A DNA stretch of 64,000 nt from Podaxis mareebaensis (taxonomy: Eukaryota > Basidiomycota > Agaricomycetes > Agaricales > Agaricaceae). A program made the position numbers and the translations under genes. Location of the stretch: NCBI GenBank assembly GCA_018524725.1, contig JAEUWP010000034.1, positions 1 through 64,000 of the forward strand, written 5' to 3'. Shown here one piece after another: positions 1 through 64,000 of this stretch. The first letter of the stretch is position 1. The number at the start of each line of letters is the position of its first letter. The notes under the pieces are model-generated. The model was given only the letters and a program-made list of their open reading frames with translations. It searched no databases and was not told the DNA's origin.

Positions 1-882
1 TCCAAATATGGAACACCTCAAAAGGTCATCTCAGATCGAGACCCTAGATTTGCAGCCAAATCAATGCAAGAATTCTATAAGAAGCTAAACATAGAACCAG
101 CTATGTCAACCGCTTATCACCCACAAACAGACGGAACAACGGAACGGTACAATCAAGAAATAGAATTCTACTTAGCTGTTTATACTTCAAAGAACCCACA
201 TTCATGGAGAAGAGCACTACCTATAATTGAATTCATTCACAATACCAAACCACATGCAGGAAGAACAAACACACCATATGAATTAATCCTAGGCTATAAT
301 CCTAAAGCATTTATAGAAATGGAAGAAGAATCTAAAGTACCTTCAATCAACGAAAAGATTCTATCTTTAGAACAAATGAGAGAAGCAGCACTTGAAGCTC
401 ACGAACAAATGAGAAAAGTAATGGCTGCTAGACAAAACAAACCATGGAATCCATTCAAGGCTGGAGATAAAGTGTGGTTAGACAATCGAAACCTACCTCT
501 TCCATACACTTCAAAGAAGCTTAACCAAAGAAGAGAAGGACCTTTCATCATTCTACGACAAACATCACCTGTTACCTATGAACTAAAACTTCCAGCAAAA
601 TGGAAGATTCACAACAAGTTTCATGCTTCACTTCTCACACCAGTCATTGAGAATAACATTTATGGAAAGCACCACACTAATCCACCACCAATTCTCATCT
701 CAGGAGAAGAAGAATACGAAGTAGAAGCCATCCTGAAACATAGGATTCGAAGAAGACGCTTAGAATATCTGATACATTGGAAAGGCTATGGACCAACTGA
801 GGACTCATGGGAACCTGAAGAAAACTTAGAAAACGCAAAACGAATACTTCAGGAGTATAAAAGACAGAAGAAACTTGCCTAA
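1..882 (+). CDS. Ty3/gypsy element A: 3' end of pol (integrase core and chromodomain), 5' truncated by the window edge
   Basis: The frame is open from base 1, so the true start lies to the left. Seen: end of the integrase catalytic core with ISDRDPRF (second Asp), HPQTDGTTERYNQ (Glu of the D,D-E triad about 35 residues later), then a GPY/F-like segment (REGPFIILR, FHASLLTP) and a C-terminal chromodomain (YEVEAILKHRIRRRRLEYLIHWKGYG, given here in pieces: YEVEAILKHR ... LIHWKGYGPTEDSWEPEENL). Known: such chromodomains guide chromovirus integration to heterochromatin. There are no in-frame stops, and CpG is not obviously depleted, so this copy looks young. The next ORF begins 14 bp after the stop. 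The 3' LTR of the same element is at 3,392-3,987. Confidence 0.95.
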   Translation, partial: SKYGTPQKVISDRDPRFAAKSMQEFYKKLNIEPAMSTAYHPQTDGTTERYNQEIEFYLAVYTSKNPHSWRRALPIIEFIHNTKPHAGRTNTPYELILGYNPKAFIEMEEESKVPSINEKILSLEQMREAALEAHEQMRKVMAARQNKPWNPFKAGDKVWLDNRNLPLPYTSKKLNQRREGPFIILRQTSPVTYELKLPAKWKIHNKFHASLLTPVIENNIYGKHHTNPPPILISGEEEYEVEAILKHRIRRRRLEYLIHWKGYGPTEDSWEPEENLENAKRILQEYKRQKKLA

Positions 883-896
883 CATTCCTCAGACAA

Positions 897-2174
897 ATGT
901 CCTCTGCTACCAATGAAAACATCCTCTCTACGACCTCGAATCCTCCCTCTCCGAAGCCTGAAGCAAAGGCAAAGGCTATCCCAAGCCGCCAAGCTTCGCC
1001 ACGATCTCAACCAGGTCAAGCTGAAGTACCCAGTAGTGAAGTTGCCGCCCTACGACGCATCTTTCTACATGAGGGAACAGCCTGCGACTTTATGTCCGGT
1101 TACGGCTGGAATCATAAATTCATTAACCTTTGCAACTCCATCGGGCTTGCGCTTGATGAGTTTGCTGCTGCGCGAAGCCATTATATCACACAATCCAAGA
1201 AATTGGACACCTCTATTCGTGAACTGGCACGCAGTCTCCCTGCAGGTCCCTATATTGGGAACATCATCTGGAAGATCAGGACCATTGAGCCTGACTTCTA
1301 TCTACAGCCTGCGGCAATCAGTAAACCAGCTCCAGACAGATTTACACCGTGTCCTAGCCGCCCCCGAGAACTCGCAACTCGACCATCTACTGCTCCTTTG
1401 CCGGAACCACACCAATCTCACGAATTGGCTAAGAATGACAACAATCATCCGACTAGCCCAACTCCGCAAGATGGTAGACTCACTCGAGAAACTACCCCCC
1501 TACGTCTTCCAAATCTACGACCCCGAAACCGACCCTGCCACCTATGTAGTCGAGTGGGCCATTTCCAGACACAGTGCGAAATGTACTACTGCGTCCACTG
1601 CAAGTGTTCCACCCCTGGACACTTTTCCAAGTTTTGCTCCAGAAATCCTTATTCAGGCATTGATCGAAGGGATTTACCCGCAACCGCCTTGGAAAAATTG
1701 GAGCGGCTTGAAGATGACAGGATCGCCTCAATCATCCGAGGAACCCCTTCCATTACCACCAACAAACCCAAGTTGGATAGTGGAATACCCACACCTCCTA
1801 ACTCCCCCATCAACACCGCCACCAAGTCAGATGTCAACTCAGGAACCAAGCAGACTTCCCACACCAACGGACCTAATAGGGTTACCTTTACCCTCGGCCC
1901 CACTTACCGTCCCACGAAGCAAACTCCTGAGAAGCACACCCCTCCAACCATCGACCCAAGAGTCGGTCGCCTCCAACAATTTTCCAGAGCTACCGCCCAT
2001 TGTCACGCTCGAGGAAACCCTCACGCAACATTTGCCAGAACTTCCAGTAACAAACAATATCCTTTCTCGTCTACCACAAGATACGCCTACTTATCAGACG
2101 ATTACGATGCTGATTTCGAATTTGACTTCGACGATGAGGCTATCTACAACATAGATGGCGAAGGACATTATTAA
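897..2174 (+). CDS. Element A accessory ORF 2: proline-rich protein with zinc knuckles, downstream of pol
   Basis: A 425-codon intact frame starting 14 bp after the pol stop. About residues 215-250 hold a knuckle CHLCSRVGHFQTQC (CX2CX4HX4C) followed by a second, variant one (CVHCKCSTPGHFSKFC). The N-terminal half is Pro/Ser-rich and ends in a mixed region with a short predicted globular stretch (around LRRIFLHEGTACDFMSG). The C-terminus is acidic (DDYDADFEFDFDDE). Gag-like nucleic-acid binding is inferred from the knuckles only; the position after integrase is not that of gag. A second 413-codon frame (913-2,154) overlaps it in +1 and is treated as a finding. Function unknown. Confidence 0.8.
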   Translation: MSSATNENILSTTSNPPSPKPEAKAKAIPSRQASPRSQPGQAEVPSSEVAALRRIFLHEGTACDFMSGYGWNHKFINLCNSIGLALDEFAAARSHYITQSKKLDTSIRELARSLPAGPYIGNIIWKIRTIEPDFYLQPAAISKPAPDRFTPCPSRPRELATRPSTAPLPEPHQSHELAKNDNNHPTSPTPQDGRLTRETTPLRLPNLRPRNRPCHLCSRVGHFQTQCEMYYCVHCKCSTPGHFSKFCSRNPYSGIDRRDLPATALEKLERLEDDRIASIIRGTPSITTNKPKLDSGIPTPPNSPINTATKSDVNSGTKQTSHTNGPNRVTFTLGPTYRPTKQTPEKHTPPTIDPRVGRLQQFSRATAHCHARGNPHATFARTSSNKQYPFSSTTRYAYLSDDYDADFEFDFDDEAIYNIDGEGHY

Positions 2175-2273
2175 AGTAGTACTAATTAGCTACAAGCCAA
2201 GTAGTTGATTAGATAAGAAAGAACAATTACTAGTCTAACTATAGCAAAGTAGTAGATTAGTAAGATAACAAAC

Positions 2274-3188
2274 TTGTACAATCAATCTATGTTCGATCCA
2301 ACACGAGGATCACTAAAATTTCATCGAACCATCATACTTGACATTATGAGCAACTCCCTCCGCATCAAAATTGATCCAGCTACCCTTCTCTCTCCGGATT
2401 CTCTTTCTCCGCATCAACCCCTAGCTCCATGGATCATTCAGAACCCGCTTCCCGAGATCGCACCACCCTCTAAGGGTCATGAACAGTGGACCGATCTCCA
2501 TAATGCTGCCACTCGTATTCAGAACCCTGAATACAACACCCCATCCGAACATCGTGACGAATATCGCATTCGTTTTGCAAAACAAATGGCGACACTCGCA
2601 TTATCATACCTACGTGAAGCAGCACCCCAAACCATTCCAAGAATAGTGGATCCTACATCCACTCCAGAACAACTCAGTCGAGAACCAACCCCTATCCCAG
2701 AACCACCTCAAGGAAGACCATTCGACTTCACCTATCGAACCGACCCTTTCATTAACGAAGGATTCATCACTGAAGAAAAATTACCTCTTCAACAACAACC
2801 CGACATCTCTCTCTATCCCACACTCTACCATATCCTCGAGAAACTTCGACGAACCAAAAATCCAATTGCCAATGTACACGAATGGGAGCAGAAAATCATT
2901 AATCGAACTCTTCCCGCCGACAAAATCGCCTTACTCCCAACGTCAATGCAACGGGCATACGAGAATGGATGTTGGAGATGCAGATCAGTAGGACATTTGG
3001 GTTACCAATGTCCGAAGTATTCTTGCAGGTTTTGCAACAGGAGTGGACATTATAGTTGGAAATGCAAGAATCGTCCTCATTCACCCGTCGCACCCTCGCC
3101 ACGTTCCACACCTATCCGACGAATGCCCTTAACCACTATTCGAAAATATTGTTATTATACGAAAAACGGCGGAATCTTAGGACAGTGA
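2274..3188 (+). CDS. Element A accessory ORF 3: tandem zinc-knuckle protein, downstream of pol
   Basis: A 304-codon intact frame 99 bp after ORF 2. Two canonical CX2CX4HX4C knuckles lie close together near residue 235-265: CWRCRSVGHLGYQC and CRFCNRSGHYSWKC. The N-terminal part is Pro-rich, the middle (EHRDEYRIRFAKQMATLALS) looks helical. The same protein is recognisable in element I (minus strand, 62,540-64,000), with the same knuckle pair and the same middle segment, also just before the 3' LTR. The first Met (codon at 2,274) may not be the real start; MSNSLRIKID about 24 codons later is an alternative. RNA or DNA binding is inferred; the role in the element is unknown. Confidence 0.8.
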   Translation: MYNQSMFDPTRGSLKFHRTIILDIMSNSLRIKIDPATLLSPDSLSPHQPLAPWIIQNPLPEIAPPSKGHEQWTDLHNAATRIQNPEYNTPSEHRDEYRIRFAKQMATLALSYLREAAPQTIPRIVDPTSTPEQLSREPTPIPEPPQGRPFDFTYRTDPFINEGFITEEKLPLQQQPDISLYPTLYHILEKLRRTKNPIANVHEWEQKIINRTLPADKIALLPTSMQRAYENGCWRCRSVGHLGYQCPKYSCRFCNRSGHYSWKCKNRPHSPVAPSPRSTPIRRMPLTTIRKYCYYTKNGGILGQ

Positions 3189-3376
3189 CAATGACAGAAC
3201 CCATTAATTGGACAATCAAATGTTCAATTACCTCCTCCAGTGGAAAGAAACATAAACGCTATACAAAATCCAACTACCGCTTACTACTATAATGAAGAGG
3301 AACAAAAATTAGATATCAGAACTGTATTCCCTAGTAACCAGTAGTAGAACAGTAATTGAAAATGTGGACATTTTCT

Positions 3377-3391
3377 ATAGGAAAGGGATTG
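3377..3391 (+). promoter_or_regulatory. Polypurine tract of element A
   Basis: The purine-rich run aggaaaggga lies directly before the 3' LTR (TGTTATG...). This is where plus-strand DNA synthesis is normally primed in Ty3 elements. Identified by position and composition. Confidence 0.65.
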
Positions 3392-3987
3392 TGTTATGAA
3401 TTCACCTTAGTCTTTAGTTTGTTTTCTCATAATCTTTCTTACACCGACTATGCTTATGTAATATCAAAGATCGTACGACTTTGATGAATTGATAAGCTTT
3501 CACTCCATCTTTAGAAAAGAAGACTTCTTTGATAAAGAACTTTTTGTATCAAACTATTAATAGTCAAATCATGCTTCTATTGTTCCGAGTCAATCTCCGA
3601 GTCGAGCCTCGGTGCCTTAAGAACTTCCGGAAAGTTCTAATGTAGATATATATTTAGATACACTGTCCAGTATATAAGTTGTCAACACTAACAAGCAGAA
3701 ACCATCGTTTCTACTTGGTTAGGTGGAGACTCAAATATAAGTCTTTATCAACAATTAGTGATACGATCTAAGTTGTCTCTATAATCTCTATCGTTCTCTA
3801 AGTTGCTTGAAGTCTTCATATTGAGGAAGTAGATGTATTGTGCGACTATAGTAATAGTTATCTTGACACGTTGACTCTGTCAGTGCTTAAAGGTAATCTA
3901 TCCGTTAGTACACGAGAAGTCTCCTTTGATACGATCTGCAGATACGTATCGGGCCTCTTTACGGACCGAAGCGGCCTCACTATAACA
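3392..3987 (+). repeat. 3' LTR of element A (596 bp)
   Basis: Begins TGTTATGAAT and ends CACTATAACA, giving 6-bp inverted ends TGTTAT/ATAACA. A TATA-like motif (gtatataag) is near 3,670. It matches the solo LTR at 30,892-31,487 over all 596 bp with six differences by eye, five of them at CpG sites. The right flank (from 3,988) is LINE-1 coding sequence, so A was inserted into LINE-1; its 5' LTR and the other TSD copy are outside the window. Confidence 0.93.
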
Positions 3988-6222
3988 CCCCCATTCTCAC
4001 CCCAGGAACTAACAGATGCCCTACTCCCATGCACCAACTCCTCTGCTCTGGGCCCAGACCACCTCATGTGGGCCCATATCAAGTTCCTCATGTCTGATGA
4101 TGACATTAAATTGAACTTCACAGCTTTTGCCTCTGCATGTATCCAATTCCACACATGGCTGGAATATTTCAAGACGTCTACTTCGGTTATCATTCCCAAA
4201 CTGAATAAACCTCATTATTCAACCCCTAAAATGTTCTGACCCATCATCCTCCTAAACACTCTAGGCAAACTCATTGAGAAGATGATCTCCAATTGTCTCC
4301 AATTTGAATCAACACAGTTCAACCTCATCCACCCCCTCCAATTTGGGGGCATCATTCATTGCTCTATGGAAGATGCAGGAGTCTTTGTCACCCATATGGT
4401 CCGATCTGGATGGAAAAAGAATCTGAAAATGAGCATCCTCACTTTCAATGTTGCCCAATTCTTCCCTTCTATTAATCACTCTCTTTTAATTGAAATTCTC
4501 AAAAGGCATGGTTTCCATTCATCTGTGGTTTTGTTCTTTTCAGACTACTTAGTTAAGCATTTCACTAAATACTCTTGGAACAATGAATCTTCCCCTCCCT
4601 TCCCTGCCTCTGTAGGTGTTGGACAAGGCTCTGCTCTCTCGCCCATTTTGACTGCTCTCTACCTCTCCCCATTCATTCATAAATTCTCTAATGATGCTCA
4701 GTGTAAACTCCTCTCTTTTGTAGATGATGGTCTTATTATTGTACAATCTGACTCTTTTCATACCAACTGTAAATTACTTGCTTCCATATACCTTAGTTGC
4801 GAACAACTATTAACCTCCATGGGCCTTGCTCTTGAACATGACAAGACAGAGGCCTTCCACTTTTCCAACTGTCCCTGGGTGGAACCCGACCCTCATGTCA
4901 TCATCAATTATCCCAGAGATGGACAACTTACCTTCATCCCCAAATGCCATCTTCGGTATCTGGGCTTCTACTTTGATTGGGCACTCTCATTTAAAGAACA
5001 TGTCCAATTCTATTCTACCAAAGTGCTATCCACAGTTAAGTGTATGCACCTTCTTGGAAATTCTATCTGAGGCCTCTCCCCTCTGCACAAGCATCTCCTC
5101 TATAGATCTTGTGTAGTTCCCATAGCCATCTATGGTTTCCGTTTATGGTTTAACCACAATGGCCGATACAAAGGCCTTATTAAACAACTTCAATGAATGC
5201 AATGATCTGCAGCCTTATGGATTACCAGTGCATTTCGCACCACACCCACAGGTGGAGTCAAGGCTATTGCAGGTCTCATCCCCATCCAATTGCACCTCTT
5301 CAAACTTGCCAAGCATTGCTCCCTCCACTTCCAAACCCTTCCCCCTTCCCATCCCCTCAAAATCATCACATGTGACATTGACCCACTTGACATGCACTTT
5401 ACCAAAATTCGATCCACGGCATTAGATTTTGTGTCTGATGCCCAGCTGGTCTCAGATCAGTTTAACTGCCTCCACCCAAGTGCCAAGCCTGGTCAGCATC
5501 TAGTTGACCACTTCGACTCTCAAATTCATTTTCACCAATGTCCTACCCCCACTGATAACAATGTAAAAGTTAAATATATTCAATCTCTCAATGTAGCTAG
5601 AGATTCTTCTTTCTCTTCCCCTGTATCATTAGTAGTTTCCTCTGATGGTTCCATTCCCCTCAATCTGCAGCTCTCCACCACCTCCACTTTTCTTGTTTTT
5701 GGCTCTTCCACTTCTGATATTCTCTCTTCTTCTGTTTGCCCCTGTGGGGAAGTACTCTCTTCTGATTCCAAATCATATGCTATCTGTCTTGGTCTCTTTT
5801 CATCCATCTCTCTCACTATCTCTCGAAGTTGTTCCTCTATATCTTTCTTTACAGATTCTATTGCTTCCGCAAAACTTCTTTTTAATTATGGCCCCCACAG
5901 TGCTCACAAGGATGCTCTAGCAGTCATACCTCTTCTCCAAGAGTGGTTGTCCTCCTCCCCCCTCCATAACATCCATTTCTGGTCAGTCCCTTCCTCCAAA
6001 AAATGGTCAGTTCATTTCCAAGTGCACAACCTCGCCAAGTCACTGTGCATCCCCAACAATCCACAGTTCCCCTTCCACACTTCTCTAGGTTACATTTGAA
6101 ACCACTACACCACCAAATGTCTTGCTCTCTGGAGACAAAAGATGAATGTTCCTAAATATCGAGGTCATAATTGGCTTCCCCTTACCAACTCTGTGGACCA
6201 ACCCCTGGAACTTAAATACACC
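3988..6222 (+). pseudogene. LINE-1 (Tad1/I-like), RT and RNase H part, left fragment
   Basis: Reverse transcriptase with the motifs FPSINHSLL, GVGQGSALSPIL and the catalytic FVDDG near 4,720, then RNase H with VVSSDGS (first Asp) and FFTDSIASAKLL (third acidic site). In-frame TGA codons interrupt it at 4,237, 5,068 and 6,097. The RNase H glutamate is lost: SSDSKSYAI here against SSDSELYAI in LINE-2 and SSDAESYAL in LINE-3. The left side is cut by element A and the right side by element B; the protein continues exactly at 29,827. Related copies: LINE-2 (intact length) and LINE-3. Confidence 0.9.
6218..6222. repeat. Target-site duplication of element B, left copy (acacc)
   Basis: acacc precedes the LTR end TGTAAAGC at 6,223 and recurs at 29,827-29,831 directly after the other LTR. 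The LINE-1 reading frame is continuous if one copy is removed. Confidence 0.93.
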
Positions 6223-6463
6223 TGTAAAGCTTTATGCTTTATGGTTGGAAGACCTCATGCTCATGCCAAATAGTTCAAACCCATATATTGGGAGACTACA
6301 TGGCACAAGCAAAGGTCAGTTGTCCCCAACAACTGAAGTGCCCTAATAAACAGTAGCTACAAATATGTGACAGAGTGATGGGTAAACAAGAATGGTAGCA
6401 AAATATAACACAGCAACATGGGTTAATTGATTTTTGAATTAAGTGTAAGGGTGCACCCTTACA
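6223..6463 (-). repeat. 3' LTR of element B (241 bp)
   Basis: Ends TGTAAAGC ... CCCTTACA on the plus strand. The terminal 20 bp (6,444-6,463) form the perfect palindrome TGTAAGGGTGCACCCTTACA. By eye it differs from the 5' LTR at 14 positions, twelve of which are TG/CA dinucleotide swaps. Confidence 0.93.
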
Positions 6464-6500
6464 CACCTCCCCTCCAGACCATTTTACGGTCTCTTGGTGT
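6464..6500 (-). promoter_or_regulatory. Polypurine tract of element B with adjacent hairpin
   Basis: Read on the minus strand the sequence is ggtctggaggggaggtg directly before the 3' LTR, a typical polypurine tract. It overlaps the hairpin AGACC/GGTCT (plus strand 6,477-6,493). The same hairpin next to the tract occurs in element C at 23,483-23,500. Confidence 0.7.
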
Positions 6501-7135
6501 GAGAGAGGAGAGGATTAATAAATAGTTGTGTATGATAGGGTATAGGTCTGAGACAAATGAGATGCTCGGTTTTAGGGTATAGGGTATATGGCCGAGATGA
6601 CTAGGTCACTTGGATATAGTTTTAATAAGTGGTGAGGCCAAAGGGGTAAAGCCCCTTGGCCAGGTGTACAGGAAGTTGAGTTGTGAGACTTGACTGTGAT
6701 AGGGGCCAGGCAGTGATGCCTGGGAGAGGATATGAGTGGAATCAAGTCATGAGACTTGATGAGGGTAGTTACACAGTGGAGTGACTAGGTCACTCCCCTG
6801 TCACCAATAGAAAGTTAGGCAGGGGGTAATGAAATTCCCCCAGCCCTGGGTGTGGAGCTATTTGACAATGCAATATCGTCATCGGAGGCATTGGTGGGTG
6901 ATGACTTGCTTTCGGGATGAAGAATGGAGGGGTGATCAACCTCCATCAGTCAGGCTTCAGTCAAGGGGTGATCCTTGACCTGTGCCTCACTGGATGTGAC
7001 AGGCAGAGTCAAATTGCTGGGCCCATCAACTGCAGGTGTGGTTGGGGGCTTGAGCAGGTGTGGGGGGGTACTCCTGCTTGCTTAGAAGGTGGAAGTGAGT
7101 GCGGCCCCCAGCCTTTAGCCAGCTGGGGTCATCTT
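6501..7135 (-). pseudogene. Element B ORF 3, C-terminal remnant and 3' untranslated region
   Basis: On the minus strand from 7,135 downwards the translation QDDPSWLKAGG...THFHLLSK matches element C near 22,785, and further on VKDHPLTEA, LMEVDHP, ASDDDIALSNSSTP and AGGISLPPA match the C-terminus of C ORF 3 that ends at 23,110. TGA stops interrupt it. Many short hairpins are visible: GGAGTGAC-tag-GTCACTCC near 6,780, TCAAGTC-atga-GACTTGA near 6,750, GTCAAGG-ggtgat-CCTTGAC near 6,960. Confidence 0.75.
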
Positions 7136-7140
7136 GCATT

Positions 7141-8508
7141 TGTTAGGTTGGTCCTTATCACTGGTCACCTAAGCTTTGCTAGGGGGCAGCTATCTCACTA
7201 GATGGTTCACAGAGGCACTAGGATCTAGCAAGAAGGATCATGATAAGAAGGTGGCGAGGCAAGTGTCCAGTTAAGTACACTCAGGAGGTCAAACGTCTAT
7301 AAGTCGAGAATATGACCGATAGAATGTTTACTACCACACTGATCGTGAGCTAATGTCAATCCAGAGATTAAGCGAGAGCAATATTCTGAGATTTAAGAAT
7401 ATAGGAAGCTTGCGCTTCCAGTACATGAGCAGCTATTTAAGCTTTACTTCTAAGGTCCTAATTGGGCAACTATGACGAAGTAATGCTGCGAGTCCGAGAA
7501 TCAATAAAAGCATAACTATGGAGCGGAACGAGACAAGAATAGACCAAGGCAGGAATAGGAACTGAGACAAGAAGGGAAACTAACTACTAAGGAAATCGTA
7601 CAAGGCAGAGTTCAGGCGGGATACAGGAATACAAGGCGAAGTGTCTGTAGCAAGATAGGAAGGAAGCTATTTACTGGTTATATTACAAGTCCATATCGGG
7701 GTGAAGGCATCCATTAGAAGAGTCAGATGAGTAGGAGTCAGGAGATGAGGCGGAACTGGGAATAGGGAAGTTGCCAGTCAAAGGCAACGAGTCAGGAGAA
7801 TCTTCATGGAGGAAGATGAGGCTGCGGTGCGGGGACGATGATGACAATGACGATATATCGCCAGTGACATATGGTGGTGGATATGGAGGAGGATCACCAA
7901 TGGGTTCTTCTGGGTTTGACTCGTCAATACCTGGAACGTTGGAGTCAATGCTGCAGAGGGGTGGAAGCTGAGTATGACAGGGAGGGATGGCCGGAGGTTC
8001 GTCGGAGTTAGGGTCGACACGGTAGACTTCTACTTCTCGAAAGTAGAATCCATGGGCAACTTCGTATTTGATAATATGCGGAACGACCTCGGGCGGATAC
8101 ATCATGTAGGGGTGGAGGAATATGATAGGTTCTCTGGCGTAAGGGATCATCTTCCAACCGTGGGCCCAGGCGGAGTCGAAGTTGTTGTGGATCGTTTGAA
8201 TGTATAACCCATTGGGGTCAAAGACGTGGGTGAAGGGAGCATTCTCCCAAGCGATGCGTAATATTTCTGTCATCATGCGATCAGTCTCGTAGAATAGTGG
8301 TCCAGGTGTTGGCCAGTCTTCGGAGAATAGGGATGCGTGGCCAGGAAGGCGATGGTTGGCAAAAGCTTCATTGTGGTAGTGAGTTGAATCTCCAGCTGGT
8401 ATACCTGTATCTTGAGTGGTGGAACGGGAGGCATTTGGAAGTCCAAGCTCGTGGACTAAAGCATGATAAATGATGTTGCGGTGGGGGGTACCAGGCTGGT
8501 TCATAACA
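7141..8508 (-). mobile_element. LTR-like insertion (1,368 bp) inside element B
   Basis: Sister element C reads straight through aaggaaatgcaagatgac, whereas B is split at aaatgc by 1,368 bp. The insert is flanked by gcatt on both sides (7,136-7,140 and 8,509-8,513), a 5-bp TSD, and has TGTTA/TAACA ends. On the minus strand a TATA-like ttaaatag lies well downstream of an internal ORF. Sequence style differs from B: CpG is frequent and hairpins are rare. Best reading: a solo LTR or a small non-autonomous LTR element of another family. No internal LTR pair was seen. Confidence 0.8.
7683..8504 (-). CDS. Uncharacterised protein encoded inside the LTR-like insert
   Basis: A 273-codon open frame that begins with MNQPGTPHRN within 5 bp of the insert's end (the frame is open a few codons further up in element B sequence). 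The N-terminal two thirds look globular (His/Trp/Tyr-rich, e.g. WAHGWKMIPYAREPIIFLHP). The C-terminal third is acidic, Ser/Pro-rich and contains two adjacent PPPY motifs (GDPPPYPPPYVTGD). PPxY motifs bind WW domains and act as late-budding motifs in retroviral Gag; that link is only an analogy. I do not recognise the family. No internal stop, in contrast to all surrounding frames. Confidence 0.6.
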   Translation of the reverse strand: MNQPGTPHRNIIYHALVHELGLPNASRSTTQDTGIPAGDSTHYHNEAFANHRLPGHASLFSEDWPTPGPLFYETDRMMTEILRIAWENAPFTHVFDPNGLYIQTIHNNFDSAWAHGWKMIPYAREPIIFLHPYMMYPPEVVPHIIKYEVAHGFYFREVEVYRVDPNSDEPPAIPPCHTQLPPLCSIDSNVPGIDESNPEEPIGDPPPYPPPYVTGDISSLSSSSPHRSLIFLHEDSPDSLPLTGNFPIPSSASSPDSYSSDSSNGCLHPDMDL

Positions 8509-11255
8509 GCATTTCCTTCCCAGTATGAAGAAATTCTCATTGTTCAAAGAAATACGACCTGAGAAGGTCATGCTCATTGGGGTAGAACCATCTGTCCCAT
8601 CTCTTGATGGCTGGAGGTGGTCCATATAGGTCAAGATGATGGATGCATTCGTCATCCCAGTCATGATACATGGACTGGTGACTAGGTTCACCAGTATAGG
8701 ATTGATCCAAGTAATGGATCCCAAAGAGGTAAGCATGGTCAACCCAGGACGGGTCGACTCCATTGTGGATGAGAACCTCGGTGATGGTGTCAAGGTTCAT
8801 GTTTGGCACTTGACTATCATCAATGTCAAGCAATCGGAAATAACATGTTGGTCCCAGTTGTGGGACAAAGGGGCATTCAGGATGCCAAGCATTCCAATGC
8901 TTGATATATTCTCTATAAAGTCGCAGTGATGCAACTAGGACAGCAAAGAGCTGGGTGAAATCTCACCTGGCCAGCACAATTGGGGCCACACTCAGGTGGC
9001 CCAAAGAAGTGAGCTAGGCCATACCCGAAAGTGGTTTGATGGTGTATGAGCTGTCTATGCTCGAACAGGATACCATTGATGGGGTTGTTGGACCCCAGAT
9101 GGCTATGGGTAAGAAGATATTGACCAAGATGGTCGATATTGAATAGGCCAGCTCCTGTGGGCTGGGTGAAACCCATGCCCTGGGTCCAGTTTTTGGGGTT
9201 TGATATGCGAGCTTGTTCATATGCTCACGACAGTTGGTGCTCTTCCCTTATCTCAGTGGTTATTCCAGATGGATGTGTGTCTGGGCAGAAGCCACTATGG
9301 CACAACAGGAAGATCATTGCATCATCATAGTGCTCCTCCTCCATGTGCTGAGCTATTTTGTAGAGCTCAGTCAGGAGGTGGTGTGCCTCAGCTCAATGCT
9401 CGGCTTTGGCATGATGATTATTGAGAAGCTTGATCAGCTTCTCTACTTTGCAGGGGGTCATAGGCAGTCCACAATGGGCTGCCTTATAAACTGGATGAGT
9501 GGCTGGGATTTTGAACTCCTGGCCTTTGTATTCCGTCATTGCAGCAATGGTGGTGGTGGCTCTGGTGAACACAGTATTGGTTCATCACAAGTAATGAACT
9601 CGCCGCAACAACATGTTCCACATGCTGTTGTTGCATTTGCGACTACAGACTTGGCTGTGTTGCCATAGTCCCCACATGGACAGAATAATGCCATTACGAC
9701 CTGGCAGGTCATGGATAATTGGTCGAGATGTTGACCTAGAGGTCAATGATTGAGGGGCCTTCTTCTTACCCTTCTTGGGTTTGAAGTCTTCAGCTGTGTC
9801 TTCTTCCTCACTGGAGGACATGGGGGTCATGTCCTCAGGTGTGAGGTAGTCAGGGACAACTCGAGGAGCATCCTCGAGTTTGGTGGGGAGATGGACCAGA
9901 ATGAGTGGTCTGTAGTTGCATGTGGGGGAGGTGGGACCTGGAATCCCAGGTCCTGACAGTAGTTCTTCAATACACGACAACTGCTCAGAAGCAGCCATCG
10001 GCAGGAGTGGGGTGTCATCCATTGGGACATCATCATAGATGAGCATGACATCTGCTTCTTGGGTGACTGACTCATCAGTCATCCTGACAGGTGAATCCTG
10101 TCGCCTTCACTTGGATGACTTTTTGACAGGTGTTGGTTCTTGACTAGTGCTAGGTGCACTAGTCTTGGAGGAGGTTGTGGTTAGGTGAGTGCTGGGAGCA
10201 CTCACCTTCTTGGAGGTGGCAGGTGGTAGCTTGGTTTGCATACCTGCCTTTGAGGATGAGGATGATGAGCGAGCACTGCTGGTGCTCGCTTTGGAAGATG
10301 TAGATGATGTGCAAGTCATTGCATTACTCACAGCTGAAGCATATGATTTAGGTCGAGCTGATGAGCTCAACACAGGTTGTTGTTGCTGTTGTAGTGGAGC
10401 TGGGGTGGCTCCACTGGGAGGTGTTAGAGAACCAGATAGGGTCCTCTTTTTTGACACATGAATCATGGCCTGGAGCTCATACTCTCTCAATTGCTGTAAA
10501 GCAGAGAGTGTATTGTTGAGGTGGCAGAGGCATCCTTCAAGGACACTGATGTGTGTGTTTTTGTTTTGTATAATCTCAATGAGCTCATTGAGAACTTGAT
10601 TGATCGACTCGTCAAATGGGTTGATCATGTCAATGAGGTGGTCATTTAACCTGACCTCCCATAATTGAGATACAAGGCCCAAGTTCTGTTCCTTGTATTG
10701 CTGTTGGAGCAAGTCTTGCTCCGATGTGCATTGTTTGCCTTTGGCTCTTGATGGCCCAGATGTTGTCGAAGGTGTGGGGTGAGGTAGTTGCCGAGTGTAT
10801 TCACTCAGCACAGTTGGGTAGTGATGGTGATGGGCCAACTGGAGTGCAGTTGGTGGTGGCAGTGATGCATGGTAGGGGTGGTAAGGCATTGTCATTGGAT
10901 GATGGAGCATCAGCAGTGGTGGAGGGTAGTATGCAGGGTTTGGGTAACCCTGTGGGTATGGATTGAATGGAGGGTGGCTGAATTGTTGACTCAGTCATTG
11001 CTCAAATTGTGGGTGTTGAGACATCAATGTTGGTATCATCGACAGTAAGGCATGATGAGGGTCTTGGTGCCCTTGCTGATGCTCAGGCTGACTCATAAAC
11101 ATTGGGATGGGGTCTGAAGTTGTGTCCATCGACTCCCTCCCCCTCCCAGGACCTGTCCAGGGTCCTTGGAATGTTGATGGTGCAGAGCCACTTGTGCTGC
11201 TCTGCTGAGGCATGGTGGTTGGTTGTTGTGGTTGTTGTGGGTGCTGGGGGTCCAT
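8509..11255 (-). pseudogene. Element B ORF 3 (post-pol protein), N-terminal and central part
   Basis: Starts MDPQHPQQPQQP at 11,255, 128 bp past the pol stop. Domains in order: Pro/Gln-rich N-terminus with Tyr-Pro repeats (YPQGYPNPAYYPPP), a helical coiled-coil-like segment (LLQQQYKEQNLGLVSQL ... INQVLNELIEIIQNKN), a Ser/Ala-rich basic linker ending KKSSK, an acidic stretch (SSSEEEDTAEDF) with KPKKGKKKAP, then a conserved C-terminal region (NIDHLGQYLLTH, FEHRQLIHHQTTF, NMNLDTITEVLIHNG, DQSYTGEP). TGA stops and one frame shift (near 8,900) break it; it is cut at 8,509 by the insert. Homologous along its length to C ORF 3. Function unknown. Confidence 0.75.
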
Positions 11256-11382
11256 GGTGGTGGTTGTAGGGAGAGAAGAGGTGACCTTTGCAAGTCACCA
11301 TTGGTAATATATTGTAGGATTCTCAGGGTTGAAGTTAATCTCTTCAACCTGATTTGTACCTACCATTTCTGGTAGGCTGTGA

Positions 11383-12645
11383 TCAGGGTTGAAGTTGCTG
11401 AACCTTTGACACCCCTTGCAGCTCCAGGTACCTATCCAACACCGTGAGTTCTTTGCAGTGTTGTATTGGTTCCCAAGTGGTGTCTCCCAGGCTCTACCAG
11501 ACCTGAAATTTGATTTTACCATCATTGGTAAACCGATGGCCTATGATCTCTTTGATGAACCATTCATGCTCATCATCAAACCTGAAGTTGTATGGCTTGG
11601 GCCATGATTGCTCCAGGAATAAGGTGTCATCTGAGGCATGGTATGGCCTCAGAAGGTTTACATGAAACACTGGATGGATTTTCTGGCATAATAACACTGG
11701 AGGCAGTTCCAATTTGTAATTGGAAGTCTCTGGCTTTGATTCTAGGACCTTGTAGGGTCCTATAAACTTTGGACAGAGCTTTCGAGCTCTGTCTTTTGGT
11801 AACAAGAGGTTCTGTGTGGAAAGGTAGACTAAGTCTCCTTTCTCAATATGAGGTTCTGGCCCTCATTTTTTGTTGGCATTGTGGGTTTGGAAAACCTGCA
11901 ATTCTATTATTGTGTCATGGGTGGCTGCTAAGTTTAGCAGCACTGCTTCTGCAAAGGTTTTTATCCCTTTGTGGATGGTTCCAGCATTGTGGCCATCCCA
12001 GATCATGGATGGCATATATCTGTAATTCAACTTGAATGGGGCATATTTCATGGTAGCCAAGATGCTCAAGTTGATTGCAAACTCAGTTAATGGTGCTTTG
12101 TCGACCCAATTAGTTTGGTCCTAGTGTACTGTTGCACAGAAGATCTGACTGATATTGCAATTCATTTGCTCAGTCTGGCCATCTGTTTGAGGGTGAAAAG
12201 AAGTTGACATTAGGAGCTTGGCTCCTAATGTCTTGTGGAGTTCTCTCCACCAGGTGGATGTGAATTTTGAGTCTCAATCACTCACAATTGAGCTCGGTAG
12301 TCCATGTAAGTGTATGATATCTTGTACATAAACCCATGACAGCTCTGATGCTGTCATTTTTGTGTGCACTGGTATTAAGTGCACCATGCTTGTCATTCTG
12401 CACATAACTACCCAGAGATAGTTAAAACCTCTGGATTCTGGGAATGGACTGACGAAGTCCATCCCAATTGAGTCCCAGGGTTTGGTAGGGATCAGTAGAG
12501 AGTGTAGCTCTCCACTGGGTTTTGTGTTTGATGTCTTGGTTCAAGCACACATTTCACAAGTTCCACAGAACTTGTGACAATCTTTTACCAACAATGGCCA
12601 CCAGTACCATCTGCAGACATACTCTGCCATCCACTGGTTGCCTAG
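11383..12645 (-). pseudogene. Element B pol, integrase and chromodomain part
   Basis: Minus-strand translation gives the end of the HHCC zinc region (RWYWWPLLVKDCHKFCGTC), integrase core GMDFVSPFPES (first Asp), SSIVSD followed by TGA where DSKF continues, HPQTDGQTEQMN (Glu), a GPY/F-like segment (KFIGPYKVLESK, HPVFHVNLLRPYH) and a chromodomain (HEWFIKEIIGHR ... FQVWWSLGDTTWEP). The pol stop TGA at 11,383-11,385 is in the same place as in element C. Internal stops are mostly TGA. The sequence is cut at 12,646 by element C; the rest of pol continues from 23,762. Confidence 0.88.
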
Positions 12646-12650
12646 GTGTC
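12646..12650. repeat. Target-site duplication of element C, left copy (gtgtc)
   Basis: gtgtc lies left of the LTR start TGTAAGGG at 12,651 and again at 23,762-23,766 after the other LTR. Removing C and one gtgtc joins the element B integrase sequence GHLGNQ without loss. Confidence 0.94.
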
Positions 12651-12900
12651 TGTAAGGGTATCCCCTTGCACAAGAATAAAATCAATTAACCCATATGCTA
12701 CCATTAAGTACTCTGATGACTCATTCCCTTCATGTTTATCCATCACCCCATCATTGTTTGTGTACAATATGTAATTAGGGCACTTCGGCTGTCCCAGGAG
12801 GACAACTGACTTTAGCTTGTGCCATGTAGTCCCAATATACAGGTTTAAACTACTTGGTGTGAGCGTGAAGTCAACTTACAGTAAAGCAACTGGCTTTACA
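12651..12900 (+). repeat. 5' LTR of element C (250 bp)
   Basis: TGTAAGGGTATCC ... GGCTTTACA. About eleven differences from the 3' LTR at 23,512-23,761, most of them CpG-type (for example ccatgtag against ccacatag, tatacagg against tatatggg). Both ends are near-palindromic: TGTAAGGG/CCCTTGCA at the start and GTAAAGC/GCTTTAC at the end. Confidence 0.94.
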
Positions 12901-12968
12901 TTTTTTTAGTTTACTGAGTGGACTACTGCATGAGTAAATGACTTAAACCACACAGATGCTACTGACAC

Positions 12969-15726
12969 ATGGCATCTGAAATGACAATGCCTAATAAACT
13001 TCGACATGATAATGCATTGGAACTGTCCCATAGTGGCAGCAGCCATATAGAAAGCAATGGAGGAAAGGGAAATTACCCTCACTCCAGGTTATTCAAGCTA
13101 GAACCTACCAACAATAGTCAGCAAAATGAGGAGTCCCCAGCTGCTGGGTCTAGCACCACAACTGGTAATAATACACAAGTCTTATCCCCAATCCAAGAAG
13201 TGGCTGAGCCACCTCTAACACTTGATAGGGCACCCTCACCTGAAGTGAACAGCATGCCTCTGAGTGACTTGTATACACTCAAAGAAAGAATTTCCTTCAT
13301 CTTCAATGTGAATCATGTCAAAAGCCCTGTAAGAAGGGCAGAATTATGATTCCACACAGAAGAATTTACCACTGAGCTATTTAAAGCCTTGATGGATATG
13401 CCAATGGATCCTACATTGGAGATTTATAAGAATCTCCTATGTAAGACCATTAAACGACTCGCTTCACTGTATAAAGCAGCAAAACAACAGAAAGGGGAGC
13501 AGCCAGAAACTCCCATGAACGAAATATATTGAGCAATGCCCACTGCTCGATCCAGGAAACAAATAGATGAAACCAGTAATGACCACCAATATAATCCTCT
13601 TGCAAGTGTGGAATCCCCATCTGCTACATCACAGACAATGGCCCCAAATAATACTCCCAACAAGGGCAAAGCACCAGCCAGAGACTTGGACAAACCAACC
13701 CCCTCAGAGTTGAGTATCCTAACATACTCGACCCAACAGGCTTTGGACGAACTGTTTGCCCTTCGAAAGGCTGGAGAAACAGATGATGAATACTCCTGTC
13801 ACCTTGAGAGCCAGACACAAGTTCTAACCATGCTCAATAGAGTGATACCCAATGTATCTATTGCTCAACCGAAGCCCATACAGAGTCTAGCAAAATACTC
13901 TGTCAAAATTGACCCTGACTTGAACAAAGTCGAGGAGGACAAGAAAACTAATGCAGGCCCCTCCAAAACTAATGTTGGATGTGCCAAATACTGGAGTGAT
14001 AGAGTAGCACTCCAGCGAATGCAGAATGAGGACCTCTGACTGTTTGGACAGTTGAAGATTATCAACCAAGGCATATGCTTTATAGGGACAACCCCCATAG
14101 ATGGAGATACCCTCAAAGATGATGATTTAAGATGAGGAGCATTACATCCATGTCAATTGTTGTCACAGCTGTCTATGATACCACCCACGACACCATGAGG
14201 GGCAACAGCAATTACCCCTCCAACACACCCTCCTAGGATACCTCGACCACTGACTGGTCAAGGGACCTTGCAGGAAGAAGATGACATTGAAGAAGAGGAG
14301 GAGGTGTATTGCCCCTCCCAAAAGACCTAGGCAAGGATACTCCCTTGTCAGAAACATGCTGCCAACTTTTGGGTCCCCAGGAGTTGTAAACACCATTCGC
14401 AATCATACTCAACTGATGCATGAACAGTTGAGTGCAACCATTCGAGAATATCTCTTGCAACCCTTCAAATTCCCAGAAGGGTACAGGCCCAGAAACAGGA
14501 AACCCCCCACTGAGAAAGGCCTGGAGCCTTACAGTGGAAGTCCAAGGTTTAGTGACCTCAAAAACTTCGTATCTGCACTATGCCTAGACCTTGCATTAAA
14601 AGGTCTAGGTGGGATGGATCATGCAAGGGATAGGCTATGCCTGTACACCTTACCATACCATTTAGCTGGCAAAGCCAAATGAATGATCGTCTGGCACATT
14701 ATAAATGTCAATCAAACTAAATTCGATTGGACCTTCAAGGAAGTGATCCTTGCATTATATGATTGCTTCATATTACCCACTTCCATGCACGAAGCAAGGG
14801 AAGGACTCAAACGGGTCCAATACAACCCTCGCATTGGAGTACAAGGGTACTATGACACTATAATGGATAATGCACAGTGTATGACTGTGCACCCTGACAA
14901 TTATACCCTCATTGAGCTATTCCTGGAAGGAATACCTGAGGACATGAGGACAGACCTATTGTTTAATCGAGGTCTATCCCCTGAAGTGAACTCGCTAGAT
15001 GAGTTCCTTGCCTACACAGTCTCATATGAAAGTCAATGGAAATTGACATCATATTATCGTCAAGCCCTTCGACTGAACACTAGGGGAGTAGAGCCCTTAA
15101 TGCATAATAACTGCCCAGTGCCTATTCAAGATCAACCCAAAACTCAAACAGCATTTGTTCCCAAGAAGATAGCAAATGGATGAAAACAGATTCATATTCA
15201 AGAAATTCAGCCTTTCTCAAATAGCTATCAATTCAAACAACCCCAACCAGAGAACAGGTCAGGTAGTCACCCTGAACAACAGTGATCTGAGAAACCACAG
15301 GATTGCAATATGAAGAAAACTAGCAACACAGTGAAATGCTATTGCTGTGGCAGCAATCATTATGCAAACTCGGATAAATGTCCGTTGAAGGGGAAGCCTT
15401 CGCAAATCCGAGCCGCTCATACCGCTCTACCTGAAGACAGTATGTCTCACATCGAGAAGGAAGATGACGAGCAGGCTGAAGATTTTCAGCCTGAATATGC
15501 AGGAGACGAGTATGATGTTGACAAAAACCATTCATCAATGCATACTTCCAAGGATGAGTATGCCGAAGTAACCATCATCAAATCTGATTATGGGTCAGAT
15601 AACAAAGAGATGAACCTCTTCACAGCAATCGATGATACTGACATAGTGAGTGAATTGACAGCACTTACAGACTACCCTGGAGATGACAAGCATCAGGAAC
15701 AACGGGTCCGAAAAATAACTCTTTGA
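12969..15726 (+). pseudogene. Element C gag
   Basis: Translation starts MASEMTMPNKLRHDN at 12,969. Conserved with element B (29,503 down to 26,816). Recognisable parts: N-terminal Ser-rich region, a helical segment (LYTLKERISFIFNVNH), a central capsid-like region (FPEGYRPRNRKPP ... LTSYYRQALRLN) and near 15,340 a variant zinc knuckle CYCCGSNHYANSDKC (CX2CX3HX6C), then an acidic tail. In-frame TGA at 13,348, 13,533, 14,037, 14,680 and 15,181 and a frame shift between about 14,040 and 14,280. In B the first two sites read CGA. Confidence 0.85.
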
Positions 15727-16797
15727 ACCAACAAGGGAAAAATCTTATGACTGCAGGTTGCTCTGAACGAGAAACAGTGTCTCACCTCATTTGTCAGCAT
15801 TAATGGCATCAAAGCCTGGACACTTTGGGACTCTGGGAGTACTACCTCTGGGGTGACCCTGGCCTTTGCCCAGATCACCGACATCAAAGTCAGTGAACTG
15901 GTAGACCCTCACATGCTCCAACTGGGCACAGTTGGTAGCAGATCTACTGTGAAGTACGGCACGACCACTGAATTGGCAGTTGGCCCAGTAAAAACCTCAT
16001 CTTACCTTGACATAGCGAACTTTGACTGCTATGACATGATTATTGGAACTCCCTTTATGCACCAACATAAGGTTAAACTCGATTTCGAAAATCGAGTTGT
16101 TATCATTGATGGAGTCAGCATACCAGCCATTGATATCCTCAGTAACTCTGATGCTCGGCTCCACTGTCATTGCATGACTGATAAATATCAGTCAACATGA
16201 CTATATGGTAGCAAGGGAACTACAGAAAAACGAGTGATGGTAGAAGACATCACCAAGGAGAGTGGCAAGCACATTAGGGAAATGCTTCCTCACAACTGCC
16301 GCCATGTAGTTGAGGAGATCCCCTCAACAATAAAGAATGATGACAAAGGAGAAAAACTCCTTTGACCATGATATGCAAATGGACCGAAGTTCCACCCAAT
16401 TGTCTCCATCGAAGATGAGCTCCTGACTCATCAAAAATGACTCCTAGACCCACCTGTCATCAACACCATGTACAATTGGTACTACGACCCTTGGATGCCG
16501 GATGAATGGAATGCCATGGTATCAGGCATCTGGGCTATGAAGTGACCAGCAGATGAATACTTGATGTCTACAGGGTATACTCCCAGTAACCTGGATGATG
16601 TAGTTCATGCAGAGGAGTTTACTAGGATATGATAGCCTAAGAAACACCTCAGGGAATACATCTGTAGCATGACAGTCATGCACTTACTGATGGAGGATGA
16701 CTGTATGAAAAGAATTGAGGACACATGTGCTTGATTCAAACAGAGGAGACCAGCTGAAGATCCCAACTGGTGTAACATACTGCAGATCAAACAGCAA
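15727..16797 (+). pseudogene. Element C pol: aspartic protease and linker to RT
   Basis: The retropepsin active site appears as KAWTLWDSGST near 15,825, with the flap/dimer region further on (NFDCYDMIIGTPFMHQHKVKLDFENR) containing the ILG-like IIGTPF motif. Same frame as the second half of gag and as RT, so gag-pol may have been one frame or the original shift is hidden. Between 16,200 and 16,797 the frame is broken by several TGA codons but still aligns to element B (26,278-25,600, minus). Confidence 0.82.
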
Positions 16798-18282
16798 TTG
16801 TTACACAACTATAATGACATGATGCAGGGGACACCACCCCACCTGCCTCCTTTCCAAGAAGTGAATCATGAGATTCACATTATTGATGAAAGCAAGCAGT
16901 ATAATTATCGCTTGCCTTGCTGCCCTCAGTCATTATGGGAGGAGTTTCATGAGAAACTCAACTGTTACGTCGATGTGGGATGGTGGGAACCCCACAATGT
17001 AGTACAAGCAGTGCCTCTGCTTTGCATACCCAAAAAGGATGGACAACTGTGTACAGTCATTGATGCAAAAGAGCGAAATGATAATACTGTAAAGGACGTA
17101 ACACCTTTACCTGATCAGGAAGTGATCTGTGAAGATGTAGCTAGAGCAAAGTACCACTCTAAGATCAATTTGGCTGATGCATATGAACAGGTCAGAGTTC
17201 GACCTGAGGATGTGGGGAAGATGGCATTTTCCACCATCACAGGAACATACATCAGCAATATTATGCAACAAGGAGATTGTAATGCACCTGCCACATTCCA
17301 AAGATTGATGACAGCTATATTTAGGGACATCATTGGCATGTTTGTCCATGCATACCTGGATGATATATTCATATTTTTGAATTCTGTGGAGGAACATGAG
17401 CAGCATATACGGCTCATATTAAACCGACTCTGCCAACAACAGCTCTATGTCAAAGAATCAAAGGTAGAATTGTATGCTGACCAAGTGGAGTGCCTTGGTC
17501 ATGTAATAGATGATAATGGTATTCACCCCAATACCAATAAACTGTCCCAGATTCACGAGTGGAGGATTCCTCACAATTATAATGATGTGCAGAAATTCAT
17601 TGGCCTTGTCAACTATGTGTCCAACTTTCTACCAGATGTAACTGTTTATACTGGCCTGTTAATGGCCATAACACAGAATGGAACACCATTCCACTGGCAA
17701 CCATTACACCAGAGATGCTTTGATATGATCAAGTGTATCTGTTGTAAAATGCCTGTGATCCAACTGATATAACCAAAGAACAGAGAACCCATATGGGTTA
17801 TCTGTGATGCTTTGAAAACTGGGGTAGGCACCATGTATGGACAAGGCCCCAGCTGGGTAGACTGTCGCCCAGCAGGATTCATGTCCAAAAAGTTTTCTGC
17901 AGCACAGCAGAACTATGCTGTGCACAAACTTGAGACATTGGCTATCCTCGAAGCACTACTGAAGTGGGAGGATAAGTTGGTGGGTTATCGAATCCACATT
18001 ATCACTGACCATAAAGCACTTGAGTTTTTCAAAACTCAATTGAAATTGTCAAGCCAACAGTGGCAATGGCTCAACTACATGTCAAGGTTCAACTTTGACA
18101 TAACCTATGTTAAAGGAGAATGCAACAAAATCGCCAACTGCCTCTCACGATACTATGAGAGTGATCGACCTGGGGAAGAGCATCCCATTGGGGAATATGT
18201 ACAAGCTGACTTTTGCATCGACCCCGAAGGAGATGACTTGCCAGTACCAAGACAAGCAGAGATACAATCCCTGCAAGACTGA
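16798..18282 (+). pseudogene. Element C pol: reverse transcriptase and RNase H
   Basis: RT motifs in order: VPLLCIPKKDGQLCTVIDAK, KINLADAYEQVRV, the palm motif FVHAYLDDIFIF (YLDD) near 17,355, ECLGHVIDDNG and the connection. Tether and RNase H follow: WVICDALKTG (first Asp), ETLAILEALLKW (Glu), IITDHKALEFF (Asp), FDITYVKGECNKIANCLSR (last acidic/Asn region). One TAA at 17,770 separates RT from RNase H (IQLI-stop-PKNREP). Clearly of the Ty3/Metaviridae type. Element B has the same order on the minus strand. Confidence 0.9.
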
Positions 18283-19983
18283 CTGGCAGCCATAGATAAT
18301 GGAGGAGTCAGGCGAAGTGCCAGGCTTCAAGAAAAGCGTGAACAACGAGAAATTGAAGCTGAAGAGCTTCAAGAGGCAGCTGCCCACCATGCTGTAGAAC
18401 CTGATATTGGCCGAGCGAAATGCTCAGCTCAAAAATGCAAGACCAAGGAAGTAACTCTTGGTGAATCGCTCACTACAACTGGCAGCACTGCCAGCCTCAT
18501 CATTGGAGATGACTTCATTGACAAAGTCATTGCCAGCTATAACTCAGACTCACTAATGAGTATAGTCAAACAATCCCCAGAGAAGTATAGGGACTTCTCT
18601 GTAGATAACCAAGGAGTGATCATGAAGAAAACTCCCCTAGGAGACCAAGTCACATGCATCCCAAATGACAGACAACTCATAACCCAGGTATTGATGAAGG
18701 CCCACAAAATTGTGGGACACCTAGGTGACCAGCAAATGGCAGAGTACATTCGCAGATGGTACTGGTGGCCCTCATTGGTAAAAGATTGTCACAAGTTTTG
18801 CAGAACTTGTGAAACATGTGCTCAAACCAAGACATCGAACACAAAACCCAGTGGAGAGTTACACTCTCTACCAGTCCCTATCAAACCCTGGGACTCAATT
18901 GGGATGGACTTCATCAGCCCATTCCCAGAATCCAAAGGCTTTAACTACCTATGGGTGGTCATGTGCCAAATGACAAGCATGGTGCACCTAATACCAGTGC
19001 ATACTAGAATGACAGCATTGGAACTGTCATGGATATACATATGGGATATCATATGTTTGCACAGCCTACTGAGCTCGATTGTAAGCAACTGAGACTCAAA
19101 GTTCACATCCACCTGGTGGAGAGAACTCCACAAGCTACTAGGAGCCAAGCTCCTAATGTCGACATCCTTCCACCCACAGATGGATGGTCAAACTGAGTGA
19201 ATGAATCACAATATTGGGCAGATCTTCCATGCAACAGTACACCACGACCAAACCAACTGGGTCAATAAGGCACCACTAATGGAATTCACGATCAACTTGA
19301 GCATTTTGTCAACCACGAAATACGCTCCTTTCAAACTAAACTACAGGTATATGCTGTCCATGATATAGGACAGCTGTAATGCTGAAACTGTCCACAAAGG
19401 GGTAAAAACCTTTGTGGAGGCAGCTTTGCTAAATTTAGCAGCAGTGCATGATGCAATTATAGAATTGCGGGTCTTCCAAACCCACAATGCAAACAAGAGG
19501 TGAGGACCAGAACCTTGCATTGAGAAAGGAGACTTAGTCTACCTTTCCACACAGAACCTTGCGTTACCAAAAGATAGAGCCTGAAAGCTCTGTCCAAAGT
19601 TTATAGGACCCTACAGAGTCCTAGAATCGAAGCCAGAGACTTCCAATTATACATTGGAATTACCCCCTGCATTAATATGCCAGAAGATTCACCCAGTATT
19701 CCACATAAACCTCCTGAGACCATACCATGCCTCAGATGATGCATTATTTCTGGAGTGATCACAGCCCAAGCCGTACAACTTTGGGTTCGATGATGAACAT
19801 GAATGGTTCATCAACAAGATCATTGGCCATCAGTTTAACAACAATGGCAGGATCGAATTCCAGGTTTGGTGGAGTATGGGCAACACCACTTGGGAACCCC
19901 TACAACACTGTGAAGAACTTGCAGTGTTGGATAGGTATCTGGAGCTGCAGGGGGTGTCAAAGGTCCAACACCTTCGATTCTGA
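18283..19983 (+). pseudogene. Element C pol: integrase with chromodomain
   Basis: HHCC region (HKIVGHLGDQQ ... CHKFCRTCETCAQ) near 18,700-18,830, core GMDFISPFPES (first Asp). The second catalytic site is lost: SSIVSN-stop-DSKF, where B has SSIVSD. HPQMDGQTE is followed by TGA where Arg is expected. Then KFIGPYRVLES, HPVFHINLLRPYH and a chromodomain HEWFINKIIGHQF ... FQVWWSMGNTTWEP. Stop TGA at 19,981, shared with B. Inactive integrase. Confidence 0.9.
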
Positions 19984-20110
19984 TCACAGCCTACCAGAAA
20001 TGGTAGGCACAAATTGGGTCAAAGAGATTAACTTCAACCCTGAGAATCTCATAATATATTACCAATGGCAACTTCTGCAGGTCGCCTTTTCTCTTCCTCC
20101 AACCACCACC

Positions 20111-23110
20111 ATGAACCCCCAACACCTGCAGCAACCACAACAACCACCAACCAATATGCCTCAGCAGAGCAGCACAAGTGGCTCTACACCAACACCCACA
20201 TTTCAAGGACCCTTGACAGGTCCTGGGAGGGGGAGGGAGCTGATGGACATGACCTCAGACCCCATTCCAATGTTCATGAGCCATTCTGAACACCAGCAAG
20301 GATCCCAGGACCCTCATTGCACACTATTGTTGATGATACCAACATCGATGCATCCACAACCCCAATTCGAACAGTGGCCGAATCAACAATTCAGCCACCC
20401 CCAATTCAATCCCTATCCACAGGGTTATCCAAACCCTGCATACTACCCCCTTCCGCTGCTGACATACCCACAACCATTGGCAATGCTGTTCCATTATCCA
20501 CCACCACCAACTGCACCCCAGCTGGCCCATCACTACCCAAACATGCCAAGTGAATACACTCAACAACTAGCTCTCCCCACACCCTCGACGACACCTGGAT
20601 CATCGAGAGCAAAAGGTAAACAATGCATCTCGGAGCAAGATCTGCTCCAACAACAATATGAGGAACAGAGTTCAGACCTCATATCCCAATTACAGGAGGC
20701 TGGTCTGAATGACCACCTCATTGACACAATTGACCCATTTGACAAGTCAATCAACCAAGTTCTTATTGAACTTGTTGAAATAATACAAAACAAAAATGCA
20801 CACATCAGCATCCTCAAAGGATGCCTTCAATGCCTCAATGATACTCTCACGACCTTGCAACAATCATGAGAGTATGAACTTGAGTCCATGGTCTGTGCAT
20901 CAAAAAAGAGAGCCCTGTCCAGCTCTCTAACACCTCCTAGTGGAGCTGCCATGGCTCCACTACAACCACAACAACCTACATCGAGCTCATCAGCTCGACC
21001 AAGATCATACACATCAGCTGCAAGTACCCTGATGACTCGCACTGCATCTACATCCTCATCTAAGACTAAGCAACTTCCTACCACCTCTAAGAAGGCAAGT
21101 GCCCCAAGCACTCACTCAAATACAACTTCATCAAAGACTAGTGTGATTAACACTAGTCAAGACACATCATCCAAGAAGTCATCTAAATGAAGACAACAAG
21201 ACTCTCCTGTAAGGATGACCGACAAGTCGGTCACCTTGGAACCAGATGTCACCCTTACCTATGATGATGTCCTGATGGATGATGCCCTGCTCTCCCCAGT
21301 GACTGCATCTGAGCAGTCACTGCATACTGAAGAACTACCATCAGGACCTGGGATCCCAGGTCCCACCTCCCCTACCTGCAACTACAGACCACTCATCTTG
21401 GTCCATCTTCCCACCAAACTCAAGGATGCTCCTTGAGTTGTTCCTGACTACCTCATGGCTGAGGATGTGACCCCCATGTCCTCTAGCAATGAGGAAGATG
21501 CCACTGAAGACTTTAAACCCAAAAAGGGAAAGAAGAAGGCACCCCAACTGTCAACCTCAAGGTTGACATCCTGACCTATCATCCACAACCTACCAGGTTG
21601 TAATGGCATCATCCCACCCATGTGGGGGCTATGGCAACATAGCCAAGTCTGCAGCCATGAACACAACAACAACATGCAGAACATGTTGTCACAATGAGTT
21701 CACTATTCACGGTGAACCAACACTGTGTTCACCAGAGTCACTGCTACCAACACCACAATGGCAGAATATAAGGGCTGGGAGTTTGAAATCCCGACCAACC
21801 ATCCAGTATACAAGGCAGCCCAACGCAGACTGCCTATGACACCCCGAGAAGCAGAGAAGCTGATTAAGCTTCTCAATAATCACCACACCAAAGCTGAACA
21901 CAGAGCTGAGGCATACCACCTCCTGACTGAGCTATACAAGATAGCTCAGTGCACAGAGGAGGAACACCATGACGATGTGATGATCTTCCTGCTGCATCAT
22001 AGTGGCTTCCACCCAGACACTCACCCATCTGGGATCACAACTGAAATCAGGGAAGAACACCAGTTGTTGCAAGTGTACAAACAAGCTTGTGTATCAAATC
22101 CAAGAAACCGGACTCAAGGCATGGGCTTTACCCAACCCACAGGGGCTGGTCTCTTCAATATCGACCAAGATGGTTGATATCTTCTTACTCATAGTCAACC
22201 TGGATCTAATAATCCAGTCAATGGCATCCTGTTTGAGCATAGACAGCTCATACATCATCGAACCACATTCAGGTACAGCCTAGCTCATTTCTTTGGGCCA
22301 CCTGAGCATGGACCTAATCACACCAGCCAGGTGAGATTCACCCAGCTCTCTGCTGTCCTAGTCACATCACCACAACTTTATAGAGAATATATTGAGTATT
22401 GGAACACTCGACATCCTGAATGCCCCTTTGTCCCACAACCAGGACCAACATGCTATTTTCGATCACTTGACATTGACAATAGTCAAGTGCCAAATATGAA
22501 CCTTGACACCATCACTGAGGTTCTCATCCACAACAGAGTTGACCTGTCCTGGGTCGACCATGCTTACCTCTTCAGGATCCATTACTTGGATCAATCCTAT
22601 ACTGGTGAACCTAGTTACCAGTCCATGTATCATGACTAGGATGATGAATGCATCTGTTGTCTCGACCTATATGGACCACCCCCTGCCATCAAGAGATGGG
22701 ATGGGTGGTTCTACCCCAACAACCACGACCTTCTCAGGTCGTACTTTTTTGAGCAATGTGAGTTCCTTCGTATGGTGAAGGAAATGCAAGATGACCCCAG
22801 CTGGCTTAAAGCAGGGGGCCCTACTCACTTCTGCCTCCTAAGTAAGTGGAAGTACCCATCCCATTTGCTCACACTGACAACTGCCCCAGCAGTTGCCAGC
22901 CCTAGTAGATCAACTCTAATTCCTGTTGTCAGTGAGGCCACTGTCGAGGATCACCCCTCAACTGAAACCCAACTCATGGAGGTGGATCACTCTACCTCTG
23001 ACCACACACTTGACAGAAGAAGATTGTCTACTAATACCAGTGATGACAACATCTCATCATCAAACAAATCAACCCCTAAGGCTGGAGGGAGCTCACTACC
23101 TCTGGCCTAA
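20111..23110 (+). pseudogene. Element C ORF 3: long post-pol reading frame (about 1,000 codons)
   Basis: A single frame from MNPQHLQQPQQP at 20,111 to a TAA at 23,108, interrupted by about nine stops, eight of them TGA (20,867, 21,188, 21,434, 21,572, 21,695 and 21,707, 22,175 and one more region) and one TAG (22,637, where B has TGG). Order: Pro/Gln/Tyr-rich region, coiled-coil-like segment (LLQQQYEEQSSDLISQLQEAG ...), Ser/Thr-rich basic linker, acidic stretch (SSNEEDATEDF), then a region conserved with B (WEFEIPTNHPVYKAA, PREAEKLIKLLNNHH, EVLIHNRVDLSWVDH, RWDGWFYPNNHDLLRSYFFEQ). No similarity to known envelope or enzyme motifs that I can recognise. No signal peptide or membrane segment. Confidence 0.75.
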
Positions 23111-23479
23111 AAATCCCTATTATTCGACAATGGAGTGACCTTACATTGCTCCATCAAAACTATCATGAATCCTGAGCCTCACTGCTCAAATCGTCTTGTC
23201 AAACACTGGTCAGGCTTCACAGTCTGACCCCAATATCTGGCTGAGTCTAATGACAAGGCCCCACCTGTGACCAGCTGAGGAACACCTATTACCTCGGCTC
23301 CAATACCATACTATGGACCGAGCGACCTAGTCATCTCAGTCTCAACATCACTTGACTAGCTGAGCGACCCAGTTGTCTCAGCCCTATACCCAGCACATAC
23401 AACTGAGCTGTCTAGCTGTCTCAGTCATATACCCATTCCTTTTATTATTCCATTAATTTATTAATCCTCCTTCAACTCT
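23111..23479 (+). other. Element C 3' untranslated region
   Basis: No reading frame I would support. Continues from the TAA of ORF 3 to the hairpin and polypurine tract. Contains repeated phrases such as gagcgac / gagctgtc followed by cagtctcagtcatat, and short inverted repeats like those in the rest of the element. Confidence 0.6.
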
Positions 23480-23511
23480 ACGAGACCATGTAATGGTCTG
23501 GAGGGGGGGTG
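23480..23511 (+). promoter_or_regulatory. Polypurine tract of element C with adjacent hairpin
   Basis: AGACCAT-gta-ATGGTCT stem-loop at 23,483-23,500 is followed at once by ggagggggggtg and the LTR. Homologous arrangement in B (6,464-6,500). Confidence 0.75.
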
Positions 23512-23761
23512 TGTAAGGGTATCCCCTTGCACAAGAATAAAATCAATTAACCCATATGCTACCATTAAGTACTCCGGCAACTCATTCCCTTCATGTTCAT
23601 CCATCACCCCATCATTGTTTGTGTACAATATGTAATTAGGGCACTTCGGCTGTCCCACGAGGACAACTGACTTTAGCTTGTGCCACATAGTCCCAATATA
23701 TGGGTTTAAACTACTTGGTGTGAGTGTGAAGTCAACTTACAGTAAAGCAACTGGCTTTACA
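23512..23761 (+). repeat. 3' LTR of element C (250 bp)
   Basis: TGTAAGGGTATCC ... GGCTTTACA, same ends as the 5' LTR, followed by the TSD gtgtc at 23,762-23,766. Confidence 0.94.
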
Positions 23762-26700
23762 GTGTCCCACAATTTTGTGGGCCTTTGTCAGTACCTGGGT
23801 TATGAGTTGCCTGTCATTTGGAATACATATGACTTGGTCTCCTAGGGGAGTTTTCTTCATGATCACTCCTCAGTTATCCACAGAGAAGTCTCTATACTTC
23901 TCTGGGGATTGTTTGACTATACTCATTAATGAATCTGCATTGTAGCCAGTGATGACTTTATCAATGAAGTTGTCTCCAATAGTGAAATTGGTGGTGTTAC
24001 CAGTTGCAGAGAGTGACTCACCAAGGGTTATTCCCTTGGTTTTGTGTTTTTGTGTCGAGAGTTTTGCTCGGCCAGCATCTGGTTCTACAGCATGGAGGGT
24101 GGCTGCCTCTTGAAGCTCTTCAGCTTCAATATCTTGTTGTTCACACTTTTCTTGGAGTCTGGTGCTTTGCCTGACTCCTTCGTCATTCATGGCTGCCAGT
24201 CGATCTTGCAGACATTGTATCTCTGCTTGTCTTGGTGCTGGCAAATTGTCTCCTTTGGGGTCAATACAAAAGTCAGCCTGTACATACTCCCCACTGGGGT
24301 GCTCTTCCCCTGGTTGATCACTCTTGTAGTATTGCAAGAGACAGTTGGCGATCTTGTTGCATTCTCCTTTGATGTAGGTTATGTCAAAGTCGAACCTCGA
24401 CATATAGTCAAGCCATCATCATTGTTAGCTCGACAATTTCGATTGAGTTTTGAAAAACTCAAGTGCTTTATGATTGGTAATGATGTGGATGCAGTAGCCC
24501 ACCAGCTTATCCTCCCACTTCAGTAATGCTTTGAGGATAGCCAACATTTCAGGTTCATGCACAGCATAGTTCTGCTGTGCTGCAGAGAACTTTTTGGTCA
24601 TGAATCCTGCTGGACGACAGTCCACCCAGCTGGGACCTTGTCCATACATGGCACTGACACCAGTTTTCGAAGCATCACAGATAACCCATATGGGTTCTCT
24701 GTTCTTCAGATCTATCGGTCAGATCACAGGTGTTTTACAACAGATGCATTTGATCATATCAAAGCATCTCTGATGTAATGGTCACCAGTGGAATGGCGTT
24801 CCATTCTGTGTTATGGCCATTAATGGGCCAGTATATGCAGTTACATCTGGCAGAAAGTTGGACACATAATTAACAAGTCTGACAAATTTCTGCACATCAT
24901 TATAGTTGCAAGGGATTCTCCACTCGCGGATCTGGGATAGTTTATCAGTATCAGGGTGGATACTGTTATTGTCTATTACATGACTGAGACAGTCTACTCA
25001 GTCTGCATACAGTTCTACCTTTGACTCTTTGATGTAGAGCTGTTGTTGGCAGAGTCAGTCTAATATGAGCTGTAGATGCTGCTCATGTTCCTCCACAGAA
25101 TTAGAAAATATAAATATATCGTCCAGGTATACATGGACAAATATGCTGATGACATCTCTAAAAATAGCTGTCATCAATCTTTGGAACATGGCAGGGGTGT
25201 TACAGTCCCCTTGCTGCATGATATTACTGACATAGGTTCCCACAATGGTGGAGAATGCTGTTTTCTCCACATCCTTGGGTCGGACTCTAACCTGTTCATA
25301 TGCATCGGCTAGATCAATCTTAGAGTGATATCTTGCTCTAGCCACATCTTTGCAGATTACTTCTTGACCAGGTAAAGGAGTTACATCCTTTACTGTGTTA
25401 TCATTTTGCTCCTTCGCATCAATGACTGTATGCAGTCATCCATCCTTCTTGGGGATGCAAAGCAAAGGGGCTGCTTGCATAACATTGTGGGGTTCCCACC
25501 ACCCTGCATCAACATAATGGTTGAGTTTTACATGGAACTCCTCCCATAATGACTGCGGGCATCTGGGCAAGTGATAGTTATATCACTTGTTCTCATTGAT
25601 GAGGTGAATCTCATGATTCACCTCTCAGAATGGGGATAGGCGAGATGGTGTTCCCTGCATCATATCGTGGTAGTCACACATCAACTGTTGCTTAATCTGC
25701 AGTATCTTGCACTGGTTTTGGTCACCCAAATTATCAGGTGGTTTCTTTGTTTTGAATTGAGCACACATGTCCTTGATTCATTTTATGCAGTCATCTTCCA
25801 TTGGTAGGCAGATGACTGTCATACTATGGACATAGTCCCTGAGAGACCACTTGGGGTACCTTATCCTGGTGAATTCTTCTGTGTGGACAATATTGTCCAC
25901 ACTGCTTGGGGTGTATCCTGTAGACAGTGGGTATCCGTCTGCAGGTCATTTCATTGACCAGATGCCTGATACCATGGCATTCCATTTGTCAGGCATCTGC
26001 AGGTCATAGTACCAGTCATACATTGCCTTGACGACTGGTGTTTCAATGAGCCATTTGTGGACTGGTGGTCCTCACTTTTGACAAGCTAGTAACTTGTCTT
26101 TGACTGAGACGATAGGGTGAAATTTAGGTTCACTCACATATTGTGGGTGGGGGAGTTTCTCCCCATGGTCTTCATTTCTTGTCCTCAAGGGAATCTCCTC
26201 GAGGATATGGGGATAAATGTGGGGGAGTTTTTCCCCAGCGTGTATTCCACTTGCTTCGGTGACATCCTCTACCATCACTCGATCTTTAGTGGGCTCTTTG
26301 CCTCCATATAGTCATGTTGACTGATGTTTATCAGTCAAACAATGGCGACAGAGCTGCATATCTGAATTACTGATGGTGTCAGTAGCTGGGATGCTGACTC
26401 CATCAATGATCACTGCTCGATTCTCGAAGTTGAGCTTCACTTTATGCTGATGCATAAAGGGAGTTCCGATAATCATGTCATAGCAATCAAAGTTCACTAT
26501 GTCAAGGTACAATGAGGTTTTTATAGGCCTGACTGTTAATTCAACAGTCGTGCCATACTTCACAGTGGATCTACTACCAACTGTGCCCAGTTGGAGTGTG
26601 TGCGGATCTTCTAATTCACTGACTTTAACATCAGCAATTTGAGCAAAGGTGGGGGTCATTCCAGAGGTCATACTCCCTGAATCCCAGAGCATCCAGGCCT

Positions 26701-26811
26701 TGATGCTGTTAATGCTGATATATGATGTGAGACATTGCTTCTCGCAAGGGGCAATCTGTGGGCATAATATCTTCCCTTTGTTGGTTCGAAGAGTGACTCT
26801 TTGAACCCATT
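23762..26811 (-). pseudogene. Element B pol: protease, RT, RNase H
   Basis: Minus-strand counterpart of C 15,727-18,720. Seen: DSGSMTSGMTPTFAQ (protease) near 26,680, RT with LADAYEQVRV and VHVYLDDIFIFSN near 25,130, RNase H ITNHKALEFF (Asp changed to Asn) near 24,470 and a spacer to the integrase zinc region, ending AHKIVGH at 23,762 where element C was inserted. Numerous stops, mainly TGA. The RT segment MARARYHSKIDLAD (25,345-25,055) is the longest open piece. Confidence 0.87.
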
Positions 26812-29503
26812 GATTTCAAGGCTCATCTTCCTTGGGGTAATCAGTGAGTGCATTTATTTCACTCTCTGCAGGAGTATCATCAATACTTGTGAGGAAGTTC
26901 ATGTCCTCGCTATCAGACCCATAGTCAGACTCAATGATGGTTACTTTGGCATACCCATCTTCCGAGGCTTGTGTTGACACATGATCTTCGTCAATGTCAT
27001 CCTCCTCTTCTTCATAATCAGGCCAGTCATCTTCTGCCTGATCATTGTCTTTTTCTCCTGTGTGCAATACTCTGTCTTCAGGTATCGCTGTATGAGCTGC
27101 TTGAATCTGTGAGGGTTTACCCTTCAAAGGGCACTTGTCCAAGCTAGCATAATGGTTTCTGCCACAGCGATAACATTTTATGGCATTGGTAGGTTTATTG
27201 GCATTGTGGTCCAGTGGTTTACTGGGCTGCCTCGCACCTTGGTGGTTGCTCGACTTGTAATCCAGTTGAGCTGTTTTGTTTTTTGAGTCATGTGAGAGTT
27301 GCTGTAACTCTTGAATGTGCATTTGCTTTCACCCATTCACTACCTTTTTGGGTACAAATGCCATTCAAGATCTAGATTGCTCTCGAATCAGTACTGGGCA
27401 ATTATTATGCATCAGGGGATCTACTCCCCTGTTATTCAGATGAAGAGCCTGCTGGTAGTATGACATCAGTTTCCATTGGCTTTCATATGAGACCATGTAG
27501 GCGAGGAACTTGTCTAGCAAGTTCGCTTCAGGGGACAGACCTCGATGAAACAGCAGGTCTGTCCTCATGTCCTCAGGTATTCCTTCTAGGAATAACTTGA
27601 TGAGGGTGTAATCATCAGGGTGCACAGTCATGCACTGTGCATTGTCCATGATGGAGTCATAGTATCCCTGTACTCCAATGCGAGGATTATAACAGACTCA
27701 TTTGAGTCCTTCTCTCGCTTCATGCATGGATGTAGGTAGCATGAAGTGATCATACAGAGTGAGGATTGCCTCCTCGAAAGTCCAATCAAACTTGGTTCAA
27801 TTAACATTTATAATGTGCTGAACGATCATTCATTTGGCCTCTCCAGCTAGGTGGTAAGGTAGGGTATACAGGCACAGCCTGTCCCTTGCATGATCCATTC
27901 CACCTAGACCTTTTAATGCAAGGTCTAGGCAGAGTGTGGATACGAAGTTTTTGAGGTCACTAAACCTCGGACTTCCACTGTAAGGCTCCAGGCCTTTCTC
28001 AGTGGGGGGTTTTCCATTTCCAGGCCTGTACCCCTCTGGGAATTCAAAAGGTTGTGAGAGGTACTCTCAGATAGTTGCACTCAATCAATTGTGCATTAGT
28101 CGTGTGTGGTTGCAAATGGTGTTTGCAATGCCTGGGGACCCAAAGGTCAGTGGTGCATCTCTAATGAGGGAATATCCTCACCTTGGTCTTTCAGGGGGTT
28201 GGTATAATTCCTCCCCTTCATCAGATCCTTCCTCTTGATGACATCCACAACTGGTCGGTGGTCATGGTACTGCTCCTCTTAGTGCAGCTGCATGAGCCAT
28301 GGGTGGTGGTAACAATGGTCGTTGAGGATGCAAGGCTCCTTGCCTTAGGTCATTATCATCCAAGACATCCCCGTCTACAGGGGTTGTTCCTATGAACTGG
28401 ATGCCTTGGTCTGGTATTTTCAACCTTCCATATAGTTGAATATCTTCATTCCACATCTGCTGGAGTGCCACTCGATCACTCCAGTATTCTGCACATTCTA
28501 TACTGGGCTTGGATGGCCCAGTTTCAAACCACTTTTCTCTCTCACCTCCACTCAGGTTAAGATCAATTTTAACAGAGTGCTTTTCTGAACTCTGTATAGG
28601 TCTTGGTTGAGCGATAGAGGCATGGGGGATCACCCTATTGAGGGTGGTCAGCACTTGTGTTTGGCTTTCTAGATGACAAGAGTATTTGTTGTCATTTTCA
28701 CCAATCTTTTGAGGGGTGAACAGCTCATCTAAGGCTTGTTGGGTCAAGTATGTTGTGATACTTGACTCTGAAGGGGTTGGTTCTGCAGAGGATGATGTTC
28801 CTCTGATCAGTGCTTTTCCTTTGTCAAGGGTGCCACCAAGTGCCACTGTAGGGTTGGCATCAGATGGTGATTCTACCCATGAAAGAGGGTTGTACAGGTG
28901 CTCATCACCTGTGTTATCCATTTCTTTCCTTGATCGAGCTGTAGGCATGGCTCGATAGATTTCATTCATGGGGGTTTCAGGTCATTCCCCTTTATGTTGC
29001 TTTGCTGCCTTATACAGTGAAGCAAGTCATTTAATTGTTTTACATAGGAGATTCTTATACATCTCCAATGTAGGGTCTATTGGTATATCCATCGAGCTCT
29101 TAAACAGCTCAATGGTATATTCTTCTGCATGGAATCGTAGTTCTGCCCTTCTTACAGGGCTTTCAACATGATTCATGTCGAAAATGAGGGAAATTCTTTC
29201 TTTGAGTGTATATAATTCACTTGATATTGCAGTGTTAAATTCAGGCAATGGTGCCCTGTTGAGTGATGATGGTTGCTCGCTCTCCTCTTCTATTGGTGGC
29301 AGAGTATGTGAATTGCTTCTGGCTGTGGTATTAGATCCCATAGTCAGATTCTCTGTGTTATGTTGACTATTGTCAATGGGTTCTAATTTAAATAGTCTGG
29401 AGTGGGGATAATTTCCCTTTCCTCCATTATTGTCAGTGCAGCTACTGCCACTAGGTAGTGAATCTGATGTGTTATCACATCGAAGCTTGTTGGGCATTGT
29501 CAT
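26812..29503 (-). pseudogene. Element B gag
   Basis: Starts MTMPNKLRCDN at 29,503, 83 bp inside the 5' LTR. A one-base difference puts the upstream ATG seen in C out of frame. Recognisable: LYTLKERISLIFDMNH, RRAELRFHAEEY (CGA where C has TGA), MNEIYRAMPTARSRK (CGA where C has TGA), FPEGYRPGNGKPP, zinc knuckle CYRCGRNHYASLDKC near 27,160 and an acidic tail (EEEEDDIDED). Broken by TGA stops and a shift near 28,260. Confidence 0.85.
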
Positions 29504-29585
29504 TCTTGGTTGCCATGTGTATGCAGTGGTTAGATGTTATAGGGTGTTTTGCTCATGCATTAGTCCACTCGGTGAACTAAAAAAA

Positions 29586-29826
29586 TGTAAAGCTTTATGC
29601 TTTACAGTTGGAAGACCTCACGCTCATGCCAAATAGTTCAAACCCATATATTGGGAGACTATGTGGCACAAGCAAAGGTCAGTTGTCCCCAACAACTGAA
29701 GTGCCCTAATAAACAGTAGCTACAAATATGTGATGGAGTGATGGGTAAACAAGAATGGTAGCAAAATATAACACAGTGACATGGGTTAATTGATTTTTGA
29801 ATTAAATGTAAGGGCATGCCCTTACA
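29586..29826 (-). repeat. 5' LTR of element B (241 bp)
   Basis: Plus-strand ends TGTAAAGC and CCCTTACA. Palindrome TGTAAGGGCATGCCCTTACA at 29,807-29,826 and stem TGTAAAGC-tttat-GCTTTACA at 29,586-29,606. The TSD acacc follows at 29,827. Confidence 0.93.
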
Positions 29827-30206
29827 ACACCAATGGTGGCACTTGGCTCTCATCTGGCCTTGGCACTGACCCTAATCTCTGCACACACTTCACCCACTGC
29901 ATAACCGACCACATGCCCATTGGCACCTTCAGACAGTGCTTCTTCCCAGGGCACTATATCACCTCCTGCCCATGCAGTGAGGAACTTGAAACTCGGGACC
30001 ACATCATCCACCATTGTCCCCTTTACCATTGGCCTTATGGTATTTGTATGAATATCTTTTGGCTCATCGAGTTCCTTCACGAAAACCCAGCAGCCTTTTC
30101 CTTTGCTGACCAGATACAAGGACCAATTACTTTTGAGGATTACAACACTCAACAGCTTACTCGACGAGAGAGGCTGGCTTTACATGGCACTCCTGATGTT
30201 CACTAA
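29827..30206 (+). pseudogene. LINE-1 right fragment: C-terminal zinc region of ORF 2
   Basis: Continues the LINE-1 frame across element B: PLELKYT joins NGGTWLSSGLGTDPN. Ends LALHGTPDVH and TAA at 30,204. Contains the zf-RVT-like cluster CPCSEELETRDHIIHHCPLY (CXC ... HX4C) close to the C-terminus, as in other fungal LINE ORF 2 proteins. At 30,160 the sequence reads CGA CGA where LINE-2 has TGA TGA. Confidence 0.88.
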
Positions 30207-30482
30207 AGGGTCTTTTCCTTTTCCTTCTCTTATGTATGCTTGCCTCTTGCTAGCTCCATCTCTCCCCCCCCACTTCCTTTTCATTGTTCCCTTTTTTCTA
30301 TCTCTTTGATTAGTTGTACATCATATCTTGTGTTGGTTGTCTTGTTGCTAGCTCCCTCACTCCCCTTCCTCATTCTTCTTCTCTTTCTTTTCTCTCTGTT
30401 TCTTTCTCATGTCTGTAGGTTCCGGTTCTTGGGGCTGCTATCACACACCCATTTGTAGTAGCTAGTCTATTGCAATAAATGT

Positions 30483-30514
<32 letters not shown>
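30207..30514 (+). other. LINE-1 3' untranslated region and poly-A tail
   Basis: No gene. Pyrimidine-rich 3' UTR ending tagtagctagtctattgcaataaatg..., with AATAAA near 30,475, then 26 A at 30,489-30,514. The same tail sequence ends LINE-2 and the 72-bp insert. After the poly-A, element F sequence begins. Confidence 0.9.
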
Positions 30515-30516
<2 letters not shown>

Positions 30517-31613
30517 TGCCTGTTGTCTGTCTGCTCCAGACTTCAAGGTTGGTGATAAAGTCTTCATCAAAGCCCAGTTCTTCTGGACTACTAGACCTTC
30601 AAAGAAATTATCTGAGAAGTTCTTAGGTCTGTACAAGATCATTGCTCAAGCTGGCTCTCATTCCTTTACCCTCCAACTCCCTGACTCTATGTGTGCCATT
30701 CATTCTGTCTTCCATGTTTCCATGCTTGAGCCTTCTACTCCCAACACCATTCCTAACTGTGTCCCTCTGCCTCCACCTCTGGTCATCATTGACAGCAAGC
30801 CCAAATATGAGATCAAGCAGATTGTGGATTCCAAGATTGACCAGTGCCACCAGACATGTCCACTCCTGTACAAAGTCATTTGGGCTGGTTATGTTATGAA
30901 TTCACCTTAGTCTTTAGTTTGTTTTCTCATAATCTTTCTTACGCCGACTATGCTTATGTAATATCAAAGATCGTACGACTTTGATGAATTGATAAGCTTT
31001 CACTCCATCTTTAGAAAAGAAGACTTCTTTGATAAAGAACTTTTTGTATCAAACTATTAATAGTCAAATCATGCTTCTATTGTTCCGAGTCAATCTCCGA
31101 GTCGAGCCTCGGTGCCTTAAGAACTTCCGGAAAGTTCTAATGTAGATATATATTTAGATACACTGTCCAGTATATAAGTTGTCAACACTAACAAGCAGAA
31201 ACCATCGTTTCTACTTGGTTAGGTGGAGACTCAAATATAAGTCTTTATCAACAATTAGTGATACGATCTAAGTTGTCTCTATAATCTCTATCGTTCTCTA
31301 AGTTGCTTGAAGTCTTCATATTGAGGAAGTAGATGTATTGTGCGACTATAGTAATAGTTATCTTGACGCGTTGACTCTGTCATTGCTTAAAGGTAATCTA
31401 TCCATTAGTACATGAGAAGTCTCCTTTGATACGATCTGCAGATACGTATCGGGCCTCTTTATGGACCGAAGCGGCCTCACTATAACAGGTTATGAAGGTA
31501 TGGATGAAGAGTTTAGTTGGCTGATGGCTAAGGAATTGGAACATGCACAAGAGTTAGTAGCTGACTTCCATGCCAGTTATCCTGACAAGCCTGGTCCTCT
31601 GTCTTCTCTCTGA
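30515..31613 (+). pseudogene. Element F pol 3' end: integrase C-terminus and chromodomain, split by a solo LTR
   Basis: Translation: APDFKVGDKVFIKAQFF, PSKKLSEKFLGLYKII (GPY/F-like), FHVSMLEPSTPN, then a chromodomain YEIKQIVDSKI ... LLYKVIWAGY. At 30,891 the codon for GY is interrupted by a 596-bp LTR and resumes at 31,493 with EGMDEEFSWLMAKELEHAQ, ending LSSL-TGA at 31,611. The left side is cut by LINE-1. No stop inside the remaining coding sequence, so only the insertion disabled this part. Confidence 0.9.
30892..31487 (+). mobile_element. Solo LTR of family A (596 bp) in the F chromodomain
   Basis: TGTTATGAAT ... CACTATAACA, flanked by ggtta at 30,887-30,891 and 31,488-31,492 (5-bp TSD). 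Matches the 3' LTR of element A at 3,392-3,987 over its full length with six differences by eye. A solo LTR forms by recombination between the two LTRs of a full element. Confidence 0.96.
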
Positions 31614-32078
31614 TTTCCCTTATCTTGTTCTTATGTTCTCCACTGATTCTCTGATCTTGGCATTCTCATCTTATTCATTTCCTTGTTCACATTCTTAGTG
31701 GCACACCCAAAAAACTTTCAATTTCTACAAGTTCCAAAAATTCTATGTATTTACAGGAGGAGCAGACCTGCTACTCCTCCGCCTCTCCATTTTTGGATCC
31801 ATCCTCCTCCTCTCTGTTTTCAGATCTGTCCTCCTCCTCTCCATTTTCAGATCTGTCCTCCTCCTCATCCCCATCTTCCTCCTCTTCTTCCCCTTCCTCT
31901 GATCCACTATCCTCATTGTTTTCCTCTGTCTCTTCTTCCACTTCTGCCTCTTTTCCACTAGATCCACCCAACCTGCCATCTGCTTCCACCAGCTCCATCT
32001 CAGCCCCATCTTCCATATCCACATCCTGGACTCCTGCACCTTTTCCCTCCTGTTCCTCCTCCTCTGACCCATCTGACT

Positions 32079-32092
32079 TGTCCACTGCTTCT

Positions 32093-32095
<3 letters not shown>
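32079..32095. repeat. Target-site duplication of LINE-2, left copy (17 bp)
   Basis: tgtccactgcttctctc at 32,079-32,095 recurs at 39,156-39,172. Confidence 0.95.
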
Positions 32096-32149
<54 letters not shown>

Positions 32150-32176
32150 TCAACATTTATTGCAATAGACTAGCTA

Positions 32177-32248
32177 TCGTGCACCCGTTTGTAGTAGCTA
32201 GCTCTATTGCAATAAACGTCAATTAAAAAAAAAAAAAAAAAAAAAAAA
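32177..32248 (+). mobile_element. 72-bp LINE tail inserted in the 3' end of LINE-2
   Basis: tcgtgcacccgtttgtag ... attgcaataaacgtcaatt plus 24 A, i.e. the last roughly 48 bp of this LINE family in the opposite orientation. It is flanked by gcaatagactagcta on both sides (32,162-32,176 and 32,249-32,263), a 15-bp TSD. A severely 5'-truncated retrotransposition event. Confidence 0.9.
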
Positions 32249-32559
32249 GCAATAGACTAGCTACTACAAATGGGTGTGCGATAGCAGTCCCAAGAGCTGA
32301 AACCTACAGACATGAGAAAGAAAGAAAAAAAGGGGGGAGAGAAAAGAAAGTGAAAAAGAAAGAAGTGGGGAGGGGAGTGAGGGAGCTAGCAAGAGACAAC
32401 CAACACAAGATAGAGAGTACAGCTAATCAAACATATAGAGAGAAAAGAGACGAAAGAGAAGTGGGAGGGGAGAGATGGAGCTAGCGAAAGGCAAGCGTAC
32501 ATAAGAGAGAGAGAGAAAGAGAAAGGAGGAAAGACCCTTTCAGTGAACATCTGGAGTGC

Positions 32560-35500
32560 TGTGTAAAGCCAACCTCTCTCATCAAGTAAGCCGTCGAGTG
32601 TTGTAGTCCTCAAAAGTTATTGGTCCTTGAATCTGGTCAGTGAAGGAAAAAGCTGCTGGGTTTTCACAAAGAAACTCAATTAGCCAGAAGATATTCATAC
32701 AAATACCATAAGGCCGGTGGTAAAGGGGACAGTGGTGGATGATGTGGTCCCATGTTTCAAGTTCTTCACTGCATGGGCAAGAGGTGATGTAGCGCCCTGG
32801 GAAGAAGTGCTGTCTGAAGGTGCTGATGGGTGCATGGTTGGTTACACATTGGGTGAAGTGTGCACAAAGATTGGGATCAGCACCAAGTCCTGATGAGAGC
32901 CAGGTGCCACTGTTGGTGTATTTAGGTTCCAGGGGTTGATCTGCAGGATTAGTGAGAGGAAGCCAGTTGTGGCCTCGATATTTAGGAACGTTCATTTTCT
33001 GCCTCCAAAGAGAGAGGCATTTGGTGGTGTAATGATTGTGAACATATCCTAGGGAAGTGTGGATGGGGAACCGTGGGTTGTTAGGAATGCGCAGTGATTT
33101 GGCGAGGTTATGCGCTTGAAAGTGTACCAACCATTTTTTGGAGGAAGGGACTGACCAGAAGTGGATATTGTTGAGGGGGGAGGATGACAACCACTCTCAG
33201 AGAAGAGGGATGACTGCTAGAGCATCCTTGTGAGCACTGTGGGGGCCATAGTTAAAGAGGAGTTTAGCAGAAGAAATGGAATCGGTAAAGAAACAGATAG
33301 AGGAACAACTATGAGAAATAGCGAGAGAGATTGAGGAGAAGAGACTGAGATGGATAGCATACAATTCGGAATCAGAAGAGATAACTTCCCCACAGGGGCA
33401 TACAGAAGAGGAGAGAATATCAGAAGTGGAAGAGTCAAAAACTAAATAGGTGGAGGTAGTGGAGAGCCGCAGATTAAGGGGAACAGAACCATCAGAAGAG
33501 ACTACTAATGAGACAGGAGATGAGAAAGACGAATCCCTAGCTAGGTTGAGAGATTGTATATATCGAGTCTTTATATTATTATCAATGGGGGTGGGACATT
33601 GATGGAAAGAAATTTGAGAGTCAAAATGATCAACAAGGTGCTGACCTGGCTTGGCGCTAGGGTGGAGGCGATTGAACTGGTCCGAGACTAATTGGGTGTC
33701 AGACACAAAGTCTAGCGCCGTGGACCAAGTTTTGGTAGAGCGCACGTTAAGGGGGTTAATGTCACATGTGAGGATTTTTAAGGGGTGGGAGGAGGGGAGA
33801 GTTTGGAATTGAAGAGAGCATCACTTGGTGAGTTTGAAGAGATGGAGTTGGATGGGAATGAGACCAGCAATGGCCTCAACCCCACCTGTGGGTGTTGTGT
33901 GAAATGTGCCAGTGATCCATAGGGCTGCAGACCGTTGCATTTGTTGGAGTTGTTTGATAAGGCCTTTGTATCGACCATTTCAATTAAACCATAGACAGAA
34001 ACCATATATGGCTATGGGAACAATACAAGACCTATATAGGAGGCGTTTGTGTAAAGGGGAGAGGCCTTGGATGGAATTGCTGAGGAGGTGCATACACTTG
34101 ACTGTGGAAAGCGCCTTTGTAGAATAGTATTGGACATGTTCTTTGAATGAAAGTGCCCAGTTGAAATAGAAGCCCAAGTATCGAAGGTGACACTTAGGAA
34201 TGAAAGTGAGCCGACCATCTGTGGGATGATCAACGATGATATGGGGGTCGGGTTCCACCCAGGGGTGGTTGGAAAAATGAAAGGCCTCAGTCTTGTCATG
34301 TTCAAGAGCAAGACCCATGGAGGTTAGTAATTGTTCACAACTAAGATACACAGAAGCAAGTAAGTTACAGTTTGTACAGAAGGAGTCAGATTGTACGATA
34401 ATGAGACCATTGTCTACAAAAGAAAGTAGTTTACACTGAGCATCATTAGAAAATTTATGGATGAATGGTGAAAGATAGAGAGCAGTTAGGATAGGGGAGA
34501 GAGCTGAGCCTTGACCTACGCCTACAGAAGCAGGGAAGGGGGGAGAAGTGTCATTGTTCCAAGAATACTTAGTAAAGTGATTAATTAAATAGTCTGAGAA
34601 AAATGAGACTACAGATGAATTGAAACCATGTCTTTTAAGAATTTCGATTAAAAGGGAGTGGTTAATAGAAGGAAAGAATTGAGTGACATCAAAAGCAAGG
34701 ACACTCGTTTTCAAGTTCTTTTTCCATCCTGTGTGGACCATATGGGTGACGAAGACTCCTGCGTCCTCAGTTGAACGATGAATGATGCCCCCAAATTGAA
34801 GGGGGTGTACTAAATCGAATTGAGTGGATTCGAATTGAAGACAATTAGATATCATCTTCTCGATAAGTTTACCTAGGGTGTTGAGGAGGACAATAGGCTG
34901 AAACATTTTAGGCATAGAGTAGTGGGGTTTATTCGGTTTAGGAATGATAACCGAAGTAGACGTCTTGAAGTATTCCAGCCATATATGAAATTGAATACAC
35001 GCAGAGGTGAAAGATGTAAAGTTTGATTTGATGACATCATTGGACATGAGGAATTTGATGTGGGCCCATGTGAGATGGTCTGGGCCTGGAGTGGAAGAAT
35101 TAGTGCAGGGTGAGAGGGCGTCTGTCAGTTCCCTAGGTGAGAAAGGAGGCCATGATTGCTCTTCTTGTTTAGGAGTGAAGTTGGCTGTATTAAGATCGAC
35201 AGGTCTGTTAGACGCCGCATTATAAGTCTCATTGAGTGCTTTCCATAGGCTTTCCAGTTCGTCACATGGTTGTCCCTTGTGGAGGATGGATTGGGATGGG
35301 GGAAGATTTTGTTTCTTCACCCACAACATTAAGTCCCAAGGACGTCGTTTCTCCCTCGAGATTTCCAAAATCTTTTCATCAAAGAAAGCTCTCTTTGCTC
35401 TCTTGGTGGTACATCTAAAATTGCTCCAATTTCGTTTGGTGCGATGAGTGTTAAAGGCATATAATGCATCAGAACAGTGGTTATTCCACCAAGGTTTTGA

Positions 35501-36490
35501 GCAGTGGCAAATTTTTACTTCTATTGTGTTCGCATTCCATTCCTCAGAAACAATATCGAAAATGGAAGTCACGTATTTGTTGACATCATTGGAAGATTCA
35601 AAATTAGGGGGAAGTGCCTTGATGTGCAATGAGCAGTTGTACAGGAAAAGAGCTTCTTCTTCGGAGTCTCTGGGTATGGTACGTTTGATGGTGATTGGGG
35701 TGACGGTTGACAACAAGGGGACATGTGTGAGGAGGGGAACATGATCAGATCGAGATCTCCAATCATATTGGTAGGAATGGGTGGGGGTGGGGAGGTCCGG
35801 CGGAGAGATGGTGAATATGAGATCAATCACTGTTGCTGACTTGTTGGGATCATCGGGAAAATGAGTAGGGGAATATTGGATCGAAGTAGATCTTGTAAGT
35901 CTGATTGTATCCATGATGTCACACAGCAGATCAGCATGTGCAAGATGGTGGGGTGCATTGTGATCCCATTCGGGAGACCTCGTGTTGAAATCACCTCCTG
36001 CATAACAAACATTGTTGGGGAAGGAATGAATACATGACTCTAAATAGTCTATAGATGAAGAATTGTTTGTTTCAAAGTAACAGTTAAGGAAGTACTGTTT
36101 ACTAGGAATAGAAAGTGAAAACATTTGAAAGTCAGTAGACAAAATAATGTTTGGATGTATGATAGGGTTGAGAGAACGAATAGAGTTGCGTATATATATG
36201 AGAACGTGTGGTTTAGGAATGGATTGGTCATGAAGTAATATCCAATCCTTATGAATAGGGGGTCCTTCCATCAGATCTCCTTCAGAGGCCAATGTGGATG
36301 GAATGTTATGAATGAACCTGAAAGCAGGTTCCTGGATGCATAAAATGTGAATGTTTTTTAGTAATGGTGAATTTAAAAGAAATTCTATGGTATTCCAGTT
36401 CTTTTGTACATTAAATGAGCAGATCAAGATATTAGATAACAAAGAAGCAGTGTTCAATATATTGTGCTTAGACATTGATGGCTCGTGCAT
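32560..36490 (-). pseudogene. LINE-2 ORF 2: APE endonuclease, RT, RNase H, zinc region
   Basis: First 836 codons (36,490-33,980) are open. Endonuclease: FNVQKN, IQEP (Glu), GGDFNTRSPEWD, SATVIDLIF, RSRSDHVPL (terminal Asp-His). RT: FDVTQFFPSINHSLL, GVGQGSALSPIL, then FVDNG near 34,425 in place of FVDDG, so the second catalytic Asp is Asn. RNase H: VVSSDGS, SSDSELYAIHL (Glu kept), FFTDSISSAKLLF. Zinc cluster CPCSEELETWDHIIHHC at the C-terminus. TGA stops at 33,978, near 33,815, near 33,195 and a TGA-TGA pair at 32,582-32,587 where LINE-1 has CGA-CGA. The start overlaps the end of ORF 1. Confidence 0.92.
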
Positions 36491-39069
36491 TGAAGTCAGC
36501 TTTTGCCTTATCGGTCTTCATCTCCTTGAGCTTATTTATAATCCATTCTTTGTCATAACGATGATGAAAGAACAGGCATTTATCACTGTTCATGTGGTGG
36601 TCTTTAGAGCCACATGACAAGCAGTTGAAGGAAGTCACGTGAGGGCACTCAGTGATGTTAGCAGGGGTGGGGGGGCAGGGGTTGGGGCCAGGCTTGCCAC
36701 AACAGCAGTACCCATCACAGTGGTGATTATCAGTGTGATGTGGGTCTCCACAAATGGAGCACCTAGGGTTGCAAGCTCTGCAGTTATGGGTGACATGTCC
36801 CCATCTCCAGCAGTGTTTACAAAGAGGGCTGGCAACTTGCATACTAGCACCCCTGAAAGTACACACTCTGTTCTCAAAGAGAATGGTGTGGTTAATAAAG
36901 AGTTTTGCTCATGATGCAGTTTGGGAGTCCCACAAGTCAAAGAAGAGGATGGCTGAGTCTGAGTGAGGGGAGACTCAACAGAAGTGAGGTTTGCCAACAA
37001 GGTGGTTTACAATGTCAGTGTATGGTGAGGCATCGATGACAGGTTTGATATCATTGGCATTGTGTGGGGTACCATCCTCTTTGAAGTATGGGAGGTTGGT
37101 TAATTTGATGAACAACTTGGACATTGGGAGCAAAGGGTTAACTGCATTCCTAATGTCTGGGGAGGTGAAAGCTGACCTGTTGGAGTCAGTGATGCCTTTC
37201 TTGATGGTGCCTAGTTCCACCTCAGATGCGATGGCATTCATGTTGAGCCAGAGGGTACACTCATTCTTCTTCACTGACTTGATGTGAAGAGGGAAGTTCT
37301 TCTGATATAGTTCATTGTTGCAACATCTAACGATGAGGTCCAATGAAGTAATCATGAGGTGATGGAATGTGTCATTGAATGGAACGACAACATTCTTGTG
37401 AGAAGGGCCTTGGGTGGCTTTTGGTTGAGAAGGGTGTGGGGAAGAGGAGGCAGACTTTGAGGCAGGAGATTTGATGTCTCCTGCATTGCAAAGGAAATTG
37501 ATGACATCGACTGGCAACATTGAAGGGAATTGGTTTTGGAGAGCAGCATACTTTTGCAACTCATCCACTTTGAGAGGTGTCTGAGAAGCTGCCTTGGAAT
37601 AAGATGACCTCTGAGTGGAAGGAGAAGGCACACCAGACCTGTACTGAGGCTTGGTGGCATTGTTGATGTGAGGAGGAGTAGAGGAAGGGGGGGAGGGACA
37701 AGGAGGAGGGGGATGGGTTTCCTTGGGAGGGAAGGCAGGGGCCATGATAGGCTTATGCTGAGCAGGAGCGGGCTACCATTTTATGAGGCACCTGGTGACA
37801 TGTTACCGTGGACCAGGTACTAAGGTTAGGGTTAGCCTTTTCCTGGCTGGATGGACCAGGAGCAGCAGGGACAGGGGGTTGAGAGGGGGGTGGAAGCATT
37901 TCAGCATCGACATTAGAAGACGATGACTCACCTGGTTTGGTTGTGTCAGGAGGCAGTAAGTGCAAGAGGATGATTGCTCGTGCAGTGTCTCTATTGAATT
38001 GCAAGTCTGAGCCCTGGAGTATCCCAGAGGCATCAGGAGAGGAAGAAGGGGAAGAGCCCTGGAGAATCCCAGAGGCATCTTTGGGGGAAGGGGAAGACAC
38101 TGCCAGTGCCTTTTCAGCCCGATGTTCTTGACGGTGCCCAGTTGACATGGGCATGGGAGTGGGAGATAGGGTGTGAGTGGGGGGGAATTGCATTGAGATG
38201 GCGTCATAGAGGTGCACAGTGTGGTTGTTATGCAGAACTGATTTGTTCTGGAGTTGCTCAGAATGAGTGATTGTCTGTATTAAATGAATGAGGGAGGAAG
38301 TTCCCTCAAAGGTTGAGAGATCTCCTCCATTGTTAACCCATGAAGAGAGCCAACTGGAAGAGTATGAAAGAAGCACTGTAAGAAGATTGAGTGCTTTAAG
38401 ATCAGATGTGGAGGTGACATCAATGTCACTGAAGATGTCACAGAGGCTGGAGCGGATTGCTGACCAATCTGTTCCATGGGACACAGGGTCCTTGCCTTGA
38501 GGCTGGGTGTCGGCAGGGAGAGAGGTGGGGGTGAAAGTGGGGAGAGATGGGAGGGGATCTGAGGGTTGAGATTCGTCCCAAGCAGTTCCTGGGGTGGGTG
38601 GGACAAAGCCATACAATGATGCGATGACTTGGGAAGGGGACAGCATGCAATGGGTAGAAGGGGTGATTTCTGGGGACATATCCAGTTCCTCACAAACCGG
38701 CATGAGAGATTGGGCAATGGATTTGGGAGTGGAAACGTCTCCTTCAGATTGGGAGTTGTATTCTTCTTCATTGGCATGAGCGATGATAGCAGCATCATCA
38801 TCATCATTGAGTTTGAAGCTTTTGTGAGCTTGTTCAGAAAGCATGCAGTCTGTTGAGATAGACCATTTGCCAAGTGACAGGGTAGGGGATGGAGGATGGC
38901 GAATAAAGTTGTCATTGTCCTGAATGTTGTTGAATGGGGTGCAGGAGGCAGCCCGAGGTTGAGTAGAGGAGGGCGCTAAACTAGCACTTGAGCAGTGGCA
39001 ATGAAAAACTCTGGAACCGACTTTGTTCAGAACTCCAGGGAGACCTGAGTGGCCTTTGGATTCTGCCAT
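36468..39069 (-). pseudogene. LINE-2 ORF 1: Gag-like nucleic-acid-binding protein
   Basis: Starts MAESKGHSGLPG at 39,069. About 440 residues of Ser/Pro/Thr-rich, partly acidic sequence, then a one-base shift near 37,750, a middle domain with a helical, RRM-like feel (MITSLDLIVRCCNNELYQKNFPLH ... VELGTIKKGITDSNRSAF, quoted in pieces) and at the C-terminus a cysteine/histidine cluster of CCHC type (CKHCWRWGHVTHNC, CSICGDPHHTDNHHC, CLSCGSKDHHMNSDKC). Two in-frame TGA codons at 36,975 and about 36,912. Ends INV-TAA at 36,468. Tad1-like ORF 1 proteins usually end in such knuckles. Confidence 0.85.
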
Positions 39070-39155
39070 AATGATTTAGAACTGAAATGTATATTCCTTG
39101 TGCTACGAATAACCATTCCATGAAGTTGAAGGTGGTGGTTACTGAGAAAGGAAGG

Positions 39156-39172
39156 TGTCCACTGCTTCTCTC
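39156..39172. repeat. Target-site duplication of LINE-2, right copy (17 bp)
   Basis: tgtccactgcttctctc, identical to 32,079-32,095; marks the 5' end of LINE-2 at 39,155. Confidence 0.95.
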
Positions 39173-40413
39173 CATGCCCATAGTATGTCCTCCTCCAAGA
39201 TTTGATATGCCCTCTCATGAGAGTGTTCATTTCCTCCTATATCCTCCAGAGCACATTGATCTCCACAGTTAGGGCATGGACAGCCTCTATTGGAGTTTCA
39301 GTCAGATCCATAAATAAGGTGACCCATTTCTTGCTTAATGGGCCATAGTGGGGAACCTACCATATTCCTGGGTCAGCTTACCACCAACCCTATCCTCCAC
39401 ATAGGCACTTACCATGCCATGGAGTGCCCCCATTATTCTGACTTCTGACTCTGTGATATCCTTACCTATTTGAGTAAACAGGTTAAGGATGTGGGGGATA
39501 GGGCATTGCAGCCCCTGTAGATTTTCATGGTCCACTGACTCCTCTTGGAGGAATGGCTCACACCAGGATTTCTTCTAGTAGCAACCAGCACAAGAATGGA
39601 TTTGCTCCTCTAAGAGAAATGGTCAGTAGTCTTTTGGTAAATGGAGTTGGTACATACTTTTGTGCAGAATGCACTTGACTCCCAGTTGGTGGCAATGCCA
39701 GCACATTTTATCACCCCCCATCTTGTAGGGGAGTCATGCCTATGACCCAGCCAGATGGTCCACAATCTGGATGTCTGACTCATTGCCTGATTCCAGGTGG
39801 ACAGCCTTCCCCTTCTCCTTGGCCTTCTTCTTTACCTCTGCCTCTGCCTCCACCTTCCTCACTTCCTCTGCTCTCCACCATTCTTCCTCCTCTTGCTCCC
39901 TCCAGGCTCTCTCTGCCTCCTCCTGCTCCTTCTGCTTCCTTTCCTCTTCCTCCCCCTGTCTCTGCTCCTCCTCCACCCTCTCCACTGCCTGCCTCTCCTC
40001 CTCCCACTTTTTCCTCTCCTCCTTCTCTATCCATTTCCTCTCCACTTCCTCCACCTCCTTATGCCTCTTTTTCTCTGCCCTCTTCACCTTCCATTTCTTT
40101 TTCTCCACCTTACCTGCCAATGTCTCCACCTCTTCTGTCCACCCTCTCTTCTTGCTCAGGCCCACCTCCACTGTGGGTTACTCTTTGGGCACAGACAGCT
40201 TGTCCTTACTCATCTGCCAGTGCTGGTAGAAGGCAGAGAAAGCCACTATCATCTTGGGGTCAAAGAGAGGGTTGGTACTGGGGGTCTGGTTGCTCTGAGA
40301 GGACATTTTGTGAGTTGAGGAGTGAAGTTCATTTCCTGAAGGTGCCCTTTTTGTATCCAGTGGAGAGAGTTGAGGGCAGGTGTCCAGTCCAGACTTGGGC
40401 CTCAGAGGCTCAG

Positions 40414-40430
40414 CCCTAAGGGGGGAATAC
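40414..40430 (+). promoter_or_regulatory. Polypurine tract of element F
   Basis: ctaaggggggaatac directly precedes an LTR start TGTTACAGAC at 40,431. Confidence 0.65.
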
Positions 40431-41036
40431 TGTTACAGACTTCACTTCATGCCCATTAAACTCTTGGAGCCTTGGTTACAACCCAGATTCTGTGGACCAT
40501 ATTCAGTTTAACCTTTCTTCCATTCCCATCAGATATCTTTCCTTGTAAATACTTTTCTCTGTCCCTGTTCCTTCCATTATTTCCCTTATCAGATCTTCTA
40601 TCTGGTTATCTCATGTTTTTCCATTTATCCATGGCTTTTCCCTTTACCCTTGATTATCATCCACTTATCTTGGTTCTTCTGTTATCTGATGTTTCACTTC
40701 TGCCCCCATCCTTTCAGATGTCTGGACACTTGGCAGATGGACTCCTTATTCTGGTATCTTCACCACAGTTATCAGTTCACATGTTCCTAGCATTCTCCTT
40801 TCAGTAGTTACTATTGTTCTCACTTAACTACTACTCTCTGGACTTTATCCTGACTACTAGTATATAAGTAGGATCACTACCATTTGTACTCCTCAGTCAG
40901 AATATCAACTTAGATTCTTTCTCCTCTCTCCTGCTTGTCTGCTACAAGTCCACTCTTTGGTCTGGGCTTGTCCTGTCTTCATCCATTCCCTGTCCACTCA
41001 TCCACTTGAGTCCATAGTTGGTCAAGTGAGGCCACC
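40431..41036 (+). repeat. LTR of element F (shared with or tandem to H)
   Basis: Starts TGTTACAGAC after a polypurine tract, so it is a 3' LTR for element F. A TATA-like tagtatataag lies at 40,857-40,867. The end is uncertain: ...GGCCACCA at 41,036 is followed by a tRNA-type primer site, while GTAACA at 41,233 would pair perfectly with the TGTTAC start. I prefer 41,036 because of the primer site. Confidence 0.6.
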
Positions 41037-41048
41037 ATGGTATCAGAG
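41037..41048 (+). promoter_or_regulatory. Putative primer-binding site of element H
   Basis: tggtatcagagg matches the 3' end complement of initiator tRNA-Met as used by many LTR retroelements (TGGTATCAGAGC-type). It directly follows the likely LTR end. Confidence 0.5.
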
Positions 41049-42063
41049 GGGTGCAACACATAAGTTGAAGCCAAGGCCTCAGCCCCATGTCTGCCCTTGG
41101 CCACCTGTGGTCTGCCCCCATCTGGAGTCAGTTCTTAACAGGGTGTTCCATCTCAGGAACTTAATAGTGTTGGGTTGTCTTAGGACAGTATCTCTCTGCA
41201 TTGGTGCAACATCCATACCATGCCTAAGTAACAGAATCATAAAGCTAAACTTCCATTCCTTATCCTTCTCTTTGTCCTTGTAGCTATGAGTTGACCCAAG
41301 TCTCCTGCAAGATAACTTCAGTGGAGCACTCTCCAACCTTTTGTCCAGACTGTCATCCAACACATCTTGTCTACCCCTGCCTATTACTAGGCACACTCCA
41401 TCTAACCCATATTCCTGACTTCCTCCTCCCTCCTATCAACTCTTCTCCAACTCCCACTTCTTAGAACTCCAAAACCTCCTTCAGAGAGCAACTTTTGAAA
41501 TCGACTTGACAACTACACCCATGGTACAGAGAATGTAATCCTTATTGACAGCAAATCCTACACCAAGTGAGAATTGCTAGGAGTCTATTATGCCCTCTGT
41601 TATTCACAAGAAGGCAAAACAGAACTCCCTGAATCTCCACTCAGTGTCTATCAAGACACTGATGTCCTCCTTCACTACAAACTCCAATACAGTTGGCAAT
41701 TTGAGACACTTCCCACCTTTGTCAAACATCCTACCCTCTTTGCTCAGTTTGAAGAATGATTCCAACAAGCCAAATAAGCTCAGAGTCCACATCTCTACTG
41801 GACAGGTTCCCCTAGAGAAATCAACCAAGCTGAAGCCCTCCTCAAAGCCTTTGAATGTCATTTGAGCCATTGACAGAGCATAACTACAACAGTACCCCCT
41901 CAACCACCTCCCCTTCAGCCAAGCAGATGGTTACTAGAGAGTCAGAACTCTTGAACTTGCTGCAACTATTCCAGACTATAGAACCACCATTGTATCATTC
42001 AACTTGACTGTCCACCCCAGAATGAATCCTCAAGAACACTACCCAAACTGCTTTGCACAGGCA
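41049..42063 (+). pseudogene. Element H leader and gag N-terminus, heavily decayed
   Basis: No clean frame. Segments such as ELLGVYYALCYSQEGKTELPES and WQFETLPTFVKHPTLFAQFEE in the frame of 41,574 look like remnants of a protein, with TGA and TAA breaks. 41,136-41,233 matches the end of element I's LTR (61,826-61,925, other strand), so a fragment of another LTR may be embedded here. LINE-3 begins at about 42,064. Confidence 0.45.
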
Positions 42064-44752
42064 TACCACATTGGCTGGAGTACTTCAAAAACTCCACCTC
42101 CATCATCATTCCCAAACCCAACAAACCTCACTACTCCACCCCAAAGATGTTCTGGCCAATTGTCCTTCTCAATACCCTCAGAAAACTTATTGAGAAGATG
42201 ATCTCCTCCTGCATGCAATTCAAAGCAGCCCAACATGATCTTGTCCACCCCCTCCAATCTGGCAGCATCATCCAGCACTCAACTGAAGACACTGGTGTTT
42301 ATGTCACACACCTGGTCCATTCAGGTTGGAAGTGCAAACTCAAAACTAGCATCATCACCTTTGATGTCACTCAGTTCTTCCCTTCCACAAACCATTCTAT
42401 CCTTACCTCTGTTCTTGAACATCATGGTTTCAACTCCAAGCTTGTTTTTTTCTTCTCTGATTATCTGAAAGACTGCTTCACTACTTATTCCTGGAACAAT
42501 AAATTGTCACCTAAGTTTCCCACTTCTGTAGGCATAGGCCAAGGCTCTGCCCTTTCCCCCATTCTAACCACTCTATCTCTCTCCTCTTTCATGTTCAAAT
42601 TTTCCAATGATCCCCATTGTAAAATAGTTTCTTTTGTCAATGATGGACTCATTATCATACAATCTGATTCATTTACTACTAATTGCCATCTTCTAGCACA
42701 GGTATACAAATCATGTGAAGACTATCTCTGCCACCTTGGTTTTGTCCTCAAAAGAGACAAAACTGAGGCCTTCCACTTCTCCAATCACCCATCACATGAC
42801 CCCAATCCCCCCATTCATATCAACAACACCCTCTCCATTCAACCCAAACCATATCTATGATACCTTGGCTTCTGGTTTGACAGAAGTCTTACATTCAAAG
42901 AACATGTTCAGTCTTACTCCACCAAGGCACTCTCCACTGTCTGTTGCATGCATATACTTGGCAATGCTGTCTGCAGCCTCTCCCCCTTACACAAGAGACT
43001 ACTCTACTGTTCCTATGTGGTCCCTATTGCCATATATGGCTTCTAGTTATAGTTCAACCACAATGCTAGATACCACAGACTCATCAAGTCCCTTCAATGC
43101 ATGCAAAGACAAGCTGCCCTCTAGATCACTGGTGCATTTCACATAACTCCCTTGGGTGGGGTTGAGGCAATAGCAGGCCTTATCCCCATCCAACTCCATC
43201 TCTTCAAACTTGCCAAGTAATGCTCACTCCACTTTCACACTCTCCCTCCCTCCCATCCCCTCAAGCTCCTCACATATGATGTCAATCCCTTAGATGTGCA
43301 CCATACCAAGCTGCACTCCACAGCACTTGACTTCATGTCAGATGCTCAATTGGTTACAGATCAATTCCAGCATCTCCATCCTAATGCCAAACCTGGCCAG
43401 TGTCTACTGGATTTATTCAATGACCAAATTAAATTCATTGAGTGTCCTGACCCTTCGAAAGAAGGTGCCATGGTGCTCCACATCACCAATGCTTCCCATG
43501 CTTGTGACCTCTCCTTCTCCTCCCCTGTCTCTCTCACAGTAGCTACAGATGGTTCCATTCCTCCTAACTCCTCACTTTCTGCCACTTCCACCTATTTCAT
43601 CTTTTATTCATCTCCTAATGACATTCTTTCCTCTGCCATTCACCCTTGCAGTAAAGTTACTTCCTCAGATGCTGAATCATATGCCCTTCATCTCACCCTT
43701 TTTTCCTCTATTTCTCTTGCCTCACTATGCAATGCATTATCAATTGTAGTGTTTATGGACTCAATTTCCTCAGCTAAACTTCTATTTTCTTATAAACCCC
43801 ACAGTGTGTACCAAGACTCCATTGTAGTCACCCCTCTCCTGCACACCTGGCTCTCCTCCTCCTCTATCAACCATGTCCAGTTTTGGTCCATCCCCTCCTC
43901 TGCTCAATAGTCTATCCACCATCAGGCACACATCCTCACCAAGTTTCTCCATCTCCCTAATCCCAGATGCCAGCCCATCCACACATCCCTCAGGTTTGTT
44001 CACAACCATTATACTCAAAAATGCCTTTCACTCTGGCAAGAATGCATGAATGATCCATCCTATTGTGGTCACTCCTGGCTCCACCTCCTCAACCCTGCTG
44101 AGCAATCCCTTCACCCCAAGTATGCCAAAGGTGGGACTTGGTTGAATTCACCTCTTGGGTGTAATGCCCAACTATGTGCATGCTTTATGCACTGCATAAC
44201 CAATCACATGCCCATCAGTGCCTTTTGACAGTGCTTCTTCCCCAGGCACCACATTACCTCTTGCTCATGTGGAGAACTCCTAGAGATATGAGATCATATC
44301 CTTGACAACTGCCCCTGCTTCACATATCCAATAGGAGCTTGTAACAGCTTCTATTGGATTATCCAATTCCTAGACCAAAACCCAGCAGCATTCTCATTCA
44401 CTGACCAAATCCAAGGACCCATTACACAAGAGGAGTTTGCTATCCACTGCCTCACCCACAGAGAATGACTTGCCATCAACAGAGTCCCCAATATACACTA
44501 AAGGTCTTTTCTTATGTTTCCTTTGCCTCATAGCTAGCTCCCCACTCCTATGCCTCTTCTACTTCTCTTTATCTCTCCTGTCTTTTGTGTCTTGATAAGT
44601 TAGTCCATCCCTCTTCTCAATTCATTATCTCTAGTGTAGCTCCCCTGCTCCCTACCCTCTTCTTTCCATATCTTTTCTTTTTTTCCTTTCCTTTTCTCTA
44701 GTTTCAGTATTGGAACTGCTATTGTGCACCTGTTTGTAGTAGCTAGTTCTAT
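42064..44752 (+). mobile_element. LINE-3, 5'-truncated Tad1/I-like LINE copy in H gag
   Basis: Plus strand. RT from KMFWPIVLLNTLRKLIEKMIS (quoted in two overlapping parts of the frame at 42,147) through GIGQGSALSPIL and FVNDG near 42,640 (first catalytic Asp is Asn). RNase H with TVATDGS, SSDAESYALHL, FMDSISSAKLLF. Zinc region CSCGELLEI ... HILDNC, then the family 3' UTR ending tttgtagtagctagttctat. No poly-A and no clear TSD were found, so the right end may be eroded. Stops of all three kinds (TGA, TAA, TAG) occur; this is the most diverged of the three LINEs. Confidence 0.88.
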
Positions 44753-45727
44753 GCCACTGGGTTCTGCAATGCTTTCATGAAAGAAAAGTGGAACACTACC
44801 AGCAACACTTATGAGTACAGTACCTAGAATGACTTCAACAACTGACTCAAAGACCACTTCAAACTGAAGATTGAAGTGACACAAGCCACCAAGAAGCTTT
44901 GATGTGCTCATCTCAACATTTCCAAAACTGACATCACTGTCTTCAATCAAATGTTCACATATCTCCTGAGTCAAGCAAATATTATGGACAACAATCACAA
45001 AGTCTATCTCTATGTCAACTCTATTCCTGACTGGGTACAGTGACAACTCTATTTAACAACTCAACTGCCCACCACCTATGCACAATGGCAAACCAATGTT
45101 GCTAGGATAATTAATAACTTCCAGCAATATCAGATGTGCAAAACTGGCAGAGGCCTACCTTTCCAACTCTCCTACTTTAATGATGCTTTTAATGACATGC
45201 CTTGAAACAAATTCATTTATAAAGAATGTTGACTACCACCTGGTGAACTGATGGATATCAATGCTATTGAAGAATTCTCTTCTAGAGATGAAGATGAAAT
45301 CCCTGACTTCTCTTTGGACAAAGAAGATGATTATGCCAAACAAGGTATCTCAGTCAATGCCATCCTAACTGACCAACAATGAGACTGAATGAAATGAGGA
45401 GCATGCATCACCTGTGGTAAAATGGACCACTGGGCATGTTCATGCCCTCTTCACAAGAATTGACAATCTCTAGGGAACCAGAGATGATTCCAGAAAGGGA
45501 AACAACCCTCTCCTTGACCTTTGGCCTCAGCCTCCTCCTCTTCCTTATTGAATCAACTACATCCTTCTATGCCTGCCAACACTTCTTCATCCTGCCTAAA
45601 CACTCTGAATGCAATTAAGGTTGCATTTGCTGAAATGACTGCTGAAGATCAAAATGAACTGGAAAATCATGCAATGGCTAAGATTGTTGAAGAAGAACAA
45701 CAGTCTTTTCCACAAGGACCAGAGTAG
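44753..45727 (+). pseudogene. Element H gag, C-terminal part
   Basis: Translation FCNAFMKEKWNTTSNTYEY, LKDHFKLKIEVTQATKKL, NSIPDWVQ, LPTTYAQWQTNVARIINNF follows the usual chromovirus capsid pattern. A single zinc knuckle CITCGKMDHWACSC lies near 45,415. Stops are frequent and mostly TGA. LINE-3 cuts it on the left. Confidence 0.78.
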
Positions 45728-45750
45728 AGGCAACACCTCTGAGTCCTTCA

Positions 45751-47222
45751 ATGCTTTTGAATCCTAGTATGGATATTGAACCTCTTTTCAATATACAGAA
45801 CCATTATAATTCTCATTGGACCACTCAGAAATATCTCACTCATAAAATACAGAGTAGAAAATTGTCTAGAGAAACCCCTGTACTGGCTGCAGAACTGAAC
45901 TCAGAAAAGACTTTGACTACCCACTCTTCTACTGAGCTGACAATAGCTGAAGTCTGCTTGACAGCATTAACCAACAACAAGTCCCTGTATATCCCTGCCA
46001 TACTAAAGAATCTGAATTCTTCCACAGTTGCCACTATATACCTGCTACTTGATAGTGGAGCACAAGGAGACTTTGTCTCTCCCTTGACTGTTCAATGGCT
46101 TGGGTTAAGAACAATACCCTTGAACAGACCCATACTAGTATGAAACATCAACAGTACTATGAATATAGGCCATGCCATTACTGCACAAGCAGAATTGCAG
46201 CTACACATAGACAATTGTGACATAGACATTACTTGCTACATTGCCAAAATTGGAGAGTGACCAATGATCATTGGCCTCCCATTTCTCAAAAAACACAACC
46301 CCAACATTGATTGGATGAAATGTATCTTTCAATGGTGAACCAGGAGATCTAAGATCCCTGCTATAAATATTGATAACATAGATACCAAAAATAAGATCCA
46401 GATCAATCATATCCAGTTAGCTGGAAAAGCAACTATGAATGTTCCACACTCCATCTGCAGATGAGCTAGACTCAATTATGAAGCTCAGCTTGATCTAGTG
46501 CATGCTACTCTAGAGATCAATACCAAGATCTCAGAAGCACAGAAGTCCTATCAGGCATGCCATGGCTCAAAAAAGTCTGTGGATCCAAAGGACATCATCC
46601 CAAAACATTATTGGGACTATCTAAACCTATTCAGTGAAAAGGAATCAGAAAGATATCCTCCTTCATGACTGTATGATCACAAGATCAACTTAAAACCAGA
46701 CTTTAAACCCAAAGCAGCTAAATTGTACTGCTTGATGGACAATGAACTGTTAGAGTTAAAGCAATTCTTAGATGATAACCAATGAAAAGGTTACATCAGG
46801 AAATCTGAAAGCCCACAAGCTGCACCATTCTTCTTCATATCAAAGAAAGATGGAAAGCTGCAACCTGTTCAGGACTACAGACATTTGAACTGGTTCACAG
46901 TGAAGAATGCATATCCTATTCCTTCTATTTCTAGAATCTTGATCACCTCAAAGATGCCAAGTATTTCACTACTCTTGATATTCATGCAGGACATAACAAT
47001 ATCTGCATCTGAGAAGATGACCAATGGAAAGGTGCCTTCCAAACCCCTTTTGGTCTTTTTGAACTGAATGTCATGTTCTTCAGAATGACCAATAGCCCAG
47101 CCACATTCCAAGCAATGATAGACCATATCTTTTGTGACCTGATAGACAAGCCCAGATATACTGCAGTCATTGTCTACATGGATGATATCCTTATTTTCTT
47201 GGATGATCTCTCTTCCTTGCAA
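45751..47222 (+). pseudogene. Element H pol: protease and RT, left of the KDZ insertion
   Basis: Protease active site YLLLDSGAQGDFVS near 46,050. RT motifs: [21 protein letters not shown] near 46,830, a frame change near 46,940, then [32 protein letters not shown] and the catalytic YMDDILIF near 47,180. Ends DDLSSLQ at the 7-bp repeat cttgcaa; pol resumes at 60,456 with TETHEVLKRL. Confidence 0.88.
47216..47222. repeat. Target-site duplication of the KDZ transposon, left copy (cttgcaa)
   Basis: cttgcaa recurs at 60,449-60,455; one base further out differs (c against g), so the original duplication may have been 8 bp. Removing the insert restores SSLQTETHEV in the RT frame. Confidence 0.85.
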
Positions 47223-47322
47223 CACATAGTCAACCTACAGTGTAGTGAGTGACTCACTCCAGCGAAGCCATACAACGTAACGAGTGAGATGGGACCAGCG
47301 GGCCCACTGGCCATACAATGGG
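47223..47322 (+). repeat. KDZ left terminal inverted repeat (100 bp)
   Basis: cacatagtcaacctacagtg... Matches the reverse complement of 60,349-60,448 with roughly a dozen mismatches, again largely CpG-type (ca/tg, c/t). Contains the internal palindrome GTGAGTGACTCAC. Confidence 0.93.
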
Positions 47323-47490
47323 TTTGAATGGGTAAACAGGCACCACAGTTCTGGCACCAGGAGTGAGCCAGAAGCTGACTGGCTCTTCACCCTGAGAGGA
47401 GAAGTGGGAAGTTGAGAGAGTGTATTCACAAGTAGGGAGTAACTACGTGCAGGATATTACAGTCAAGAGATTGTGTGCATAATGATTACA

Positions 47491-49889
47491 TTAGTCAGTG
47501 AATGTCGCATAGTCATCCGGCCCCAGATAGTTTTCAAAGTCGGCTGCAGTGTAAGGTCCCAGTGCCATAGTTGTGCCAGACAGACCGGCCTCCATGTCGT
47601 CGTCGGAGTCTGGCATGATTAAGAGAATATGGTGAATATCTGTCACATCTGGGACAGACAGACCATCACTAGAATCTGTAGACATCTGAGTCACATGGGA
47701 AGAAAGTAAAAGTGTATGGTAACACACCAGCATCCGGCAAATCATCGGTTATGTGGGTGGGGGAGCTTTCTGAGCTGGAGGACATCTCTAAAAGTGCCCT
47801 GTGAACATCTGTAGATAGGCACATGGGCTGTCAGGTGAAAAAAAGATGAAAGATGAGTGAGAGTGATTTACCGGCATCCGGCACATCAGCATGCGAGTTA
47901 TAAGGGGAGCTTTCAGCATCAGAGGACATCTCTAAAAGTGCCCTATGGATATCTGCGGCTAGGTGTGGGGTTGGTGAGGTGAGCCATGTAAAAACAAAGT
48001 GAGAGAGGGTGGGTTACTGGCATTTGGCATATTGGGTTGGAAGTCAGAGTGGGAGCTTTCATCATTGGACGAGATGGCCAAAAGAGCCTGGTGAACGGCT
48101 GCAAATAAGCATAAGTTATAAGGAAGGAAGAGAGAGCAAGCAGAGGGGATAACAAACCGGCAACTGGCACATCATGAGGTGAACCAGCATGAGAGCTGTC
48201 GTCATCCAGAGACATATCCACTAAGGCCCGATGAATGTGTGTGATGGAAGGGATGGAAACTTTGCTGCCAGAACTGTGAGATTCAGGAGAGGTATCAGCT
48301 GCAGCATCGATAGCAGCAAAGGTAGGGGGAGATGGTGGTGAGACACCTGATGAGTCACTTGCAGCACATCTGTGGAGGGCAGCAAGAACAACAGAGGGTG
48401 AAGGTGGTGATGGTTGGGCTGAGCTGGCACTTGCATGGACACTGGCTTGGGCACTGGGAGTGACCGGCGTTTGGACTTGGGCATCGGCACTGGCATCAGG
48501 AGCATTGATTGTGGCCAGATCTGCATCAGGCAAGGATGGAGGAAACCAACCAACAGAAGATGAGGCATGGTGGCACAGGGGCCTGAGGCGGAAATGGTCT
48601 GGGACATCAGCAGATGCTAGTTCCGGCAAGGGAGAGGCCACATTAATGGACAAATGGGGTGCCAGTGCTGGGGTGGCTGAGTGAGACGGTTCACCAGAGT
48701 AGTATGTGCCGGTGAAGCGTCCCCAGGGCAAGGGAGCATCATAGCCAGTGTGTGGAATTTCAAAATTGTTGTCACCAGCACGCTGCATCCAGGAGATATT
48801 GTTGGTAGTCAGGTCGACTCCCCAGGTCCATTTAAGGGATGGGTGTGGGGCAGCGCGATCTCTCTCAGCTTTGGAATGTTCCCGGATAAACCTAATGAGA
48901 TCATGCTTGGATACCTTGACAGGAGGCTTGGCTGCCTTTCCTTTGGCCTTGGAAGTCCGTGTGTGCCTGGTAGCTGAAGTTGATGCTGAAGGTTCTCCTG
49001 CCGGGATCGATTGCAATGTCAAAGACTCAGGGATGGTGCCCCATGCCTCATATCCCTGGGCAGAGTTTTCGGCTTCTTTGCTGACAGCCTTCTCATACAA
49101 CTGGTTGAAGCCAGATACATGGCGCATTGTTAACTGCCATTTCTCCCGGTGTTCAGCGCCGATGTGCCAGATTTGATGTTGTAATGCCTGGAGGTGCCAA
49201 AGGGCATCCATTGCTACCCCCCGGTAAAGAGTGCATGTCTCACAACTCAGTGGTATATGAGCCATGGGAACCTCGTCAGCATGGTCTGTGAGGTCCAGGG
49301 GAGGTGCCGGTCTGCCTTGTTCCTTCGCCAGTTGTTGCTGGTGAAACAACAGGCACTCTGGCAATGATGCGAAGTCGAGGAAGAACGAGTCCGGAGGCGA
49401 CTGCCTCTTGTTCCACCAGTCCTTTAAGTATTCGGTTATGGTGCCGAGTGGGAAGGGAATAATATTGCCAGCATCCAAGACGTGTTGAAGGTGCCAGTCA
49501 AATACCAAGCACTGTTCCCAGTGGTCGATGGCTGAGGCAAGAGCACGGATGACTGCTGGAACCAAGACTACCCGATGACCCCTGATGGCTTCCATTCTGA
49601 ACCAGGACATCACAAAATACTGTATTCACATCAACTAACGGGTCATGTGATAATTCAGTAATAATGTTGAACTTACATATTCCCTGATAAGGCCTTTTTC
49701 AAGCCATTCTGCCCTTTCATAATCCCTTGTATTCTGCCTGTGAAGTAGAATGGCACGAAGGTGAGACTCAAAGTACTGGATAAGTAGCCTTGAGTCAAGG
49801 TCAGCTGGTGGTTCTGTTGCAGTGGGTTGGGGAACAGAAGGCATGGGAGCAGGAAGCAAAGATGGATAAGATTGGTTCAGGATATACAT
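47491..49889 (-). CDS. KDZ passenger K1: unknown protein with a repeated-exon tail
   Basis: Proposed exons (minus): 49,889-49,677; 49,619-48,158; 48,098-48,018; 47,952-47,872; 47,808-47,728; 47,639-47,491. Splice sites GT-AG, e.g. gtaagt at 49,676. N-terminal region: LLIQYFESHLRAILLHRQNTRDYERAEWLEKGLIREY (in pieces LLIQYFESHL, RQNTRDYERAEWLEKGLIREY is split by nothing), then GHRVVLVPAVIRAL, WEQCLVFDWHLQHVL, FPLGTITEYLKDWW. A cysteine pair CETCTLYRG sits mid-protein, then a Ser/Ala/Pro-rich low-complexity region. The C-terminus has five motif copies of the type D-(V/I)-H-R-A-L-L-E-M-S-S (see finding). No enzyme motif recognised. The frame is free of stops, unlike the transposase. Proteins of this look occur beside transposons in Agaricomycetes (recollection). 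Confidence 0.65.
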
Positions 49890-49946
49890 GATGACATAAT
49901 GAAAATCTATATAAGCTTATCCGCAGCATTATCGATGGGTCCAAGG

Positions 49947-52900
49947 TCAAGTGCCAGAACATTGCATTACATATTGGTCATTGGTCTGAGCAAACGCAGC
50001 ATCAGCTTTGTGAGCCATGCCTTGCCACATTGCCGATTTACGTGCGGCATAGGCTGCCAGTCCCGGAGATACCACTGACATCTTCCTATTTTCCCAGAGG
50101 GACTGGTTGAAAAGAAAGGAACGAACTACCCACTCCATTTCATACCGGACAAGTGTCACTTCTTCTTCCCAACGCATTTTCCTAGCTTGGGCATGTAAAT
50201 AATGGACCCGTTGAACTGTCAGATAGATGAGACATAATGCCGAGGCACGGATAAAGCACTGATCGCCGGACTTACATTCACGGACAGCGCCAGGGGAGGC
50301 CAAACTGGCACCTGGCCCATGTTGCCATATCCAGGAAAGGCGGATTGTAGTTGAACCTGGCCAGTTTGGGTCAAGCAATGCCATGCTAGCTTTGACATCC
50401 TCCCATGCAAGTGGCCGAAATGCTGCCTGTGTTGCTGGATCCAGTTGAAGATGGAATAGTGCTGATTGGCACTTGTTGTATGACTGGCAATGAAATGAAA
50501 TCTTCTTGTTAAGTTTTGCAATCTCTGCATGTGAGCGTGTTTTAAGGCTCTTCCGAGGAGCAACACAGATGACATGGGAATATTGGAACGATTTTTCTGT
50601 GATCAATTGCCGAAGTGCAGAGAGATGCTGGTTAGCCCTTTCCTTGTGCAAGGCAAGTTCAAGCTCTCTATATGTATCTCGCAGAGCACTGCTTGTTGAG
50701 GGCATTGGGATTGGCAATGTTGAGGCCGATGATCGACCAGGTGACAAGGGTATTGCCGGTGCTGAATGCGCCATATCAGTGCTTTCACCATCCGTCTCTT
50801 CTTCAGCATTATTGTCTTCAATGACATCAAGCAGTGGGACCTCCTCCATATTTGGGTCAATGTCATAGGTATGTCCGGGTCGACTGGTGACTTTGTGTTG
50901 CATTTGCTCCAGTGTAGCAAGCTGCACATGGAGAGCCTCTGACATTTGATGGAGCTCCTCAGATGTAGTTCCCTGAGCTATGTCCTGGAAATGGTCCAAG
51001 GTATATTGTAATTCAGTTCTGCAATGCCTGAGCACATTTCCTAAATAGCTACTAAGGTTGCCACTTACTGTTTCTCTTCAGTATCAAGGACCATCTCAAG
51101 CCACCATTCGGCATCCATACTCCCCAGATTCGGGTCTTGCATCACAGGACTGGTAGAGGCCGGCACACTTTCAGCACGTAGTATGTCCATTGCTGCTGGG
51201 TTATCGAACCGGCACTGCTCGGCTTTGACAATATCCCGTTCCCATTTTGCCTGGTCCTCTGGTCGGCTAGACCCAGTGATTTTTAAGAAATAAGTCTCCG
51301 AGTCGAGTGCCATGGCTGATGCATCCTGATGATGATTGCATAGAACTGTGACTAACATGAAGCATAAGTATATTGTCGGCACTTGGTGCAAAAAAGTTTA
51401 CACCTATCGCCAAAAGCTTTTTGAAATTTGAGTCATTTGCATGATCATCAATTGTCTCAGCACGAGTGGCCGGAGTTGCTGTCCATACAGTTGGGGTGAT
51501 TGCATTGAGATTTGACCACAACATTTCAAGAATCTCCCCAACTGTTACACCCGTATATGGGATGAACGATGTCGCATACTGGAAGAGGCATTCTTCCTTG
51601 TGGCCATGGACATGGAACATGCCAATGCCCCTGTCAAGCTTTAGCTGATCCGGCAATAAATGCCCGATGCAATCTTGGAGATGAATGAAATACTGGCAGG
51701 CAATATCATAGATCAGCATAGCACCTTGTTCTGGGTCCATATTTGTGGTCTTTAGTGCCTGTAAGAGCACCCAGTCAATGTTTTTTTGCTATTCACCCTT
51801 GAAGAGGTCAGCAATGGCATTCAGCGCAAAACAACCATGCTGGGCACATGCAATGCCCACAATGCCCATTATATTGCATGCCTTGGAGCCATGCATTGCA
51901 AGGTCAACTGCACGGAATTTGGCCTGACAAGGTGCTTTCTGTTTTCAAGCATCAATCACAAGAAATCACCCCACTGGCACTACTGCCCCAGCACACAGAG
52001 AGTGGGCACACATGGTAAGACACTCCACAGCCACCTCCAAAAATTTATGATATTGTTCACGGGTGGAAAACATTCCTGTCCCCTCGGAAAGCCATATGTC
52101 TGATGTATATGTCTGCTGAACATGATCTGCTTTCATGTTGCCGTTGGCAACAAAGAAGTGCCGGTACACCCAACTGAAATGAAGTTAAGGCTGGTGAATA
52201 ACGTGTATCAAGAATACCCTCACCGTTGGGGATCTTCCTTCCAATTTTCAGCCAGGTTGATGCCAGGTTGAGGGCATGCCGGACAAAATATTGCAAGCTC
52301 ACCCGGCACTTCCAGTGCCTGCATGCCGGATTTATGACCATGGCTGGCCCATTTCTTCTTTTTCAACCACCACCAAAGTCTTGACATTCGAAGTAGCTCC
52401 TGGTACAAATTGGGTGTTTTGGATGGGTCCATTGGGGATGTGAGACGATGAAGCTTCTGGAAGTATTGATAAGCCAATGCTTTACATTCCAAGTTTGAGA
52501 GCTGAAAGTCATCAAGGACGGCCGTTGTAAAGAGTGTATGATAACGGCTGAATGTTGTTGGAACCAATCAGCAATACATGAGGTCGGCATGTACTGCATC
52601 AGCACCATGGCATGAGCAGGTCACCAATGCCTGGTGATGAATTCCATTAATGTGCACAATCTGGACATAGTGGTTGTTGAAGGCATCATATTTTGGGGCT
52701 TCCGATTGAGGACCTGTTGCTGGGTGTGCTGGGTTGAGATATTCAACAATATCTTCTAGGTCGGCCACCTCCTCATCTAGGTCTTCCCACCCTGGCTCAT
52801 TATCATTTTCTTCCGTGAAGTCCATTGGATGTTCTTTGTACCAGTGAGCCTGACCTTTCAGCATCTCAGGTGCAATGCCAGTTCTGAGCCATCAGGCCAA

Positions 52901-53625
52901 CACTCCCTGCTCCTCTTCATCCTTTTCTTGCTGCAGCTGCTCCAAAATCTCAGTCTGGCTAGAGAGACACTTAGCAGCATTCAATCCTGGGTGATGGGGC
53001 ACCAAAATGTATGTGCCGACTTCCCACAGTGCTGCCGGATGAAAGTACATGCCGGTCCAACATTCCACATTGTGCAGAGGACTTTCACAGTGAGTCTCTC
53101 GCATGCAAAAGCGACACAGCAATTGGGGTAGTGTGCAATCTTTGCATTGCCATATTCCATGCTGGTTGGCCAGACATCGCATACATGATCCATTATTTGG
53201 CAATGCTTCCTGTGCAAGTATGGATGCCAATAGCTTGTTTGAATGCTGGCAAAACTGCTCCGTCCACATTTGTTGCTGCAATATATGTATGGTTACAGAT
53301 TTGTGGAAGGACCATTTAACTGTATATGCACCTTATTTGTAGATGGTTCATCTGGCAAATGCACACTGTCAAACACTGGTGTATCAGGAACCCCTTGTGA
53401 TATTCCCAACGTTTCTTGTTGAGGAGCTGCTTTTGGTGCAGCATTTGGTATTGGCCTCAACACCATTTCAACACGCTGGGTTGATGGGCCCACCGGTGTG
53501 TTTCTCACAACTGTATTGTATGTTATTACATCAATTGCTTCATTGTCGTCTTCAACCAACATGTGGCGCTTCTTGGTTCTTTGCCACTTCTTCAGTGGCA
53601 TGACATTGCATGGGAAATCATCCAT
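49947..53625 (-). pseudogene. KDZ transposase K2, inactivated
   Basis: Proposed exons (minus): 53,625-53,332; 53,275-52,224; 52,173-51,404; 51,345-51,069; 51,027-49,947. Start MDDFPCNVMPLKKW. CxC zinc clusters CMRCLANQHGIWQC and CRFCMRETHCESPLHNVECW, then VHINGIHHQALVTCSCHGA. Catalytic region: FFVANGNMKADHV, KFRAVDLAMHGSKA, LIYDIACQYFIHL, LDRGIGMFHVHGHKEECL, EILEMLWSNLNAITP and ETIDDHANDSNFKK. C-terminal helical region: APRKSLKTRSHAEIAKLNKK, SIRLSWIWQHGPG-like (seen as IRLSWIWQHGPGASL) and the RYEMEWVVRSF helix. In-frame stops: TGA at 52,892 and 52,568, two TGA between 51,940 and 51,970, one TAG near 51,790. Family identified from this motif set. Confidence 0.9.
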
Positions 53626-53785
53626 GGTACTGAGTGATGAATAGAGATAAGGGATCCATAAAATAGCCATCTAAAGTTAGGCCTGATGTGCTATATACCA
53701 CATGGTTTCTGCCGAATGATACATTGCCTCGTGGTCATCACCCCATGAGTGCACATGTGCATGCCGGTGTCAACGAACCTTCACT
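53626..53785. promoter_or_regulatory. Divergent promoter region between KDZ genes K2 and K3
   Basis: 160 bp separate the two start codons. No clear TATA box. The word tgccggtgt occurs at about 53,762. Confidence 0.4.
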
Positions 53786-55906
53786 ATGCCCACAACCAAG
53801 GCCAGAAAGTCCAGAGGCACTAAAGCCAGAGCAGGGTGCCAGTATGCGCCTGAAGAGCGTGACACTATCCATGAATTCAAGGAAGAATACCAGTCCCTGG
53901 ATACGGCACTGGCTCGAGCACACTTATTCAAATCAAAGATATTACCGGCAATATTCAATTATTGGGCAAAGAGAGGGAACACAAAGCTCACTGAACAGGA
54001 GAAGAAAAGCCGTGCTAAGGTGAGAAAATACATATTGAATGCATATTCACGAAAACATTGTTAATATTTTTGAAGGAGCTTGGAAAATGGATTGTCAACA
54101 ATTGGCGACCATATTCAACTGTGAAGGCCAACAAAAGCACCGTCCGCACTACCTACATTGAGGCAGTTTTCAAGAAACACAGGGAGGCAGTAGAATCAGA
54201 ACTCCGGCACATGCTGAATGTTGAAACACTTGATCCGTCAAGCCCAGAATATTTTCGAAACCACACACAGGCTGCAAAATTAGTATATGAACAGATGGCC
54301 GATGAACAGAAGAAGGCAATCCGGGATGAGGTAGAGTGATTCAAACAGGAAGGAAATGATATCAAGATGCATCAAAAGTGAGTGCCAGTGATATTGCCAT
54401 GTGGGAGAGACTGATGTGCCTATCTCAGATTGGTGAAAAAGAACTCATATAATCGAGTAAAACAATGGTCGAATAAAAGCTGGCTGGAGATGGGAGTCTT
54501 CACAGTTACACTGTGGGGGTACATTCGCCCTGATGGGAAATTTGCTGTGGAGGTGTGAGTAGTTGGCAAAAAATAAGTGATATCAGCTATTGACATGTGG
54601 TTAGATATGAGAACATGGCTGAAAACATGGGTATTGATACACCAACATTCCTACAGCTACATGATGATTCAATAAAGTGTCTACTCTGCCAACTAGGGGA
54701 CTATATAAAGGACCTGCAACAGATGAAGGACCGGGCACTGGCAAGGCTGGTCCCAGATGAAGTGCCGGAGCAACCGGCACATCACAAAATCAGCACAGGT
54801 GCCAATGGCTTTCCAGTCTTGCTGGACATACCAATCATGGAGATGAAAAAGGAGGAGCTGGAGGACATGATGCAGCAGTACCTGAATAGCCAATACAGTA
54901 TGTCATCGAGATCTTGTCAAACCTGGCCATGGCTAAGAGTGTAGCAATTGCAACCGGCAATCGGCGCAAGCACGTACCTTTTGGCAGCCTGACACGAAAT
55001 ACTGGGACCTTTGTAGAGCCTCATTATCTCCCAGCAAATTTCACATTCTGTGATCCACGAAACATGAAGAAAGAGGAGATACAGCATTTTCTGCAACATA
55101 TTAAGGACTGGCAAGAACAGGCACCCAGCAACATTTTCCGGTTTCGAGTCTATGAATTGAAATGGGGTCAATACCATCCTGCTATCTATGAGGATGCCCC
55201 AGGCCTGGAGAAAACGAGATCGAAGAAAATGAAAAGCCGAGCGAGGGATAAGCAGAAACAGAAGTGTGATGATGACTGGAGCACCACCGGGTGGGATTTG
55301 GGCAGTGGTATCAGTCTGGGAGGAAGTGATCATAGGCCCCTGCATTCTGAGGACACTCAGGAGTTGCCAGATATTGTCAAAGAATTGTGGGGTTTCACAC
55401 AAACGAGAGAAGTGGGCACAGCCAGTGATTCTGGGGTATCTCTGAGTGTGCTGGCAGGAGAAGGGGCATACTGCCGGACAAACGTCGAAGAGGACAGGTG
55501 TCCAGTTGTATCATCAAACACAACGCCAAAGGATACCACGTTTCAAAATATGATAATAATCAACCAGACAATGGCAAATGACTTACTGGGAGTTGGAATA
55601 TGTCCCGGAGAACCGATCAATGGACCCAATGATGGAGAGCCACAATATGTTGTGCTGGCACCGGCAATGCCTCCCGTGTCACCAATATCTACTGGGAGAG
55701 ACAAGGAAGAAGTGGTGGCCAGTATAGAAATTGACCCCATCTTACTTCACATTGAAAATGTTGCCGGCAACCCCGGCAACAGCAAAGCTATCAAAACTCG
55801 GCAGCACAAAACATCGGATCAGCTCACCAGTGAAGAGGCTCAAAAATTCACAAAGCAGGTTCACGGTTGCAGACAGCACAAACCTAATTGGCATTATAAA
55901 CCTTGA
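53786..55906 (+). pseudogene. KDZ passenger K3: unknown basic/helical protein
   Basis: Proposed exons: 53,786-54,019; 54,076-54,367; about 54,430-54,551; about 54,605-54,893; 54,945-55,906. Starts MPTTKARKSRGTKARAG. Helical N-terminal region (FKEEYQSLDTALARAHLF, ILPAIFNYWAKRGNTKL), a Trp-containing repeat-like segment (WIVNNWRPYST), a C-terminal half with TGNRRKHVPFGSL, YLPANFTFCDPRNMKKEEI, FRFRVYELKWGQYHP, a basic stretch (RSKKMKSRARDKQKQK) and an acidic/Ser-rich tail. One in-frame TGA at 54,337 lies in exon 2, so the gene may be dead unless the intron boundaries differ. Family seen with KDZ-like elements in Agaricomycetes (recollection). Function unknown. Confidence 0.6.
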
Positions 55907-56049
55907 GAAAGCAACCCTGGCAGTCTCTGAGGTGGGGTGCCAGCCTGGTGACCATCCCTTAATGATAGCTGTTGTGGATTTTATGCTGATGGAAATGTAT
56001 ATGTGCACTAAATACAATGTTTACAGTCAAAATATCTTACTACGAACAT

Positions 56050-58852
56050 CTAAGGATCTGTGTCCATCTGGTCTGATGCCAGCAGTTTTGCCGACAAGCG
56101 GGCAAGTGGGGATGCCGGTGCTGTCCTCAACCGGTGAGATGACTCAGGCGAGGGGCAATTTGGGAGGGGGACTGAGGGCAACCGTGGCATAAGCCCCACA
56201 ACTGTGATCGGGGAATATTGCAGGATGGGAGGCCAGTTGGCCCAGAATGCCGAATCCCTTACCGACTGCGGAGTTATGGGGGCACTGGCATATGTGAAAG
56301 GGTATGCGACTCCCAGCAATGATTGGGAAGCAAGAGGGGGAGCCTGTGTCATGGGGGAAGCAGGGGGTGGGTGTGGTGCAGGAGTGAGGGGGTTGGCACT
56401 GCTTGTTCCAGATGTGGGAGGGGAGGTGCCAGTGGGAACGACAGGTGCCGTCAGGGTGGGGCCAGTGGGAAGTATGTCTGCTGCCAGCATCATGCCAGTG
56501 GGAGGTGTGCTTGCCATGGGCATTGTGCCGGTGGGAGGTGTTGTGGCCGGGGGCGATGGGCTGGTCGGACATTCAGGTGCCAGGGAAGAGGACACAGGGG
56601 CAGGTGTGGGTGCTGACAGCAGCATGCTGGTAGGGGATGGTGATGAATGGGGTGATGGGTTGGCGGGAGCTGTGGGCTCGTGGGGTGAGGGGACTGCAGC
56701 AGGTGGCCTTGGTGCTGGATTGAGTGCCGGTTCCGGCGAGTGGGCGGTGAGTTCTTGTGGTGGTGGAGAAGGGAGATGGGGACCAGGCAACCCAATGAAG
56801 ATTGCTTCTGCTGATGGGGGCTCACCGATCGAAGGGTGAGTTTGCACCTGGAAGCCATCGTCATCAGCAAGGCTGAGGTACTCCACTATCTTGCCCACCT
56901 TCCGGGTCAGCCAGTTTACTGCCCCCTCCAACCTCTCCAGATGCTCGGCCACATCTCCATGCTGCTGCAATAGCCGGGTCGAGCACCTGGTGATGATTGT
57001 GTTGAGCTGGCCGGTTAACAAGTGCATCTTGCCTTCCAAATGCACAAGCTGGGTTGCCACATTGCTGTGGAACTCATCAAATTGTGCGCTGGTGTGTGTG
57101 AGCATGCAGTCCCAAAGGTCAGCCTCCTCCTGCACTGAGCCAAGGTAAGCAGAATTGGGTAAGTGAAGCGAACATTGACTTACTTTGTTTGTATCAACTC
57201 CTGAGGGAGTTGATGCGTGAAGGGCCAGCGACAGGAGAATGCGGTGGCCAGATAATACGATGGGCTGGTGCCGGATTTCTTTGCCTTGCTGGTCCTGGAC
57301 TTCTTTCTCTAGCCAGTGCCAGTGCCGGTGCCCTGCTTGCTGTGCTGTCGGATTTCTTTGCCAGAACCTGGTGCTTGGCAGGCAGCTCGTCTTTGTCATC
57401 CATCATATCTATGTCAGTCCACTTCCTCTTGTTGGAAGGTTCCACTCCCCATGGGAGTGTGAAGACATTGTTGGAGGGTCCAATGTACTGGTGCCTCCGA
57501 TCTTGAGTCTCCATGCCAGTCACATTGGAGCACCTCATCTTCAGGTGCCAGCAATCGAAACACGCTCCCCCTCCTATTGCTTCATGACATTCCCAGTCTG
57601 CTTGTTCACAGCAGTTGCATGGTGGATAGTTGAGCCTGCCACTTTTTTCAGGAAGCCGGCATTGATACGTCTTGTGTGCCGGTCGCCTCGGCACCTCCAT
57701 TTGGGTCTCCTTGCTGGCTGTTGTGTATGCTTTTTCTTTCCCCTTGCCTTTTGCATTTGCCCTTCCCTTCCCCTTGCCAATCGCCCTTCCTTTCCCTTTT
57801 TTATCCCCCTTGTCTATGTCCGAAGTCAGATTGTAATCATCCGATCCTGACTCTGACTCAATCACCGGTGGGAACGGCATGACCGGCTTTGGCACTGCTC
57901 TCCTTCTTCGGTGACTGGGGCCGGCTAATTCTGGGTCTGGCATTTGAGCAGAGGGCTGGTTGGGCTGGTGTCTGGAAGGCACCGAATTTTCTCCTGATGC
58001 CAGTGGTGCTCCTTGCCCATCAGGATGCTGCAGGGGACTAACATTTCCCAGCAGTTCCAACATGACTCATGGTTGTCTTGATGGAACTTCCTCAGGTGGC
58101 AGAACCCGAGGTACTGCCAATGTTGTTTGTGCCAGCACCAGTGTCATCGGGTCGATTTCCATGGGCTCGGGTTGAGGGACCGGTGTGCGTGTAGGTTCTC
58201 CCGCAGGCATCGGTTGGTCGACTGGCATCAATGTAGCCATTGGTGTGGGTTCGGGGGCTGGCACCAGCACCGTTGTGGGTTCAGAAGCCGGCACTGGTGC
58301 AGATCTTGGTGCCAGTACAGGTTTGGGCCAGGGCACTGGCAAAGTGTTTTGGGGCGGCGCTGGCAGAGATGTGGGTGCCAGTCCCATGACTGTTGGTGGC
58401 AGTGGTCTTGGCTGTGCTATGGATTGTTCTTCCGGTGCAGCAGATGGGGCTTGAGGGGCTGTTTTCTGCTGCTTTCCAATTAGAGAAACCTTCCAGAATA
58501 TATGTAAATGTGACTTACCTTTGACCTGTCATACTTCATCAATGCCTCCCTTTGCTGCTCCAAAAAGTCTCCACTCTTCCTGTTCTTTTGCCAGTCCATG
58601 ATCAGGGAACCGACAAACGGCCAGTCCTTGAACGCCGACTTGATGCCGGGATCACTACTTGACCTGTGGGCGAACAGTTCCACCTATTTCATCTTACAAC
58701 CAGTCTTTGGAACATATGGATATTAAACTCACCATTTCTTTTTTGTTTGCCTTCAAAACTTTCAGGATTGTTCCGCCTTCCAAACCCTGCTGGAATTTCG
58801 CTTCCAGGGCTTCAAGTTTCTCAATAACTGTGTTCACAGTAATTGAAGACAT
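56050..58852 (-). pseudogene. KDZ passenger K4: Cys-pair and coiled-coil protein
   Basis: Proposed exons (minus): 58,852-58,733; 58,683-58,519; 58,489-57,184; 57,134-56,050. Start MSSITVNTVIEKLEALEAK. Exon 2: FKDWPFVGSLIMDWQKNRKSG. Exon 3: Pro/Val-rich region, basic Lys/Gly repeats (KGKGRANAKGKGKEKA), then cysteine pairs CNCCEQADWEC and CFDCWHLKMRC, a DNA-binding-like arrangement. Exon 4: a heptad-like helix (QFDEFHSNVATQLVHLEGKM, HLERLEGAVNWLTRKVGKI) then a long Pro/Thr/Ala-rich tail. TGA at 58,064 (QP-stop-VMLELL) and at 57,194 (LRS-stop-YKQ) are in frame, consistent with CGA decay. The Cys-pair plus coiled-coil layout is like the antisense gene of element F. Confidence 0.62.
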
Positions 58853-59066
58853 TTCTATTTCTTAGTGGTGCTGGTGGGCCTTTTGGTCTGTACAGTATTC
58901 ATAAGAGGAAGAGATGAAGTTTTTTAACTTCGTTTCCCAGCAATGTTCAATGTATCATGTGATCTATCCAGCATTTCATTACATAATCACCAATTAGATC
59001 ATTTACTGTTATCTCAATATCTGGTGATTATCTCAAAAGCCTTTCCACCCATACCCGCCTGCAAAC
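58853..59066. promoter_or_regulatory. Divergent promoter region between KDZ genes K4 and K5
   Basis: 214 bp, AT-richer than the surroundings, between ATG codons at 58,852 (-) and 59,067 (+). No firm motif. Confidence 0.4.
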
Positions 59067-60050
59067 ATGGACACCCCCACTGCTAATTCTAAAAATCAGA
59101 CGATTTCGGCGGAAATGCCAACTTCATTCTCAGTTTGTACAACTCCACAAGGTGACCGGTACCTGGTCCCTACTTTCCTGAAGGAGGCAACAGAACATGC
59201 ATTGCAAGCTGAGGCAATCAAGGGGTCTCTCGATGTTGACAATGCTCCCAGTGGTGTAAGTTCCTACCCATACATTTTTGTTCTCTCCCAGCTGTCCTAC
59301 CCATATTCATCACATCGTGCTGGTGGTTTGCCCATTGCTGGTGGTCATTCTGAATTGTGTGCCGTGTTACATGCCGGTTAAATGCTGGCCTGGGGGCACT
59401 TGGATTCTGTTTGAATCCTGCCTAAGTGGCAGTCATATCCCAGTTGAGTTAGAGTGACATTTCAGATGCCAGTTGAGTGCCACCTTGAATGCCCGGTTGT
59501 GTCCCAGTTTGGTTTTGGATGCCGGATGAGTGCTGTCTGGGTGCTGGTTTCAAGCCAGTGGCTTTAGTGCCCTCTTAAAAGTTTTCTTCCTTTATTCTAT
59601 ACTTATTGCCATGCATCCCACATCAGCCACAGTCCCGACAGGCCCTTCCTTTTAATTGAATTAATGCCAGTAAAATCATGGCACTGGTAGTGCCGGTCTG
59701 TACTTGCTCTTTGCCTGTCATTTAGTCCATAATAACCTGCCTCATTTTAGGGCTTGACAGAGTGTGAGCTCCTTGCTCTCCATGCAGAAATTCAAGCACT
59801 GCAACAGCAGTATGGGTTGAGCTACAAGGATGCCTCCCATCGCCTATATCATGCCAAGGCGCAGAAGCTCCAGGCAATCAAGAATGCAGCGAATTCCATC
59901 CTAGAGATCCATCAACAAGCCGATACCTTTGCCAAAGAGGACATCATGAAAAAGATCCTTGACATTGACAACTGCACTTCACAGAACACGGGTCAATCCT
60001 ATGATCTGGAAGCTGATATTGATGTAGACCTTGCATCAATTGTACATTGA
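59067..60050 (+). CDS. KDZ passenger K5: small helical protein, two exons
   Basis: Exon 1 59,067-59,255, exon 2 59,751-60,050, joined in frame as APSG-GLTECELL; donor gtaagt at 59,256, acceptor ttttag at 59,750. About 162 residues. MDTPTANSKN start, a YLVPTFLKEATEHALQAEA helix, then LLALHAEIQALQQQYGLSYKDASHRLYHAKAQ (in pieces EIQALQQQYGLSYKDASHRL and YHAKAQKLQAIKNA). Helix-rich, no stops. The 495-bp intron holds no gene but repeated tgccggt/tgccagt words. Function unknown. Confidence 0.65.
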
Positions 60051-60348
60051 ATTCCATTTATACTATCGCTTCATTTCACTTAATGTTCAGTGTAATCTGA
60101 ATGCCAGTCTTGCACCGGGTTTCATGCCAGTGTCTGCACCATGTGCTGGCCCCCTTGCCAATGTACCGGCTCACTGCACAATGTGCCGGTGCCTGGGCAT
60201 TGTGCCAGCCCCCTGTGCAACGTGCCAGTGCCTGCATAATGTACTGGTGTAGTGCCAAAGTGGTGATGCCCGTTGAGCTATAATGGTGCAATACTTTCTT
60301 ATGATCTTTGCCCATTGCAAATTCCTGCTTGGTATATCTTAGTAGAGC
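60051..60348. repeat. KDZ right subterminal region with short tandem phrases
   Basis: No gene. Between 60,100 and 60,250 there are about seven phrases of the form tgccagt/tgccggt/taccggt separated by gtgca, cctgg and similar (gcaatgtaccggct, acaatgtgccggtgcc, cattgtgccagccc, caacgtgccagtgcc, cataatgtactggtg). Subterminal repeats of this type often bind the transposase; that is an inference. Confidence 0.55.
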
Positions 60349-60448
60349 CCCATTGTATGACCAGCAGGCCCACTGGTCCTGTCTCACTCGTTACATTGTA
60401 TGGCTTCACTGGAGCGAGTCACTCACTACACTGTAGGTTGACTACCTG
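60349..60448 (-). repeat. KDZ right terminal inverted repeat (100 bp)
   Basis: Ends ...cactgtaggttgactacctg, reverse complement of the left end apart from about a dozen mismatches. Followed by cttgcaa (60,449-60,455). Confidence 0.93.
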
Positions 60449-60455
60449 CTTGCAA

Positions 60456-60851
60456 ACAGAAACTCATGAAGTTCTGAAGAGGCTAAGAGAGAATGATCTC
60501 TATATCAAACCTGAGAAGTGTAAATTTGAACAGACATCTGTTGAATATCTTGGTATGAACATTTCTCATAACCAGATCAGAATGTCAAAAGACAAACTGG
60601 CTGGCATTAAAGATTGGCCTAGACTGAAATATGTCCAAGATATATGGAAATTCATAGGTTTTGCTAACTTTTATAGGAAGTTCATACATCATTATTCCCA
60701 TCTATGTGCCCCTCTCGATGCACTCCTCTGAAAGAACCAGAACTTCAAATGGAACAACACTGCAGAACAGGCCTTCACTGCCTTGAAAGAGACCTTCCAG
60801 AAAGAACCCCTCCTTCACACACCAGATATGTCTAAACCCTTCATTGTCAAG
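60456..60851 (+). pseudogene. Element H pol: RT end and start of RNase H, right of KDZ
   Basis: Continues RT: TETHEVLKRLRENDLYIKP, EKCKFEQTSVEYLGMNIS, WKFIGFANFYRKFIHHYS, then FKWNNTAEQAFTALKETF and HTPDMSKPFIVK, where the first RNase H Asp would come next. A TGA at 60,729. The sequence then changes to inverted fragment J. Confidence 0.85.
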
Positions 60852-61037
60852 CATCTTGATCTGCTACTATTGAGGTGGGAATTCCATAGTGTGGATAGAA
60901 GTGCTTAGTAAGCAGTGTGGCTATGTCTTCAAAAGTCACCATTTTCATAGTTGGTAGTACCATTATCCCCTTTGTAAGTCCATAGTCCACTACAGACAAT
61001 ATAGTGTTGTAACCTTTGGTGGTCTCAGGTAGACCTG
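60852..61037 (-). pseudogene. Integrase fragment J, inverted relative to H
   Basis: Minus strand: TILSVVDYGLTKGIMVLPT (first catalytic Asp), FEDIATLLTKHFYPHYGIPTS, IVADQDA (second Asp) followed by TGA. A Ty3 integrase core fragment of about 60 residues without flanking domains. Cut on the right by the L LTR. Confidence 0.75.
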
Positions 61038-61310
61038 TGTAAATCCATTGGGTTTACTTAGAGCTATTGACCTTACGTTCACACTGAAGTACTATAAGCC
61101 TGATATATTGGGTGTACTTAGATGTGTGGTATAAGGTCAGCTGTCCTAGTGACAGCTGACAACAAGATTTATAAGGAATGTATTTTGATGGATTGAGTAA
61201 TCCATCAAGGTCAAAGACAAACAAGACTTTAAATAATTAATTATTAAAAGAGTGACTCAAGATAACAATGGAACAAGAATAAATACGACTGTAAGGGCCT
61301 AGCCCTTACA
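61038..61310 (-). repeat. LTR of element L, B/C-related (273 bp)
   Basis: TGTAAATCC ... GCCCTTACA. The right end TGTAAGGGC-cta-GCCCTTACA (61,290-61,310) corresponds to the palindromic LTR ends of B and C. It also contains the perfect 10-bp stem GTCAGCTGTC-ctagt-GACAGCTGAC (61,136-61,160) and GATGGATT-gagt-AATCCATC (61,187-61,206). Followed by ccccccg, the complement of a polypurine tract, so it is the 3' LTR of a minus-strand element. Confidence 0.85.
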
Positions 61311-61825
61311 CACCCCCCGTTGAGACTGTAGAATATGGTCAAGGAAATTGAAACACAAGTGGTGCGGCTACTTGTGGTAGTGAGTGATGGACAGGGCACA
61401 TATAGTGCCCAGCTGGCAGGGTAGATCAAGATGAGGTGATGGTTTACCTCATTGAAGGTATGACTGAGATCGACTCATTCATGAAGGTGATGAGGGTGAG
61501 TGTGAGCAGGAGGAGGCAATTGATGGAGACTCACCAACAAGGTCTTGGGATGAGGGGGCAGAGGCATTGGCCTCAGCCAAGAAGGCAATGGGAGGCAGAT
61601 TGGACACAAAGGCAGAGACATTGGCCTCGGTCATGGTTGTGTCCAATGGTGGATGGTCAGCAGTGGTGGGAGCAGTTACAGAGGTGTTGGCCTCTGTCAT
61701 TTGGGTGTCTGCATCAAGTGCCGCTCCCTCAGTGGTCATAGGTGTCAACCCAGTGAGGGTCAATGCGAGGGGGTGGACCAGCCACAATTGGGAGGGGGGT
61801 GGATCCAGCAGGTGTTGAGGGTAAT
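61311..61825 (-). pseudogene. Element L 3' internal remnant
   Basis: Minus-strand polypurine tract ggggggtg next to the LTR, then a remnant frame (61,787-61,479) with three loosely repeated units (MTEANTSVTA, MTEANVSAF, AEANASAPSS), possibly the end of an ORF 3-like protein. Hairpins such as ACAGAGG-tgttgg-CCTCTGT near 61,680. The rest of L is cut off by element I. Confidence 0.55.
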
Positions 61826-62472
61826 TGTTACATAGAGACAGTTTCTACACATCGTCTCAGTGCAGAGAGATACTGTCCTAAGACACCCCAGCACTATTAA
61901 GTTCCTGAAGCAGAACGCCCATCCGTTCTCCAGAGAGAACTAGAGGCTGGCTGGAAATCTCGCAGGGACTGCCTAGGGAGAGATACGACTTGTAAGGTCG
62001 CAGGCTACTCTGTAGGTTTAGCTGTTACACCAGTTATCCTGTCGAGGCAGGTAGAGCTCTCATGCAGCAAGAAGATAAAGCAGAAGACAGTCCTCGCTAT
62101 TCTCACACTATGTACAAATGATCGTAAAGCTAAGTTCTACTTACTTTATGAGCTATCTAAATACAAGGGCAATTGCTATTCTACATGTCCTTAAGGAGAA
62201 TCTTCGTAGTTACTTCAGTACTCTAAGTATAGAAGACCGAGCCCGAGGTAAGATGAGATCTACAGAAGGTAAGCTATTATTACACAACATATCACTGAGC
62301 CTGAGTGCTAAACATAGTGCTCCTTCGGAAGATCCGAGGTGGGACTGAAGTTACAATGGAAGGCGGGTCAAGGTGGATGCTTGGAGTCGAGAAGTGGAAA
62401 GGCAGTCAACGAACAATGAGGCAGGACTGCGAAAGAGACATGGATGGCAGCAGAAACGAGAGGAGTGTAACA
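61826..62472 (-). repeat. 3' LTR of element I (647 bp)
   Basis: TGTTACATAG ... GTGTAACA with 6-bp inverted ends TGTTAC/GTAACA. The internal region lies to the right, with tcatcccctttg (a polypurine tract on the minus strand) directly at 62,473. About 60-80 bp near its left end match 41,136-41,233 on the other strand. CpG is frequent, so it looks young. Confidence 0.88.
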
Positions 62473-62484
62473 TCATCCCCTTTG
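62473..62484 (-). promoter_or_regulatory. Polypurine tract of element I
   Basis: Minus-strand caaaggggatga immediately before the 3' LTR. Confidence 0.65.
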
Positions 62485-62539
62485 TATGATCAAACTCCGG
62501 ATCGATCTACCTATAACAGGTGTCAATTTCTGTGAGGCG

Positions 62540-64000
62540 TCACTTGGATTGATTTTGGATGGGAATGTTGTTGGTAGTAACATGTCGTCCTTCGGTTTGC
62601 TTTGTGATAGGGTTGAAGGTGTACTCAGTAGTGGTATTCTCCAAGGCTCCACGATTGCAAGGAATGGGTCGAGGGATAAGGGTGAAAGCATCTTCATATA
62701 ACATATTCTGTCGTCCTCTTTGGCTGAGAGTCAGAGCATTGGTGAGAAACCAGACACGCTTCTTGGCTTCTTCGTACGTAGGGCCGTTGACAGGGGATTG
62801 ATAGCGAGATGGGATGACAGGAGTCTGAGGACGTTGAATGCACTGCCAAGAGTGGTGATTTCGTCCTTGGCAGAATCGACACATGTGGTTAGGACAGTCT
62901 GAGGTGATATGCCCTACTCCTAGACAAAGCCAACAGCCTTGTGCATATACTCGGAGAAGGTTGGGAGGAAGGAGTTTTGTGACGGTGAGAGGAAGGGTTC
63001 ATTGTCGAATGTGGCACTCCCAGTTGGGGTATTTGGAAATGGGATTCGATTCTCCTTGCAGAGTCAAGACATTTATGAGGGTTGGTAAGTTCAGGTAGGT
63101 GGCGATGTCAGGCTTCTGTTCGACTGAAGCCTTAGCTCGAGACTGAAGGGTCTCTGGGACGAATGGGTTGGTTCGTGCTCGATGGGAATAGGCTCTTCCC
63201 TCAGCAACAAGGATTCCTCGATCTTGCTGATACTGCCAGGGGTAGTTCTCTGGCATAACTCGTGTTCAGCTTCCAGTATCTGTTGTACTGGACTCTTGAG
63301 ACTGAGATACTTGATCCATCTCTGCACGTTGGGCGTGAGTGGAGGAGGAGGAGTTCGAGGTGGAAGAGTGTGCCATGGTGTGCTTGCTTCCATACTGTTG
63401 ATGGAGTGAGGCGACAAAGGCGGGGGTCTCTGCGGTTGAGGCGGCAGTGAGAAAGGTGCACGCCTGTCTGATGAGGTTCTTCGCATACTGGACCTGATGT
63501 TGGGTTCTGTACTGCGAGGCAACATTGTAGAGGGGTTGTGTTGCTCAGGTAGCTGTGTCTCGGAAATTAAACCATAACTCATCTCCTGGTTCCGGAGCTG
63601 GTGGGTTCCAGCTTCTCGGGTCTGTGAGTACGTCGGCTGCACTTGGATAACCAGCGGCCTGGGCGAGGGAGGTAGCGGTCTGGTAGATATTACTCGAGGG
63701 GTTATATGGATGGGGGAGATCGGTCGGATTTCCAGATGTTCGTGGGTCCAACACTCGATGGTGTTGTCCCGATGGATGACGATCTGTGTTCCTTTGGGGA
63801 GTGGTGGCAAGGGCTTGTCGAAGGAAATTCTGATAGTTTTCATCTTCCGGAACAGTCGTTGTGCAGTTTGGAAGACTGGCATGTGGTGGATCAGAGGTAG
63901 GTGTCATAGATGCTGGATGAGTGAAAGAATGTTGGTGGAACGGGTTGGTACTAGTGATTGGGGATGGTTCGCTCTGGATGGTAGCAAACTCAAGGTGGTC
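62540..64000 (-). pseudogene. Element I zinc-knuckle ORF, homologue of A ORF 3
   Basis: One minus-strand frame from the window edge (64,000) to a stop at 62,540, interrupted by TGA at about 63,543, 63,281 and 62,997. Knuckles CWLCLGVGHITSDC and CRFCQGRNHHSWQC near 62,940-62,870 match the pair in A ORF 3. The middle (SQYRTQHQVQYAKNLIRQA; NPFVPETLQSRAKASVEQKP) aligns with EHRDEYRIRFAKQ and NEGFITEEKLPLQQQP of A. Another frame (63,882-63,091, 263 codons) overlaps in +1 and is also open. The upstream pol lies beyond the window. Confidence 0.8.

What the first reader, a model, noticed from the sequence alone, without database searches (positions are those of the whole stretch)
6223..29826. A Ty3 retroelement family (B, C, L) saturated with short perfect inverted repeats
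Across coding, untranslated and LTR sequence of B and C, stem-loops with perfect arms of 7-10 bp and loops under 10 nt recur every few dozen bases. In 21,210-21,601 alone I count six: TGACCGAC/GTCGGTCA (21,216), CAGTGACTGC/GCAGTCACTG (21,297), GGACCTGGGA/TCCCAGGTCC (21,344), AACTCAAGGA/TCCTTGAGTT (21,417), TGTCAACCT/AGGTTGACA (21,549), ACAACCT/AGGTTGT (21,585). Others: CCTAGACCTT/AAGGTCTAGG (14,583 and in B 27,903), TTGAGTTTT/AAAACTCAA (18,020), TCACAAGTT/AACTTGTGA (18,789 and B 12,554), TCTCAATGAGCTCATTGAGA in B near 10,570. A rough chance expectation for 8-bp arms with loops up to 10 is about 0.07 per 390 bp. Elements A, F, H, I and the LINEs do not show this. Possible roles: RNA structure for packaging or priming, template switching by RT that perfects palindromes, or avoidance or provocation of silencing.
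Basis: partly seen in the sequence, partly recalled or inferred. Interest (0 to 1): 0.88.

Follow-up and report, generated by a model that had tools for sequence, protein, structure and literature searches.

The report
Retrotransposon lineage built of RNA hairpins
A group of virus-like jumping genes in a fungus-like genome carries a short, perfect hairpin about every 100 bases, even inside its genes, and its RNA is predicted to fold as strongly as that of small RNA phages, apparently kept so by natural selection, which is unusual for this kind of element.

Summary
In detail: all twelve quoted hairpins are present. B and C hold 72 hairpins (arms >=8 bp, loops <=10 nt) in 23.6 kb, 3.0/kb, against 0.3/kb in the rest of the window; dinucleotide shuffles give about a fifteenth, and so do synonymous-codon shuffles of a well-preserved copy. 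It is a lineage trait: the 18 copies examined of this Ty3 (probably chromovirus) family, and a sister family with about 62% identical reverse transcriptase, share it; six other Ty3 pieces and host DNA do not. In the RT region the sister families place nearly all hairpins differently. Predicted folding excess (MFED 27-33% in three well-preserved sequences) matches phages MS2 and Qbeta. Stems evolve slowly, loops do not; inherited pair-breaking changes are depleted. I read this as genome-scale ordered RNA structure kept by purifying selection through synonymous sites. Loop inversions (three clear, one ambiguous) show that template switching happens at these hairpins, but the one-arm clustering and paired-change excess expected if it made them were not found. 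CpG decay mimics covariation; it was excluded in the column tests, not in the rate test. The use (Gag binding, compaction, avoiding sense-antisense pairing) is inferred only.

The parts
6223..29826 (-). Element B: Ty3-type LTR retrotransposon copy, split by C (parts 6223-12650 and 23767-29826; 5-bp target duplicate at 23762-23766); hairpin-rich
   Evidence: LTR pair 6223-6467 / 29586-29831 94% identical; duplicated ACACC at 6218-6222 and 29827-29831; 44 hairpins with arms >=8 in its two parts
12651..23761 (+). Element C: same family, nested in B; hairpin-rich, CpG-depleted
   Evidence: LTR pair 94.9% identical; duplicated GTGTC at 12646-12650 and 23762-23766; 28 hairpins with arms >=8; MFED 20% sense, 14% antisense
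16735..17772 (+). reverse transcriptase piece of C
   Evidence: PF00078 E 1.5e-23
17773..18282 (+). RNase H piece of C
   Evidence: PF17917 E 8.6e-24
18283..19092 (+). integrase zinc-binding piece of C
   Evidence: PF17921 E 3.2e-16
21210..21601 (+). cluster of six perfect hairpins in 392 bp (region behind pol)
   Evidence: 18 matches to this stretch in the genome
19475..19477 (+). 3-nt loop seen inverted between copies (TCC in 12 rows, GGA in one)
21104..21106 (+). 3-nt loop seen inverted between copies (CCC in 13 rows, GGG in one; C and two others have CCA)
22168..22170 (+). 3-nt loop seen inverted between copies (TCT in 13 rows, AGA in three including C, CCT in one)
61050..61400 (-). LTR region of the sister family (family II), 5 hairpins with arms >=7
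   Evidence: 40 matches listed of 89 candidates in the genome, several near family II reverse transcriptases

Best explanation
B and C belong to a lineage of Ty3-type, probably chromovirus, LTR retrotransposons whose genomic RNA is under purifying selection to fold into dense, local, short stem-loops (mostly 6-10 bp stems, 3-6 nt loops, about one stem of at least 7 bp per 100 nt), spread over coding, untranslated and LTR sequence. Stems are formed mainly through synonymous positions, so proteins are conserved. What is kept is the density, not particular hairpins, which in the RT region are nearly all different between two sister families. It works like the genome-scale ordered RNA structure of some RNA viruses and like the folded genomes of RNA phages. 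Shown by computation: density, folding excess, stem constraint, turnover. Inferred: that the RNA rather than single-stranded cDNA is what matters, and the use. The most likely uses are many weak Gag-binding or compacting hairpins for an 11-kb genome, or keeping sense RNA folded so that it does not pair with antisense RNA and feed RNA interference. Loop inversions are by-products of template switching at the longest stems.
For: Density about 15-fold over dinucleotide shuffles and 12- to 20-fold over synonymous-codon shuffles in nine segments. Trait in the 18 family I copies examined, some pieces lower, in 3 of 3 family II RT pieces and in family II LTR loci; six other Ty3 RT pieces have 4 helices >=7 and none >=8 in 7.4 kb. 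MFED sense/antisense: L017 33/22%, family II RT L049 28/19% and L048 29/18%, C 20/14%; MS2 28/24%, Qbeta 32/34%; other Ty3 -4/-2%, one host piece -1/0%. Stem lengths fall much more slowly than chance: 26, 27, 22, 12, 1, 1 helices of 6 to 11 bp in L017 (loops 3-8) against 7.0, 2.0, 0.4, 0.15, 0, 0. Loops peak at 4-5 nt. Arms change less than matched segments (0.13-0.15 against 0.20 differences per site in five comparisons, 0.03 against 0.09 in one); loops do not. Inherited pair-breaking states outside CpG, per column: GT 0.032 against 0.078, AC 0.022 against 0.120, transversions 0.007 against 0.101. Family II LTR: 0 of 69 columns with an inherited break, about 0.165 per column in controls. Between families, arms differ at codon position 3 (0.65 against 0.59 outside) and about equally at positions 1-2. 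Phase pairing third with third positions rare: 14 of 134 against 29% in shuffles.
Against: No excess of paired (compensatory) changes once CpG columns are removed: 23 of 351 variable columns against 215 of 3216 in controls. Tolerance of G-U over A-C on the sense strand is weak: odds ratios 1.24-2.58 over eight settings, p 0.03 at best, seven not below 0.05; singletons in the family II LTR test go the other way (0 GT, 5 AC). Sense above antisense in MFED also holds for two LINE stretches (8/6%, 7/4%) and MS2, so it is weak evidence. Loop energies show no clear strand preference. Predicted G-U use is low in the sense strand, and the antisense strand is the more stable one in raw energy. The column test keeps helices perfect in at least 4 rows, which by itself lowers shared breaks, so its size is inflated. 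The rate test does not exclude CpG columns and drops hairpins with private changes. The rows share ancestry and, in five of six rate comparisons, the same partner (C). No RNA was probed; no other species could be read at DNA level.
Confidence: 0.57

Rival explanations
1. Template switching makes and repairs the hairpins. During reverse transcription (or host replication) the new strand copies one arm from the other, turning near-palindromes into perfect ones; protein selection removes the harmful cases. The hairpins would then be a by-product, as considered for coding palindromes in hairworm mitochondria.
For: Loop inversions flush with 10-11 bp arms: CCC/GGG, GGA/TCC, AGA/TCT in family I; AAA/TTT in family II, which is ambiguous because it is also a plain complement. 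With >=3 differences and a transversion, 14 reverse-complement segments (two overlap others) against 0 reversed and 4 complemented, three of the latter being segments also in the first list. The AGA/TCT loop is flipped in copies of both identity groups (no tree was built). Arms are Watson-Crick perfect, GT and AC mismatches nearly equal in well-preserved copies. Third-third phase depletion as in hairworms. Stems of 10-12 bp exist, more often in family II.
Against: One-arm clustering is not beyond background by much: gains 9 of 10 one-armed, of which 7 hold an adjacent CA or TG (CpG decay), losses 19 of 27, background 67% for two differences; family I against II no asymmetry (1.69 and 0.73 against 1.48 for pseudo-arms). 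No excess of paired changes and a reduced arm rate, where conversion predicts the reverse. One-mismatch stems are also enriched. Nine of the 14 inverted segments have no flanking arms. In yeast, ordinary genes show the same loop inversions at 10-11 bp arms, so inversion needs no special element. All-transition loop flips (TGTG/CACA) may be CpG decay.
Confidence: 0.27
2. Selection acts on hairpins in DNA (single-stranded cDNA or the integrated copy: cruciforms, protein sites), not on the RNA.
For: No clear strand preference of loop energies; near-equal GT and AC mismatches.
Against: MS2, PP7 and Qbeta, true RNA genomes, show the same near-equality, so that test does not speak against RNA. Folding excess is higher on the sense strand in 4 of 4 element sequences (weak, see above). 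Loops are mostly 3-6 nt, 87 of 575 with 0-2 nt (arms >=8, loops <=10, all fetched pieces and B), not what duplex-binding sites need.
Confidence: 0.1
3. An artefact of composition, repeats or CpG decay.
For: CpG decay does mimic covariation and one-arm changes.
Against: Dinucleotide and synonymous-codon shuffles; the copy with CpG intact (L017, observed/expected 0.97) is among the richest.
Confidence: 0.02

Closest known systems
Genome-scale ordered RNA structure (GORS) of positive-strand RNA viruses (PMC3695492, passages and one section read)
   Same: Folding energy excess spread over the genome, beyond discrete elements; varies between close relatives; kept beside protein coding
   Different: Here in an LTR retrotransposon; MFED 27-33% in three well-preserved sequences against 9.1% and 3.9% in the two norovirus regions of that paper (shuffling methods may differ); made of short, perfect, local hairpins
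Leviviruses MS2, PP7, Qbeta (sequences L052-L054)
   Same: Similar MFED (MS2, Qbeta), local hairpins, GT and AC mismatches near-equal
   Different: Perfect hairpins are denser here (>=7 bp: 112 against 5.0 expected in 16.8 kb; three phages 28 against 3.6 in 11.3 kb); different replication
Coding palindromes in Nematomorpha mitochondria (PMC6649704, abstract, passages and discussion read)
   Same: Perfect inverted repeats in coding sequence, gained and lost between species, third-third phase avoided
   Different: Arms here up to about 12 bp (there up to 284 bp); imperfect stems are also in excess here
Template switching at inverted repeats in yeast genes (PMC8604942, abstract and one section read)
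   Same: Inversion of 3-nt loops between 10-11 bp arms, recurrent
   Different: There ten inversion events in ordinary genes; no genome-wide hairpin excess mentioned in what I read
Yeast Ty3 and Ty1 genomic RNA (PMC11381356, abstract and passages read)
   Same: Structured LTR-retrotransposon RNA
   Different: There stable structured regions are up to 30% of the RNA; no saturation by short perfect hairpins mentioned in the passages read
miRNA-like secondary structures in maize genes and transposable elements (PMC10760457, abstract and start of introduction seen)
   Same: Local folding reported as common in most transposon superfamilies, linked to small RNAs
   Different: Structures there are defined by likeness to pre-miRNAs and seen in most superfamilies; here one Ty3 lineage stands out from others in the same genome

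Membership tests
Ty3/Gypsy LTR retrotransposon | Order protease - RT - RNase H - integrase | tested here: met
   L017: PF08284, PF00078, PF17917, PF17921/PF00665 in that order; C: RT, RNase H, integrase zinc binding
Ty3/Gypsy LTR retrotransposon | Two LTRs and a short target-site duplication | tested here: met
   LTR pairs, 5-bp duplications of B and C
Chromovirus branch | Chromodomain behind integrase | tested here: inconclusive
   PF00385 E 1e-4, 22.6 bits, below the cut-off of 25.1
Genome-scale ordered RNA structure | Folding energy excess along the genome over order-shuffled controls | tested here: met
   98% of 49 fragments of L017 (9.0 of about 11.1 kb) and 69% of 61 fragments of C at z < -2
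Genome-scale ordered RNA structure | Constraint on paired positions | tested here: met
   paired changes not in excess
Genome-scale ordered RNA structure | Fitness effect of disrupting it | not testable with these tools
   needs an experiment
Template-switch palindromes | Spacer inversion | tested here: met
Template-switch palindromes | Arm homogenisation: clustered one-arm changes or excess paired changes | tested here: not met
   few events (10 gains)
Nematomorpha-type coding palindromes | Long arms (tens to hundreds of bp) and no excess of imperfect repeats | tested here: not met

The most novel reading that the evidence does not exclude
An LTR retrotransposon lineage, with RT relatives in mushroom-forming and wood-rotting fungi, has turned its whole genomic RNA into an RNA-phage-like chain of short hairpins, selected as a distributed property with turnover of individual hairpins, either as many Gag-binding sites or as a shield against sense-antisense pairing and RNA interference.
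Probability: 0.45. Interest if true: 0.85.

Novelty: new variant of a known kind. Interest (0 to 1): 0.72.

Why it matters
Genome-wide selected RNA structure is discussed for RNA viruses. Term searches of the open-paper library (listings of at most 20 titles with the start of each abstract) showed no report of it for an LTR retrotransposon; papers outside that library and those terms were not seen. Local folding in transposons as such is known (maize, yeast Ty1 and Ty3). If true, structured and unstructured Ty3 elements sit side by side in one genome, so the cause and use of such structure can be tested against host silencing and packaging. The turnover of hairpins at constant density also separates selection for 'being folded' from selection for particular motifs.

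Tried and rejected
Equal GT and AC mismatches as proof against RNA structure: dropped after three RNA phages gave the same result. One-arm clustering as proof of template switching: 7 of 10 gains hold adjacent CA or TG, as CpG decay gives. Covariation (232 paired changes in the raw count; 3-fold over independence): at control level when CpG columns are removed and distinct columns counted. Hairpins overriding conserved residues: arms match conserved residues in 44 of 46 against 178 of 200 outside, p 0.27, no cost seen. Relatives in viral contigs: no match. Spacing of hairpins: slightly regular, coefficient 0.67 against 0.78, 5% of random placements as regular; not used. A sharp stop of stem length at 9 bp, which I had noted from L017, did not hold on recount: pooled family I pieces have 438, 317, 160, 78, 22, 5 helices of 7 to 12 bp, and family II has many of 10-12. 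For that reason I lowered the best explanation from 0.60 to 0.57 and raised template switching from 0.25 to 0.27.

Scripts that failed: one search stopped before its comparison, and one search did it by pairs of copies; one search stopped at an N in PP7, after six of its twelve sets, and was redone in part; one search stopped on a print error and was redone; one search stopped after its first result and was redone; one search stopped after the first of two reference loci, so the family II column test rests on one reference (9 rows).
Full report
What was checked. B (6223-29826, minus strand) is a Ty3-type element with LTRs 94% identical, split by C (12651-23761, plus strand, LTRs 94.9% identical); both have 5-bp target duplications. 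C encodes RT, RNase H and integrase pieces. A better-preserved relative (L017) shows protease, RT, RNase H, integrase and a chromodomain match just below its cut-off, and a further reading region of about 3 kb behind pol without a convincing Pfam match (one weak Prominin match, 17.1 bits against a cut-off of 34.3).

More than chance. With arms >=8 and loops <=10 nt, B and C hold 72 hairpins in 23.6 kb against 12 in the other 40.4 kb. Thirty dinucleotide shuffles per segment gave means of 1.2-2.4 where 19-28 were seen. Four 10-kb control stretches of the same genome hold 20 helices >=7 and 6 >=8 in 40 kb. Synonymous-codon shuffles, 100 per segment, of six coding segments of L017/L033 and three family II RTs gave means of 0.6-1.6 helices >=7 where 10-21 were seen; two other Ty3 RTs gave 0 and 2 where 0.6 and 1.1 were expected. 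So amino-acid sequence and codon usage do not explain it.

A lineage trait. The genome (G000, 37 Mb, 429 contigs) is probably that of a mushroom-forming or wood-rotting fungus, an inference from the names among its RT relatives. It holds 18 matches to the 392-bp cluster, B and C included; a protein search shows further family members that were not fetched. The 20 pieces fetched from 16 further contigs have 1.4-5.7 hairpins per kb with arms >=8, all but one at 2.85 or more; the 5.7 is a single helix in a 176-bp piece. A sister family with RT identity mostly 56-66% has 13, 17 and 15 helices >=7 in three RT pieces of 1.87 kb, and is also rich in its LTR loci. Six other Ty3 RT pieces (32-35% identity), 7.4 kb, have four helices >=7 and none >=8. 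Between the two families (64% DNA identity in RT) only 1 of 13, 1 of 17 and 1 of 15 family II hairpins has the same centre as a family I hairpin, though some overlap. So in this region density is kept while positions turn over.

CpG decay. Copies range from CpG observed/expected 0.97 (L017) to 0.01 (L010), so most have suffered C-to-T decay at CpG sites. This produces TG/CA pairs that look like compensatory changes and like clustered one-arm changes. Early counts were inflated by it. leave those columns out; one search does not.

Stem constraint. Compared with matched pseudo-hairpins, arms differ less between copies (0.13-0.15 against 0.20 per site for five references against C; 0.03 against 0.09 for C against the best of 12 rows); loops do not, and in the last comparison differ more (0.12 against 0.06). 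Hairpins with a change private to one copy were dropped; 48-79 were kept. Outside CpG columns, states that break a pair and are shared by at least two copies are depleted in hairpin columns (603 columns): GT to 0.41, AC to 0.18, transversions to 0.07 of control. The order fits RNA pairing, but the GT:AC contrast is weak (p 0.03 in the best of eight settings), and requiring the helix in four rows inflates the depletion; with two rows required, GT and AC are equal per column (0.036 each, against 0.078 and 0.120). In family II LTR loci 0 of 69 columns has an inherited break. Paired changes are not in excess.

Folding. Mean folding energy difference in 300-nt fragments (15 dinucleotide shuffles each), sense and antisense: L017 33% and 22%; family II RT L049 28% and 19%, L048 29% and 18%; C 20% and 14%; MS2 28% and 24%; Qbeta 32% and 34%; other Ty3 -4% and -2%; LINE stretches 8% and 6%, 7% and 4%; one host piece about 0. 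B and L047 were not run. The norovirus regions used elsewhere to study such structure had 9.1% and 3.9% (PMC3695492, passages). Sense exceeds antisense in 4 of 4 element sequences, but also in the LINEs and MS2. In raw energy the antisense strand is the more stable one, which fits its G- and T-rich composition; the shuffles take that into account.

Shape. In L017 (loops 3-8), helices of 6, 7, 8, 9, 10 and 11 bp number 26, 27, 22, 12, 1 and 1 against 7.0, 2.0, 0.4, 0.15, 0 and 0 expected. Pooled over all family I pieces (loops 0-10), 547, 438, 317, 160, 78, 22 and 5 helices of 6 to 12 bp; family II LTR loci 73, 29, 24, 31, 18 of 7 to 11 bp (copies are related, so these are not independent). Stems of 6-10 bp are thus common and longer than 12 bp were not seen, but there is no sharp stop. 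Loops peak at 4-5 nt. In coding sequence the phase that pairs third with third codon positions is rare (14 of 134 against 29% in shuffles; the three family II RTs in this count are related). That phase ties first to second positions and leaves least freedom, as described for hairworm mitochondria (PMC6649704).

Template switching. A scan of all pairs of copies for short segments that are reverse complements of each other (>=3 differences, >=1 transversion, identical flanks) gave 14 events, two of them overlapping others, against 0 for plain reversal and 4 for plain complement, three of which are also in the first list. Three of the 14 are exactly the 3-nt loop between 10-11 bp arms; nine have no flanking arms. 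Family II adds one AAA/TTT loop with 11-bp arms, which is also a plain complement. By loop, 7 of 163 family I loci carry an exactly inverted pair (two of them the same LTR hairpin in its two LTRs) against a mean of 1.7 and a maximum of 5 in 200 sets of pseudo-loops; some of the seven are all-transition flips that decay could give. The same kind of inversion is known from ordinary yeast genes (PMC8604942, section read). So template switching happens here, but clear one-arm clustering and excess paired changes, which it predicts if it made the hairpins, are missing.

Conclusion. Selection for dense local RNA hairpins is the best reading (0.57), with template-switch maintenance as the main rival (0.27). 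The biological use is not shown. Closest in behaviour are virus genomes with genome-scale ordered RNA structure and the RNA phages; by genes the elements are Ty3/Gypsy, probably chromoviruses.

Noticed in passing
L017:5022-8261 (about window 19740-22980 in C): A reading region of about 3 kb behind pol, two long frames, no convincing Pfam match; the whole element is about 11.1 kb, long for Ty3 as I recall it.
   Followed up: partly
Family I copies; e.g. L017, L012, L022, L010: CpG observed/expected falls from 0.97 in one copy to 0.01-0.1 in others, with C-to-T singletons most frequent per site at CpG: methylation-linked decay that may roughly order copies by age.
   Followed up: partly
window 12901-12930 and 29556-29585 (minus): Directly inside the 5' LTR lies a run of T (TTTTTTTAGTT...), not an evident tRNA-type primer site; priming may be unusual. 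No tRNA comparison was made.
   Followed up: no
L019:321-660: Repeated perfect palindromes AGTAGAATTCTACT just outside an element copy.
   Followed up: no
window 3994-6222 and 32915-35143: Two LINE-like stretches, 82% identical; folding energy difference mildly raised (7-8%) compared with one host piece (about 0).
   Followed up: partly
window 22168-22170 and relatives: Loop AGA/TCT is flipped in C, C63 and C247, which lie in different identity groups, so the flip may recur.
   Followed up: partly
window 61050-61400: LTR region of the sister family with three hairpins of 9-10 bp arms; 40 scored matches of 89 candidates in the genome.
   Followed up: yes
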